A stretch of DNA of 64,000 bases from Beroe forskalii (taxonomy: Eukaryota; Ctenophora; Nuda; Beroida; Beroidae): positions 62,001-126,000 of the forward strand of contig WFMF01000057.1 in the NCBI GenBank assembly GCA_011033025.1, in the 5' to 3' direction. Both the position numbers and the translations under genes were made by a program. The first letter of the stretch is position 1, and every line of letters begins with the position of its first letter. This document shows, piece by piece, positions 1-64,000 of this stretch. The notes beneath the pieces are model-generated. The model had not been told where the DNA came from. It did no database searches and worked only from the letters and a program-made list of their open reading frames with translations.

Positions 1-10
1 CCTTGAAGCT
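1..10 (+). CDS. DCAF1: DCAF1 exon w1 (3' tail only)
   Basis: The window opens on the last bases of an exon followed by a consensus donor (GTAAGT at 11). The last codons read Leu-Glu-Ala in a phase that joins exon w2 in frame. Confidence 0.6.
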
Positions 11-3000
11 GTAAGTTTGTTTTTGCCTGGTGTTTTTTCGATCATCCAAACGCAAACGTTTAAAAAGGAATCAGGTGACACAATCTATGAATATTTCATA
101 ATTACTCTTATTACCAAAATGATGCTATTTCACCAGATCTCCCAGTGACAGAACACAGTCAGCACCTCGCCGATCCCAAATTTCAGGAGTACCAAATCAC
201 GTCTCCCATCACCGGCATAGTTTTTCCCGAATTTATACTATATCAATTTTGTATCGTCTCACAGCATGAATCTACTTAGCGAGTGTGTTTCGTTCATTGA
301 TTTGTTTATGGCGATTACACTGTGCACCGGGTATGAAATACATGCCACAAAATCAAAAGCCGATGTAATCGGGGTGACTGCCTTGCTGAATGCTAATCAG
401 ATATCAGACAAGTATTTGACACTCGGTTACAGCATTTATCATTGTAAAAGATGATAATTTAAAATGCACTTATAAACATTTTCCTTGTGTTTGAATAATG
501 AGCGTAATTAAGCAGAGAGTTGTGAATTACGACATCAAAATACCGTCAAATGTGAAACCATCGCAACGAAACGGTTTGCAGCTATCAGATAATGTCTTCA
601 CACTCAGATCAGTGATTTTCCACTTTCAGAGCGGAGACGTGATTTCAGATCACGTCTGCACGCTCAGATCAGCATTTTGCCACGCTCAGCGCGGAGACGT
701 GATTTTCAAATCACGTCTCCGCTCTGAAAGTGGCAAAACACTGATCTGAGTGTGAAGACATTATCTGATAGCTGCAAAACTTTTCGTTGCGAAGGACTAT
801 GATATTTTGACGGTATTTTGATACCATTAGTTCACAATTCTTTGCTTAATTACGCTTATTATTCAAACACAAGGAAAATGCTGAGAGTGGTAAAACGCTG
901 ATCTGAGAGTGCAGACGTGATCTGAAATCACGTCTTCATTCTCATAAGTCATTGCGGGAGCTATGACGACATTTTCTGACGAATATCGATTCCAAGGCCA
1001 TGCCTACGTTATTAAGCTATGATAACGTGCCGTTCGAAATGGTGTATTTCTGCAACGACGAAATTTGGTGAAATTGCCAATGTCATGAATACAGTTAAAT
1101 CGCCCTTTTGCGTCCAAAGCTATTATATAATTATATAGTGATTATGATTATCGTTAATTTTTCGCCAAAATCACGTCTGGAGAAGGCCGACTTGTCGCCA
1201 CGCTGAGCGTGGCAGATCAGCAGTGTTCTGTCACTGGGCCAGATCTAATTGATAAATCTCGTTGATCATAATGATTTATTGTAGTTTTGAGATGCATACC
1301 GTATTCACTGTTCCTATTTTCAGCTCACATCAACTTATCTGACGGGATCCAGATACAGCAATGATGAAGAAGTTAGGATCCTTGCAGCTAGGATAATGTC
1401 ATGTGCAATGAACGGCATAGACTCTAATGCTTACTTCAAAGAAGTGGTGAGATTACCTCCATTTGAATTGAAAAGAAAATATAATAATTAAGGAATTTAA
1501 CTGGCTATGATTACCTAACACCAAGAGATTTAAGGAAAAAAATTGTTCTCTCATCTGTGTAACTATCAGGGAGAAGACATGATAGATTTACTGTATCAAT
1601 GGTCCTTGGCGGATAGAGAACCCCTGAAATCATATGCTGTGGAGATACTGAGTTACGGAGAAATCCTCTGCAGCAGGTTGGTTGGGTTCGCACTGAATTA
1701 TGGTAGCACTTGTCTTGAATTCTTATGACATAAGTACAGAGAAAACCTCGCTCTTGGCTCTCATAAGTAATAAGGCTACAGATATTCTCCTCAAACAATT
1801 ACAGTTGGAAATTTACTCAGTTTTAGAGTAGATTTACTCTGGTTCATATTCTTATTAGAATACCGTGTTCAGATACCATCAGAATAACGTGGAGCTAGTC
1901 AGTAAGCTGTTACAACAGTTGAGAGAAATGTACGGCAAAGCAAAGGTGGAATACAATGCAGCCCACCCTAAAACCTCAAACACAGGTAATCATGCAATGT
2001 ACTCAATCATCTCGGTTACATGACTCCAGAGTGATATGTTGAACATGAGAGTCTATATCCCATAAGAGGACTGCTACCTTGCACTGGTATTCTACCTAAA
2101 TATGCTATAAATCATTGCTAGATATGTGTATCTCCAAAGCAAAGTATTAAAGTACCTTGCCCCACCAGAGTTCGCCCCATGGCGTGAGGACACGCAGGAT
2201 GCTGTCTGCACCTCTACTAAAGAAGACACTCCCAATAAGGCCGGAGGAGTGAGTGCTGACAAAAACCCTCTCCTCAGACGGGAGTTGGTGGGCAGGAGGA
2301 ACTTTGAGGAGTTCAGATGTCAGGCTGTCCTCCACTTCCTGCTATCGCTTGGGGAGTACCAAGAGGTATCATTAGAACAAACCTTGGAGAATACCAAGAG
2401 GTATCATTAGAACAAACCTTGGAGAATACCAAGAGGTATCATTAGAACAAACCTTGGAGAGTACCAAGAGGTCTCATTAGAACAAACCTTGGAGAGTACC
2501 AAGAGGTATCATTAGAACAAACCTTGGAGAATGGAGAGTACCAAGAGGTATCATTAGGATAAACCGAGGAGAATACCAAGAGGTATCATTAGGAGAATCA
2601 TATGGTGTCATAGAACATGCTTTAAGCAATTGAATCATCTTTGCCCAATGTCCATTTGAAATTGGGATTGGGATGAGACACGTTTTGGTTTGGGTTGGAT
2701 TGGAATTCTTGATTTTGCATGTATTAAACATTGTGTTTTCAGTTCCTGGGTCTGATAATGAAGAACAGTATCTTGAAGCTGCTCCTCAACTACATCAGTA
2801 TAACCGATATCAACAGCCCGGTCATTTTCAGTATCATTCGGGTAGGTTTTTGCTTGATTGATTATTAAAGTTTCGGTTTCAGTGAGAAAGAGGTTCGTTT
2901 CGAACATTCTTTGGACTGATATTTTCAAATTTTGTGTAATAACCTTGATACCAAATTTGAAACCTAGAATTTGAGAACTTGAGGAGGAATTTCCGTAGAG

Positions 3001-6000
3001 CATTCATGGAATAATAATGCTGAGAATTCCCTACACTTGCTAATATTCATTTTACACACTCTTTCAGTACCTATCTGCTCTGCTTTGTCACAAGAAGTTT
3101 GCGAGTGAGTTCATGACCTATGACGGATTGCAGCTGCTCTTAGACCTTCCTTTCAACCAGCGAGCCCTTACTGGAATCAGCACCTGCTTCTACGCTTTGG
3201 TCTTCCACTCTACTGTTATGGAGCGGCTCTGTTCCTATAGCAACCATCTAGTGACACCTATCATGTCGTGAGTGTTCCAGTAACAACCATCTAGTGGCAC
3301 CCATCATGTCATGAGTGTTGCTATAGCAACCATCTAGTGACAACAATCATGTCGTGACTGTTGCTATAGCAACCATCTAGCGACACCCATCATGTCGTGA
3401 GTGTTCCCATAGCAACCATGTTATGAAGCTTTGATAATCCCAAAAATGACAATTTGGCAATTTATATCAATGAATTAATGAATTCATAAATTGCGAAAGT
3501 TCCGCACGTTGTTTCCATTCAAGCAATCATGTGATAACACCTGATATCATCTCAGGATATGTCTACAACAGCTGCGGGGTAAGTACGAGAGTGGACGATC
3601 GTACGTCAGACTATTCCTAACCTGTGGTTTCTACTATCAGACCATCATTGAGGAGTTTGATAAACAGTGCGGACTTCCAGTCTTCCTAGAGCTGGTCAGT
3701 GAGCATTCAGTATGAAGTTTGCTCGGGCGTTTTACGAATTACGATGGCCCCATTTCACTAAAACAAAGCCTCAATTTTCGCCATTCTAATAGATAACAGT
3801 AACCACAAGTACAGATTGAGCAATAGATGACTGCGAGTGAATTTATCCAATAAACTTGCGCCCCATCGACAATTGAATCTCATCGCTCTTTCGTTACCAT
3901 CACGCCACCCTGCAGCTGAAGAAGTCAGTGGAGGCACTCAAAGACCCGCCCTCCATTGAGGTAGAAGTGTTCCTGCTTCGACAGAAAGTGAAGCAGATGT
4001 GTAACGCTCTCCGGCAGTATCTCGCTGGACACACTATCCTCTACGCAGACCACCTGAGACGGGTCAAGGATCAGCAGGGAGTCGGGATGAGTCCTCAGAT
4101 CCACACTAACACTAAGGTAGGGAGACGGGTTAAGGATCAGCAGGGGGTGGGGATGAGTCCTCAGATCCACACTAACACTAAGGTAGGGAGACGGGGTTAA
4201 GGATCAGCAGGGGGTCAGGATGAGTCCTCAGATCCACACTAACACTAAGGTAGGGAGACAGGTTAAGGATCAGCAGGGGGTCGGGATGAGTCCTCAGATC
4301 CACACTAACACTAAGGTAGGGAGACGGGTTAAGGATCAGCAGGGGGTCGGGATGAGTCCTCAGATCCACACTAACACTAAGGTAGGGAGACGGGTTAAGG
4401 ATCAGCAGGGGGTGGGGATGAGTCCTCAGATCCACACTAACACTAAGGTAGGGAGACGGGTTAAGGATCAGCAGGGGGTGGGGATGAGTCCTCAGATCCA
4501 CACTAACACTAAGGTAGGGAATAAGGATCAGTATTTCTACCTTTAAATGCCAAGAGAATGGGCGTAAGGGAATGCAGTTTTCACAAAAATTTAAAAGGTG
4601 TGATATCGGTCCATTCTTTTCATTGAAATTTTTCATTCCTGTCTCTTCATATTTAGCCTCCCCACCTTTCTAGCAAAACCTGCTGTCTCATCTAATTAAT
4701 TGTTAATTTTTAATTGCTTCTTAACTGAGTGTTGCCTCACACAGGCACTAGAGCTAGAGGATAGAGTGAAGACTGCCTACGAGTATATTCAAGCTAACGC
4801 AGACTTTGACTGTATCTGGAAATCAATAGATGATGTACACAGGCAGGGTGGATTTGAGACTCTCATTCAGGCATTCTTCATTAGTAAGTCTACCGTTTTA
4901 TTTTCCTTAAATTAACTTATTAACTCATTCTGTGCTCAATTCTTTATAAGTTTATACTAAAATCGTTATTTTCAAGACGATGCCGTAAGTAATACTCCCA
5001 TATTTCAGACGAGACGTTCCGATCTAAAGGTTATGACGCTAGTCCCTGTATAATCACAGCTCTCACCTTCCTCACTATCCTACCTCGGTACCAACTGAAG
5101 CTTACTGACCAGTTCACTTCCCCCGACGGTGAATGAGCAGTTTCTCAATTCTACTGCATATGATAGCCCCTCCCTCCCCTCTCAGTTATTAGGAACCCCT
5201 TTTTGCATCTGGTAACCCTTCCTTTCCTTGTCTGTATTTGGAAATCCCCTAACCCTTCATTATTTGGAAACCCCCTCCCCTGTTTGCAATGGAAATTGAA
5301 AACCCCTCTCTCCCTATCTTCCTTGTCTGCATTTTGAAACCCCCTCCTCCCCTCTTAGAAACTCTCTATCTCCCCCAAGGCTTGTGACGTAACATGTAAA
5401 ACTCCGACAGGTGAATCCCACACAGTGATAAAGTTGATCCTGTCCGCTGCTGAATCGTACGGTAACATAGAGATACAGCGTTCAGCACTCAGTCTGATAG
5501 TGGTTGTGGTGTGTGGTCCGTACCGAGCTAACACCAACACTATGAGCCTGGTATGTACATTGCTTGGGGGTATTCTTTAAATAGTTAAATCTAATGTATA
5601 CTGGTATTGGATACTGTTGATGTAATGTATCAATGTATACTGGTACTGATTGTCCTTCATTCTAATGTATCAATGTATACTGGTACTGATTATCCTTAAA
5701 TCTAATTAAGGTGATGCTATGAATACTCGATGTCCGACGAATATGATTGATTCTGTTTGTTTGGTTCCTACGTGATTACATATCCTGGTTTTATGTGTTG
5801 CTGTGTTTAACTCATAATTTCAAAAACATAATGGCTTAGGTACTCGTCTTTGGAAATTTCAGTGACCATTAAACTGTGATTGCATGTATCGCATAATTTT
5901 ATTCTCGGATGATTATTTTCACTGTCAGTATTATATACGAGGTATACTCATAGTACGCTAAGTGTGTGTAGGTATAGCAAACATGTACCTACAAAGCACC

Positions 6001-9000
6001 AACTAACAATGTACACAATGTAGTGTAATACTGTACACCACCCCGCATTATTTCAGAACTTGACGCCGGCCCCACATCCACGCCGCACCAGTAGTGACGA
6101 CGTAATGCACAAGATGTGGTCCGCTATCCGCACCAATAACGGTATCAAGGTCCTCATGTCGCTCCTGCTTACCAAGACACCACTGGTTCACGCAGACGAG
6201 CTACGGATGGCAGCGTGCAAAGCGCTCAATGGGCTGTGCAGATCGCGAGGGGTACGACAGATAGCGTCCAAGCTACATCTGATGAGCAGTGGACAGTTGC
6301 TGGCTCTGATGCGGGAACCAGTGCTACCAGGTTAGATTTGAGTGTTGTTGTCAGGGTTTGCTTTGTACACGTTTTAGTGACGATTCTCCCTAACACGCTG
6401 CGCAAGATTGTCTGTGTCCCAATGTGACCCATTGTCACAAAATTGGGAGTTGGACTTTCGTGAACCAAGTGAACCATGGTTCAAAAATGACAAAAAGTTG
6501 ATTTTGAGCATGTTCCCACCAACAGATTTTCCTGAAATTTTGCAGGGATGTTCATTTTATCATTATCTTTCAGAAACCATAAAGAAAATTGGGGGTCTAT
6601 GTGCTAATTTTCGAGATATAAGGTCAAACGCAAAGGAAATACCGACGAAAATGGTTCAAAAATGACAAAAGTCGATTTTGAGCATGTTCCCACCAACAGA
6701 TTTTCCTGAAATTTTGCAGGGATGTTCATTTCATCATTATCTTTCAGAAACCATAAAGAAAATTGGGGGTCTATGTGCTAATTTTCGAGATATAAGGTCA
6801 AACGCAAAGAAATACCGACGAAAATGGTTCAAAAATGACAAAAAGTCGATTTTGAGCACGTTCCCACCAACAGATTTTCCTGAAATTTTGCAGGGATGTT
6901 CATTTCATCATTATCTTTCAGAAACCTTAAAGAAAATTGGGGTCTATGTGCTAATTTTCGAGATATAAGGTCAAACACCAAGGAAATACCGACGAAAATG
7001 GTTCAAAAATGACAAAAGTCGATTTTGAGCATGTTCCCCACCAACAGATTTTCCTGAAATTTTGCAGGGATGTTCATTTCATCATTATCTTTCAGAAACC
7101 TTAAAGAAAATTGGGTGTCTATGTGCTAATTTTCGAGATATAAGGTCAAACGCAAGGAAATACCGACGAAAATGGTTCAAAAATGACAAAAAGTCGATTT
7201 TGAGCATGTTCCCACCAACAGATTTTCCTGAAATTTTGCAGGGATGTTCATTTCATCATTATCTTTAGAAACCATAAAGAAAATTGGGGTCTATGTGCTA
7301 ATTTTCGAGATATAAGGTCAAACGCAAAGAAATACCGACGAAAATGGTTCAAAAATGACAAAAAGTCGATTTTGAGCATGTTCCCACCAACAGATTTTCC
7401 TGAGTTTTTTGCAGGGATGTTCATTTTATCATTATCTTTCAGAAACCATAAAGAAAATTGGGGGTCTATGTGCTAATTTTCGAGATATAAGGTCAAACGC
7501 AAGGAAATACCGACGAAAATGGTTCAAAAATGACAAAAAGTCGATTTTGAGCATGTTCCCACCAACAGATTTTCCTGAAATTTTGCAGGGATGTTCATTT
7601 TATCATTATCTTTCAGAAACCTTAAAGAAAATTGGGGTCTATGTGCTAATTTTCGAGATATAAGGTCAAACGCAAGGAAATACCGACGAAAATGGTTCAA
7701 AATGACAAAAGTCGATTTTGAGCATGTTCCACCAACAGATTTTCCTGAAATTTTGCAGGGATGTTCATTTCATCATTATCTTTCAGAAACCATAAAGAAA
7801 ATTGGGGTCTATGTGCTAATTTTCGAGATAAAAGGTCAAACGCATTCTTTAGAAGGGCATTTTTGAAAAGGTACTTGACCAAAAAAGGTACCAATTTATC
7901 TAAATTGAAGTAAATTTCTATGCAAATTTCTATCCAAAATCCCCATGTTTGAGATGTTCACAAAAAGGCCAAAATTAAACATACTGCCCACAACCGCTAA
8001 CAGTCTAATTGGTAGAACAACTAGAGTTTTGAAGTGAAGACAAATATTGGAGATGTGAATGGTCCGTTCTAGACAGAAAAAATTCCCAACCACTTTATTT
8101 TTTGCTGATGCAAGTCAGGTTTTCTTGATTTTGCTCTCAAATAAAAAAAATCAAGCCAACGATGACTAAGTTGAAAATATGGATTATGGATGATGGATTA
8201 GGTAGACTTTCTCCTTTGATTGGTGCAAAGTTGACTATGCAATTTGAATTATTTAAGGCCATAGAATTAATATTAATGTATATAAATTGCTCTAGATGTT
8301 TTCAAAATGGTGCCCATTTTACAAGATAATAATATGCTAATCCATGCTAAAAATGGTTTCAAAACAGTTCTCATTTCACAAGATACACCAGAGAAAACCG
8401 ATTATTATTAGTTCTTTAATCTGTTTTAAAAAATAAAATAATTTTTTCAAAGGTACTTATTCACAAGTAACACCAGAGGAAGTGGTTGTTTTCAAGAAGG
8501 TTAACTAATAACTAGAAACAAGAATTGAAAATCTTTGTTTTCAAAAAGTTGCCTATTCAGCTATTCCACAAGTTACACTGGATAAAGTGATTGTTAATTC
8601 TAAACTGTACATATTTCCCCAGTGACACTAGATGTTTTTTTTTCAAAAAGTTTCACAAGTTTCACTTCACAAGTTTCACAAAAGAAAATTATTTATTTTC
8701 AAAAAGGTACCTTTTTCACAGGTTACACTATTGAGAAAATGGCTGTTTTTAAAAAGGAACACCCTCCACAACTTTTACCTTTTCACTAGAGTTATTGAAA
8801 ATGAGTGTTTCAATAACGAACAAGGTGCCATTTCATGAGTTACACTAGAAAAAGTCCTTGTTTTGGAAAGCTTATGTTAAGTAATTTATTTCAAAAGTTG
8901 CACTGGAGGAAATTATTTTTTCAAAAAGTACCTATTTCTTAGGTTACACTTGAAAAGTATTTTTAAAAGTCTAAAGAAATAATTGTTTTCTAAAAATCGA

Positions 9001-12000
9001 AAAGGTACCTTTTACAAAAGTTACACTTGAGAAAGTGATAATTTCTAAAAAGGTACCTTATTCTCAAGAAAATTGCTGTTCTCGAAAAGGTACCTATTTC
9101 ACAAGTTTCAATGAAGAAAATCATTGTGATCGAAAAGGTACCTTTTTCGAAAGTTACACTTGAGAAAGTGATAGTTTCCAAAATGGTACCTATTTCTCAA
9201 GAAAATTGTTGTTCTCCAAAAGGTACCTATTTCACAAGTTTCAATGGAGAAAATCATTGTGATCAAAATAGTACCTTTTTCAAAAACTACACTTGACAAA
9301 GTGATAGTTTCTAAAAAGGTACCTAATTCTCAAAAAAATTTGCTGCTCTCGAAGAGGTACATATTTCACAAGTTTCAATGGAGAAAATCATTGTGATCGA
9401 AAAGGTACTTTTTCAAAAGTTGCACTTGAGAAAATGATAGTTTCTAAAAAGGTACCTATTTCTCAAGAAAATTGATGTTCTCAAAGAGGTACCTATTTCA
9501 CAAGTTTCAATGGAGAAAATCATTGTAATTGAAAAGGTACCTTAATCAAAAGTCACACTTGAGAAAGTGATAGTTTCTAAAATGGTACCTTTTCTCAATA
9601 AAATTGCTGTTCTCAATAAGGTACCTATTTCACAAGTTTCAACGGAGAAAATCTTTGCTTTCGAAAAGGTACCTTTTACAAAAGTTACACTTAAGAAAAT
9701 CATAGTTTCTAAAAAGGTACCTACTTCTCAATAAAATTGCTGTTCTCAAAATGGTACCTATTTCACAAGTTTCAATGAAGAAAATCATTGTGATCGAAAA
9801 GGTGCCTTTTTCGAAAGTTACACTTGAGAAAGTGATAGTTTCTAAAATGGTACCTATCTCAAGAAAATTGTTGTTCTCCCAAAGGTACCTATTTCACAAG
9901 TTTCAATGGAGAAAATCATTGTGATCGAAATAATACCTTTTTCAAAAACTACACTTGAAAAAGTGATAGTTTCTAAAAAGGTACGTATTCTCAAAAAAAA
10001 TTGCTGCTCTCGAAAAGGTACATATTTCACAAGTTTCAATGGAGAAAATCATTGTGATTGAAAAGGTACCTTAATCAAAAGTCACACTTGAGAAAGTGAT
10101 AGTTTCTAAAAAGGTACCTAATCTCTAAAGAAAATTGCTGTTCTCAATAAGGTACCTATTTCACAAGTTTCAACGGAGAAAATCTTTGCTTTCGAAAAGG
10201 TACCTTTTTCAAAAGTTACACTTGAGAAAGCGATAGGTTCTAAAAAGGTACCTATTTCTCAAGAAAATTGCTGTTTCCAAAAAGGTACCTATTTCAGAAG
10301 TTTCAATGGAGAAAATCATTGTGATCGAAAAAGTACCTTTTTGGAAAGTTACACTTGAGAAAGTGATAGTTTCTAAAATGGTACCTTTTTCTCAAGAAAA
10401 TTGTTGTTCTCCAAAAGGTACTTATTTCACAAGTTTCAATGGAGAAAATCATTGTGATCGAAATAGTACCTTTTTCAAAAAGTACACTCGAGAAAGTGAT
10501 AGTTTCTAAAAAGGTACCTAATTCTCAAAAAAATTCTGTTCTCGAAAAGGTACATATTTCACAAGTTTCAATGGAAAAAATCATTGTGATCGAAAAGGTA
10601 CTTTTTCACAAGTTACTTGAGAAAGTGATAGTTTCTTAAAAGGTACCTATTTCTCAAGAAAATTGATGTTCTCAAAAAGGTACCTATTTCACAAGTTTCA
10701 ATGGAGAAAATCATTGTGATTGAAAAGGTACCTTAATCAAAAGTCACACTCGAGAAAGTGATAGTTTCTAAAAAGGTACCTAATTCTCGAGAAAATTGCT
10801 GTTCTCACTAAGGTACCTATTTCACAAGTTTCAATGGAGAAAATCATTGTGATCGAAAAAGGTACCTATTTCTCAAGAAAATTGCTGTTCTCCAAAAGGT
10901 ACCTATTTTACAAGTTACAATGGATGAAATCATTGTGATCGAAAAGATACCTTTTTCAAAAGTTACACTCGAGAAAGTGATAGTTTCTAAAAAGGTACCT
11001 ATTTCTCAAGAAAATTGCTGTTCTCAATAAGGTACCAATTTCACAAGTTTCAACGGAGAAGATCTTTGCTTTCGAAAAGGTGCCTTTTTCATAAGTTACA
11101 CTTGAGAAAGTGATAGTTTCTAAAAAGGTACCTAATTCTCAAAAAATTGCTGTTCTCAAAAATGTACCTATTCCTCAAGTTTCGATGGAGAAAATCATTG
11201 TGATCGAAAAGGTAAGTTTCTCAAATGTTACACTTGAGAAAGTGATAGTTTCTAAAAAGGTACCTATTTCTCAAGAAAATTTATGTTCTCAAAGAGGTAC
11301 CTATTTCACAAGTTTCAATGGAGAAAATCATTCTGATTGAAAAGGTACCTTAATCAAAAGTCACACTTGAGAAAGTGATAGTTTCTAAAAAGGTACCTAA
11401 TTCTCAAGAAAATTGCTGTTCTCAATAAGGTACCTATTTCACAAGTTTCAACGGAGAAAATCTTTGCTTTCGAAAAGGTACCTTTTTTAAAAGTTACACT
11501 TGAGAAAGCGATAGTTTCTAAAAAGGTACCGAATTCTCAAAAAATGCTTTTCTCAAAAAGGTACTTATTTCACAAGGTTCAATGGAGAAAATCATTGTGA
11601 TCTTAAAGGTACCTTTTTCAAAAGTTACATTTGAGAAAGTTATAGTTTCTATAAAGGTGCCTATTTCTCAAGAAAATTGCTGTTCTCCAAAAGGTACCTA
11701 TTTCAAAAGTTTCCATAGAGAAAATCATTGCTTTCGAAAAGGTACTCATTTCACATAAGAGAAATGTTTGTCTAGAGAAATCATTTTCTTCAAAAAGGTA
11801 CCTTTTTCAAAAGTTACACTCGAGAAAGTGATACTTTCTAAAAAGGTACACCTATTTCACAAGAAAATTGTTGGGTTCAAAAAGGTACCTATTTCACAAG
11901 TTTCAATGGAGAAAATCATTGTTATCGAAAAGGTACCTTTTTCAAAAATTACACTTGAGAAAGTGATAGTTTCTTAAAAGGTACCTAACTCTTTAAAAAT

Positions 12001-15000
12001 GCTGTTCTCAAAAGTACCTATTTCACAAGTCCCAACTTTTCAATGGAGAAAATCATTGCTTTCGAAAAGGTACCTTTTTCAAAGTTACACTTGAGAAACT
12101 GATAGTTTTCTAAGGTGTACCTATATACTCAAACATAACAAAAAAGGATTGACATAAGAGGCGGAAGAGACTAAACTGTGAATCATCAGCGGTTACCCTA
12201 CAGTTGTAAGGTCTCCCTGCCATCTGCGATGTCGGTGTCCCATCAGCAGGTGACAAAGGGAAACGGAGGGGTTTCGGCCCACGTACCCCCTCACAGCTTA
12301 CAACTGCAGGGCTGGGCCACCCAGGACTCCGGATTCCTGAGCAACACAGTTTAGAGGGAAGGGGGAGGAAAAAGGAAAGAGTTCAGTAGAGGCAAAAGAT
12401 CAATGAGTGTTAAATACGGGTGAACAGGTTTAATGTTACCTTTATCAAAAAACCTGAAAGTGAAAGTTATTAAAATGAATGGGAGGTTACAGGCATCTGC
12501 CTGTCCAGCCCCACATTCAGCCCCAGGCTAATCATACAGTAAGTTGCTCAAGGTCAGCAACAAGCTGCACAACTATCCAGTACAGAATGTGAAGAACCTC
12601 GCGTGATAGTTTCTAAAAAAAATGTACCTATTTCTCATCAAGAAAATTGTTATTTCACAAAGTCACAAGTTACAATGGAGAAAATCATTGCTTTTTAAAA
12701 TGTACCTTTTCCAAATGTTACGCTTGAGAAAGTGATTGTTTTTAAAAAAGGTACCTATTTCTCAAGAAAATTTTTGTTCTAAAAAAGTACACATTTCACA
12801 AGTTTCAATGGAGAAAATCATCGCTTTCGAAAAAGTACCTTTCCAAAAGTTACACTTGAGAAAGTGATAGTTTCTAAAAAAACATAGACACGCGCCTATC
12901 GGGTCCATTTTGGATGCTGCCCGAGAGCGTAAGCCCAAGGGTGGTATCCGGTTTTGGCCCGAGCCCGTAGGGCGAGGGTCTAAACCAATATGGACCCGAT
13001 CAGGCAAGTGTCTATCCATTATAGACCCACATGAAAACTGCAGAGGGTTCTATAATGGTACCTATTTTCAAGAAAATTGCTGTTCTCAAAAGGTTCTTAT
13101 TTCACAAGTTTCAATGGAGAAAATCATTGTGATCGAAGAGGTGCCTTTTTCAAAAGTCACACTTGAAAAAGTGATAGTTTCTAAAAAGGTACCTATTTTT
13201 CAAGAAAATGGTTGTTCTCAAAAAGGTACCTATTTCAAAAGTTTCCATGGAGAAAATCATTGCTTTCGAAAAGGTACTCATTTCACATCAGAGAAATGTT
13301 TGTCTAGAGAAATCATTGTCTTCAAAAAGGTACCTATTTTAGATGCTACACTACCTATCTAGAAAGATGTTGTGTTCAGAAAGGTACCAATTTTGACAGT
13401 TTTGAAAAAGGTGCCAGATATCTCTTAATCAGACCTCAAAAGGTACCAAAACTAAAAGATTTGCGGAAAGGTACCGCTTTTTGCTGGTGAAAGTAAGAAA
13501 AGGGCAAAAATGAGCAAATTTGGCATCAAAAGGTACCAAATTTGGCGATTTTTCAAAAAGGCACCTAAAAATTGCCCTTCTAATATGCCCTTCTTTTGCC
13601 CTAAAATCATGCCCTGCGAAGGTATTTTCAAAAGTTGGCAACTATGGACCAATTGCATACAGAAACCATAAAGAAAATTGGGGGTCTATGTGCTAATTTT
13701 CGAGATATAAGGTCAAACGAAATACCGACGAAAATGGTTCAAAATGACAAAAAGTCGATTTTGAGCATGTTCCCACCAACAGATTTTCCTGAAATTTTGC
13801 AGGGATGTTCATTTCATCATTATCTTTCAGAAACCATAAAGAAAATTGGGGGTTTGACCTTATATCTCGAAAATTAGCACATAGACCTCCAATTTTCTTT
13901 ATGGTTTCTGAAAGATAATGATGAAATGAACATCCCTGCAAAATTTCAGGAGGGTCTGTTGGTGGGAGCATGCTCAGAATGGACTTTTTGTCTTTTTTGA
14001 ACCATTTTCCTCGGTATTTCCTTGCGTTTGACCTTATGCAGAAGTGCTGCATCTGTGATCTGTCATTGTAAGGGGGAGGAAGGGAGTTGCTAATCATGGG
14101 AATGAGAAGCATGGATAGCATATAAAATATGAAAATGGTGAATACGATATTTCTAAGTCATGGCGCTGAAAAGCATATTTTCCGCAAATATGTCAAAAGT
14201 CCCATGGATGGGACGTGGCGATTTGAGGCGATATATTACCTGAAAACATATTATTATGATGAGATAACATATTTTAGAGTTCCTGAGTGCCAAACCAACC
14301 ACACCCAACCCTCGGCCACGCCCAAATCCCACGTCCCATAAATGCTCGAAAAGTGTGTCAAATCTGTGTCAAGCCATGGGACGTGGCGATTTGAGCCCAG
14401 ATATGCCGCCAAAACGTATTATTATGATGGGATAACATATTTCAGAGTTCCTGAGTGCCAAACCAACCGTCTCCAACTTTCGGCCACGCCCAAATCCCAC
14501 GTCCCATGAATGCGCGAAAAGTGTGTCAAATATGTGTCAAAAGTCCCATGGATGGGACGTGGCGATTTGAGACCAGATGTGCCTCCAAAACTTATTATTA
14601 TGATGGGAAAACATATTTTAGAGTTCCTGAGTGCCAAACCAACCATCTCCAACTTTCGGCCACGCCCAAATCCCACGTCCCATAAATGCGCGAAAAGTGT
14701 GTCAAATATGTGTCAAAAGTCCCATGGATGGGACGTGGCGATTTGAGACCAGATATGCCTCCAAAACGTATTACTATGATGGGAAAACATATTTTAGAGT
14801 TCCTGAGTGCCAAACCAACCACACCCAACCCTCGGCCACGCCCAAATCCCACGTCCCATAAATGCTCGAAAAGTGTGTCAAATCTGTGTCAAGCCATGGG
14901 ACGTGGCGATTTGAGGCCAGATATGCCGCCAAAACGTATTATTATGATGGGAAAACATATTTTAGAGTTCCTGAGTGCCAAACCAACCATCTCCAACTTT

Positions 15001-18000
15001 CGACCACGCCCAAATCCCACGTCCCATAAATGCGAGAAAAGTGTGTCAAAAGTCCCATGGATGGGACGTGGCGATTTGAGACCAGATATGCCTCCAAAAC
15101 GTATTAATATGATGGGAAAACATATTTTAGAGTTCCTGAGTGCCAAACCAACCATCTCCAACTTTCGGCCACGCCCAAATCCCACGTCCCATAAATGCGC
15201 GAAAAGTGTGTCAAATATGTGTCAAAAGTCCCATGGATGGGACGTGGCGATTTGAGACCAGATATGCCTCCAAAACGTATTACTATGATGGGAAAACATA
15301 TTTTAGAGTTCCTGAGTGCCAAACCAACCATCTCCAACTTTCGGCCACGCCCAAATCCCACGTCCCATAAATGCGCGAAAAGTGTGTCAAATATGTGTCA
15401 AAAGTCCCATGGATGGGACGTGGCGATTTGAGACCAGATATGCCTCCAAAACGTATTACTATGATGGGAAAACATATTTTAGAGTTCCTGAGTGCCAAAC
15501 CAACCACGCCAACCTCGGCCACGCCCAAATCCCACGTCCCATAAATGCGCGAAAAGTGTGTCAAATATGTGTCAAGCCATGGGACGTGGCGATTTGAGGC
15601 CAGATATGCCGCCAAAACGTATTATTATGATGGGATAACATATTTCAGAGTTCCTGAGTGCCAAACCAACCGTCTCCAACTTTCGGCCACGCCCAAATCC
15701 CACGTCCCATGAATGCGCGAAAAGTGTGTCAAATATGTGTCAAAAGTCCCATGGATGGGACGTGGCGATTTGAGACCAGATGTGCCTCCAAAACTTATTA
15801 TTATGATGGGAAAACATATTTTAGAGTTCCTGAGTGCCAAACCAACCATCTCCAACTTTCGGCCACGCCCAAATCCCACGTCCCATAAATGCGCGAAAAG
15901 TGTGTCAAATATGTGTCAAAAGTCCCATGGATGGGACGTGGCGATTTGAGACCAGATATGCCTCCAAAACGTATTATTATGATGGGAAAACATATTTTAG
16001 AGTTCCTGAGTGCCAAACCAACCATCTCCAACTGGCCACGCCCAAATCCCGTCGCATAAATGCGCGAAAAAGTGTGTATGTGTCAAAAGTCCCAAAACAT
16101 GGCGATTTGAGACCAGATATACCAAAACGTATTATTATGATGGGAAAACATATTTTTAGAGTTCCTGAGTGCCAAACCAACCACGCCCAACCCGCCCAAA
16201 CCATCCATCCCAACTTTCGGCCATGGGACGTTTGAGCCCAGATCCACCGCCAAAACGTAATATTATGATGGGGAAAACATATTTTAAGTTCCTGAGCCCT
16301 AAATCCCACGTCCCATAAATGCGAAAAGTGTGTCAAATATGTGTCAAAAGTCCCATGGATGGGACGTGGCGATTTGAGACCAGATATGACCCCAAAAAAT
16401 TATTATGATGGAAAACATATTTTAGAGTTCCTGAGTGCCAAACCAACCATCTCCAACTTTCGGCCACGCCCAAATCCCACGTCCCATAAATGCGCGAAAA
16501 GTGTGTCAAATATGTGTCAAAAGTCCCATGGATGGGACGTGGCGATTTGAGGCGATATATGTTTGGAAAACCATTATGATGGGATAAATATGTTTCAGAG
16601 TTCTGAGTGCCAAACCAACCATCTCCAAATTTTGGCCACGCCCAAATCCCACGTCCCATCCATGGGACTTTTGACACATATTTGACACCCTTTTGCGTAT
16701 TTATGGGACGTGGGATTTGGGCGTGGCCGAAAGTTGGAGATGGTTGGTTTGGTACTCAGGAACTCTAAAAAATGTTTCCCATCATAATAATACGTTTTGG
16801 AGGCATATCTGGTCTCAAATCGCCACGTCCCATCCATGGGACTTTTGACACAGATTTGACACACTTTTCGAGCATTTATGGGACGTGGGATTTGGGCGTG
16901 GCCGAGGGTTGGAGCTGGTTGGTTTGGCACTCAGGAACTCTAAAATATGTTTTCCCATCATAGTAATACGTTTTGGAGGCATATCTGGTCTCAAATCGCC
17001 ACGTCCCATCCATGGGACTTTTGACACATATTTGACACACTTTTCGCGCATTTATGGGACGTGGGATTTGGGCGTGGCCGAAAGTTGGATATGGTTGGTT
17101 TGGCACTCAGGAACTCTGAAATATGTTATCCCATCATAATAATACGTTTTCAGGTCATATATCGCCTCAAATCGCCACGTCCCATCCATGGGACTTTTGA
17201 CACACATTTGACACACTTTTTGTGCATTTATGGGACGTGGGATTTGGGCGTGGCCGAGGGTTGGGCGTGGTTGGTTTGGCACTCAAGAACTCTAAAAATG
17301 TTTCCCATCATAATAATACATTTTGGAGGCCTATCTGGTCTCAAATCGCCACGTCCCATCCATGGGACTTTTGACACATATTTGACACACTTTTCGCGCA
17401 TTGATGGGACGTGGGATTTGGGCGTGGCCGAAAGTTGGAGATGGTTGGTTTGGCACTCAGGAGCTCTAAAATATGTTTTCCCATCATAATTATACGTTTC
17501 GAAGGCATATCTGGTCTCAAATCGCCACGTCCCATCCATGGGACTTTTGACACAGATTTGACACACTTTTCGAGCATTTATGGGACGTGGGATTTGGGCG
17601 TGGCCGAGGGTTGGAGATGGTTGGTTTGGCACTCAGGAACTCTAAAATATGTTTTCCCATCATAATAATACGTTTTGGAGGCATATCTGGTCTCAAATCG
17701 CCACGTCCCATGGCTTGACACAGATTTGACACACTTTTCGAGCATTTATGGGACGTGGGATTTGGGCGTGGCCGAAAGTTGGAGATGGTTGGTTTGGCAT
17801 TCAGGAACTCTAAAATATGTTTTTCCATAATAATACGTTTTGGAGGCATATCTGGTCTCAAATCGACACGTCCCATGGCTTGACACAGATTTGACACACT
17901 TTTCGAGCATTCATGGAATTTGGGCGTGGCCGAGGGTTGGGCGTGGTTGGTTTAGCACCTCAGGAACTCTAAAATATGTTATCTCATCATAATAATATGT

Positions 18001-21000
18001 TTTCAGGTCATATATCGCCTCAAATCGCCACGTCCCATCCATGGGACTTTTGAAACATTTGACACACTTTTCGCGGCGCATTTATGGGACCTGGGATTTG
18101 GGCGTGGCCGAAAGTTGGGATGGTTGGTTTGTTACTCAGGAACTCTGAAATATGTTTTCCATCATAATAATACGTTTTGGAGGCATATCTGGTCTCAAAT
18201 CGCCACGTCCCATGGCCTGATAGTTGATACACATTTGACACATTTTTCTCACATATGTGGGATTTTGGCGTGGCCAAGGGTTGAGCGTTGTTGGTTTGGA
18301 GCTATAAGTTTTGGGTAATATATCGCCTCAAATTGCCACGTCCCATACTTACATGAGACTTTTGACTCCCATTTCACACACTGTTCACGCATATGCCACC
18401 AAAACTCCCAGTTCTTGATTAGCAATGAACCTTACTTTTAAAGCAATAAGGCATAAGCCACCACAAAAACATGTTTTGTATCAAGTTAAAACGTTCGACA
18501 TCATCAGGCTGAAATTGCATGTCCATCTTTATTATTGCTTTCAAGCAGACATATTTGAATATTAATGGTTTTGAGGGACAATCAATATCAAATCAAAGCA
18601 CAATACATTTTGATACCCAAATTTCAAAACTGTGACAAAACCAATAGGCAATAGCTGAAATCCTACTTCGTAAACTTACAACTATAAAGGAGATAGACAA
18701 CAAGTCGGAACTGCGACTGATACTATAGTGTGTGAACGGGATTGTGCATTGTTGATAAATTTTGCAGCGTGCTTGGGAGGAAATTGCAAATGCGCGCGCG
18801 AAGCGCGCGCATTTGGAGTGCTGAAATTCGCGGCGCGGCTTGACACAAGTCCCGTAAAACATGTCAGCAAGAGAAAACGGAGAGGTTTCGGCCCACCGTT
18901 TGAGATGTTGGGATATCGTGGGAATATTAGGAAAGCGTGAGAATTAATTGGTTTGTAGCCAGTAGAATATAAGCATAGTATGGGATTTTATGTACCTTTT
19001 TAAAATCAATTTAGCACTCTAAGCCTTCTCTTAAAAATATACTTAGTTTCTATCTCGGAAATTTACCATATAACTGGGAATTCCTCTTCTTTCCGTTGCA
19101 CGTATAAATGTAGCACAAAAGGATTGAGATTTGATATATTTGCATTATCCGGGGAGGATTAAAATCTAATCCTTCCGAATTAATTCTTATCTTTATATTT
19201 CACCCTTCATTATTCGTAATAAACTTTTATTTTACAAGGGCATTTAGATTAGATAAGAGAATAAATCTTTATCTGCGTGAGCACGTGACCTAGAATTTAA
19301 TTAGAATGGATTTGATAATACAAGCATGAGGAAATGGGTAAGTACAGTGATGTCACTGGCTTACTTCAAAATAAGTAAGTTGATGACGTGTGTTTACCTA
19401 TTTCCCAATTCGGATATCTAGCCTCGTATTATAACCGTTACATGAGCGACAGCCATTTGGAATTATATAAATCAATACGTGTGTTTTTCTTTATAAGTTA
19501 TTAAGTTGATGACCAGAATCAGAAAGGCTTGTTACTTCGTTACTTTATTTTTCTTCTTCAGTGGGCCCCATTCTCGAGTTGGCGTATCATTCTTGGCTTA
19601 TTATGAGGCGTTTCAACTGATCCCTGATAGAGTCTTAACCGTAATCATTCTAAGCAAATCATTGGAGTTATGTACTGATCCTTTTTTATTGTTCAGTTAA
19701 CGTGCTTTGAATTCGAAGAGTTCGGTCATCAATATGTGTTGTTGGTAGTTAGATTTTATTCCACAAAGTATAATCTTCGTTTCATTTCTAATATTTTAAG
19801 TACAGTACGCTTCCTTGACTGTTCAGCTTCGACCATAAACTACCTGATTTGACTTTCTGATGACAATGATTTGTTTTAAATGCGTCACAATTACTGTGAT
19901 TTATTCAGCTCAATCTATAGCCAATATAGCTGCACACCGATACGTCTCGTGATTGGAGACATTTCACTGCCACACTTCAGCCTGACTTTCAACTCTCCGT
20001 ATAAAACACATGCTTCACATGCGATCCGTGCTGTTCAAATTACTGTGCTGTTCATATTGTTTCGAATCACAATGCAGTAAATGCAATGGCCGGAGGCTCG
20101 AACTCCAATAACTAACCCTCTTTATCATATTACACGTACGCCGTGGCTATTCCCTGTATAATCTTACATGTTATGTTTGGAATTTCAGCTGCTGCTGCTG
20201 TGCTTCTATGTCTTGCGTTACTACTGCTGTAAACTGTACTACAGCTTGTTTAATGTATGGAGGCCAAAAAATTGAGTGTATATTTTTCTATAATACCTGC
20301 ACTTTGTACTGCATAATCACCCTTGCCCAACTGATGAGCTGTTTAATGCCCGTGAGCATCCCTGTTTGTTTTCAAGGTTAATTTTTCACCGTTCTGCCCG
20401 CGCAACCTCGTCACAACCACGTGGTAGCCATGTGATGCTCACATGACATACCTTGTGTGAGCTGATTTGCACGTGACAGGTGTCACGTGCTTATAAGCAG
20501 GCCCGTCACGGCACTTAACCCATAGATTGATAAAAAATAACATGCGGTTAAACGTCACTAACTCACTGTCTATGATAGCATACCGACGACACTCTAACTG
20601 CCAACAAATAAGATAACGACGCGAACTGCTCTCAACATACTACAACTGTATCCTGTATGCTCAGCTCAACTTGCGGTTAAACGCTGCGCTAGACAATCAG
20701 CGCCATCAACTCGCTACATTGAGCTTTGATTATGACGTCATCCTACTTGCCTAATTCTCTTTGGTGGCGTTTAGGTGTAATCAATTATTCACTTTTAGAT
20801 CAATAAAGATAGCATACTGGCGTCATTCCAACCGGCGATTGATGAGAAAACATTTGTGATAATGATACGCCCCGGCCCCGGTAATTTTAAAACCTAGAAA
20901 GTTATAAATTGTAATATCCAGCATAGCTTCGGATATGTGGTCGATATCGCACCGCTCACATAATTTCATGAAAAAAGGCGCATTGAATTCCTCGACTGGA

Positions 21001-24000
21001 AGTGGAACACATTTTGATTTATGCTATCACAACGGCATTGCTTATCGAAACATGTAAAATCTTCATGCTTTCATGGGGTGGAATTAGAGTAGTAATTGGT
21101 TGATTGACAAATCGAGCGCCGAAGGCGCAAGATTTTGTCAATCAACCAATTACGCTCTAATTTTTCACTGAAATGAAAATACGCATCGAATGGCGTCAAA
21201 AAATTTGACACAGGCATGCAATTTCGGGCACTTCCACCCACGTGACTCTCGGAGCCAATAGCAGCACGCTATCAGCCCCGCATGACTGTGTCCTATGGCT
21301 CTTACGCGGTACAACGTGACTGAAATGCCTAAGCGCTATTGGTTATTATGATACTCCCCGTGACACTCATACTGATCCCTACGCCACGTGAGGAGGTCAC
21401 GTAAAGATGCCGTTAAATAACGGATCGATGTTTCATAATAGCACGCTCTATCGTTGTTATTACTAAATAATTTAACGGTCTACCAGAAAGAGCATTGAAT
21501 TACAGTAGAGGGAAGTTGAATCATTTCCTCTCGTCCGTAGTACAAATTTGTAGCTCATTGATACCTATCCTGAATTCCAAAACTTTTAACTCCAAGCTTG
21601 CTTCCTCCTTCATGATCAAATTTTAGTCTATAATCATTAATCAAATCAGAAGAATTCGCTGCTTTTTCTGGAATAGTTTCTATTTTTAATTCCACCCCAT
21701 GAAAGCATGAAGATTTTACATGTTTCGATAAGCAATGCCGTTGTGATAGCATAAATCAAAATGTGTTCCACTTCCAGTCGAGGAATTCAATGCGCCTTTT
21801 TTCATGAAATTATGTGAGCGGTGCGATATCGACCACATATCCGAAGCTATGCTGGATATTACAATTTATAACTTTCTAGGTTTTAAAATTCAATGCTCTT
21901 TCTGGTAGACCGTTAAATTATTTAGTAATAACAACGATAGAGCGTGCTATTATGAAACATCGATCCGTTATTTAACGGCATCTTTACGTGACCTCGTCAC
22001 GTGGCGTAGGGATCAGTATGAGTGTCACGGGGAGTATCATAATAACCAATAGCGCTTAGGCATTTCAGTCACGTTGTACCGCGTAAGAGCCATAGGACAC
22101 AGTCATGCGGGGCTGATAGCGTGCTGCTATTGGCTCCGAGAGTCACGTGGGTGGAAGTGCCCGAAATTGCATGCCTGTGTCAAATTTTTTGACGCCATTC
22201 GATGCGTATTTTCATTTCAGTGAAAAATTAGAGCGTAATTGGTTGATTGACAAAATCTTGCGCCTTCGGCGCTCGATTTGTCAATCAACCAATTACTACT
22301 CTAATTTAATTGTAGCAACATCCAGTCCTATGTACGTCTTTAACCATATTTCTACTTTTCTGTCCGTAATTTCTGAGTGCAGAGACTCAGCGATTTAAGC
22401 GACTTATCGACTTAATTTTCCAATTCTTAACGACGATTTAAATGCAAATTTTCAGATTTTAGATTAACAGCCATTTGATTCGTACAGATCCGATGTTTAA
22501 GCATTTTTACGAGTTTAAACTGTTTGTATAGTTTTATTAAGGAGTACCTAACCGCCAACCGGGTTTGTATTTTTGCCATTTTTGCCAAATTTGTTATCGC
22601 ACCTTGACAATTGTAAAATTACAATATTTTGCATGAAACTCGGAGTTGGTGCGAAAAGATTGTTTAATTTCTGTTCGCTGTTCTACAACCTGTATAATGT
22701 ACAAAGGACGAAAGCATATGACACCCTACTGTATACAGCTGTACAGTGTACTTAAGCTTGTATAATGTACACTGCTGTACAGTGTACATAGAGGACTACA
22801 GTTATAATACTGTAATATAAATGGGATAAATATAATAATAAGTTATGTAATACACGCGCTTTGCTCTATGCTTGAAACTATGTACTTTGAACTTAAGTTA
22901 ATGCTTTAATATTGTTAGCACATAGCGTATGGTATAAGCGTATATCATTCTGGCACAGGTATCAAGTATACTCTGGCAGTGTTGATGTTATGTTATTATG
23001 TTGCCATGTGAAATTTTAAGTTTTCATTGGCCTACAAATCTACAATCCTGAATTTTGGGAATCAAGTGAACGCCACATTGAATGTTTGGGATGTTTTCTT
23101 TTCAATTCCCTTCATAATTTGTCGCTCAGTGCTTGAGACTTGAGAGAGTTGTGGACGTACCTTATTGGCCTTTATTTAGCCGGCCTTTTTTAACCGTAGT
23201 GTTTTTTTAGACCAAGGATTTTTGCTCTAAAATGGCCATTTAAACCCCTTTATACTTCATAAATTGAACAAAAGACCCGTCCGTTCTTATATGGAAATTT
23301 AGGTCAAATCGTGTTATATAATATCTCACGAGAATAAATCGTGAAATTTCGGGCCCAAAAATTATGACCTTGAATATCTTCAAGAAAAACGCGGGCGTTT
23401 CTGGACGTTAGTGGAAGGAGGGGGTAGGGATCTAAAATGACTGCATTTTGCAGACGTTCTTTATGGATGACCCTTTATACCATCGAACGAACTATATGTT
23501 ATCAGTTTAGTTGATAATGAGATCTATTATGTAAGTACAAATTATGTAATTCATAATTGTCTTCAACGCCTTTATCTTATTAGCAAGTGTTATATAGTGA
23601 CAGTGCACATTTCCCTCGTTTGTAACATGTATATTTTATAATACTGATTGCTCGCCCCATCAGTGAGTACCTCTTAGATTCCGGTGATAATTTCCACAAG
23701 TTGATTTCACCTCAGTTAGAACGAGTGCATTTGACGGCTTTTAACGTTATTTATCACATTTTGTATCTGTATTTCCGTTGAATTTATTTATACCCAAGAC
23801 CCGCAATATTCTGCATTGTGGTTGCAAACATTGTACTCACATGCAACTTGTCTAATGTCTACTCAGTTACTGGGTTTTGAATTACCATCTCCATGCTCCA
23901 TTGACGTGTTATCCCCCGTACGATGACGTCATCTTCTTAGCTTTGAGTTGTAAATTTATGTCGGCAAATAACCTACAATGTTAAAGTCTTGATAATTCAC

Positions 24001-27000
24001 TCTAACTAATATTCAATATTTAGATGTGCGTTACAGGTCAATTATCTGTCATAACTATCTTTATTTCCCATGATTAGTATTAGTGGATGATTATTGATTA
24101 CCCTTATAACCTTCTTCCCAACGAATATAATTATCTCAAGTGTTTCCCAGGATAGGTCATTGTTGATGATCTTCGCACTTCCAAGTTCCAGCTCAAGGCG
24201 TTATTTCTAATCAGGCGGTATTTCTAGTGTTGTCAGATCATGGCTCGTGATAAAAGTTATATCTGTTCAGAGTGTGATGAAACAGGACATGTCGCAGAGG
24301 GGTGCCCTCAGATAGCCCGAGTTGAGCGGTCTTATGAAGAGGACCGTCTGAAAACGGGTATAAAATTCTCAGCCTATCGGGATACAAAAGTAACGGTCCT
24401 TACCCCTGGCACAAGATGTGATAAGTGTTCTAAATTGCAAATAGCACAGCTAAATGATGATGAATTCAAGTGTAAGTGTGTTGTTCCAAGAGATGAAGTT
24501 AAACCAATCAAAAACTTTAAAGACCTGGAGTTGGAAAGCCAAATACTCTTCAATATCGTTAATAAGAAGAGTTGCAATTTTGAAGTTCCTACCCCAATAC
24601 AGCGGTTCGCTCTGCCTACCATTCTGAAAGGGCATGATGTGATGGGATGCGCTCAAACTGGAACTGGAAAAACAGCTGCATACCTTATTCCTATTGTTAA
24701 GTTTGTAGTGGAGAAAGGTTTCAGGAAAACTGCTGTGGGAAATGATGAAGCTCAGAAACCAGAAGTGCTGATAGTCGCCCCTACTAGAGAACTGGCACAA
24801 CAGATTCAACGGACGGCTCTCAAACTAACCCTTAGAATGAAGCATTCTTGTGGGATTAAAGTCATATTTGGGGGAGCTGCTAGCCAGCCACAACGCCGGA
24901 GGGTCAGAAAAGGTTGCAATATCCTCATTGGAACGCCTGGAAGAATCCTACATTTCATTAAGGACTACATAATCAGCATGGAGAACACAGAATACTTGGT
25001 GCTGGATGAAGCCGATAAGATGGTTGATGACGGGTTCAGACCAGATTTGGAGAAAATCATTGGGCTGACTGATATGCCCAGTAAAGAATACCGACAGACC
25101 CTGATGTTCAGCGCCACATTCAGATCGGATTTACAAGATATTGCAGCTGCAGCCATGAAGAAGAACTTCAGAATCATCAAGGCGGGAAAAATAAGCTCTG
25201 CTCAACCTAATGTCAAGCAGGAATTTGAATGCATAGACGATAATAATCAGAAGTTGCCCCGTTTGAAAGAAATATTGTGTGATCTTTATGTGAATTCAGA
25301 AAAGACTTTTCTTGAACACAATTGCTGGAAACGGGAGCCTGGCCACCCCAATAATGTCGACTATTTGTGTCATGTTTTGGGAAAGTGTTGCGGATTAAAG
25401 ACACTCATCTTTGTTGAAACGAAGAGACAGGCCCAAGAAATAGCAGAATGCGTGAATGAACACATGTATAATTTTTTCAAGTCTAGGTTCATGAAAAGCT
25501 TCCAGAACATGCCAATATGTAATGACCTGGATTTAGTGCATTTCGGTGCAACGCAGATTCATGGTGGTATGTCACAAGGTGCTCGTGAATTTGCTCTCCT
25601 AGGATTTAAGCAATGTTCCTACCCCATACTTGTTGCTACTAACGTAGCTGCTAGAGGGCTGGATATCGAGGGTGTATCTTATGTCATCAACTTCGAACTG
25701 CCTCTTAACCTGAGTAAAATAGCTAAGTATCACAACGAAGACACTAAAGCTTTGAAGGGTGGTGAGATCAAAAGACGGCCAGTTCGGGATCAATTTGAGG
25801 AGTACATTCACCGAATTGGTCGGACGGGCAGAGCTGGAAACACGGGGACTTCCATAACACTGTTTAGCCAGAAGGAAGATAAGCACTTGGCTATATCCTT
25901 CGTCAGGATGCTGGAGATAGCTCAGCAAGATGTGCCAGAATGGTTGTTAGAGATTGCTGAGGAAGAGGCTAGTGTCTTACGAGCAGGTAAAAAGGCTCCC
26001 AAGGAAAAGATTATTTCGAAGACAGCGGAGGTTTTGGCTGAATTGAGCATTAAAGAAAGTCCTATAATTGGACCTGACAGCATAGAACTATGGGGCAATG
26101 AGGACTGAGTTGTATAAATGATGTTTAATTATTATATCGTGATGTTGTATGTGGCGAATATTTCATAACCTTATCGTATATTTTATTGATGTTTTAATCA
26201 ATATAAGTTTCAATCATAATAGTATTATGCTTATTTTTTATTTTCTGGGTGACATTGTTAAATTTGTAGTGAATATTGGTAGATGGTGGATATTTGAAGA
26301 GTCATAAACAATTTATGGTAATCCTTTATCTTATACGTTTGACTTTTGGACATTCAACAGCCCCTAATAGACACTTCCACTTCATTGTTTTCTCAATAAC
26401 TTTTCTCAATAGTATTCTCTAGAGTTAGAAACTAATTTCAAGATTAAATTGTTATCCAGTGGCATGTTGATATTATAAAATGTTATTATGATCACAAATG
26501 TTTCATGCGTTAAAAATCAAGTTTATCTATTATATACGACGTCTAAAATCGAATTTAAAAAACCAAAATCTGTCTAACTTTTTAAAATAACTCTCTCGGC
26601 TGATTTGTAATACAGAAGTCTGCTGGAAATCACATCTCAAATCTTATCTTAAAATCCTCTGGTAAAGTTGAGCACAACTCATCAAAAATCGCTGACTGGC
26701 TCTCTGTCAAGAAGTTTTTTCCAGTCACCAACTTTACCTTTCCTAATGAAATCCTTTTTCATATCAACAGCATTCTCTCCAAAGTCATTTCTGTTCAACC
26801 TATCATCGTTCTTCATGTTAGTAAAGGTGCTGCTGCTGCTGTTGGCGTTTTCAATGATCCGCTCCTCTGATACTGCCAGTCCCAAGAACTTGACAATCTG
26901 CCCGATAACCCTTGGCACCATGTCTTTGAATGCTACAATCAGGACATTAGGATCATTCCTGTGGGGCAACCAACTCCTAACGTACTCGAGACTTGATTTG

Positions 27001-30000
27001 GGGCCGTATTTTAGTAGGCAATGTTTAATTATCCATTGAACAAAACATTTTCATCAGTTAATTCTCGAGATAATTTTAATTTAATTCACCTTGTACATTT
27101 GACTGCATTCAACTGCATTTAACTTTATAGATCACATTTTGGATCATTTCTTCTAAATGGCCGTCGAATCAATCCTGCAATATTCTGCAGCTGCTTGTAA
27201 ACAAGAAAACATTGTACTCACTTCCAACTTGTCTACTCAGTTACTGGGTTTTGAATTACCATCTCCATGCTCCATTGACGTGTTATCCCCCGTACAATGG
27301 ATCACAGTGACGTCATCTCCTCAGCCTCCATAAGGTATAAAGCTGTACAGTGTACTAAAGCTTGTATAATGTATACTGCAGTACAGTGTACTACAGTTAT
27401 AAGTTTATAATATAAATGGGATAAATATTATATTATAAACATAATGTAAATATGTAATACACGCGCATCGCTCAATGCTCAAACTACGTACCTTGAACTG
27501 AAGTTGATGACAATATTGACATATTATTGTATAAGCGTATATCATTATAAATTATGTATCAAGTATACTCTGGCAGTGTTGATGTTATGTTGCCATATGA
27601 AATTTTATGTTTTCATTGGCCTACAAATCTACAATCCTGATAGTTAGCCTGAATCAAGCGAACGCCGCATCGAATATTTTCTTTTCAATTCCCTTCATAA
27701 TTAGTCGCTCAGTGCTTGAGACTTGAGAGAGTTGTGGTCGTATTTTAGTAGGCAATATAATGTTGGTCGTATGAAAGTATACCACGACCCCTACTGACCC
27801 CTCTGCTGATTCTGACTGACCCCTCTGGAACTTTAGACCCCTGGTGGACCCCTAGTGACCCCCTGCTGACCGCCTGGTGAACCCCTACAGCTTTTAAAAC
27901 ATTCATGTTATATGTTAGAGTTATGATCAGGAAGTGGTCAGTAGGGGTTCACCAGGGGGTCAGTAGGGGTTCACCAGGGGTTCACCAGGGGGTCAGCAGG
28001 GGTTCACCAGGGGGTCAGCAGGGGTTCACCAGGGGGTCAGCAGGGGTTCACCAGGTGGGTCAGTAGGGGTTCACCAGGGGTTCACCAGGGGGTCAGTAGG
28101 GGTTCACCAGGGGGTCAGTAGGGGGTCAGTAGGGGTTCACCAGGGGTCAGCAGGGGTTCACCAGGGGGTCAGTAGGGGTTCACCAGGGGGTCAGTAGGGG
28201 GTCAGTAGGGGTGCACCAGGGGGTCAGTAGGGGTTCACCAGGGGGTCAGTAGGGGTTCACCAGGGGGTCAGTAGGGGTTCACCAGGGGGTCAGTAGGGGT
28301 TCACCAGGGGGTCAGTAGGGGTTCACCAGGGGGTCATTGGTATACTTTCATACGACCATAATGTTTTATTAGGGGCCATTTAAAAAGGACGACCACAATG
28401 AGGGGGAGGGGGTGTCTGGCCAATGCGGACGTTTCCGGACATAGGGAGGAGGGGGTGTTTCGACAAATGTGAGCATCCGCGGTTTATGGAAGTTTTGTTC
28501 AATTCGACTATGAAATCGTGAAATTTCGGGCCCAAAAATGATGACCCAAAAGATTTTCAAGAAAAACGCGGACGTTTCTGGAGCGCGGACAAGTAAAGGG
28601 GAGGGAGGGGTATAAAATGGCTGCATTTTGCGGACGTCCTTTATGGATGGCATCGAACCAACTTTGTTATCAGTTTAGTTGAAAATGGGATCTATTACGT
28701 GTATACAATTTATGTAATTCATCATTGTCTTCAACGCCTTTATCTTATTAGCAAGTGTTTTATAGTGCACCATTCTCCCGTGTGTATCATGTTTACTAAA
28801 TACTGATTGCTCGCCCCATCAGTGAGTGCTGAGACATGCCTCTTGGATTACGGTGATGATTTCCACAAGTTGATTCTCCTCAGTTATAACGAATGAATTT
28901 GACTGTATTTAAGATTATTTTTCGCTCCATTCGACGTGACCGTTACACCCGGGTTCCTGTTACGAGAAAACTCGCGAGAAAACTCGCGAGAAAACTCGCA
29001 AGAAAACTTACGAGAAATGTTTTCGCCGCAGTTCCTGTACAAAAATTTTCGCGAGAAAAACCACCCTTTTTCCTCGCGAGAATACTCGCGAGAAATTTGA
29101 ACGCGTTTTTTTGCACATTTTCCTCGCAAGAATTCTCGCAAGGAAAATACGAAAAAGGAATAATTGATTTTGGATGGAATGTTACACATAATGGGAATAT
29201 CGAATTATGAGCGTCAATTACGTCCAAGCAAAACAAAAAAACTCGTATACAGGAACTATGTTGATGAAAATCCTGATTTCTCGCAAGTTTTCTTGCAAGT
29301 TTTTTCGTGAGTTTTTCTCGTAACAGGAACCCGGGTGTTACGCAAGCAACTTTTTTGGTCACGTGTTAACCACGTGACGGACCCTGTGAGAGGGATTCAC
29401 CACGTGACTGTGACACGTGGCGATCCCTGGTCGGTCAGATCAGAAGGATCCGGTTCGCAACTTACTATAGAAAAGCTTGCAGTACCAGCGGACGAGAAAC
29501 ACGCGGGTGTACGCTATCAACATACTTCTTTGAGGTCCAATAATGAGATCATATCAGCCGCTTCCTAATTAAGTACGGATATAGCTTTACACATTGCTGC
29601 ACCCGGGAGTGTTCAAGGTTGGATATGGGCCAAGAACCAGGATCCTGGACAACTAATGCTGGACAACTAATCCTGGACAAGAGCGGTTCCTGGACAACTA
29701 ATATGCGGTACCAACGGACGAGAACAATTTTCAATCGTTGTTCTAAGTACCTATTGTATCCTCTTCAACTGCGCCAGAAATTAAAACTAAAAGCAGGAGA
29801 CAAAAGCACACTATTTCAACTTCCTAATACCAAGAAATGAATTGTCCTCCTGTTGCTGTTGGTGAAGCGTGCTATAACTGAGCTCTAGCATCGAAAACGT
29901 TCAATAACTGAGCAATGTTTCAGTTATTGGGTGCTTTGTCTTCTCGTGGCAAGTCACGTGTCACAAAGAGGGGCATTAGGGTCACGCGGAACATCTTAAT

Positions 30001-33000
30001 TACCAATAGTACTGCCGCTTTAAAGTCACGTTTTAGGGCGTCTGAATCATGGGGAACTGTGATGCAAAAGGAATACCGTGCTGTGATTGGTCCCTGAAAT
30101 TACGTGGCTGAAAATGCATGTAGGTGCATGTGAATCGTCTTAAGAGCGAAAAATAAAAGCGCTATATTGGTCTCGTTACTAAATCTCGTGCCTACGGCAC
30201 TCGCTTTAGTAACGAGACCAATAACTACTCTGGATCTGTACATTCTGGATCTGTATTTGCTTGTTAATGGCCGTTGAATTCTGAGCTATTCATAGGCAAT
30301 ACCAGCAATATTATGTATTGTGGTTGCAAAATTGTACTCAGTTGCAACAAATCTAATTTCTACTCTGCTACTGGGTTTTGAATTACCATCTCCATGCTCC
30401 ATTGACGTGTTATCCCCCGTACATGGATTTCAGTGACATCATTTTCTTAGCTTTGAGTTGTAAATTAATGTAGTAAATTTCGGCCATTTAAGACCCCTCC
30501 CTCCCCCCTTGTCCGCATTCCATGAAACCCGGACGTTCGCATTTTCCCCGAAAATCTTTTGGGTCATCATTCTCGGGCCCGAAATTTCACGATTTTCTTT
30601 TGAAATACCCTTGAAATTGACCAAAATTTCAATACACTGCGGACGTCCGCATTTGGCAAAACACCCCCTCTAACAGCCACCACCCCTCTCACATCACACT
30701 TTTTCCTCTCCCACTTCACTCTCTCATCTCACACTATACTGCACCCCGTCACTTCGTGACTCCCTTATCGACAGCTGATCTTTTCACGCACATACTCACA
30801 TTCCATGTCCACTGCCATCTGACACCCTCAATGCACATACTCACATTCCATGTCCACTGCCATCTGACACCCTCAACGCACATACTCACATTCCATGTCC
30901 AATGCCATCTGACACCCTCAACGCACATACTCACATTCCATGTCCACTGCCATCTGACACCCTCAACGCAATACTCACATTCCATGTCCACTGCCATCTG
31001 ACACCCTCAATGCACATACTCACATTCCATGTCCAATGCCATCTGACACCCTCAACGCACATACTCACATTCCATGTCCACTGCCATCTGACACCCTCAA
31101 CGCAATACTCACATTCCATGTCCACTGCCATCTGACACCCTCAACGCACAAACATCCCACACACCATTCACCCTTGGCTGAAGAAGATTAGCACATGCTA
31201 TTTGAAAGCTACCAACAAACCAACCTCGTGTCAATTATAGTCTCAACAGCCCCCACCACAGACCCTCTCCCCCTATGTCCGTGAACGTCGGCATTGGTCA
31301 GACTCCCTCCTCCCCCCTCATTGCGGAATGCAGACGTCCTTTATGGCTTTCCCTTAGTGGATGATTATTGATTACCCTTATAACCCTCTTCCCAACAAAT
31401 ATAATTATCTCAAGTGTTTCCCAGGATAGGACATTGTTGGTGATCCTCGCACTTCCGACTTCCAATAAAAGGCGGTATTTCTAGTCAGGCGATAGTTCTA
31501 GTGTTGTCAGATCATGGCTCGTGGTAAAAGTTATATCTGTTCAGAGTGTGATGAAACAGGACATGTCGCAGAGGGGTGCCCTCAGATAGCCCGAGTTGAG
31601 CGGTCTTATGAAGAGGACCGTCTGAAAACGGGTATAAAATTCTCAGCCTATCGGGATACAAAAGTAACGGTCCTTACCCCTGGCACAAGATGTGATAAGT
31701 GTTCTAAATTGAAATAGCACAGTTATATGAGGAAGAATTCAAGTGTAAGTGTGTTGTTCCAAGAGATGAAGTTAAACCAATCAAAAACTTTAAAGACCTG
31801 GAGTTGGAAAGCCAAATACTCTTCAATATCGTTAATAAGAAGAGTTGCAATTTTGAAGTTCCTACCCCAATACAGCGGTTCGCTCTGCCTACCATTCTGA
31901 AAGGGCATGATGTGATGGGATGCGCTCAAACTGGAACTGGAAAAACAGCTGCATACCTTATTCCTATTGTTAAGTTTGTAGTGGAGAAAGGTTTCAGGAA
32001 AACTGCTGTGGGAAATGATGAAGCTCAGAAACCAGAAGTGCTGATAGTCGCCCCTACTAGAGAACTGGCACAACAGATTCAACGGACGGCTCTCAAACTA
32101 ACCCTTAGAATGAAGCATCCATGTGGGATTAAAGTCATATTTGGGGGAGCTAAAAGCCAGCCACAACGCCGGAAGGTCCGACAAGGTTGCAATATCCTCA
32201 TTGGAACGCCTGGACGAATCCTACATTTCATTCAGGACTACACAATCAGCATGGAGAACACAGAATACTTGGTGCTGGATGAAGCCGATAAGATGGTTGA
32301 TGACGGGTTCAGACCGGATTTGAAGACAATCATTGGGCTGTCTGATATGCCCAGCAAAGAATACCGGCAGACCCTTATGTTCAGCGCCACATTCAGATCG
32401 GATTTACAAGAAATTGCAGCTGGAGCCATGAAGAAGAACTTCAGAATCATCAAGGCAGGAAAAATAAGCTCAGCACAACCTGATGTTAAGCAGGAATTCG
32501 AATACATAGACAATGATGATCAAAAATTGCCCCGTTTGAAAGAAATATTGGTTGATCTTTATGTGAATTCAGAAAAGACTTTTCTTGAACACAATTGCTG
32601 GAAACGGGAGCCTGGCCACCCCAATAATGTCGACTATTTGTGTCATGTTTTGGGAAAGTGTTGCGGATTAAAGACACTCATCTTTGTTGAAACGAAGAGA
32701 CAGGCCCAAGAAATAGCAGAATGCGTGAATGAACACATGTACAGCTTTTGCAATGGTAGGTTTTTCAAAAACTTCAAGAACATGCCAAAATGTGATGACC
32801 TAAATTTTGTGTCATTCGGTGCAACTGCAATTCATGGTGGTATGAAACAAGGCGCTCGTGAAGATGCTCTCAAACGATTTAAGCAATGTTTCTACCCCAT
32901 TCTTGTTGCTACTAACGTAGCTGCTAGAGGGCTGGATATTGAGGGTGTGTCTTATGTCATCAACTTCGAACTGCCTCTTAACCTGAGTAAAATAGCTAAG

Positions 33001-36000
33001 TATCACGATGAAGATACTAAAGCTTTGAAGGGTGGTGAGATCAAAAGACGGCCAGTTCGGGATCAATTTGAGGAGTACATTCACCGAATTGGTCGGACGG
33101 GCAGAGCTGGAAACACGGGGACTTCACTATCATTTTTCCGCGAACTTGAAGACAAGCACTTGGCTATATCCTTCATGAGAATGCTGGCAGACGCTAAGCA
33201 GTATGAACCAGAATGGTTGAGTAAGATTGCTGATGAGCAAGCTAGTGTCTTAAACGCAGGTAAAAGGGCTGACAAGAAAAAGATTGTTTACAAGTCTATG
33301 GAGATGGACGCAGGTAAAAGGGCTGACAAGAAAAAGATTGGTTCAAAGACAGCGGAGGTAAACGCAGGAAAAAAGGCTCCCAAGAAATGGATTGTTTCGA
33401 AGACATCGGAGGTTTTGGCTGAATTGAGCATTAAAGAAAGTCCTATAATAGGACCTGACAGCAATGAACTTTGGGGCAATGAGGATTGAGTTGTTTAAGG
33501 GGGGGGGGGGGGGGGGTGGGGGGGGGGTTCAACCCAAAATTTTTGGAAGACACGTTTCTGAGATAATGGTTGACCCAAAAGGTACACCCCTGGGGCCAAC
33601 TTTTTGGCTAGGTTTGGTACCCCCAGACCAACTGGCGCTCGGTGCCCAAAAATGGGCCCAAAATGGGCAAATTTTTTCAAAAGCCACTTGGGTGGAATCT
33701 GAGGTGTGCAATCGATAGATAATGGTTCCGATAGATAATTAGCGGAATTTTTATTTAGGTCCCCAAAAAAATTTTGGGGACCTAAATCAAAATTCCGCTC
33801 TATAACATAATAGGAATTTAGTTTTGAAGCGATTCTTAAAATTTCATGTAAAATATTGAAAAATGGCTGAGATTTTGAAAAAAAAGTAAAGTCGATTTTT
33901 GCAACACTGCAAACCAAGAAAATGGCGATTTTGTGGTTTTTTAGAGGTTTTTTGGACTTCAAATCGCCATTTGAGCTGCAATCAAACCCGAACTTGCCGA
34001 GAATACGTAATTCAACGCTATTAATCGAATAAAGTTGGTTTCATCCAGGAATATTGATATTTGGCCAAGTTATGGGCCAAAATAGGCTGCCACAACACGC
34101 GTATGCATACGTTTTTCGGCCATTACTCGGCGATTTTTTGAGATATCGACTTCAAAGTTTTTTATGGTAACTCAGGAGACCATTATCTATCGATTGCAAA
34201 CCTCAGATCCCGCCCAAGTCGCTTTTAAAAATGTGCCCATTTTTGGGTGCGGCGCCACGGCGGTGCCAGTGGGTCTGGGGGTACCAAACCCAGCCAAAAA
34301 GTTGGCCCCAGGGGTGTTCCTTTTGTATCAACCATTATTTCAGAAACGTGTTTTCCAAAAAGTTTGGGTTGAACCCCACCCACCCCCCTCCCCCCCCCCC
34401 CCCCCCCCCCCTTAAAGTTAAATAATGTTTTATTATCTTGATGTTGCATTTGGCGAATATTTCGTAACCTTATCGTATATTTTATTGATTTTTTAATCAA
34501 ATCAAGTTCCAATCATAATAGTATTATGGTTATTTTTAAACTTTCTGGGTGACAATCTTTGTATTGAATAGTCGTAAATGGTGGATATTTGAATAATCAT
34601 AAACAATTAATAGATATTTCCACTTCATAGTTTTCTCAATAACTATTCAATAGTATCCTCTGAAAATATGAAAAGGGTTTCTATTTTATGAGTTAGAAAC
34701 TAATTTGAAGATTAAAAATTGTAATCCAGTGACATGTTGATATTATTAAAATTTTATAATAATCAAAAGTTTTTCATGCTTTAAAAATCAAGTTTAAACT
34801 AGAGTGTATACATTATACAACGACTATAATCGAATTTAAAAAACCAAAATCGTGTCTAATCTCTTAAAATAATTCTCTATATTGATTTGTAATACATATG
34901 TCTGCTGGAAATCACATCTCAAATCTTATGTTAAAATCCTCTGGTAAAGTTGAGCACAACTCATCAAAAATCGCTGACTGGCTCTCTGTCAAGAAGTTTT
35001 TCCAGTCACCAACTTTACCTTTCCTAATGAAATCCTTTTTCATATCAACAACGTTCTCTCCCAAGTCCTTTCTGTTCAATCTATCATCCTTCTTCATGTT
35101 AGTAAAGGTGCTGCTGTTGGCGATTTCACTGATCCTCTCCTCTGACACTGTCAGTCTCAAGAACTTGGCAATCTGCCCGATAACCCTTGGCAGGTCCTCC
35201 ACCATGTCTTCGAATGCTACAAACAGGACATTAGGATCATTTCTGTGGGGCAACCAACTCCTAACGTGCTCTATCCACGTACCGTAGTGAAGTGGGTTAT
35301 CACTGGTGTAGTGCTTGAAAAACTCCTCAAAGCTCTCAAACTCAAAGCCATCGTATATTTGCTTGAAGAACTTGGTATGGTGGAAATACGAGACCGACAC
35401 GTCCTTGGGGTTGCGGTAGCAGTACACAATCTTTGTGTCCCTGGTGATGGACTGGGGTAACCACTCGTGGAGAAGGTGGAATCTGAAGATCCTGGGGTAG
35501 GGAAGGTCCTCCACTACAGAAGATGGCATGGTCGTTATCCAGGGCACCGCCTCGTCCAAACTCCGGAGCTCCGGCTTGTCATGGAGCTGGTAGAGGATGT
35601 AGGAGAGCCAGGTGGTCCCGGACTTGGGGTACGTCACCAGACACACGTCTCCTGGCCGGGCGGTGTGGTGGTCCTGCAGGTGGCTCAGACGTTCAGGCGT
35701 CACGAACACGGGCAGGGCCATGCCCCGGTACGCGTTGTGGGGGAAGGGCAGGTTGTTTGGCGGGTACAGCTTCGACATGGCAAGCTGAGGTGGTGAGATA
35801 GGGTTAGCAATTAGCGGGCTGACACTAAGAAGGATTAATGATAACAGATGAGCCTAGATTATACATACATGTAGTTCATGACAACCGTGTATAAAACACT
35901 GCAACAAAACATATAATCTCAAACTGAAAAGTGCAAATTTACAGCCGTAACGTTTACCTCAATCAATAACATTTTTCTAGTTATAAACATACAATGAAGA

Positions 36001-39000
36001 CTATAATGTATCAGATAAGACAATGACAAAACGATCCAAAGTTTCGGCGAACAACGAAATAGGAACTATAATTACTAGACTGAATGATCGGATCACTGTT
36101 TATTAGTCGCATACTGATATGAAAGAAGCTGATTTTTAATCTGATTTTAATAAAATGACATCGGGAATATTTTCGGAATTCTACTCCGTCATCAACCTCA
36201 AAATTGATTGTAAATAGTAGTGTTCTTAAGTTTAAAACTTAAGAACACTACTATTTACAATCAATTTTGAGGTTGATGACGGAGTAGAATTCCGAAAATA
36301 TTCCCGATTTCAACGTTTATTAAAATCAGATTAAAAATCAGAGTTCTTTCATTTTGTCGCCGAGACTATAACCATCATTAATCAGTATAATTACTAGCCA
36401 CCTCCCAGTTGATCACATAAACTCATTAACATTGTAGTTGTGCCAGTGCGTAAGCAAACACGTTGGCTTACATCGTATGAAACTCTTGAGTGTACTGTAC
36501 AATTTTTTAAAATTTCTTATTAATTAACAGCTTGACATCATTAATAAATACATTACAATTAGACGATGATTTGCAAATAATTCACCTTTAAATATACCAT
36601 ATTATGCTTGTTTATTAGGTACGAGAAAACGCGTTTGCGTTTTCTCTTTAATTGGACGTATAGTCAATTGGACGTACAATAAATTTAACGAAGTCATTGA
36701 TGCAATTTTTCGTTACTGGGGGTAGGGGTACAACGACACAACGTAACGAAATTCCGAATAATTGAATAGGATTTGAATATGAATCAATAAATATTGTAAA
36801 TTATTAAAGTCACAATATTTGCCTTTGTTTTGAATGTATGAATGTTTCAGAATTTTAAACGAATGCATGAATGTCCACATTCATACCTGTTTTCAAAATA
36901 AATTATTCATAGCACAGAGACATGAGTTGATCGATTCACTGCAACTTTGTACTGTGTTTTACAGATTACAATGAATGTCGAGCGCACATAACAGTGAATA
37001 AGAAGAACTCAAGAATAATGGTTTTCTAGTACAAAGTTCCGATTCGGAGAAAAGATGGGCAACAAATTTGAATGCTCATTGAAATCAAAATCATCCACAT
37101 TTACATCTGTTTAGAACCCACGTCTAACTTTCGAGTAATTGAAAATTCCTCCTTCTGTCGAATCCTCGCAGCAAAGCATCAAAACTACAAATATCTTGAT
37201 ACGAAAGAATTATCGCTGATTTTCACAATTGAACAAAATGTTCAATCCAATGTCTTATCTATAATGGTGTATGGGTATACTACAAACATAACAAAATACT
37301 GTATATCGATTTTCTAATTCAAGGATTGACATAAGAGGCGGAAGAGACTAAACTGTGAATCATCAGCGGTTACCCTACAGTTGTAAGGTCTCCCTGCCAT
37401 CTGCGATGTAGGAGTCCCATCAGTAGGTGACAAAGGGAAACGGAGGGTTTTCGGCCCACGTACCCCTCACAGCTTACAACTGCAAGGCTGGGCCACCCAG
37501 GACTCCGGATTCCTGAGCAACACAGTTTAGAGGGAAGGGGGAGGAAAAGGAAAGAGTTCAGTAGAGGCAAAAGATCCATGAGTGTTAAATTCGGGTGAAA
37601 CATCTTAATGTTACACTATTTAAAACCTGAAAGTGGAAGTTAAAATGAATGGGAGGTTACAGGCATCTGCCTGTCCAGCCCCACATTCAGTCCCAGGCTA
37701 ATCATACAGTAAGTTGCTCAAGGTCAGCAACAAGCTGCAAAACTATCCAGTACAGAATGTGAAGAACCTCGCGTGCCAATACCTAAACAAATTGATCTAA
37801 AATTGTACTGTTATCTAAAATTGCATATTTCTGAAAAACTAAGCTATTCTTATTAAGTAATACCTTTTCTCCTACAATAGTAATTACAGTTAATAGTCTT
37901 CTATCGTAATCTTTTTACCAAACTCGAAATTTCCATTGAGAACGTAAATTACCTATGACTTAAAACAGTTGAAAGGTTTCCAAAGTACATCAATGTAATG
38001 AGTTGATGACGTTGAACCGCCTATATCTCTATCGTGTCGTTTAGTATACACACGTGCACAAGCCCCACAAAGCACCATCTCAGCTATCCCTAACCTCAAT
38101 ACTTTTGTAAAAACAAAACGCCGTCACGAGCCAGATTCAAATGGTTTGTACCTTACAGAGTCGATTTTAAGACAATGGAATTAGTAAATGAAAAAAAGAT
38201 GTAAAAGTATATAATTTCATGCTGCTTAGGTGGAAAGTATTAATAAGTAAACTGCGGCCACCAGGTGATGTATGGGGGTGCGATACAAGGTTCTCTTGAG
38301 TGCGAATCGGAGTTAGGTAAGCAATAAGACAATGTCCTACGCTAGAATCAAGGAAATAATTACCTAAATCGTGTACAACAAAGAACTTGCAGTTCCAATA
38401 TCGGCTACCAGTAGCCCAATCTATTAATATTGAATGATAACTTCTGCTGGTAGACGTGGGTCTACAGAGGTACCAGGAACTCTGTACTTTAGCATGTTGA
38501 TAAAAATACAAACTTCAGCTTTAGGTTACACAATCGCCGCTGGTGAAATGCGGTACAGAAACATCGCTGTATCGCGATATCTAGTACACAAATATCAAAT
38601 ATATGCTATAGTGAGATATCACTGGTGCAGCACTTCTGTACTTCGTTTTGTTGATTACACTCAGTTTTTAATATATGAAAACTTTTATAAGGGGGGTATA
38701 AGAAACTTATCCTCGGATTCTCAAAAATTCAAGAAACCTACTAGTACCTAGCGTAGAATTTCGGAAAAATCAAGAAAGTTCACCAATTTGCAATTAACAA
38801 GAATTTAGAATTAAGTATTTTATTATGAAATAAATGAGTAAAACCGGTGATATAGAAAATTATAAATTGCTATATTAATAGAGTCAAATCCTAATTTTTT
38901 CAGGAACAAATTCTACACCAAGCGATTTTGACTGAATTCCATAGTTTTTTGCCCAAAAAATCGATCTAGCAACTTTCCGGAACTTTCCGGGGTGGGGAAA

Positions 39001-42000
39001 GTGCCGAAAATTCGATTTTTAGTGAGGCGCAGCCGACTGATCTATGAAAAATCGTAACTTGGCTCAGGAAGGTCCTAGAGACTTCGTTTTGGGCTTAAAA
39101 GAAGCGCAATGGCCATGTTTATATACGACTTGTTAATAAACATATGCCTTAAAATGCTCAGGAACAGAGTTATGGGCGAAAAACTGATTTTTGGGCACAT
39201 GCGATACATAGCGGAGGTTATTTTTGTATCTCAGCTCAGGAAGGTCGTAGAGACTTCGTTTTGGGCTCAAAAGAAGCGCAATGGTCATGTTTATATACGA
39301 CTTGTTAATAAACATATGCCTTAAAATGCTCAGGAACAGAGTTATGAGCGAAAAACTGATTTTTTGGGCACCCGTGAAGCATAGCCGACATGATTTTTGT
39401 ATCTCAGCTCAGGAAGGTCGTAGAAAGTTCATTTTTGGCTTAAAAGAAGCGCAATGACAATGTTTATATACAACTTGTTAACAAACATATGCCTTAAAAT
39501 GCTCAGGAACAGAGTTATGGGCGAAAAACTGATTCTTGGGCACACGCGATACATAGCAGAGGCTCTTTTTGTATCTCAGCTCAGGAAGGTCGTAGAGACT
39601 TCATTTTTGGCATAAAAGAAGCGCAATGGCCATGTTTATATACGACTTGTTAATAAACATGCACCCTTAAATGCCCAGGAACAAAGTTATGGGCGAAAAA
39701 CTGATTTTTGGGCACACTTGACACATACTCATAGCGGAGGCGATTTTTATCTTAGCTCAGGAAGGTCGTAGAAACTTTGCTATGGGCATAAAAGAAGCGT
39801 AATGGCCATGTTTATTTACAACTTATTGATAAACATGATAATATGCTCTAACATGCTCAGGAACTGATTAATGGGCAAAAAACTTATTTTTTGGGCACCT
39901 GGGGTCCTGGGATACCTAGCAGAGGCGATTTTTGCGTCGTAGTTGGCCAAAAATGTCGTAGAGACTTCGTTTTGGGCTTAAAAAGTTTAAAAGAAGCACA
40001 TTGGCCATGTTTATATTAAGATATTATGTACCACTTTAAACTTTTAAATATTCCTGGGCGACAACCTGATTCGGTGATTCACTCCTGGGCCATGAGGCAG
40101 CACTGAGGCACTGATATAAAAATCCAAGGCCAGAAAGCAGTGCAATGGACTTTTTGGGTATCAACCATATGATACAGGTCGTAGATGGATCATTATGTTT
40201 ACATTAGCATTTAGCCCCCTGGTGCTCTGATGGGCTATACAGCTGCCAAGCTTACTGCTTAGCAATAGTAAACTAAATGATTTACCACAGGAGCACAGGG
40301 CTTGGTCACTCCATGACCACATCTTATATCAATTATAGATGCTCAAATAGATGCTCTTATAGATGCTGTTAATATTGATGGCATACAATCCAAAAATATT
40401 CAAATGTTCAACGCATCATTTAACTTTCCTGCACTGTTTCCCGTACACTCGGTTGAGTGAACTGTGTGACTGCGTAGGTGTTTTGAAGGTAAGAATTTTT
40501 ACTTAGCACGATGAGCATGGTCATGAACTGGACGACCAGCTCACCTGGTCCCGGAATCGGGCCCTATTTCATAGATGAGGCTGTTCTTGCATAGAATTTC
40601 TCAAGAATCGTGTCAAAGTTCAAGATCAGAGTTGGAATGAAGTCTTGCAGTGTGTATAATAAGTAATACCTCCAAAGAGCCATTAACTCTTTGGGCTGAG
40701 TTTATGCCCTTTTGTACCAGGCTGGAGCTGCATCCATCATGTGCAGCCAAAACAGAAGGGACTCTATGTTTTCAGACTACTGCTGCAGACCATGTCGTGC
40801 ATCATTAGTCGTAGGGAGGTGGTACATAGCCACTTTCGGCTGATAGCTGACCTAACGACTTACTTCGCAGTCCATTTGAAGCCGTGGGCGCTAGTGGAAT
40901 CCCAGACCTGTGCGGTCCAGGACTGGGTTCTGCTAACATGCTCTAGATATAACCCGGCAGTCTGGTGCGGGGTGGCCCAGGAGTTCACACGCTTGGCCTA
41001 GTGTAGTAGTCTTTATGCTCTGCATTGCTGTCACCGGGCAGGTTGATTAATCATACCATGACCGTTTTCTGCTAAGATACTTGCAGATTAATGGTCCTAT
41101 TAAAGAATCGACCTTCCTGAGCTGAGATACAAAAATCACCTCAACTATGTATTACAGGTGCCCAAAATCAGTTTTTCTCCCATAACTCTGTTTCAAAACA
41201 TTTCACGGCATATGACGTACATATTAACACGAATTCTCCACTTCTCCAAACCCGAAGTCTCTACGACCTTCCTGAGTTGTGATACTGAGATACAAAAATC
41301 GCCTCAACGTAGGTGCCCAAAAATCACGTTTTCGCCCATAACTCTGTTCGTGAGCATTTTAGGGCATATGTTTATCGACAAGTTGTATATACGCATGGTA
41401 ATTGCGCTTTTTTAAGCCAAAAATGAAGTCTCTACGACCTTCCTGAGCTGAGATACAAAAATAGCCTCTGTTATGTATCGCGTGTGCCCAAAAATCAGTT
41501 TTTCGCCCATAACTCTGTTCCTGAGCATTTTAAGGCATATGTTTATTAACAAGTCGTATATAAACATGACCATTGCGCTTCTTTTGAGCCCAAAACGAAG
41601 TCTCTACGACCTTCCTGAGCTGAGATACAAAAATAGCCTCCGCTATGTATCGCATGTGCCCAAAAATCAGTTTTTCGCTAGGGTTTCCATCTAGATATTA
41701 TCTAGATAAGATTATCTAGACAATTTGCAAAAAATCGTTATCTATTTATCTAGATAATTTGTACTAGATATCTAGATAAATTTCATATCCTTTTGCCGAA
41801 ATTTCAGCTAAAATCGCCATTTTTCCTGAATTTCTTCAATAATTGTAGGATTTCAAATTTTCAAAATTTCTGATCTGTTCATTTTCATACCTGTTTCGGA
41901 GATCTTAGGTAGTAAGACAATTTATGGCTATGCATAGGACTTGGGCAACTCATTTCATGATTCTATATGGACATTGTTCAATGTTTAGGGCCCTCAGGTT

Positions 42001-45000
42001 CATGGGCAGGCTGTTTGGCATCAAGTACTATCTGTTCAACTGATGATTTGACTGATATGAATAGCTACAGAATTAGAATGCGTTGTTCAAAGTATTTTAT
42101 CACATCTTACAAATCGTCATTTGCCGCTTTAACAGAAGTTAAATACCTACTCGTAACACTCGCTATTCTGCTTCCAATTTATTTCAAATTATTGACGCCC
42201 TTTGACAAAAAGTAGGCTGTAAATATGTACGAAAGTAGCCTCCAGCTATGGCAAAGTGATTGCTTATTTGAAAGTAACCTACAAAACGGTCAATATTAAT
42301 GCATTCAGCTCAAGAGTCAAGGGACTGTCAACTTTGGTTTGTTATGATTATTTAATACGAGGGAATTTGATTCCTTATTTTTTATTCAGTTATTCTCAAT
42401 TTTACCAGCATTCCAGCAACTCCGAGGCCATCATCATGAAATTTACTTTATTTCCACATTCATTGACTCTTTTCCGATGAATAATGCAAGTATTTATAGC
42501 AACTAATGGGTAGATAATGTTGTTACTTTATGATGGGAGAATTTATGGGCGATAACTGATTTCAACTCAATCAAAATGAAGCAATGAATGTCCTTAACTC
42601 TATTCAAAATCCTAATATCCTCATGAAGTTTTGGTGGCCATTAATATCATCCATTTCAATAACCGACAGCTGGTTATAGTATGATGTTCCACTGCAACAG
42701 TCGTGCATTTCTAACGTTGAAAATTGTGTCAAATTTGGATAAATTTCGGAGTCAAAAATTATCTAGTTTATCTAGATAATCTAGATAATGGCGAAAAAAT
42801 TATCTATTTATCTAGATAAAAGATTTCAAGTAGATAATGGAAACCCTATTTTTCGCCCATAACTCTGTTCCTGAGCATTTTAAGGCATATGTTTATTAAC
42901 AAGTCGTATATAAACATGGCCATTGCGCTTCTTTTAAGCCCAAAACGAAGTCTCTAGGACCTTCCTGAGCCAAGTTACGATTTTTCATAGATCAGTCGGC
43001 TGCGCCTCACTAAAAAATCGAATTTTCGGCACTTTCCCCACCCCGGAAAGTTCCGGAAAGTTGCTAGATCGATTTTTTGGGCAAAAAACTATGGAATTCA
43101 GTCAAGGTCGCTTGGTGTAGAATTTGTTCCGATTTTGAGCTATTCTGGGCCAGATTTGACTCTATTATATGTCTATATAAAATTACAAATTTCTATGAGA
43201 CATGAATTTATTTTCAATTCAAGGCCGGAAAATAGTTTTGAACCATTTTCGGTTGGAATTATAGTAAACACAAAAGGGGTACTATATAGAAGATAAAGGG
43301 TACAAAATATGAGACACAGAGATGAGGTAGGGAAGGGACTGTCAGGCAAAATACTGGTATAGTAGTCTCACGACAAGTTTTGACCGATTTAAAGGGTAGT
43401 ACTATATGCGTAGAGTCGTGTTCTACACGCGTTTTATATCATGTGTCTGTTATGACTTACAACTTTAAATGTAAATCTATGCGACCTTTGTATTTGCGTT
43501 ACAAAAATGTGCATATCTCCGAGGTTTTTCGAGCAAACTTGATGAAACTTTCAGGATATTTAGAGCTAGATATAAGCAACATCTCAGTGAAGTTTAGATT
43601 CATTTTTGAGCCCCAGAAGCGGAGTTATGACCGAAAAGCCACTTATTAAGCGGTAACTTTAAAACAAAACACCAGTTTATTTGTCATATCTCAATTTCTG
43701 GAGGTCAAAAATGTTAGCTACTCCAGGATTATATTGGTCATATCTTGCCCGTAATATCCTGAAAATTTGATCAAAATTGCTCAAAAACGGCTGAGTTATG
43801 CGCTTTTTTGTTTTGTGTAAACAAGCATTTTTTTGTTATTACCATATAAGGTAATGTGTGCTTGTTGTGTACAGGGTGTGTCTTGTGTACACCGTTCGAC
43901 TACTATAGTACTTTAGAGGCTCAAACTCACCGCAGAATATGATTTAGAGCACTCGGCTCAGCTTCGCTTCGCCTCGCACTCTAAATCATTTAAATGTCTC
44001 CAGCCTGTCGACATTTAAATATTATATAGAGCCCTGCTCACGCAGGGCTCTATATTGTCTGCGTGTTCGTCTTACGCCTCTAAAGTACATATAATAAAAC
44101 TGCACAAGGTAAGAAGTACAATCGAACTGGTACCAGGTAAGAGGGTACTAGCCTGCTAGTAGTGCAACCAGGTGGGTCCCAGTAGAACTCTCTGCTGTTG
44201 AGAGTTGCCACCCACTCCGCAAGGTGATGTGGTGGTCCGTGGATTTTGCACAAAAAAAAATCGAACTGACACTTAGAGAGAACGAGTAGTCACTGATCGA
44301 GGTTAGCAAGAAGCCCCTGGATCGGCGTGAAGCCGACCTATAAAGTCTCTGCGCGTCACATGTCACGGACACGTGCCGCGCCTAAGCGTGGGGTTAACAT
44401 AAACAAACTCTTAGGGTAAGCCACGTAGGAATACTGATGGAACCAACTCGGCCACGTAACTAGGATAATCTATCAGCGATCTAATCAGAATATGGCCCTA
44501 TACGGGTAACGAGGTAGATAAACACGGCTAGACACCGATCTAAGTGGTATCAGCCTCATTATCAGAAGGTCTATAGCCCCAATTAGTTAAACTAATATAA
44601 CGGAAGTGAGGGATAGATTACTGATAGAATCAAGGTGTCCCGTACACGGGGAAAATACGAGGAAAATAAGAAAGTAAGAATGTACTGTATGAGTACAACG
44701 GAATTCTGGTAAAATTTCTGGCAGTAATTTATTTGTGGTATTCATATCTAACGCATGAAACTTGCTTCATTGATAGAGAAATTAGAAAAGTTAATTCTTG
44801 AAAGATTAATTAACGCAGTTAAATCGCAGGATACAAAACTGATAGGTGCAATTCTGCGATTGTTTGCATCAGACAAATATCCTTTGTAAAGTAGGTAATC
44901 GGTTATAAGGCTAATGAATAATGCACGCGAAATTCGAAGTAATCTAAAACACCATAACCAAAATGTTTCGTGAACAATTCATCCATTTAGGTGTTAGGTA

Positions 45001-48000
45001 TCGATGCAGGATTATACTGATTTTAAATTATCTTCCCATTATAGCAGTGTCGGTGTGGAGCCACCTGGTTCTTGAATCAAAGTCCTGCCACACATGAAAC
45101 TCAAATAAATGAGAAATACCGTACATTATCAGCACGTTTTTAGATGCCCATTTCCGTGATATTCACGCTGGTTGAGCTGAGATTTAGGAAAATTAATTAG
45201 CTACTAATATACCGTCGCATCGTTGACGAAGAGGTGAAGTAACCGAATATCGTTAAATCGGTCAGGTGTCCTCAGATAACTAATTCATTAATGAGTGTCT
45301 TCACGTGTGTTATTGCGCACGCCTTAAATATAAGGCGATCACGGCAATAATACAACTGATTTGATTCATTTGGCTCAATGCCTGATCTCCAAACTCCGGA
45401 TCAAAATGACAAATCATCCATTGTTATCGCTCTAACCTTGACTTCACCTCTCAGAGAATGCGGAAACCCACTCAAAGTTCTGTACCTACACGAGGTCCCT
45501 TCTGGAGGTTCTCTTTGGGGTGTCCACAGACAAGTCTACCAGTGAACCTTCGCCCATCAACAAGATGACCAAGGTTGACATCGTGTCTAAAACCCCCATA
45601 AACTTCAACAAAGATGAGATCTACCACCTACTACATTCTACTCTTCTAGAGTAAGAAATCTATCCGATCTTATTCTGAAAATTCTTATTCCGAAAATTCT
45701 GATATGTGCACTTGACTTAATAATTTCAGATATTTCTGAAACGGCATTACTTATGTCACTTTAAGAGTCACGTTCTTTGCACGTAACATAAAATCCTTCA
45801 TCCAACCGAAATATGAATATGAGCAGGGTTGCCAACTCCCATAACTTGCTCCCTTCATTGACATGATTCACATATTGGATACTGCGTAGCACCCTGTAAT
45901 ACAAGGCCTGCATATTACCCACCTTTTCCCTCCCAGACACGGTCTGAAAAATGCCGCTAACGCCCTTGTGGACGAAGTAAAGCAGAAGTTGGACAAGGAC
46001 ATAGCCCTCTACCCAAAGACATCTGGACCCCAAGTTCCCTCCACCAGTCATCTCATGTCCCCAGTCACACCCTGCAAGAAACTCGTGATCAGGAATGCCA
46101 GGTCTAGGGTTTCTAGCAGCAATGATCTGGATAGTATCACCTGTTCCACCCCCAATACCCCTGCCTGCAGACCCACCACTTCGAAGGTACTTTATTGTAG
46201 GATTATAATAAGTGGCTTAAATTCTAATCCCAAACTGTGGGTTCGGGCCTCAGTGTAGACGTTTTCTCCTATCCTGTTCTGAAGCGATTCCAACCTGTGC
46301 TTCACTGATTCCACATTCAAAGGACTTTACTCTCAGCAATGCATTTTACAGACCCCACTCCTTCAGGTCCCACAGAAGTCCTTTGCGGTTAAGAACCACC
46401 TTGAAGCTCTGGAAGCAAGAACGACATCTAAAGCCTACCAGCCACCATCCCTAAACGACCTGGTCCACAACTTCATGAGAGACCAACACATGCAGGTTGG
46501 TAGGAGCTGATGAAATGGGCCAATTAGGGCCACTTACAGGTCATTTTATAAGTACAGAAGAAAGTAGGTAAGAATCATTTTTGACAATATGCGGATCACA
46601 ACTTTCATCATTTCCTAGTTTTACGTTTTTATCAGTGTGAACACTCCATGTCTATCCTCTCTTAATTTCAGTGTGAGCACCCCATGTCCATACATCCATC
46701 TTCCCTGATATCCTCCCTTATTTCAGTGTGAGCATCCTATGATCATATAATTGTCCTGATACATCCCCTCATTTCAGTGTGAACATCCCATGTCTATCGT
46801 CCCGGACTTCTCCCTGTTCCGGGATCACAAATGCCCTGATCCCCACCCCGAGCTGTACGAAGCACCGGTTAACATTGTCTCGAGACACCAGCGCAGGTGC
46901 TACGGCGTGCCTTACGGAGGTGAGATCCCTTCCTTCCTAGCCATGGCTTCTCATGGGGACTATTGAGTATACTGATCACGGAATGTAATTGAAAATGTTA
47001 TTATTTCGCCATTTCGGTACACTTACATTTTACACTTTTTAAGGAGGTAGTAGGGATTAACACGGCCACTGATCCATCTGAGAGCCACCGGATTGAAATC
47101 TGTTGAAATTCCCAAATATATTCGCCGACTGATTCCTCGGCAAAATCTTCATTGAATCGCCTCGAAGAAACCATTCCCACTCCCCTTCATGCCCATTTAC
47201 AGTAACCATCTAATGCCAGATCTTTACTCCCCATCACCTCCCCCATGTTCAGGTATCAACGGGCGGTTCAGAGACTACAAGTTCATGTTCAGCAAGTTTA
47301 AACCTTACTACACTCTCCGAGTAGACAGTAGGAACTCTGAGGAGTGGGAGGATATCGATTTCACCAGCTGCCTCACCTTCTCCAACTACATCGTCGCGGG
47401 ATGCAACAACGGACAGATCAGAGTAAGTCAAGCAACAGATCAGAGTAAGTGGGGGGGGGGCCAACGTCCCGCTTTGTCCCGGTTTGTCCCGGTTTGTCCC
47501 ATTGCTCACCCAAATCTTGGAGCGGGACATTTTTTGGAGCGGGACAAACCGGGACAAAGCGGGACATTGCGGGACAAACCGGGACATTTCTGATATGAAA
47601 TTTCCAATATTTAAGGAAAAAGTTTATTTGTTGGCTCACCGGGCATTGAATTCATTGAATAAGGGGTGAAACTTCATCCCAGGCATATTTTCGACCTCAT
47701 GGTGGGAAATCTGACCTTAGATCGCAGTCTCATGGACTACTTTTCTTGCCCTCATAGCTCACAAATATATGCTGCAAAGTTAAACGCTCACCCCAATGGC
47801 CCAATGGTCTTGAATGCATTTGATTTTGAAAATTTAAGGAAATACCTTTAGGACACTTGGGACAAATGGGACATTGACAAATGGTACGCAAGAGAACGAC
47901 AATTTGTTTGTTTGGTGCAATATCAGAATATCCAACGTACCACCACATCCCCTTCCGGGGTGGGTGGCAACTCTCAATTGCAGAGAGTTCTACTGGGACC

Positions 48001-51000
48001 CACCTGGTTGCACTACTAGCCTTGCAAGCAACCTCTTACCTGTTACCAGGTGGTGATACTCTAGGAGTAACAATTGGTCGGGGGCGCCCCTTCGAAGATT
48101 AACTACCTTGATCCCTATGGTAAGAAATAAAAGAGTGATGAGACCCTCTTAACCTTGTGCCCTTTGGGCATGCCACTGGTTAGAGCTTGTGCATGGTCTG
48201 AAGAGGAGTGAAGAGTAGGAGTGTGGACTCAAATTTGTGAGGCGAGAATGACAATGAACAAGAAAGATTGAGATAAATTGGACAGCGACAAATGGGAGTC
48301 AAAAAGTGAAAACGGATCAGGGAAATTGGGATAGGGGCAGAAGGGACTCAAAAAGTGAATTTGGGCATGAAAAGTTGGGTCAGAGAATACACTTCGCGTA
48401 TTAAAAATCCGCCGGTCATGTGACCTTGCCAAGTAGTGCCTCAGGCTATAAAAGATGACATAACCGGTGGATAACTAATAGGGCTCAAAAATGGAATTGG
48501 GACATGGACAATTGGGATGAGAGGGACAATTGGGACAAAGGCAATGGGACTCAAACGAGTGAGAACGGACAAGGAACGTTTGGACAAATGTGACAAAGAC
48601 AAATGAGACTCAGAAAATGAAAACAGACAAGGACAATGGAGACAAATTTGACTCAAAAAAGTGAAGAAAAGTGGTAGAAGCTGCACAAACCGGACAAAAC
48701 AAGTGATGAACTGAGGTAGACTTACGACTTACGTACTGGTATCAGCAACACGCAGTCCCCCTACTGGTGTCAGAGACACGACATATCACCTACTCGTGTC
48801 AGCCAAGTCTCACATACTAACATACTGGTGTCAGAGACACGTAGTCTTACCTACTGGTGTCAGGCTGTCAGATACACGCAGTCTCACCACCTGGTGTCAG
48901 AGACACGTAGTCTCGCCTACTGGTGTCAGAGACACGGAGTCTCGCCTACTGGTGTCAGGGACACGTAGTCTCGCCTACTGGTGTCAGAGACACGTAGTAT
49001 CACCTGCTGGTGTCAGAAACACGTAGTATCACCTGCTGGTGTCAGAGACACGTAGTCTCACCTACTGGTGTCAGAGACACGTAGTCTCACCTACTGGTGT
49101 CATAAACACGTAGTCTTAACTCCAGTTCTACATAATGATGTCAGGGACACTAGTGTCTCACCAGTGGTTTCAGAGACAGTAGACGCACAGTCTCACATAC
49201 TGGTGTCAGAGTCACGTTGTGTCACCTACTGGTGTCAGGAACACGTAGTCCCCTTACTGGTGTCAGAGACACGTCATAATATCACCTACTGGTGTCAGAG
49301 ACACGTAGTCTCACCTACTGGTGTCAGAGACACGTAGTCTCACCTACTGGTGTCATAAACACGTAGTCTTACCTCCAGTTCTACATAATGATGTCAGGGA
49401 CACTAGTGTCTCACCAGTGGTTTCAGAGACAGTAGACGCACAGTCTCACATACTGGTGTCAGAGTCACGTTGTGTCACCTACTGGTGTCAGGAACACGTA
49501 GTCCCCTTACTGGTGTCAGAGACACGTCATAATATCACCTACTCGTGTCAGAGACTCGTGTCACACGTTGTGACTCTGACACAACGTGTCAGAGTCACGT
49601 TGTGTCACCTACTGGTGTCAGGAACACGTAGTCCCCTTACTGGTGTCAGAGACACGTCATAATATCACCTACTCGTGTCAGAGACACCATGTCTCACATA
49701 CTGACATACACGCAGTCTCTCCACCTGGTGTCAGATACACGCAGTCTCACCACCTGGTGTCAGAGACACGTAGTCCCCCCTGCTGGTGTCAGAGACACGT
49801 CATATCACCTACTCGTGTCAGAGACACCTAGTCTCACATACTGACTGTATACTGGTGTCAAAGACACGAAGTCTTACCTACTGATGTCAGGCTGTCAGAT
49901 ACATGCAGTCTCACCACCTTGGAGAAAAATACGACTCGTGGTAAGAGCGGCTAGGAAGGGCGCTCCAGGGTAAAGGGTATAGGTTTATCGACCCTTGGTG
50001 ATAAGAATAAGGTGACTATCCGACGTTATAGCGTCGAATAGCACTAGGATACTTTTGAACGCGTTAAGGAAACTCTCGAGTTTGATAACGGATGATGACG
50101 TCTATAATTTAAATCATATGAGCAATAATAACTACGTCATATCATACTCGCAATCGGTCGCTAAAAACGAGATATAATAATGTATCTAAAAAGATCAACC
50201 CCAAACACACCGTACAACCAACAAGCCATAATCCCAACATGAACAATGATAAGTCCGAGATAACGCCTCTTGCACCTAACCTTAAAAAGTCTGCCCGCCT
50301 CTTACACGATAATCCCACGTGACATTTTATCATACATCATGAGCTACACTCATCACACACAGGATATATATCTGATGAAATGGCTATCACTAAAGGAATA
50401 TACTAGAATGTTAAAATCGCAGTTATGCCCTCGATATAATACTTCACCATATACCCCCAGACAGTTTGAACGACTTGGTTTACGCCTCAAAGGCTTAAAC
50501 CCAGTCGAACCAACTGCCCCGGCGTATGATACTAAAAATAATTTTTGCCCAAAACCTATGGAAATATCCCACCGAGGCCACCAAATGGAGAAAAATACGA
50601 CTCGTGGTAAGAGCGGCTAGGAAGGGCGCTCCAGGGTAAAGGGTATAGGTTTATCGACCCTTGGTGATAAGGTGACTATCCGACGTTATAGCGTCGAATA
50701 GCACTAGGATACTTTTGAACGCGTTAAGGAAACTCTCGAGTTTGATAACGGATGATGACGTCTATAATTTAAATCATATGAGCAATAATAACTACGTCAT
50801 ATCATACTCGCAATCGGTCGCTAAAAACGAGATATAATAATGTATCTAAAAAGATCAACCCCAAACACACCGTACAACCAACAAGCCATAATCCCAACAT
50901 GAACAATGATAAGTCCGAGATAACGCCTCTTGCACCTAACCTTAAAAAGTCTGCCCGCCTCTTACACGATAATCCCACGTGACATTTTATCATACATCAT

Positions 51001-54000
51001 GAGCTACACTCATCACACACAGGATATATATCTGATGAAATGGCTATCACTAAAGGAATATACTAGAATGTTAAAATCGCAGTTATGCCCTCGATATCAT
51101 ACTTCACCAACCTGGTGTCAGATACACCGAGTCTTGTCTACTGGTGACAGAGACACGTAGTCTCACCTACTGGTGTCAGAGACACGTCTAGTCTCGCCCA
51201 CTGGTGTCAGAGACACGTAGTCTCACCTGCTGGTGACAGAAACACGTCTCATCTGCTGGTGTCAGAGACACGTAGTCTCACCTGCTGGTGACAGAGACAC
51301 GTCTCTCCTGCTGGTGTCAGAGACACGTAGTCTCACCTGCTGGTGACAGAGACACGTCTCACCTGCTGGTGACAGAGACACGTCTCACCTGCTGGTGTCA
51401 GAGACACGTAGTCTCACCTGCTGGTGACAGAGACACGTAGTCTCACCTGCTGGTGTCAGAGACACGTAGTTAGTCTCACCTGCTGGTGACAGAGACACGT
51501 AGTCTCACCTGCTGGTTTCAGAGACACGTAGTCTCACCTGCTGATGACAGAGACACGTAGTCTCACCTGCTGGTGACAGAGACACGTTGTCTCACCTGCT
51601 GGTGTCAGAGACACGTAGTCTCACCTGCTGGTGTCAGAGACACGTAGTCTCACCTGCTGGTGACAGAGATACGTCTCACCTGCTTGTGACAGAGACACGT
51701 AGTCTCACCTGCTTGTGACAGAGACACTAAGTCTCACCTGCTTGTGACAGAGACACGAAGTCTCACCTGCTGGTGTCAGACACGTAGTCTCACATGGTGA
51801 CAGAGACACGTCTCACCTGCTTGTGACAGAGACACAAAGTCTCACCTGCTGGTGTCAGACACGTAGTCTCACCGGCTGGTGACAGAGACACGTAGTCTAA
51901 CCTGCTCGTGTCAGACACCCCGGGTAGCCTCACTGATGTTTGAGAGTTGTCTGCAGTACTGTTGGCAGGGACTCTTCATAAGGCGTTTTAACACTATAGT
52001 GTTAGAGGGTTGCGTAGTGGTGACAGAGACACCTTGTATGACGTACTGGTTTAAGAGACTATGATGTTTTACTAATGCTGGTGTCAGAATTGTTGGTAAT
52101 ATTATACTGGTGTCAGAGCTGTTGTGGTGTTATAGACACATTATGTGACTGATGTTTAAAGATAGTAGGCAGTAAGGACACTCTGTATGACGTACTGGTG
52201 TCAGGCACCGTGCCGTATTACGCCAAAAGACGTCAACACTTACCTACTGGTGTCAAATAATATCTCTGACACGTAGTCTGATGTACTGGTTTCAGATACG
52301 TAAATAGTAGATACACGTAGTCTACATAGAGAGATAGTGATGGTTTGAAATTACTCAGATAGTACAGGAATTTTACAGGTATTTTAAATATAATTTATAA
52401 CAAAAGCATTGTTATACAAATCTCACATACAATTCAGCAGTATGTTAAATACAGTGATGTGGTGAGTTGGTGATAATATGAACTAATGGTGCGTTGATGA
52501 TCAGATGAGAGAGGTCAAGTAAGTGTGGTAACCTCAGAGAAACTGAAACTGATGAAGCTGAGTTATGATACTAAAATGTGATTTGACCAGTGTGCTGACG
52601 GGAAGTGGGGACAGGGAAGGAGGCAAATCACGGATTGGGGAAGGAGCAGGGGAGCGAAACTAAGAGGTAGAACAGGCAAAAGGTGATAGGGTGGAGCAGG
52701 GATCGGAAGGTCAAGGAGTGCACAGGGGTGGGGTAAGCAACATGGGAACAAATGTGTGGGAGTCAGTGTCCTGTCGACAGGAGACCCCTGCTCTGGCGAC
52801 TGAAAGGGGGGAGGACAGGTCCAGATGAGACGCAAACTGATGGGGTGCTGATGGCGGAATAGGCTATGGAAGAACTGGGAGGAAGAAGATGATTGGTAAC
52901 GATGACATCCCCTGATCTGCGCATGCCCCACGCATGGGACACGAGCCCAACGGTACGCAACCAGGCGAGCATCGGAGGGGCACCCGCTTCCCACACATAT
53001 GTAGCAGGTGGCTGGATCACTACCAGCGCAAGTCGGAAACACCCCTCTTTCCACTCAGCCATCTGGGATCCAAACTGAGTGGGACACTTAGACATCATCG
53101 CTACCAGGAAGAAGAAATAGAATGGAAGAAAAGGGCTGCTGGAGCAAAGGGAAGAACTGGTTGCTGAATGAAGATGGATAAATCAGGTTCCATTGATAAG
53201 CTGATGACTTTTTTTGTATTTCAGGGCACAATTATACATACATTTGATGGCCCTTGTCACTATTTGTATGTGCCTGGAATAATGATCCTCGTTGATGTTT
53301 GAGGTGTTTGTAAAAACTGGGATTATCCTCGCTATGCTGATGCTGTCTAATGAAAGGTCAGATGAGCCATGAAGCTCACTGAGCAGAGAATTCATCTTCT
53401 GTCTGTGTGCTTCACCAACTGGACAGATTGAAAGGAGGTGGTCTTCATCCTCGATGATCTGCGTGCCATTTTTTTCTGCTGAACAGAAATCGCACACTCT
53501 GTCGGCTCTTGGCGTGTTCGAGTGTCTTCCAGTTTCGATGTGTAGCTTGTGTGCACTACAGCGGAGTCTTGAGGATATTTTCCTGTCATCATATGAGCGG
53601 GAGTGGTCAAGGTAAGCTTCCCAGCCGATTTCATTCTTTAGCTTGCTGTAGAATGATAGTCTACTTGACTGGTCGATAACACTCTTCCATGATTGATTAA
53701 AGGATTCTTGAAGTTTTCTGGTGAAGATTTGAGGAGAGACATCATTGGCAAGCGAAGTAGAGTTGATAAGATCGGAAGAGTTCTGATTGAAGTGGTAGTC
53801 ACTTTCAGTACCAAAGTTCATGATTGTGGACTTAATGTTGGTAAACCAGGATAGACCATGAGAGATTTGTTCGTTCATGGCTGCCTTAGCAAAGTTTGAT
53901 GTATCAAGGTCGATGACTCTTTTAAAGAACTTGATGCAAAGTTTTAGGCAGTTGATGATTAGAGGGAAATTGCCTGTCTCACCCCACGCTGCACAGTTGG

Positions 54001-57000
54001 AAGAATTACGCCGGATGCCAAGAAGATATTTGGTATGGCGTAGATGAACTTGTTCCATACCCAACTTTGCTATTTTAGGAAGGCAATGATTGATGTTATG
54101 ATGCATTTCTAGACTGGAGTTAAGGTGTTTGATAATGGGAAGAGTAGGAAGCCACACCTGACAGCCATAAGTGAGAATTGGAGCGATGAGAGAGTTGAAT
54201 AACTGATTGAGGTTTTCTGGCTTAATGTATCTTCTGTCAATTGTGCTTCTTAAAGAAAAGTATGCTCCAAGACCCTTCTTATAAAGAGATTCAACTGCTT
54301 GGCTGAACTTTCCGTTGCTGCTGATGATGACTCCAAGATAGCAGTAGGATGTCACAAGATCTATTTCTTCACCGTTAATGGTAGGCCTCCAACTGCTGTA
54401 TGGGTGGTCAGGGCTTCTTCCATTGAGTACCATGAACTTGGTCTTAGAAATGTTCACCTCAAGGTCCCAGGCATTGCAGTAGCTTTCGATTGCAGAGAGC
54501 TGTTTCTGAAGCGATTCGGTGTCCATAGCCAAAATCACAAGGTCGTCAGCCCAGGCTAGATGAGTCACACTTAGTCCAGAAAGTGACGGAGAGTTTACTG
54601 GCAACTTGTTGAGGATGTTGGACAGCTTTAGGAAGTAAACCTTGAAAAGCTCTGGACTGAGAGGATGACCTTGTTCGGTGCCCTTTGAGATGTCAAAAGC
54701 TTTGCTTAGCCGATTGTTGATCTTGATGTGCCCACAAGAATTGCTGTACATATTCTTGATGATGTTAAAGAAGCCCCCATTGATTCCATAACAGGCGAGC
54801 TTAAACAGGAGTGCTTGCCGGCATACCAGGTCGAAGGCCTTTTAAGATCAATAAAGACAGCATAAACTTTCTGCTTTGATTTTTTGTACTTCTCCATGAT
54901 AGTAAGGAGGGTAAAGATATGATCATTACATTGACTGCCTTTTTTGAAGCCAGCCTGATTTGGGGGATCTGGAAAGTTAGCATTTCGGTGTACTAGGAGC
55001 CGATTCAACAGCATAGATGAGAATAGTTTGCCTACACAACTGCAAACAGCAATCGCTCTGTAGTTGTCTGGATTATCAATACTGCCTTTCTTGTGAAGGG
55101 GGGTGATAACACTTTGATTCCATACATAGACGCCAAGTGTGAGGCAAGTGTTGAAGAGGGAAAGAAGCAGATTCTGGACATTACTGCTGAAGGCTTTGAT
55201 TATCTCGTTGCTGATATGGTCAAAAGAAGAAGCTTTGCCGGGTTTCAGGCCTTTGATTGCAGTCTGAAGCTCATCAAGTGAGAAAGGTTTATTAAGGTCT
55301 TCATTGGGAACACTGGAGTTGACAATATCAATAGCATCATTGAGAAGGGTTGTCTTAGTTTGACTGTCAACTGTAGGATGTTCATCAGAATAAAGCTTCC
55401 CATAGAATTTCTGAAAGGGATCCAGATGCTCAGTTTCGTCAAGTTTAACTTCATTTTTTTTGAATTTCTTAAGCTTCTTGAAATCCTTCCAAGAGATAAT
55501 CTTGCCATTATTGATTTTGTCATTCAATTTCTGAAGGAATTTGTCCTTCTTGGACTTAATGATGGTACGGTAGCTTTTGACATTGTGGCGGTGACGGTCC
55601 ATGACACTCTTGTTATCAGGGTTTTTATCAACAACACGGACAGACCTTTTAAGAAGACGCCTGGCAGTATGACATGCTGGGTCAAACCAAGCATCATATT
55701 TCGGCTTGTTTGCAGTCACCGACTTGGTTGTATCAAAACACTTCTGTGCCACAGAATTGATAAGTGAAGAGAACTCTTCACAGATTACCTTAGTCTCATT
55801 AATGTCAGAATTGATGGAGGCAATTTTGTCCTGGAGTGTGCAGATCTGACTTGTGATATTGTCTTCATCCAGCATATTCTTAAATCTGTTCATCCCATCA
55901 GGAGTGATTTTGTATTTAAAAGGTGCCATGTCGTAATTGTTGTTGACTGTGGCTCTTTTGAGAGTTTCTTTTGGAGCTTTACTCCAAAGCTGGAGGATAA
56001 CAGGACTATGGTCAGAGAATAGCGTATGGTCTGCTACATAAAGATATTTCACCCTATGGGTGAAACTGGTGGAGCTGATGAACAAGTCTACAACACTACT
56101 GCCATTCCACTTGAAGCAAGTGTATTTGCCCGAGGAGTCGCCCAAGGTACGACCGTTGAGGACCAGAAGATTTTGTGACCCAACCAGGTCAAGAAGGAGA
56201 TTCTTGTGACTGTTGCTATGCTTGTCATTGCTGTTCCTGAGTTGGGAAATTGGAGCTGTGTCATGGATATCGCTAACATCAGTAATGTCGTAGAGATCTT
56301 CGTCCGATAGGAATTGGGCTCTGCTAACCAAAGGCTGATCATAGCCTAGTGCCTCACCAATGCGGGCATTAAGGTCACCGCATATGAGAATTTCATCCCC
56401 TATATTTTCTCTTAGATTACTGATGGCGGAGTTAAGAGCATCGAAATTGGATGCTGAGTTGTGTTGGATACCTTTGATGAGACTGTTTGCAGGAGGTATG
56501 TAGCAGTTGACTATAAAGCTGTTGGTATGAGATGCTTGGTCAGAGAACTTGATGACTGTGATATTGGCTGAAGTTCCTTCCTTCAGCTCATCAGCGTTGA
56601 TCACTGTACAGTGATGAGCAATATCTTTGTGAACAAGAGTTGTAACTCCACCACCGTTGCCAGATTTGCGAAGATCACTGTACGAGTTAAAGCCATTAAT
56701 GGAAACTTCCGAAACAGTCTCTTGTAAGCAAATAATCTTGTGATCTGAGATGATATTAATAAACTCAGGATCTTCTGACTTGAGCCCAAGGATACCGTTG
56801 ACATTGGCAATGTTCCAGGTGATGATGGAACGCACGAGGTCCATACAGGAGAAGGAAGCGAGGGAGAATCGAAATGGAGAACTTGAAACAGAAAAGGATG
56901 AGCTTAGCAGCTATGAAGTCAGTGGGAAGGTTTGATGAAGGCTTGTTCTAAAGTTCCCCATGATTACTTTAATTCCTCTTTGATTGAGGTGTGTTGTTTT

Positions 57001-60000
57001 GTCCCTAAACATGTAGTGGTAAGGGGATCCACATCCATTTGCGAAGAAGTTTACATTGTGGTTCTGTTCGACCCTGCTCCAGAAGTCGGACGAGTTAGAT
57101 GCTCTTTGGATGAAGTACATGAAGTGTCACGTCCTGATGATGTAAGAGACACGCAGTGTGGCGTATTTGTATAATAAGGGACTCGTAGTACGACTGAGTT
57201 ATTGACTTTATCAGGCTAATTGCGTGCTTTTCTGACACCACGACAATAACACTGTCTTGTTAACATGGCATTGACTGCTGAAAGTGCCGTGCCACAGTAG
57301 GTCGGACTAAAAACATTGCCACATCTATTTGAAACATTGTGATCATAAATGCCAGACCAGGTATCCTGAAAACATATAATCAGAACGTAAAACCAGGACG
57401 TATCTCTTATTTCTAATGCCTACATCAGTATATCAGGCCTGGGGTTCGAAGAATCAAGGATACCTGGTCTGGCATACTGGATAACTGGACACTAGTCATC
57501 TCAAAAGTTTTTTAATCTGTATCAGACAGCAATTTCCGGCTCGAAAACTCAAGAACAATCGCATTTCATAAGAAAAATAGCAATTTTTGGACCCATTCTC
57601 TCCTGCCTTAATCTCCCTTGTTTAGTCGACCTTATCTCTTCCATTTTGTTTGATATACGTATAGAATGCCCATGTAGTGATGTATCTGACTATATCAAAT
57701 AGTTGGAAGGTTTTAAAATGAGTCTCATGTTGCAGTGAAGTCTTCAAGAGACAAATGTCCCGCTTTGTCCCGCAATGTCCCGCTATGTCCCATTTTTGTC
57801 CCGTTGCTCACCTATTTTTCCAAACGGGACATTTTTTGGAGCGGGACAAAACGGGACAAAGCGGGACAAAGCGGGACGTTGGCCCCCCCCGAGTAAGTCA
57901 AGCAACAGATCAGAGTAAGTCAAGCAACAGAGCAGAGTAAGTCAATAACAGATCAGAGTAAGTCAATAACAGATCAGAGTAAGTCAATAACAGATCAGAG
58001 TAAGTTGAGGAACAGATCAGAGTAAGTCTAGCATCCTTGATGATAGAAATGGTAAGCGATTTCTCCATGCGCTTTTGGAACTTTGATATGTACATTAACT
58101 TGCCTGCAGTTATTTGTCTTCAGATCACATTCAAGCTTTCAAGTTTAAATTTCTTGAGCACTGTTATAAGAGGATTTCCTACCCTTGATCACGAGGTAGC
58201 ATATTGGAATACTACTTACTAGGGGCATAACCATAGGTATACAAGATGATGGATCACCCGCCCTATTACTGCGTGCAAACCACAGACAACTCAGACGTGG
58301 AACCCATCACCTCCCTTTCCCTGTCTAACTCTGCCAGAATGATGGTCTCCTCTTCTACTGCGGTATGTTGTGCCAAGTACTTTTACAAATGGGGAAATTA
58401 CAGTCCTTGATATCCCCACTTATCCGTTTACTACAACCCTCAACCACTCAACTCTATCCTCACCGGCCTGTCTCCAAATTCATCTCATGACCTGCTCCAC
58501 TCTCTCCTCTTACCTTCACCCCCTCTCCCCTCAGGAAGCTGAGTTAAATAGGCAGCCTAACAACGCCTGCGCCCTGCACTCTCAGGAAGCTGAGTTAGAC
58601 AGGCAACCTAACAACACATGTACCTTCAGGAAGCTGAGTTAGACAGGCAGCCTAACAACGCCTGCACCCTCTGGTCCATCAGACCTTCCTCTTCTTCCTC
58701 AAGTGAGAGCAGTAATCAGGATGTCTTGGAGAGGAGGCATGTTATAGAGCGTGTGGACCACGCCACTTTCTCTCACCTCTCAGACGACCTGCTCCTGGCT
58801 ACCATGGCCGAGCACAAGTGCTGTCTCGTGGACTGCTACACGGGGAAGACCATATCAGTCCTTGCTAATCCTCCTGGGTATGTAATTCGTTTGTTTAATG
58901 CCTCCCGCAATATGTAAACATGATTTTAACAAGTTGATTATGGCCCAAAATTGCAAATACAGTCCTTTATAATAGCCAAGACTTTTGGATTAATTTTGTC
59001 ACTCATGACACTAGTTCTTGACACCATTTTTTCTTGCCACGAGTTTTAGACATCTTTCCACAGGTCGGACGGATACCACAAGAACCACGCAGTGTTCAAC
59101 TTCACAGATGACTTGGTCCTCAATGACGGTGTGCTCTGGGACTACAGAGCCATGTTTCCTATTTACAAGTTTGATAAGTTCAACAACATCGTCAGCGGGG
59201 TCTTCACCCCTGCAGGTACCTTAGGGAACAACATTTCAACATCTAAACGACATTTTAACCCCTTGAACGACATTTTAACTCCTGAACGACATTTTAACTC
59301 CTGATCGACATTTTGAAGTTTCAACCCCTAAACGACATTTAACACCTCTACTATGCTCTATCCTCTGAAATCCCTTACAGAGATGTCGCAAGGACCCGGG
59401 TAGAACCAAATTACTCGAAAAATTAACATGTTGATTCATTACCAGGAATAGAGATAATCATCAACACTGAGATCTGGGATATGCGAACGTTCAAGCTCCT
59501 CAACACCATCAACTCCCTGGACAACTGTCTCCTGAAATACAACCACTCTCGGGACATCATGTACGGATGTGAGTAACTTTTGAGTTTTTTTGTTTCATAG
59601 GTCATAAGATCATTGGTTTTGCTTTTGAACGTGGCTGATAGCTTTCTTCAATCTCCGGACTTCAATATTGCGACTATATTGAGAGAATTGCCACTCTTTG
59701 ATATCTTGTGCTCTCATCTGAAGTAATTCCCCATCTTCCGACAAACCCCGCATTTCAGTGTCGCACGTTAAACAAGAGATACACGACCACGAGATAAGTC
59801 CTTCCTACAAGCACGTGATGGGACCCTTCGAGAGCACCTTCAAAACCTTCGCAGCTAACAGCGGCTACCCCTCCCTCGGGACTTACGATGCCGGCAGACA
59901 GATCATAGACCTCAACTTCTGCAGGTTTTATAGACTCTTAGACATAGCTTCATTATGTCAGTATTTTGGAATAATCAAGATCAATTTATAACTGTCCTTA

Positions 60001-61825
60001 ATTTACTCAGTTGAGGGTAACCGCATCACCCCGAGGTACCTTGTGAAATATTGGCCCAGAAGAGTAGAAACCATGGTTTATTACTCATCTGCTGGATGAC
60101 CATTTCTTGGAACTTTTTCCGGTCACATCCAGGATGATATCTCCTTTTTTGCTCCATTCTAGAGTCTAAGACTCTAATAGGAGTTTATTACCCTTTCAGG
60201 AGAGATGAACTGGTGGTGACAGTTGAGTCTACGAACGAAGAGTTTACCTCTATGTGGACTGGAGGCTCTGTTGTCAAGCTCTACAAGGTTTGTGACTCGT
60301 TTTGTGGGAGTCTCACTGCTTGAGATGTATTCTTGAATTCTTCAAATTGTGTGGAATTTGTTTAATTTATGACATGGGATAAATGGGGCCTTTCGCTCTC
60401 TCAAAAGCTAAAAGATGGCATTCGTGATCACAAATTTGAACTTTTGAAATATAACCGGCTAGATATTAAATTCTGCAAGAATACCGGCGTGACGAAGTCA
60501 AGAGATATGATTTGTAAATGGTTTTTTGATTTTGAATGAATTGTCCTTGGCAGGTTGGCCGGGAGGATGATGACGAAGACGACGACGACGTTGAGGACGA
60601 AGACGACGATGAGGACGACGATGACGAATCAGTCGGCGACCTTGAAGACGACGGTGAGTGATGAAACATTTGTACTGCAGAAATATCTTAATATTGTAGT
60701 AACCTAGTAATCTGTAATCTTTGTTATAACCACATTGATCCTTGACCTATTTCTTTCATCACATGTAAGTTTTCACCCTTTTAGCTGGTCATGGTTTATT
60801 GCATCGATACTTGTTTCCAAGGTGTCTCACTATTCCTGTCTATCATTCGTTCATTTCATTTCCTCCTTTTCAGGCATCACATCATCTTCACCCTTGTCCT
60901 TTTCAGGCATCACCTCATCTTCGCCCTTGTCAACTCCAGAACGCACCTCACCTCAAAACTCCAACTCACCTCAAGTAAACACCTCATCGCCTGCCTTCAC
61001 TGATTACAGCACCACTGACTACAGCGCCACTTTAGGTCACTTTTAGGTCACTACTCACTATAGTCTATCGCTTTGATCGAATACCAAAGCCCAATCATCT
61101 AAGGGTCGCAGAGATCTCATACATTTCGTGGCGAACAAGTTTTCAGTTTGGAATGTCATCATACTGATTAACAAACTCCCTTACTTTTCCCCGATTAATT
61201 TCACGATATTATCCCCACTCACTGACTTGCTCACCCTCGCTATCATTTTATTCAGATGACATTTCTCTGTCTGATGGTGAGATGAATGAGGAGATGAGTG
61301 GTTCCTCAGATGATTCTCCAGATGATGATGACAATGATGATGAGGAGGAAAGGACCACTCAGTCCTCCCTCAACTTCTCTCTCATGTCCGACTCAGATGA
61401 AGGTAAGAATAGTAATACTACATTAACATCGGACTGTGTAGACTGTAGACAATGTTCTTATGTTTGTCTAATGTTTACAGTCTCATTTTATTCAGCTGAA
61501 GGTAACAATATTACCCCTGGACTGCAGGGGGGTTAGGTTTACTGTTTAGTGTATAGACATTCCCATGTTGGTGATGGTATGCTTAACATAGCACAGCGCA
61601 GAAGCGCCTTCATGATCAAGTATGTTGAAGAACGAAGATACTTTCAAGACGGTAAAATTTCTTATTTGAAACGTCTAGCTTTTTGATAACATTATTTTAT
61701 ATCAGCTATGCTGACATCAAGTGCTACCTTGTAATGTCTAACGTTTACATTTTCCTGCAGACGGGACTCAGGGCGTTATTGTGGTGCCTCGTAACCGAAC
61801 ATCAAGTAGCAAATCGAGTGGTTAA
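1..61825 (+). CDS. DCAF1: DCAF1 (VPRBP), 27 exons in window, N-terminus beyond left edge
   Basis: DCAF1 is the substrate-recognition subunit of the CUL4-DDB1 E3 ubiquitin ligase. Exons w2 to w27 splice into 4023 nt (1340 codons plus stop) with every phase consistent. Window-numbered landmarks: armadillo-like helical repeats in residues 1-592, with family-typical stretches such as [11 protein letters not shown] and [11 protein letters not shown]; LisH motif near 640-670 ([15 protein letters not shown], across two exons); a WD40 propeller from about residue 790 on, including [17 protein letters not shown] and [11 protein letters not shown], which supply the two WDxR boxes expected for DDB1 binding; acidic Asp/Glu tail from about 1195. 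The family is about 1500 residues in human, so roughly the first 100 residues are missing to the left. Introns of 39 kb and 10.8 kb are filled with satellites, transposons and other genes. Family recognition is from memory of the human protein, not from a database search. Confidence 0.93.
141..1238. mobile_element. Non-autonomous DNA transposon with 16-bp TIRs and 8-bp target duplication
   Basis: The left end CCCAGTGACAGAACAC (141-156) is the exact reverse complement of the right end (1223-1238). The direct repeat CCAGATCT flanks it at 133-140 and 1239-1246. An 8-bp duplication fits hAT-like or other 8-bp transposons. No transposase ORF is present; the interior is a large fold-back. It sits wholly inside the intron between exons w1 and w2. 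Confidence 0.9.
477..880. repeat. Fold-back inverted repeat inside the 141-1238 element
   Basis: The left arm (about 477-650, starting CATTTTCCTTGTGTTTGAAT) is repeated in inverse orientation at about 705-880, with a short spacer rich in AGACGTGAT motifs. ORFs called here are by-products of the repeat. Confidence 0.88.
1324..1446 (+). CDS. DCAF1: DCAF1 exon w2
   Basis: Acceptor TTTTCAG ends at 1323 and donor GTGAGA starts at 1447. There are 41 codons in phase 0, with helical-repeat residues such as [17 protein letters not shown]. Confidence 0.88.
1570..1676 (+). CDS. DCAF1: DCAF1 exon w3
   Basis: Acceptor CTATCAG ends at 1569 and donor GTTGGT starts at 1677. It encodes [19 protein letters not shown], the counterpart of the family's DWASNAEEPLQAYAV-type segment. 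It ends in phase 2. The donor is weak and was chosen because it alone joins w4 in frame. Confidence 0.78.
1873..1985 (+). CDS. DCAF1: DCAF1 exon w4
   Basis: Acceptor GTGTTCAG ends at 1872 and donor GTAATC starts at 1986. It completes an Arg codon with w3, then reads [19 protein letters not shown], as expected for this part of the family. Confidence 0.8.
2145..2365 (+). CDS. DCAF1: DCAF1 exon w5
   Basis: The acceptor is probably CCAAAGCAAAG (weak polypyrimidine tract), and the first donor GTATCA is at 2366. It encodes [13 protein letters not shown] and ends [10 protein letters not shown] in phase 0. The last 15 or so bases plus the donor are repeated downstream (see the 35-bp array). Confidence 0.8.
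2366..2600 (+). repeat. 35-bp minisatellite built on the exon w5 splice donor
   Basis: Units of about 35 bp carry the exon end ACCAAGAG followed by GTATCATTAG. Donor-like GT positions are 2366, 2401, 2436, 2471 (GTCTCA), 2506, 2548 and 2583. Spacing is 35 bp except one unit of 42. The units are not multiples of three, and reading on past the first donor meets a stop at 2408-2410. Confidence 0.92.
3068..3267 (+). CDS. DCAF1: DCAF1 exon w6
   Basis: Acceptor CTCTTTCAG ends at 3067 and donor GTGAGT starts at 3268. It encodes [19 protein letters not shown] and [20 protein letters not shown], among the most conserved parts of the DCAF1 N-terminal region. It ends in phase 2. Confidence 0.92.
3225..3420 (+). 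repeat. 43-bp minisatellite built on the exon w6 splice donor
   Basis: The exon end (ATAGCAACCATCTAGTGACA...ATCATGTC) and the following GTGAGTGTT recur with an exact 43-bp period. The exon/intron points fall at 3268 (GTGAGT), 3311 (ATGAGT, GT lost), 3354 (GTGACT) and 3397 (GTGAGT). Confidence 0.92.
3556..3694 (+). CDS. DCAF1: DCAF1 exon w7
   Basis: The acceptor ATCTCAG ends at 3555 and the donor GTCAGT starts at 3695. It encodes [13 protein letters not shown] and ends [12 protein letters not shown] in phase 0. Confidence 0.88.
3916..4116 (+). CDS. DCAF1: DCAF1 exon w8 (shortest form)
   Basis: Acceptor CACCCTGCAG ends at 3915 and the first donor GTAGGG is at 4117. It encodes [19 protein letters not shown] and [12 protein letters not shown]. 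It ends in phase 0 with QIHTNTK. The exon end is repeated as a 66-bp array; use of the second donor (4183) would add 22 residues in frame. Confidence 0.88.
4051..4522 (+). repeat. 66-bp minisatellite across the exon w8 splice donor
   Basis: Each 66-bp unit (22 codons) holds the exon end, CTAAG and then GTAGGGAGAC. Donor-like sites sit at 4117, 4183, 4250, 4316, 4382, 4448 and 4514. All spacings are 66 bp except 4183-4250, which is 67 because of one extra G. That G puts a TAA at 4198-4200 in the gene's frame. Confidence 0.95.
4745..4883 (+). CDS. DCAF1: DCAF1 exon w9
   Basis: Acceptor CCTCACACAG ends at 4744 and donor GTAAGT starts at 4884. It encodes [18 protein letters not shown] and ends in phase 1. 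Confidence 0.9.
5009..5128 (+). CDS. DCAF1: DCAF1 exon w10
   Basis: Acceptor ATATTTCAG ends at 5008 and donor GTGAAT starts at 5129. It encodes [19 protein letters not shown] and ends in phase 1. Confidence 0.88.
5411..5550 (+). CDS. DCAF1: DCAF1 exon w11
   Basis: Acceptor CTCCGACAG ends at 5410 and donor GTATGT starts at 5551. It encodes [20 protein letters not shown] and ends in phase 0. Confidence 0.88.
5600..5705 (+). repeat. Short intronic repeat (about 44-bp period)
   Basis: TCTAATGTAT...ATACTGGTA recurs between 5590 and 5705 in the intron after exon w11. The rest of this intron (to 6056) is AT-rich with no feature I recognise. Confidence 0.7.
6057..6330 (+). CDS. DCAF1: DCAF1 exon w12
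   Basis: Acceptor TTATTTCAG ends at 6056 and donor GTTAGA starts at 6331. It encodes [22 protein letters not shown] and ends [11 protein letters not shown], nearly the family consensus. The final single G joins AG at 45455, so the next exon lies 39 kb away. Confidence 0.93.
6475..7850 (+). repeat. 174-bp satellite, about 8 units
   Basis: The marker GGGATGTTCATT occurs at 6545, 6719, 6893, 7067, 7241, 7414, 7588 and 7758. Units stay open in one frame because 174 is divisible by 3, giving spurious ORFs. A further, inverted piece is at 13660-14040. Confidence 0.95.
12146..12605. mobile_element. Dispersed SINE-like repeat, copy 1
   Basis: About 460 bp, starting AAGGATTGACATAAGAGGCG and ending GAAGAACCTCGCGTG. 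It matches 37320-37776 almost base for base in the same orientation and interrupts the GGTACC array. GC-richer than its surroundings. I see no transposase and no clear target duplication, so the class is uncertain. Confidence 0.82.
12884..13015. mobile_element. Small TIR element (132 bp) inside the GGTACC array
   Basis: ATAGACAC..CGGGTCCAT at 12884-12908 is mirrored by ATGGACCCG..GTGTCTAT at 12990-13015 with a few mismatches. The centre is GC-rich, unlike the array around it. Confidence 0.75.
13660..14040. repeat. Inverted pair of 174-bp satellite units
   Basis: The 174-bp unit seen at 6475-7850 appears forward at about 13666-13857 and then in inverse orientation at 13858-14035. The centre is near 13857 (TTTGACCTTATATCTCG). 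This makes a near-palindrome of about 370 bp. Confidence 0.9.
14150..18330. repeat. 176-bp satellite array with an internal strand switch
   Basis: Units of about 176 bp (some 168 or shorter) contain CCCATGGATGGGACGTGGCG and CCTGAGTGCCAAACCAACC. From 14150 to about 16665 they run on one strand, and from there to 18330 on the other. Units near 16030-16300 and 18000-18330 are more degraded. ORFs of 76-134 codons on both strands are artefacts of the repeat. Confidence 0.95.
18787..18815. repeat. Perfect 13-bp hairpin with alternating CG stem
   Basis: CAAATGCGCGCGC, loop GAA, then the exact complement. The alternating purine-pyrimidine stem could form Z-DNA. It is not in a gene. Confidence 0.85.
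20469..20490. promoter_or_regulatory. Palindromic double E-box next to a TATA-like box
   Basis: GCACGTGACA-GG-TGTCACGTGC forms perfect 10-bp arms, immediately followed by TTATAAGC. This is a plausible bHLH-zip binding site and core promoter, but no gene follows within 3 kb, so the function is conjecture. Confidence 0.4.
20883..22308. repeat. Permuted inverted repeat (two blocks, each present in both orientations)
   Basis: Block X (20883-21088) recurs inverted at 21690-21890. Block Y (21089-21496) recurs inverted at 21891-22308. The order is X-Y-spacer-X'-Y' rather than the mirror X-Y-Y'-X'. Y starts with a long hairpin (ATTGGTTGATTGACAAAT with a GC-rich inner hairpin). Arms look nearly identical, so the structure is young. 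Confidence 0.88.
22309..24082. other. Upstream part of duplicated segment, no gene seen
   Basis: AT-rich. From about 22690 on, stretches match 27345-28800 and 30300-30430 (e.g. CTGTACAGTGTACTTAAGC; TTGACGTGTTATCCCCCGTA). ORFs here are short and unrecognised. Confidence 0.65.
24083..24239 (+). promoter_or_regulatory. Conserved upstream region of helicase copy A
   Basis: 157 bp almost identical to 31353-31513 in front of copy B. It probably contains the promoter or 5' UTR; no clear TATA box at a standard distance was seen. Confidence 0.4.
24240..26108 (+). CDS. DEAD-box RNA helicase with N-terminal zinc knuckle, Vasa/DDX3-like (copy A)
   Basis: An ATP-dependent RNA helicase of 622 residues in a single exon. 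Residues 9-22 form a CCHC knuckle (C-x2-C-x4-H-x4-[15 protein letters not shown]). C60, C63, C78 and C80 could bind a second metal. The core has the Q motif (PTPIQ), Walker A AQTGTGKT (about 138), [18 protein letters not shown] (about 256), SAT (about 291), ARGLDI and HRIGRTGR (about 524). The second RecA lobe has several long insertions not usual in the family (around 360-385, 420-440 and 490-515). Zinc-knuckle helicases are found among Vasa proteins of germ cells, but lack of introns suggests a retrocopy. It lies inside the DCAF1 intron on the same strand. Confidence 0.9.
   Translation: MARDKSYICSECDETGHVAEGCPQIARVERSYEEDRLKTGIKFSAYRDTKVTVLTPGTRCDKCSKLQIAQLNDDEFKCKCVVPRDEVKPIKNFKDLELESQILFNIVNKKSCNFEVPTPIQRFALPTILKGHDVMGCAQTGTGKTAAYLIPIVKFVVEKGFRKTAVGNDEAQKPEVLIVAPTRELAQQIQRTALKLTLRMKHSCGIKVIFGGAASQPQRRRVRKGCNILIGTPGRILHFIKDYIISMENTEYLVLDEADKMVDDGFRPDLEKIIGLTDMPSKEYRQTLMFSATFRSDLQDIAAAAMKKNFRIIKAGKISSAQPNVKQEFECIDDNNQKLPRLKEILCDLYVNSEKTFLEHNCWKREPGHPNNVDYLCHVLGKCCGLKTLIFVETKRQAQEIAECVNEHMYNFFKSRFMKSFQNMPICNDLDLVHFGATQIHGGMSQGAREFALLGFKQCSYPILVATNVAARGLDIEGVSYVINFELPLNLSKIAKYHNEDTKALKGGEIKRRPVRDQFEEYIHRIGRTGRAGNTGTSITLFSQKEDKHLAISFVRMLEIAQQDVPEWLLEIAEEEASVLRAGKKAPKEKIISKTAEVLAELSIKESPIIGPDSIELWGNED
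26109..26639. other. Helicase 3' flank, AT-rich
   Basis: Matches 34425-34910 downstream of helicase copy B (for example TGGCGAATATTTC). It contains no gene. Confidence 0.7.
26640..26985 (-). pseudogene. Sulfotransferase fragment (copy A, C-terminal third)
   Basis: Matches the 3' third of the intact gene at 34912-35778, including [15 protein letters not shown] and the PAPS loop RKGKVGDWK. Similarity stops abruptly near 26985. It has lost three residues of the intact copy's DMVEDLPRV and changed frame near its end. With no PAPS-binding YPKSGTTW it cannot be active. The break marks one edge of duplication unit A. Confidence 0.88.
27764..28358. mobile_element. TIR element with a minisatellite interior and 6-bp target duplication
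   Basis: A perfect 21-bp terminal inverted repeat (TGGTCGTATGAAAG...) at 27764-27784 and 28338-28358 is flanked by TAATGT at 27758-27763 and 28359-28364. The interior is a minisatellite of GGGTTCACCAGGGGGTCAG-type units, with a short stretch in inverse orientation at the left (27785-27890). Confidence 0.88.
27930..28337 (+). repeat. G-rich minisatellite, about 23-bp unit
   Basis: GGGGTTCACCAGGGGGTCAG(T/C)A repeats about 16-20 times with small length variants. Runs of 4-5 G in every unit make one strand a potential G-quadruplex former. Confidence 0.92.
28942..29342. mobile_element. Fold-back TIR element of about 400 bp
   Basis: TTACACCCGGGTTCCTGTTA at the left is mirrored by TAACAGGAACCCGGGTGTTA at the right. 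Both continue into repeats of ACTCGCGAGAAA. Central copies of CTCGCGAG are themselves palindromic. No transposase. Confidence 0.82.
29360..29419. promoter_or_regulatory. Cluster of four CACGTG E-boxes
   Basis: CACGTG occurs at 29360, 29371, 29401 and 29414, four copies in 60 bp. It lies just outside the TIR element and could bind bHLH-zip factors. No gene start is attached. Confidence 0.45.
30161..30231. repeat. Long hairpin (16-bp outer stem plus inner GC hairpin)
   Basis: ATTGGTCTCGTTACTA is complementary to TAGTAACGAGACCAAT, and inside lies GTGCC-TAC-GGCAC. It has the same architecture as the hairpins at 21095 and 22242 but a different stem sequence. Confidence 0.85.
30780..31150 (+). repeat. 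45-bp minisatellite
   Basis: About eight units of CACATACTCACATTCC...ACACCCTCAACG, some 43-44 bp. ORFs on both strands here are artefacts. It lies about 360 bp upstream of helicase copy B and is absent before copy A. Confidence 0.92.
31514..33489 (+). pseudogene. DEAD-box RNA helicase, frameshifted tandem copy (copy B)
   Basis: A near-copy of 24240-26108. One base is missing after 31711 relative to copy A, which ends the N-terminal frame at 31715-31717. The remaining frame is open to 33489 with all core motifs ([23 protein letters not shown]). After the frameshift there is no ATG before the Q motif, so a full product needs a correction, an unseen splice, or a sequencing error. Stretches identical to copy A alternate with heavily changed ones (e.g. 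around 32740-32890 and 33120-33260). The C-terminal tail has an 18-codon Lys-rich unit ([10 protein letters not shown]) three times where copy A has one. Confidence 0.85.
33256..33417 (+). repeat. 54-bp in-frame coding repeat in helicase B tail
   Basis: Three 18-codon units beginning [20 protein letters not shown] and [10 protein letters not shown]. Copy A has a single unit at the same place, so the expansion postdates the duplication. Confidence 0.88.
33499..34411. mobile_element. TTAA-flanked element with G-run/C-run ends and about 230-bp inverted repeats
   Basis: Starts with a long G run and GTTCAACCCAAA, and ends with the mirrored TTGGGTTGAACCCC and a long C run. TTAA precedes (33495-33498) and follows (34412-34415) it. 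Arms reach inward to ATCTATCGATTGCA. A TTAA duplication fits piggyBac-like or Kolobok-like elements. No transposase. Copy A has no insertion here, so it is younger than the duplication. It starts 9 bp after the helicase stop. Confidence 0.9.
34912..35778 (-). CDS. Cytosolic sulfotransferase (SULT family)
   Basis: 288 residues in one exon, the usual length of cytosolic SULTs. It would transfer sulfate from PAPS to a small hydroxyl or amine acceptor. The 5'-phosphosulfate loop YPKSGTTW lies near residue 50, the 3'-phosphate site [15 protein letters not shown] near 120, and the C-terminal loop [11 protein letters not shown] near 255. [11 protein letters not shown] carries the candidate catalytic His. 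No signal peptide or membrane segment. It runs opposite to DCAF1 and the helicases, inside the DCAF1 intron. The 5' half is GC-richer than its surroundings. The substrate cannot be told from sequence. Confidence 0.92.
   Translation of the reverse strand: MSKLYPPNNLPFPHNAYRGMALPVFVTPERLSHLQDHHTARPGDVCLVTYPKSGTTWLSYILYQLHDKPELRSLDEAVPWITTMPSSVVEDLPYPRIFRFHLLHEWLPQSITRDTKIVYCYRNPKDVSVSYFHHTKFFKQIYDGFEFESFEEFFKHYTSDNPLHYGTWIEHVRSWLPHRNDPNVLFVAFEDMVEDLPRVIGQIAKFLRLTVSEERISEIANSSTFTNMKKDDRLNRKDLGENVVDMKKDFIRKGKVGDWKNFLTESQSAIFDELCSTLPEDFNIRFEM
35779..36120. other. Upstream of sulfotransferase, no other feature seen
   Basis: AT-rich; it presumably holds the sulfotransferase promoter on the minus strand, but I see no distinct core element. 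Confidence 0.5.
36121..36350. mobile_element. Near-perfect 230-bp palindrome (MITE-like)
   Basis: Arms 36121-36233 and 36235-36350 are complementary over their length with few differences, centred on AAGTTTAAAACTT. The outer end GAAAGAAGCTG pairs with CAGAGTTCTTTC. There is no coding capacity. Confidence 0.92.
36351..37319. other. AT-rich intronic DNA with a dispersed repeat
   Basis: 36790-36980 shares stretches with 63700-63920, such as GCAACTTTGTACTGTGTTTT. No gene seen; the ORF at 37072-37317 has no family resemblance. Confidence 0.55.
37320..37776. mobile_element. Dispersed SINE-like repeat, copy 2
   Basis: Matches 12146-12605 from AAGGATTGACATAAGAGGCG to GAACCTCGCGTG with scattered differences and small indels. 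Same orientation. Confidence 0.82.
37777..38852. other. Intronic sequence without recognisable genes
   Basis: AT-rich. ORFs at 38167-38511 (minus) and 38434-38751 (plus) overlap each other and show no motif I know. Confidence 0.55.
38853..43198. mobile_element. 4.3-kb fold-back element with inverted arrays of a 172-bp repeat
   Basis: The left arm (AGAGTCAAATC..., CTTTCCGGAACTTTCCGGGG near 38990) is mirrored at the right (near 43050). The arms lead into an array of about 172-bp units (GAAGGTCGTAGAGACTTCG) running forward at 39050-40020 and in inverse orientation at 41100-41670 and 42857-42970. The centre (40020-41100) is unique and has no recognisable transposase. Confidence 0.85.
41679..42848. 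mobile_element. hAT-like element nested in the fold-back element
   Basis: TAGGGTTTCCAT at 41679 is mirrored by ATGGAAACCCTA ending at 42848. TTTTTCGC is duplicated on both sides (41671-41678 and 42849-42856). Subterminal regions at both ends are full of TATCTAGATA palindromes. No long ORF; non-autonomous. Confidence 0.92.
43199..43907. other. Intronic sequence, no gene recognised
   Basis: An 89-codon ORF (43380-43649) has no motif I know. Otherwise unremarkable. Confidence 0.5.
43908..44088. repeat. Cloverleaf-like cluster: outer inverted repeat with three internal hairpins
   Basis: The outer 13-bp stem GTACTTTAGAGGC (43908-43920) pairs with 44076-44088. CGCAGA pairs with TCTGCG just inside. 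Within are three successive hairpins: ATGATTTAGAG/CTCTAAATCAT, ATTTAAATGTC/GACATTTAAAT and ATATAGAGCCCTGC/GCAGGGCTCTATAT. No coding sequence. It could be a small MITE or a structured RNA/DNA element. Confidence 0.85.
44127..44226 (+). repeat. Dispersed 100-bp repeat, copy 1
   Basis: GTGCAACCAGGTGGGTCCCA and neighbouring sequence recur inverted at 47945-48060. The rest, to 45454, holds no gene I can recognise. Confidence 0.8.
45455..45650 (+). CDS. DCAF1: DCAF1 exon w13 (first half of LisH)
   Basis: Acceptor CACCTCTCAG ends at 45454 and donor GTAAGA starts at 45651. Joined to w12 it reads [20 protein letters not shown], matching the family's EPVLQDKRSDHVKFCKYAAE-like stretch. It ends [16 protein letters not shown] in phase 2, the first half of the LisH motif. 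Confidence 0.93.
45937..46186 (+). CDS. DCAF1: DCAF1 exon w14 (second half of LisH)
   Basis: Acceptor CCCTCCCAG ends at 45936 and donor GTACTT starts at 46187 (weak). It begins [18 protein letters not shown], finishing LisH, then a Ser/Thr/Pro-rich linker. It ends in phase 0. Confidence 0.88.
46352..46495 (+). CDS. DCAF1: DCAF1 exon w15
   Basis: Acceptor CATTTTACAG ends at 46351 and donor GTTGGT starts at 46496. It encodes [18 protein letters not shown], the family's PPTLDSIITEYLREQH-type segment. Phase 0 at both ends. Confidence 0.9.
46631..46800 (+). repeat. Tandem copies of the exon w16 splice acceptor
   Basis: (A)TTTCAG followed by TGTGA(A/G)CA(T/C)CCCATGTC occurs with the exon side starting at 46636, 46672, 46727 and 46778. 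Units are 36, 55 and 51 bp. Only the last opens a long coding exon; the copy at 46727 reads into TAA after seven codons. Confidence 0.9.
46778..46919 (+). CDS. DCAF1: DCAF1 exon w16
   Basis: Acceptor TCATTTCAG ends at 46777 and donor GTGAGA starts at 46920. It encodes [14 protein letters not shown] and [11 protein letters not shown], close to the family's PPFSLFTPHQCPEP and PINFTSRLNRR. It ends in phase 1. Confidence 0.93.
47253..47422 (+). CDS. DCAF1: DCAF1 exon w17 (WD40)
   Basis: Acceptor CATGTTCAG ends at 47252 and donor GTAAGT starts at 47423. It encodes [18 protein letters not shown] and ends [13 protein letters not shown] in phase 0. The exon end and donor are multiplied, and the array is split by the 10.4-kb insertion. 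Confidence 0.93.
47411..47450 (+). repeat. Left part of 22-bp array built on the exon w17 donor
   Basis: CAGATCAGA|GTAAGTCAAGCAA: donors at 47423 and 47445, 22 bp apart. Continues at 57891-58027 beyond the insertion. Confidence 0.9.
47461..47590. repeat. Left GTCCCG fold-back terminus
   Basis: GTCCCG(C/G)TTT repeats, then a centre TTGCTCACC...GGACATTTTTTGG, then CGGGACAAA repeats in inverse orientation. Similar to 57755-57881. Confidence 0.85.
47945..48060 (-). repeat. Dispersed 100-bp repeat, copy 2 (inverted)
   Basis: Inverse complement of 44127-44226, e.g. TGGGACCCACCTGGTTGCAC. Confidence 0.8.
48061..48720. other. Low-complexity purine-rich sequence
   Basis: Degenerate repeats of GGGACAAAGACAAATGGGA type. 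ORFs on the minus strand (48229-48432, 48441-48686) follow from the repeat and are not supported as genes. Confidence 0.6.
48740..49918 (+). repeat. 29-bp dyad minisatellite, first block
   Basis: Units TGGTGTCAGAGACACGTAGT plus CTCACCTAC, about 29 bp, with a conserved GTGTC-AGA-GACAC dyad. It contains a larger internal duplication (49060-49310 versus 49313-49560). Confidence 0.92.
49921..51109 (+). repeat. 666-bp tandem duplication inside the dyad minisatellite
   Basis: GGAGAAAAATACGACTCGTG starts at 49921 and 50587; the two copies are nearly identical. The second is cut at about 51109, where the 29-bp array resumes. A 63-codon minus ORF and a plus ORF from 50270/50930 are shared but not recognised. 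Confidence 0.9.
51110..52330 (+). repeat. 29-bp dyad minisatellite, second block
   Basis: Same unit as the first block, more homogeneous (CACCTGCTGGTG(T/A)CAGAGACAC), decaying after 51950. Together the two blocks hold roughly 70-80 units. Confidence 0.9.
52331..53182 (-). other. Probable 3' region of the LINE, no gene assigned
   Basis: Lies downstream of the reverse-transcriptase frame on the minus strand. A 163-codon minus ORF (52563-53054) has several Cys and a Ser run but no motif I can name. No poly(A) tail is obvious. Confidence 0.4.
53183..56844 (-). mobile_element. Non-LTR retrotransposon (LINE): endonuclease plus reverse transcriptase, one frameshift
   Basis: On the minus strand, a 712-codon frame (56844-54706) and a 522-codon frame (54751-53183) overlap. 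The first has an APE-type endonuclease ([26 protein letters not shown]) and the start of the reverse transcriptase ([33 protein letters not shown]). The second continues with [13 protein letters not shown] and the catalytic WADDLV box, then a thumb and a Cys-His motif (CDFC...HLLSICP). The frame changes near 54840, between the first catalytic Asp and the ADD box, so this copy cannot make an intact enzyme. It resembles APE-class LINEs of the Jockey/CR1 kind; a clade cannot be fixed by eye. No ORF1 was found. Confidence 0.9.
56845..57348. other. LINE 5' flank and return of decayed dyad array
   Basis: To about 57130 probably the LINE 5' untranslated region. GTAAGAGACACGCAGT near 57140 is a remnant of the 29-bp array, so the LINE inserted into it. 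Confidence 0.5.
57349..57475. mobile_element. 127-bp element with perfect 19-bp inverted ends
   Basis: ATGCCAGACCAGGTATCCT (57349-57367) is the exact inverse complement of 57457-57475. Too small to code. Confidence 0.75.
57755..57890. repeat. Right GTCCCG fold-back terminus
   Basis: Mirrors 47461-47590: GTCCCGCTTT units, TTGCTCACC centre, GGACATTTTTTGG, CGGGACAAAG units, then GGGACGTTGG and C8. Confidence 0.85.
57891..58027 (+). repeat. Right part of 22-bp array built on the exon w17 donor
   Basis: Seven more CAGA|GTAAGT-type junctions at 57893, 57915, 57937, 57958, 57979, 58000 and 58022, spaced 21-22 bp. The first lacks its left half because of the insertion. Confidence 0.92.
58237..58362 (+). 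CDS. DCAF1: DCAF1 exon w18 (WD40)
   Basis: Acceptor AACCATAG ends at 58236 and donor GTATGT starts at 58363. It reads [14 protein letters not shown], continuing GQIR of w17 as the family's GQLKLYN. 42 codons, phase 0 at both ends. Confidence 0.9.
58531..58680 (+). repeat. Tandem copies of the exon w19 splice acceptor
   Basis: T(C/T)CAG|GAAGCTGAGTTA...GGCAGCCTAACAACGCCTG occurs three times, with exon sides at 58535, 58586 and 58630 (51- and 44-bp units). Only the third gives an open frame; the first two run into a stop because of the 44-bp unit. Confidence 0.92.
58630..58877 (+). CDS. DCAF1: DCAF1 exon w19 (WD40)
   Basis: Acceptor CCTTCAG ends at 58629 and donor GTATGT starts at 58878. It encodes [18 protein letters not shown] and [18 protein letters not shown] Ser-rich insertion sits between two WD strands. 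It ends in phase 2. Confidence 0.9.
59064..59215 (+). CDS. DCAF1: DCAF1 exon w20 (WD40, first WDxR box)
   Basis: Acceptor TTTCCACAG ends at 59063 and donor GTACCT starts at 59216. It encodes [19 protein letters not shown] and [17 protein letters not shown], nearly the human sequence. WDYR is the first DDB1-binding box. Confidence 0.95.
59235..59345 (+). repeat. Intronic minisatellite of about 21 bp
   Basis: AACGACATTTTAACTCCTG-type units, about five copies, decaying. Confidence 0.85.
59446..59568 (+). CDS. DCAF1: DCAF1 exon w21 (WD40, second WDxR box)
   Basis: Acceptor TTACCAG ends at 59445 and donor GTGAGT starts at 59569. It encodes [23 protein letters not shown] is the second box. It ends in phase 1. 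Confidence 0.95.
59759..59924 (+). CDS. DCAF1: DCAF1 exon w22 (WD40)
   Basis: Acceptor GCATTTCAG ends at 59758 and donor GTTTTA starts at 59925. It encodes [19 protein letters not shown] and RQIIDLNFC, matching the family's PFGSSFRTFNATDY and NIFDLC. Confidence 0.92.
60200..60287 (+). CDS. DCAF1: DCAF1 exon w23
   Basis: Acceptor CCCTTTCAG ends at 60199 and donor GTTTGT starts at 60288. It encodes [15 protein letters not shown] and ends VVKLYK, the last propeller strand. Confidence 0.92.
60554..60653 (+). CDS. DCAF1: DCAF1 exon w24 (acidic tail)
   Basis: Acceptor CTTGGCAG ends at 60553 and donor GTGAGT starts at 60654. It begins VGRE, then almost only Asp and Glu, as in the family tail. It ends in phase 1. 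Confidence 0.93.
60907..61035 (+). CDS. DCAF1: DCAF1 exon w25 (alternative acceptor at 60874)
   Basis: Acceptor CCTTTTCAG ends at 60906. A duplicate acceptor ending at 60873 would add 33 nt (11 residues) in frame. It encodes a Ser/Thr/Pro-rich stretch. The donor GTCACT at 61036 is weak, so the 3' border is less sure. Confidence 0.78.
61256..61402 (+). CDS. DCAF1: DCAF1 exon w26 (acidic)
   Basis: Acceptor TTATTCAG ends at 61255 and donor GTAAGA starts at 61403. It encodes [14 protein letters not shown], an Asp run and [11 protein letters not shown]. It ends in phase 1. Confidence 0.9.
61761..61825 (+). CDS. DCAF1: DCAF1 last coding exon w27
   Basis: Acceptor TTCCTGCAG ends at 61760. It encodes [20 protein letters not shown], then Gly and TAA at 61823-61825. 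The end differs from the human C-terminus, as expected for this variable region. Confidence 0.85.
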
Positions 61826-61912
61826 CATCAACAACCCCCTCTAGAAGCAAATCCAGTGGTTATCAGCTATCTGCATCTCTTCTTGCAAATCCAATGGTTA
61901 GCAAAAACTTAC
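61805..61912 (+). repeat. Three degenerate copies of the DCAF1 CDS end
   Basis: AGCAAATCGAGTGGTTAAC recurs as AGCAAATCCAGTGGTTATC and GCAAATCCAATGGTTAGC, about 45 bp apart, running into the 3' UTR. Confidence 0.75.
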
Positions 61913-62764
61913 GTTCCCTCTACTTAAATGTAGTCGCAAATCACTACCAGTACTCGTGCTGCACAAGATTGTGTAATTGTGAGCACAAACTTTGACTTTT
62001 GGAAAATTTTTATCATGAGATAGACAGCTTAGGATATAATGAAGTACGAACTTTGGGGCTAATTGATTAAACTGACTTGAGCATGCGACTGCGAGGAATT
62101 AACAAACTGGAATGATATTGAAGTTTCGGGCAGCTGTATTCTAACTCTGCCTTCCCACTGCAGGTTTTAGGAGTATCTCGTTTTTATTTTATCCATACCT
62201 CCCTGTTATAATATACAAAATACGTAAATATGCCAATTAAATGAATCTTTGAATATTTGCCTCTAACGCAAGACTTATGCCTCTGTTAGTGATAAGATCT
62301 GATATAACAGACTGTGTGACTTATTCCGCTACACTGACTCATGCTGAAAGTTTTATTTGATATGCTATAATTCGATATTCTGGCTGAACGAAAATGTTGG
62401 GATTATCTTTAAAACCCCCAAACTTCGCACCAAATTTGTTGTATATATTCAAAAATATGAGGATTTTTCGAAAATACCCAAATTGTCCACTATTTAATTT
62501 GATTACTATACTTCAATTGCACTAGGAAAAATTAAAATCGGTTAATTAATTATACTACGTGATGCTGATATGAACAAATTTTCATAAATTTAATTACATT
62601 TGATTTAATTTATTGCCGTATTTTAGAACTTACTATTTTAAACCTGTCACTGGCATTAGAAATTTTTTACGACCTTATTATTTTTGTTTAAGTAGCGCTT
62701 ATTATAGTTGTAGCTGAGGCTGGTGGACAATAGTGGTAGGATTTAACCGTTTTGGATGTGTAAA
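61826..62764 (+). other. DCAF1 3' UTR and intergenic DNA
   Basis: AT-rich, no AATAAA signal found close to the stop, so the transcript end is not placed. No other gene seen. Confidence 0.5.
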
Positions 62765-62837
62765 CTAGAAAATTTCATGCAATGTAAGTAATGGAGGAGT
62801 TCTTAAGAGCTTAAGGTTGATTAACATTTTATTTTTA

Positions 62838-63112
62838 CCGTGTGGCGGACAAGCATATGGGTTCCACTTGCACAAATTTTCGAACGTGTTACTGTTGAAA
62901 TATTGCTTCAGTTTTTCATGCTGAAAAGGTGTAGGCAGGTACTGGCGAGTCTTCCAATATTGACTCAACGACCTGTTGATATTATCATGTTGTAAGGCAC
63001 TACCATGTTTCACAAAGCAAATTACAAACCTAGTAGCAATTGCGAGAAGAACTAAGAGAATGACAGTGATGACCCGACTCTTTTGTGCGCCGCCTATTCT
63101 ATTACGGGGCAC
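62838..63112 (-). CDS. Possible first exon of a type II membrane protein
   Basis: Begins MPRNRIGGAQKSR, then a hydrophobic segment VITVILLVLLAIATRFVICF (about residues 14-33) and a polar, Cys-containing lumenal part (CKWNPYACPPHG). A possible donor GTAAAA follows the CPPH codons on the minus strand. The layout (short basic N-terminus, one signal anchor) is typical of Golgi glycosyl- or sulfotransferases, but the catalytic part is not in the window and I cannot name a family. Confidence 0.35.
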
Positions 63113-64000
63113 GTTGTGCTTTTTTGCGGCGTTCAGATGTGCTTCTTTTGAATGGAAATTGCATTCAACATTGGCGCGCTACCACGCGCCGCAAAAGGCA
63201 CATTTGTGCGCACCGTGCAACTGTATGAATGCGTCGGGACACGGCCGCGTGGTATTGGTAATGAAATAATCTGCAAGTTGTGCGACACTTTGTTCACCTC
63301 CGTACCGGTACACCATACATGATTCCTAATCCTATCACTATCAGTATCACACCGGTGCACAGTGACTCCCGTGTCAGTGTGTACTGTGCAAGTGCAACTT
63401 GGTCATGGTGATGTAACAATCATTTTCAGAAAATCAAATTTTATACGTTACTCTGCCCAAATCAAGATTTCTACGGTATTAAGTCATGAATTTGTGAACT
63501 TGAACTTGAAGCTGAAGACTATGGATACAGTACAGTGTACTCATTGTCTGTTTCCATGGCCCCTGGGGTATATGGTTTATTGGGCTAGGGGGCCGAAAAA
63601 CCGCGTGTGGTACACTTTGTACTGCACAATCACCCTGCCCAACTGATGACCCGTTTTTAGCCCAGAGCATCTCATACCTTTTCAGGCCTTAAATTATTAT
63701 TAAACTCATATAAATTACTTGCTAGTTGAATGTATGAATGACAAAAATTGACCTATATGTAAAAATTAACTTAGATTTTTTGTTACTCTTGAATGCATGA
63801 TTTTAATTTGCATATTTATACCTATATTTTAATTATAAATTTACCTTAAACCCCCAAGACATGACATGGTCTATTCGCTGCAACTTTGTACTGTGTTTTA
63901 TAGATTACAATAAGTAATAATATACCGATACGTATTTTATCATCTATTAAAGTTTAACCTGATAGTTCTCTAACTCAATTGTTGACATTGACAACCATCT
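63113..64000. other. Right-hand flank, dispersed repeats only
   Basis: 63600-63680 resembles 20290-20370 (TTTGTACTGCA(C/T)AATCACCC) and 63880-63915 resembles 36940-36975. Small ORFs are not supported as genes. Confidence 0.5.

Follow-up and report, generated by a model that had tools for sequence, protein, structure and literature searches.

Tandem repeats that cross exon–intron borders, termed 'mirage' minisatellites, have been described in the globin and Adh3 genes of amphioxus (PMC3087553). In the portions of that report available to us, the copy number of a mirage differs between haplotypes in one globin gene, and a role for these repeats in intron gain was proposed. PGBD5 and TnC of lancelets also carry mirages, according to the accessible part of a second report (PMC3902484), and within the literature covered, much of it available in part, descriptions have so far come from amphioxus only. 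Two further systems are related. Variable internal tandem repeats in human segmental duplications have units of about 30 bp, some of them at exon–intron borders (PMC2812944, as excerpted); intron gain by tandem genomic duplication, in which AGGT is duplicated, or by repair of staggered breaks has been reviewed (PMC3443670, likewise), and staggered-break repair is the route described for intron gain in Daphnia in the part of that report at hand (PMC4202315). No report of a ctenophore mirage appeared among the matches listed for the open-access literature on ctenophore minisatellites, introns and splice sites. The arrays described here are of the kind already known from amphioxus, probably in a lineage new for it. 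Were mirages common in a ctenophore, they would represent a more general route of intron growth, and perhaps of intron origin.

The window, a stretch of 64,000 nucleotides at C658:62001–126000 of a 216-Mb eukaryote assembly, contains a DCAF1 gene at 1324..61824 on the plus strand, whose joined exon translations match human DCAF1 in PDB with an E value of 1e-73. Its 27 exons were positioned manually, aided by a small gene finder that had been trained on these DCAF1 exons; two weak acceptors, near 2143 and 58242, have an uncertain placement, and the N-terminal exons probably lie outside the window. Introns of 100–400 bp make up 46 of the 58 listed for the genes studied. DCAF1 also has long introns of 39 kb and 10.8 kb, which contain tandem repeats and mobile-element-like reading frames. 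Within the 39-kb intron are two intronless, mutually similar frames (24240–26108 and 31804–33489) that we take, by eye, to be DEAD-box-helicase-like. A dispersed short element of ~40 bp occupies 2065–2104 of another DCAF1 intron and recurs on other contigs at 86–100% identity; this stretch alone accounts for 40 of the 46 matches obtained when the genome was searched with 5.1 kb of DCAF1. A 78-bp intronic stretch at 47018–47095, with 17 matches on other contigs, is probably a short mobile element.

The initial annotation held that a tandem unit comprises both the exon edge and the splice site at seven DCAF1 borders, and sequence reading, TRF and a 24-mer test together bear this out for all seven. 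Four are donors and three are acceptors, so that both 5' and 3' exon borders are represented, and unit lengths of 22–66 bp fall within the mirage range of about 10–160 bp. Further traits ascribed to mirages are that normal splicing is left undisturbed and that array length is unstable in somatic tissue. All lie on the plus strand. At the w5 donor (exon end 2365), 6.8 copies of a 35-bp unit, which takes in 18 nt of exon edge and the splice site, occupy 2348..2592; at w6 (exon end 3267), 4.4 copies of a 43-bp unit with 38 nt of exon edge occupy 3230..3419; and at w8 (exon end 4116), 7 copies of a 66-bp unit with 61 nt of exon edge occupy 4056..4520. The w17 donor array (exon end 47422) is in two parts, the left at 47411..47449 with a 22-bp unit and the right, beyond an insertion, at 57891..58033 with ~6.6 copies of a 21–22-bp unit. 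Among the acceptors, w16 (exon start 46778) has 3–4 diverged copies of a ~50-bp unit with ~21 nt of exon edge at 46630..46798, w19 (exon start 58630) has 3 copies of a 44–50-bp unit with ~41 nt of exon edge at 58530..58670, and w25 (exon start 60907) has 2.1 copies of a 33-bp unit, in frame, at 60864..60931. Beyond these seven, the donor at 61402 is an eighth border with a repeat, a weak two-copy case on the plus strand at 61393..61510 (end approximate) that scores 20/24 in the 24-mer test.

For that test, we took the 24 letters around each junction, with the junction at their centre, and looked for matches in the 400 nt to its left and to its right. Six of the seven DCAF1 borders have a further copy matching at 20–24 of 24 positions within this distance, including w16 (21/24), which is absent from the TRF list, and array-free junctions reach 11–16/24 on either side. 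The w17 donor scores 17/24 because a ~10.4-kb insertion splits its array, and its 34-nt edge repeats past the insertion at 97% identity (C658:119905–119938, or 57905–57938 of the window). The insertion itself (47450..57890, no strand assigned) has inverted ends, a run of G followed by CCAACGTCCCGCTTTGTCCCG and the complement of this, and GAGTAAGT flanks it on both sides. Inside it are more tandem repeats and, on the minus strand, two long frames (53183–56844) that presumably, judged by eye, belong to a LINE-type retrotransposon.

The DCAF1 units are mutually unlike, the best agreement between any two being 15 of 20 letters, and the arrays therefore arose separately; copies at these borders lie on the intron side, with the real exon at one end. 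Separate origin and intron-side growth had both been proposed at the outset. A single mobile element spreading copies of itself was rejected on the dissimilarity of the units and on a DNA search of the genome, in which the w8 and w5 units matched only the contig of the window and contig C88 (best candidates scored). The same unit comparison and searches found no introner-like sharing of one sequence among many introns.

The 5' half of DCAF1 recurs on contig C88, recovered with the 5.1-kb query in pieces of 84–99% identity, and the 3' half recurs on C332, where the matching pieces have 82–98% identity; a DNA search of the genome found no second copy of 45.3–47.4 kb. C88 and C332 probably represent the other haplotype, and could instead be a recent duplication, with C88 a paralogue and not an allele. 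Copy number at w5, w6 and w8 differs between C658 and C88, the latter being a haplotype by our inference. The w5 array is longer on C88, where repeat matches cover 298 bp compared with 227 bp on C658. By contrast, w6 is 129 bp shorter on C88 (3 × 43) and w8 is 397 bp shorter (6 × 66 + 1). The letters of the C88 sequence at w8 run through the exon edge and the splice site once and then into unique intron; at w6 the junction likewise occurs once, and a TGTTxCTATAGCAACCA-type repeat is already present on both sides of the unit. Because the w6 and w8 junctions are unexpanded on C88, the arrays grew in place, and the two borders lacking arrays there let the states before and after expansion be compared directly. 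The exon edges of C658 and C88 show four differences at w6 and four at w8, all synonymous. Of the six intronic w8 copies on C658, three match the C88 exon copy letter for letter across 61 nt. In the 3' half, the C332 match begins at 58627 at w19, and w25 falls inside a C332 match.

We then looked at other genes of the same genome. The sample comprised C469:1–208900, fetched before its repeats were known, together with Prp8 and two dyneins (L035 and L036), picked as conserved families, the dyneins because their matches split into short exons; L003, L004 and L006 served for repeat counting only, apart from a coding scan of L006 from which nothing was kept. Gene models outside DCAF1 were made with a home-made gene finder and by eye. 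The names Prp8 and dynein come from family matches in the genome, and the labels P4-ATPase, cathepsin, GPCR and exonuclease are what we take the genes to be from motifs recognised by eye.

The pattern had been presented as a peculiarity of one gene, and this did not hold: arrays of the same structure occur in Prp8, in a P4-ATPase-like gene, in both dyneins and in a gene at C469:113.9 kb. The last has a donor array of 36 copies of a 33-bp unit (C469:113990–115182). The P4-ATPase-like gene, also on C469, has an acceptor array with a 30-bp unit and a donor duplication of 274 bp in two copies, a unit that exceeds the mirage range given above; at its acceptor 161095 a repeat is seen by the 24-mer test and was not counted by TRF. 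An acceptor array in Prp8 consists of ~43 copies of a 58-bp unit that carries the codons of GTYFP. Dynein L035 has one acceptor array, and in dynein L036 two donors and one or two acceptors have arrays.

Both ends could be placed for 71 introns, and of their 142 junctions 14 qualify, about one in ten. These are distributed as 7/52 in DCAF1, 3/28 in the P4-ATPase-like gene, 2/26 in dynein L036, 1/24 in dynein L035, 1/4 in Prp8 and 0/8 in three small genes; the list leaves out the gene at C469:113.9 kb, with one array, and a GPCR-like gene in which none of seven junctions has an array by the 24-mer test. Applied to 144 junctions, which come from nine genes or fragments of genes, that test gave a copy at 18/24 or better for 12 (P4-ATPase acceptor 157151 was entered in this list as 157171, and one near 159282, where no site was found, was left out). 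The direction of the copies is uniform: all six acceptors have theirs to the left, all six donors have theirs to the right, and none lies on the exon side.

Several other repeats were seen in these regions. In Prp8 (L033/L034, reverse complement 13413–13469), a 22-bp array lies in the intron after the mirage and shares its CCATGGT-type palindromic words with the mirage unit. A 35-bp repeat that contains TGACGTCA forms a dispersed family, found at C469:155840–156020 and 158230–158437, and also at 168920 and 182189; it ends just upstream of two P4-ATPase-like acceptors. Between P4-ATPase-like exons, at C469:154046–155046, lies a separate gene model that we assume, by eye, to be exonuclease-like. 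At 5–45 kb of C469, several minisatellites form opposite-orientation pairs some kilobases apart (for example 12214–13342 and 29101–30153), which gives them the look of termini of large inverted elements.

Like amphioxus mirages as described in the accessible portions of those reports, the units found here span the exon–intron border at 5' or 3' ends. As far as the same portions go, the present case differs, probably, in phylum, and further in that ~10% of sampled junctions are affected, in arrays of up to ~43 copies, in a duplicate locus without arrays at two borders, and in a positional control, given below, that shows no peak at junctions. The human repeats, in the excerpted account, belong to primate paralogues of recent origin whose transcripts show new introns, whereas those described here lie in conserved genes and are known from DNA alone.

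We consider it likely that these arrays are mirage-type minisatellites, the product of random tandem duplication surviving where it is harmless, at exon–intron borders. Short tandem duplications would arise anywhere in the genome, by slippage or by end-joining between short repeats, and some of them would expand into arrays. Those wholly within exons would mostly be removed by selection; those within introns, or running from an exon over its splice site, would survive, the border-crossing ones because the exon-proximal copy keeps the exon and the splice site and the extra copies become intron. With loss inside exons and introns of 100–400 bp, many surviving arrays would therefore straddle a junction.

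Alternatively, tandem duplications might arise preferentially at splice junctions, with R-loops or nicks there as possible causes, as the initial annotation suggested for DCAF1. Targeting of junctions and random seeding followed by selection can be told apart simply, by the profile of repeats with distance from the junction, which we drew for the 71 introns as the share of points that have a copy no more than 400 nt away. Inside the exon, where some points may fall beyond a short exon, this share is 6/142 at 60 nt (4.2%), 5/142 at 45, 7/142 at 30 (4.9%) and 10/142 at 20. At the junction it is 14/142 (9.9%). In the intron it is 21/142 at 20 nt (14.8%), 23/142 at 30 and 24/140 at 45 (17.1%), and deeper still 19/138 at 60 (13.8%), 18/108 at 80, 21/88 at 100 (23.9%) and 17/70 at 120. 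The profile has no peak at the junction; it trends upward from exon to intron, with a dip at 60 nt.

We also compared the overlap of arrays and splice sites with random placement, using TRF arrays of period at least 20 and score at least 50 in introns of up to 3 kb. A unit of the same length was placed randomly, though not wholly inside an exon, and junction spanning was counted. Pooled, 11 of 22 arrays span a junction, compared with 7.5 expected (P 0.066). For DCAF1 the figures are 5 of 7 compared with 2.05 expected (P 0.02), an excess that carries little weight because the gene was chosen for its striking pattern; in the other genes they are 6 of 15 compared with 5.46 expected (P 0.48), about the rate of random seeding. 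The numbers, 71 introns and 22 arrays, are small. Missing from the TRF count are w16, the split w17, donor 61402 and P4-ATPase acceptor 161095; the array at L036:1003–1326 was counted as intronic, and its unit by eye reaches the next exon; and an acceptor array at the end of L036, which runs off the sequenced piece examined, is in no count. The enrichment at splice sites that the initial annotation would predict beyond DCAF1 is thus not seen among the 15 arrays of the other genes. Its statement that the pattern exceeds chance stands for the repeats themselves and not clearly for their coincidence with junctions. On the profile and the arrays outside DCAF1 we set aside junction-directed birth as the main cause, and judge it improbable in spite of the DCAF1 and pooled figures; a mild preference for junctions is possible.

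A further proposal was that selection retains the arrays for the redundancy they give, with spare splice sites of use around long introns. The sites are indeed well preserved: GT or AG is kept in 6/6 copies at w5, 6/6 at w17, 35/36 at C469:113990, 3/3 at w16, 3/3 at w19 and 2/2 at w25, and, among copies with a matching exon edge, AG is kept in 35/35 of the Prp8 array and in 8/9 of the dynein L036 array. They are less complete at w6 (2/3), w8 (5/7) and in dynein L035 (6/8), in part a register effect of the ungapped comparison. The arrays are nearly uniform throughout, and because of this intact sites say little about redundancy. Further, the inner donors at w5, w6 and w8 would lead to a frameshift or a stop, except for one in-frame w8 copy that would add 22 residues, and the C88 copy of the locus has neither the w6 nor the w8 array. 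Translation of w19 likewise meets a stop on entry at copy 1 or 2. Reading frames would thus favour the exon-proximal copy, and the outermost splice site would be the one used. Selection for redundancy is not needed to account for the arrays, and we regard it as very unlikely.

That the arrays are assembly artefacts is scarcely credible, even though tandem repeats are prone to misassembly, the arrays here are known from assembled sequence and one amphioxus globin mirage was misassembled in the draft genome (PMC3087553, as excerpted), for copies differ from the consensus unit at 2–18% of sites, an insertion with ends of its own breaks up the w17 array, the two assembled copies of the locus differ at w6 and w8 by whole units, and re-sequencing of lancelet PGBD5 argued against artefact in the accessible part of that account (PMC3902484).

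If random tandem duplication with survival at borders is the source of the arrays, it may also bear on the origin of introns. Of the 13 introns in dynein L036, three show a shared sequence between their own donor and acceptor junctions, 17 nt (14+3), 11 nt (10+1) and 9 nt long. A match of at least 10 letters at both ends occurs in 2 of 71 introns, the 17-nt and 11-nt cases, compared with 0.06% when donors are paired with the acceptors of other introns; the 9-nt case was seen after its acceptor had been re-placed by hand. At the 17-nt and 11-nt introns, an alignment with the paralogue L035 shows its exon uninterrupted (the joined chains lose frame at their ends and only the middle is usable); at the 9-nt intron, L035 is uninterrupted by eye, in the exon at 4619–4778. 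The interior of these three L036 introns does not look like copied exon. No direct repeat of at least 8 nt at both ends was found in the DCAF1 introns.

The three L036 introns are possibly the footprint of intron gain, by duplication or by staggered-break repair; intron loss in L035 is a possible alternative. Relative to the accessible portions of the intron-gain literature (PMC3443670, PMC4202315), the likeness lies in the duplicated splice-site context and in the 9–17 nt end repeats of three dynein introns, and the difference lies in DCAF1, which is without a footprint of at least 8 nt, and in a gain deduced from one dynein paralogue. Tandem duplication across junctions is frequent (~1/10 of those sampled) and variable between apparent haplotypes. 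We therefore raise, tentatively and with more doubt than conviction, the idea that it may be a steady source of intron sequence and of new introns, with L036 then showing the outcome and the C658/C88 pair the start, both within a single genome.

The same assembly contains a mitochondrial genome of 13.3 kb and 82.5% A+T, contig C1134. ARAGORN, run with bacterial settings, found no tRNA genes on it, and all frames of at least 90 codons lie on one strand. In its COX1, AGA stands at sites that we take to be conserved Arg. A glutamate-receptor exon, used as a species marker, matched 364 sequences; the 60 listed are receptors of vertebrate type, none of them named as ctenophore, which speaks, if anything, mildly against a ctenophore. 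In the failure to find tRNAs, in its one-strand frames and in this reading of AGA, C1134 resembles the mitochondria of ctenophores, and we consider it very likely that the animal is one. The traits given for these in the available part of a published description are absent tRNAs, no ATP6 or ATP8, the same code, fast evolution and one-strand transcription (PMC6991124).
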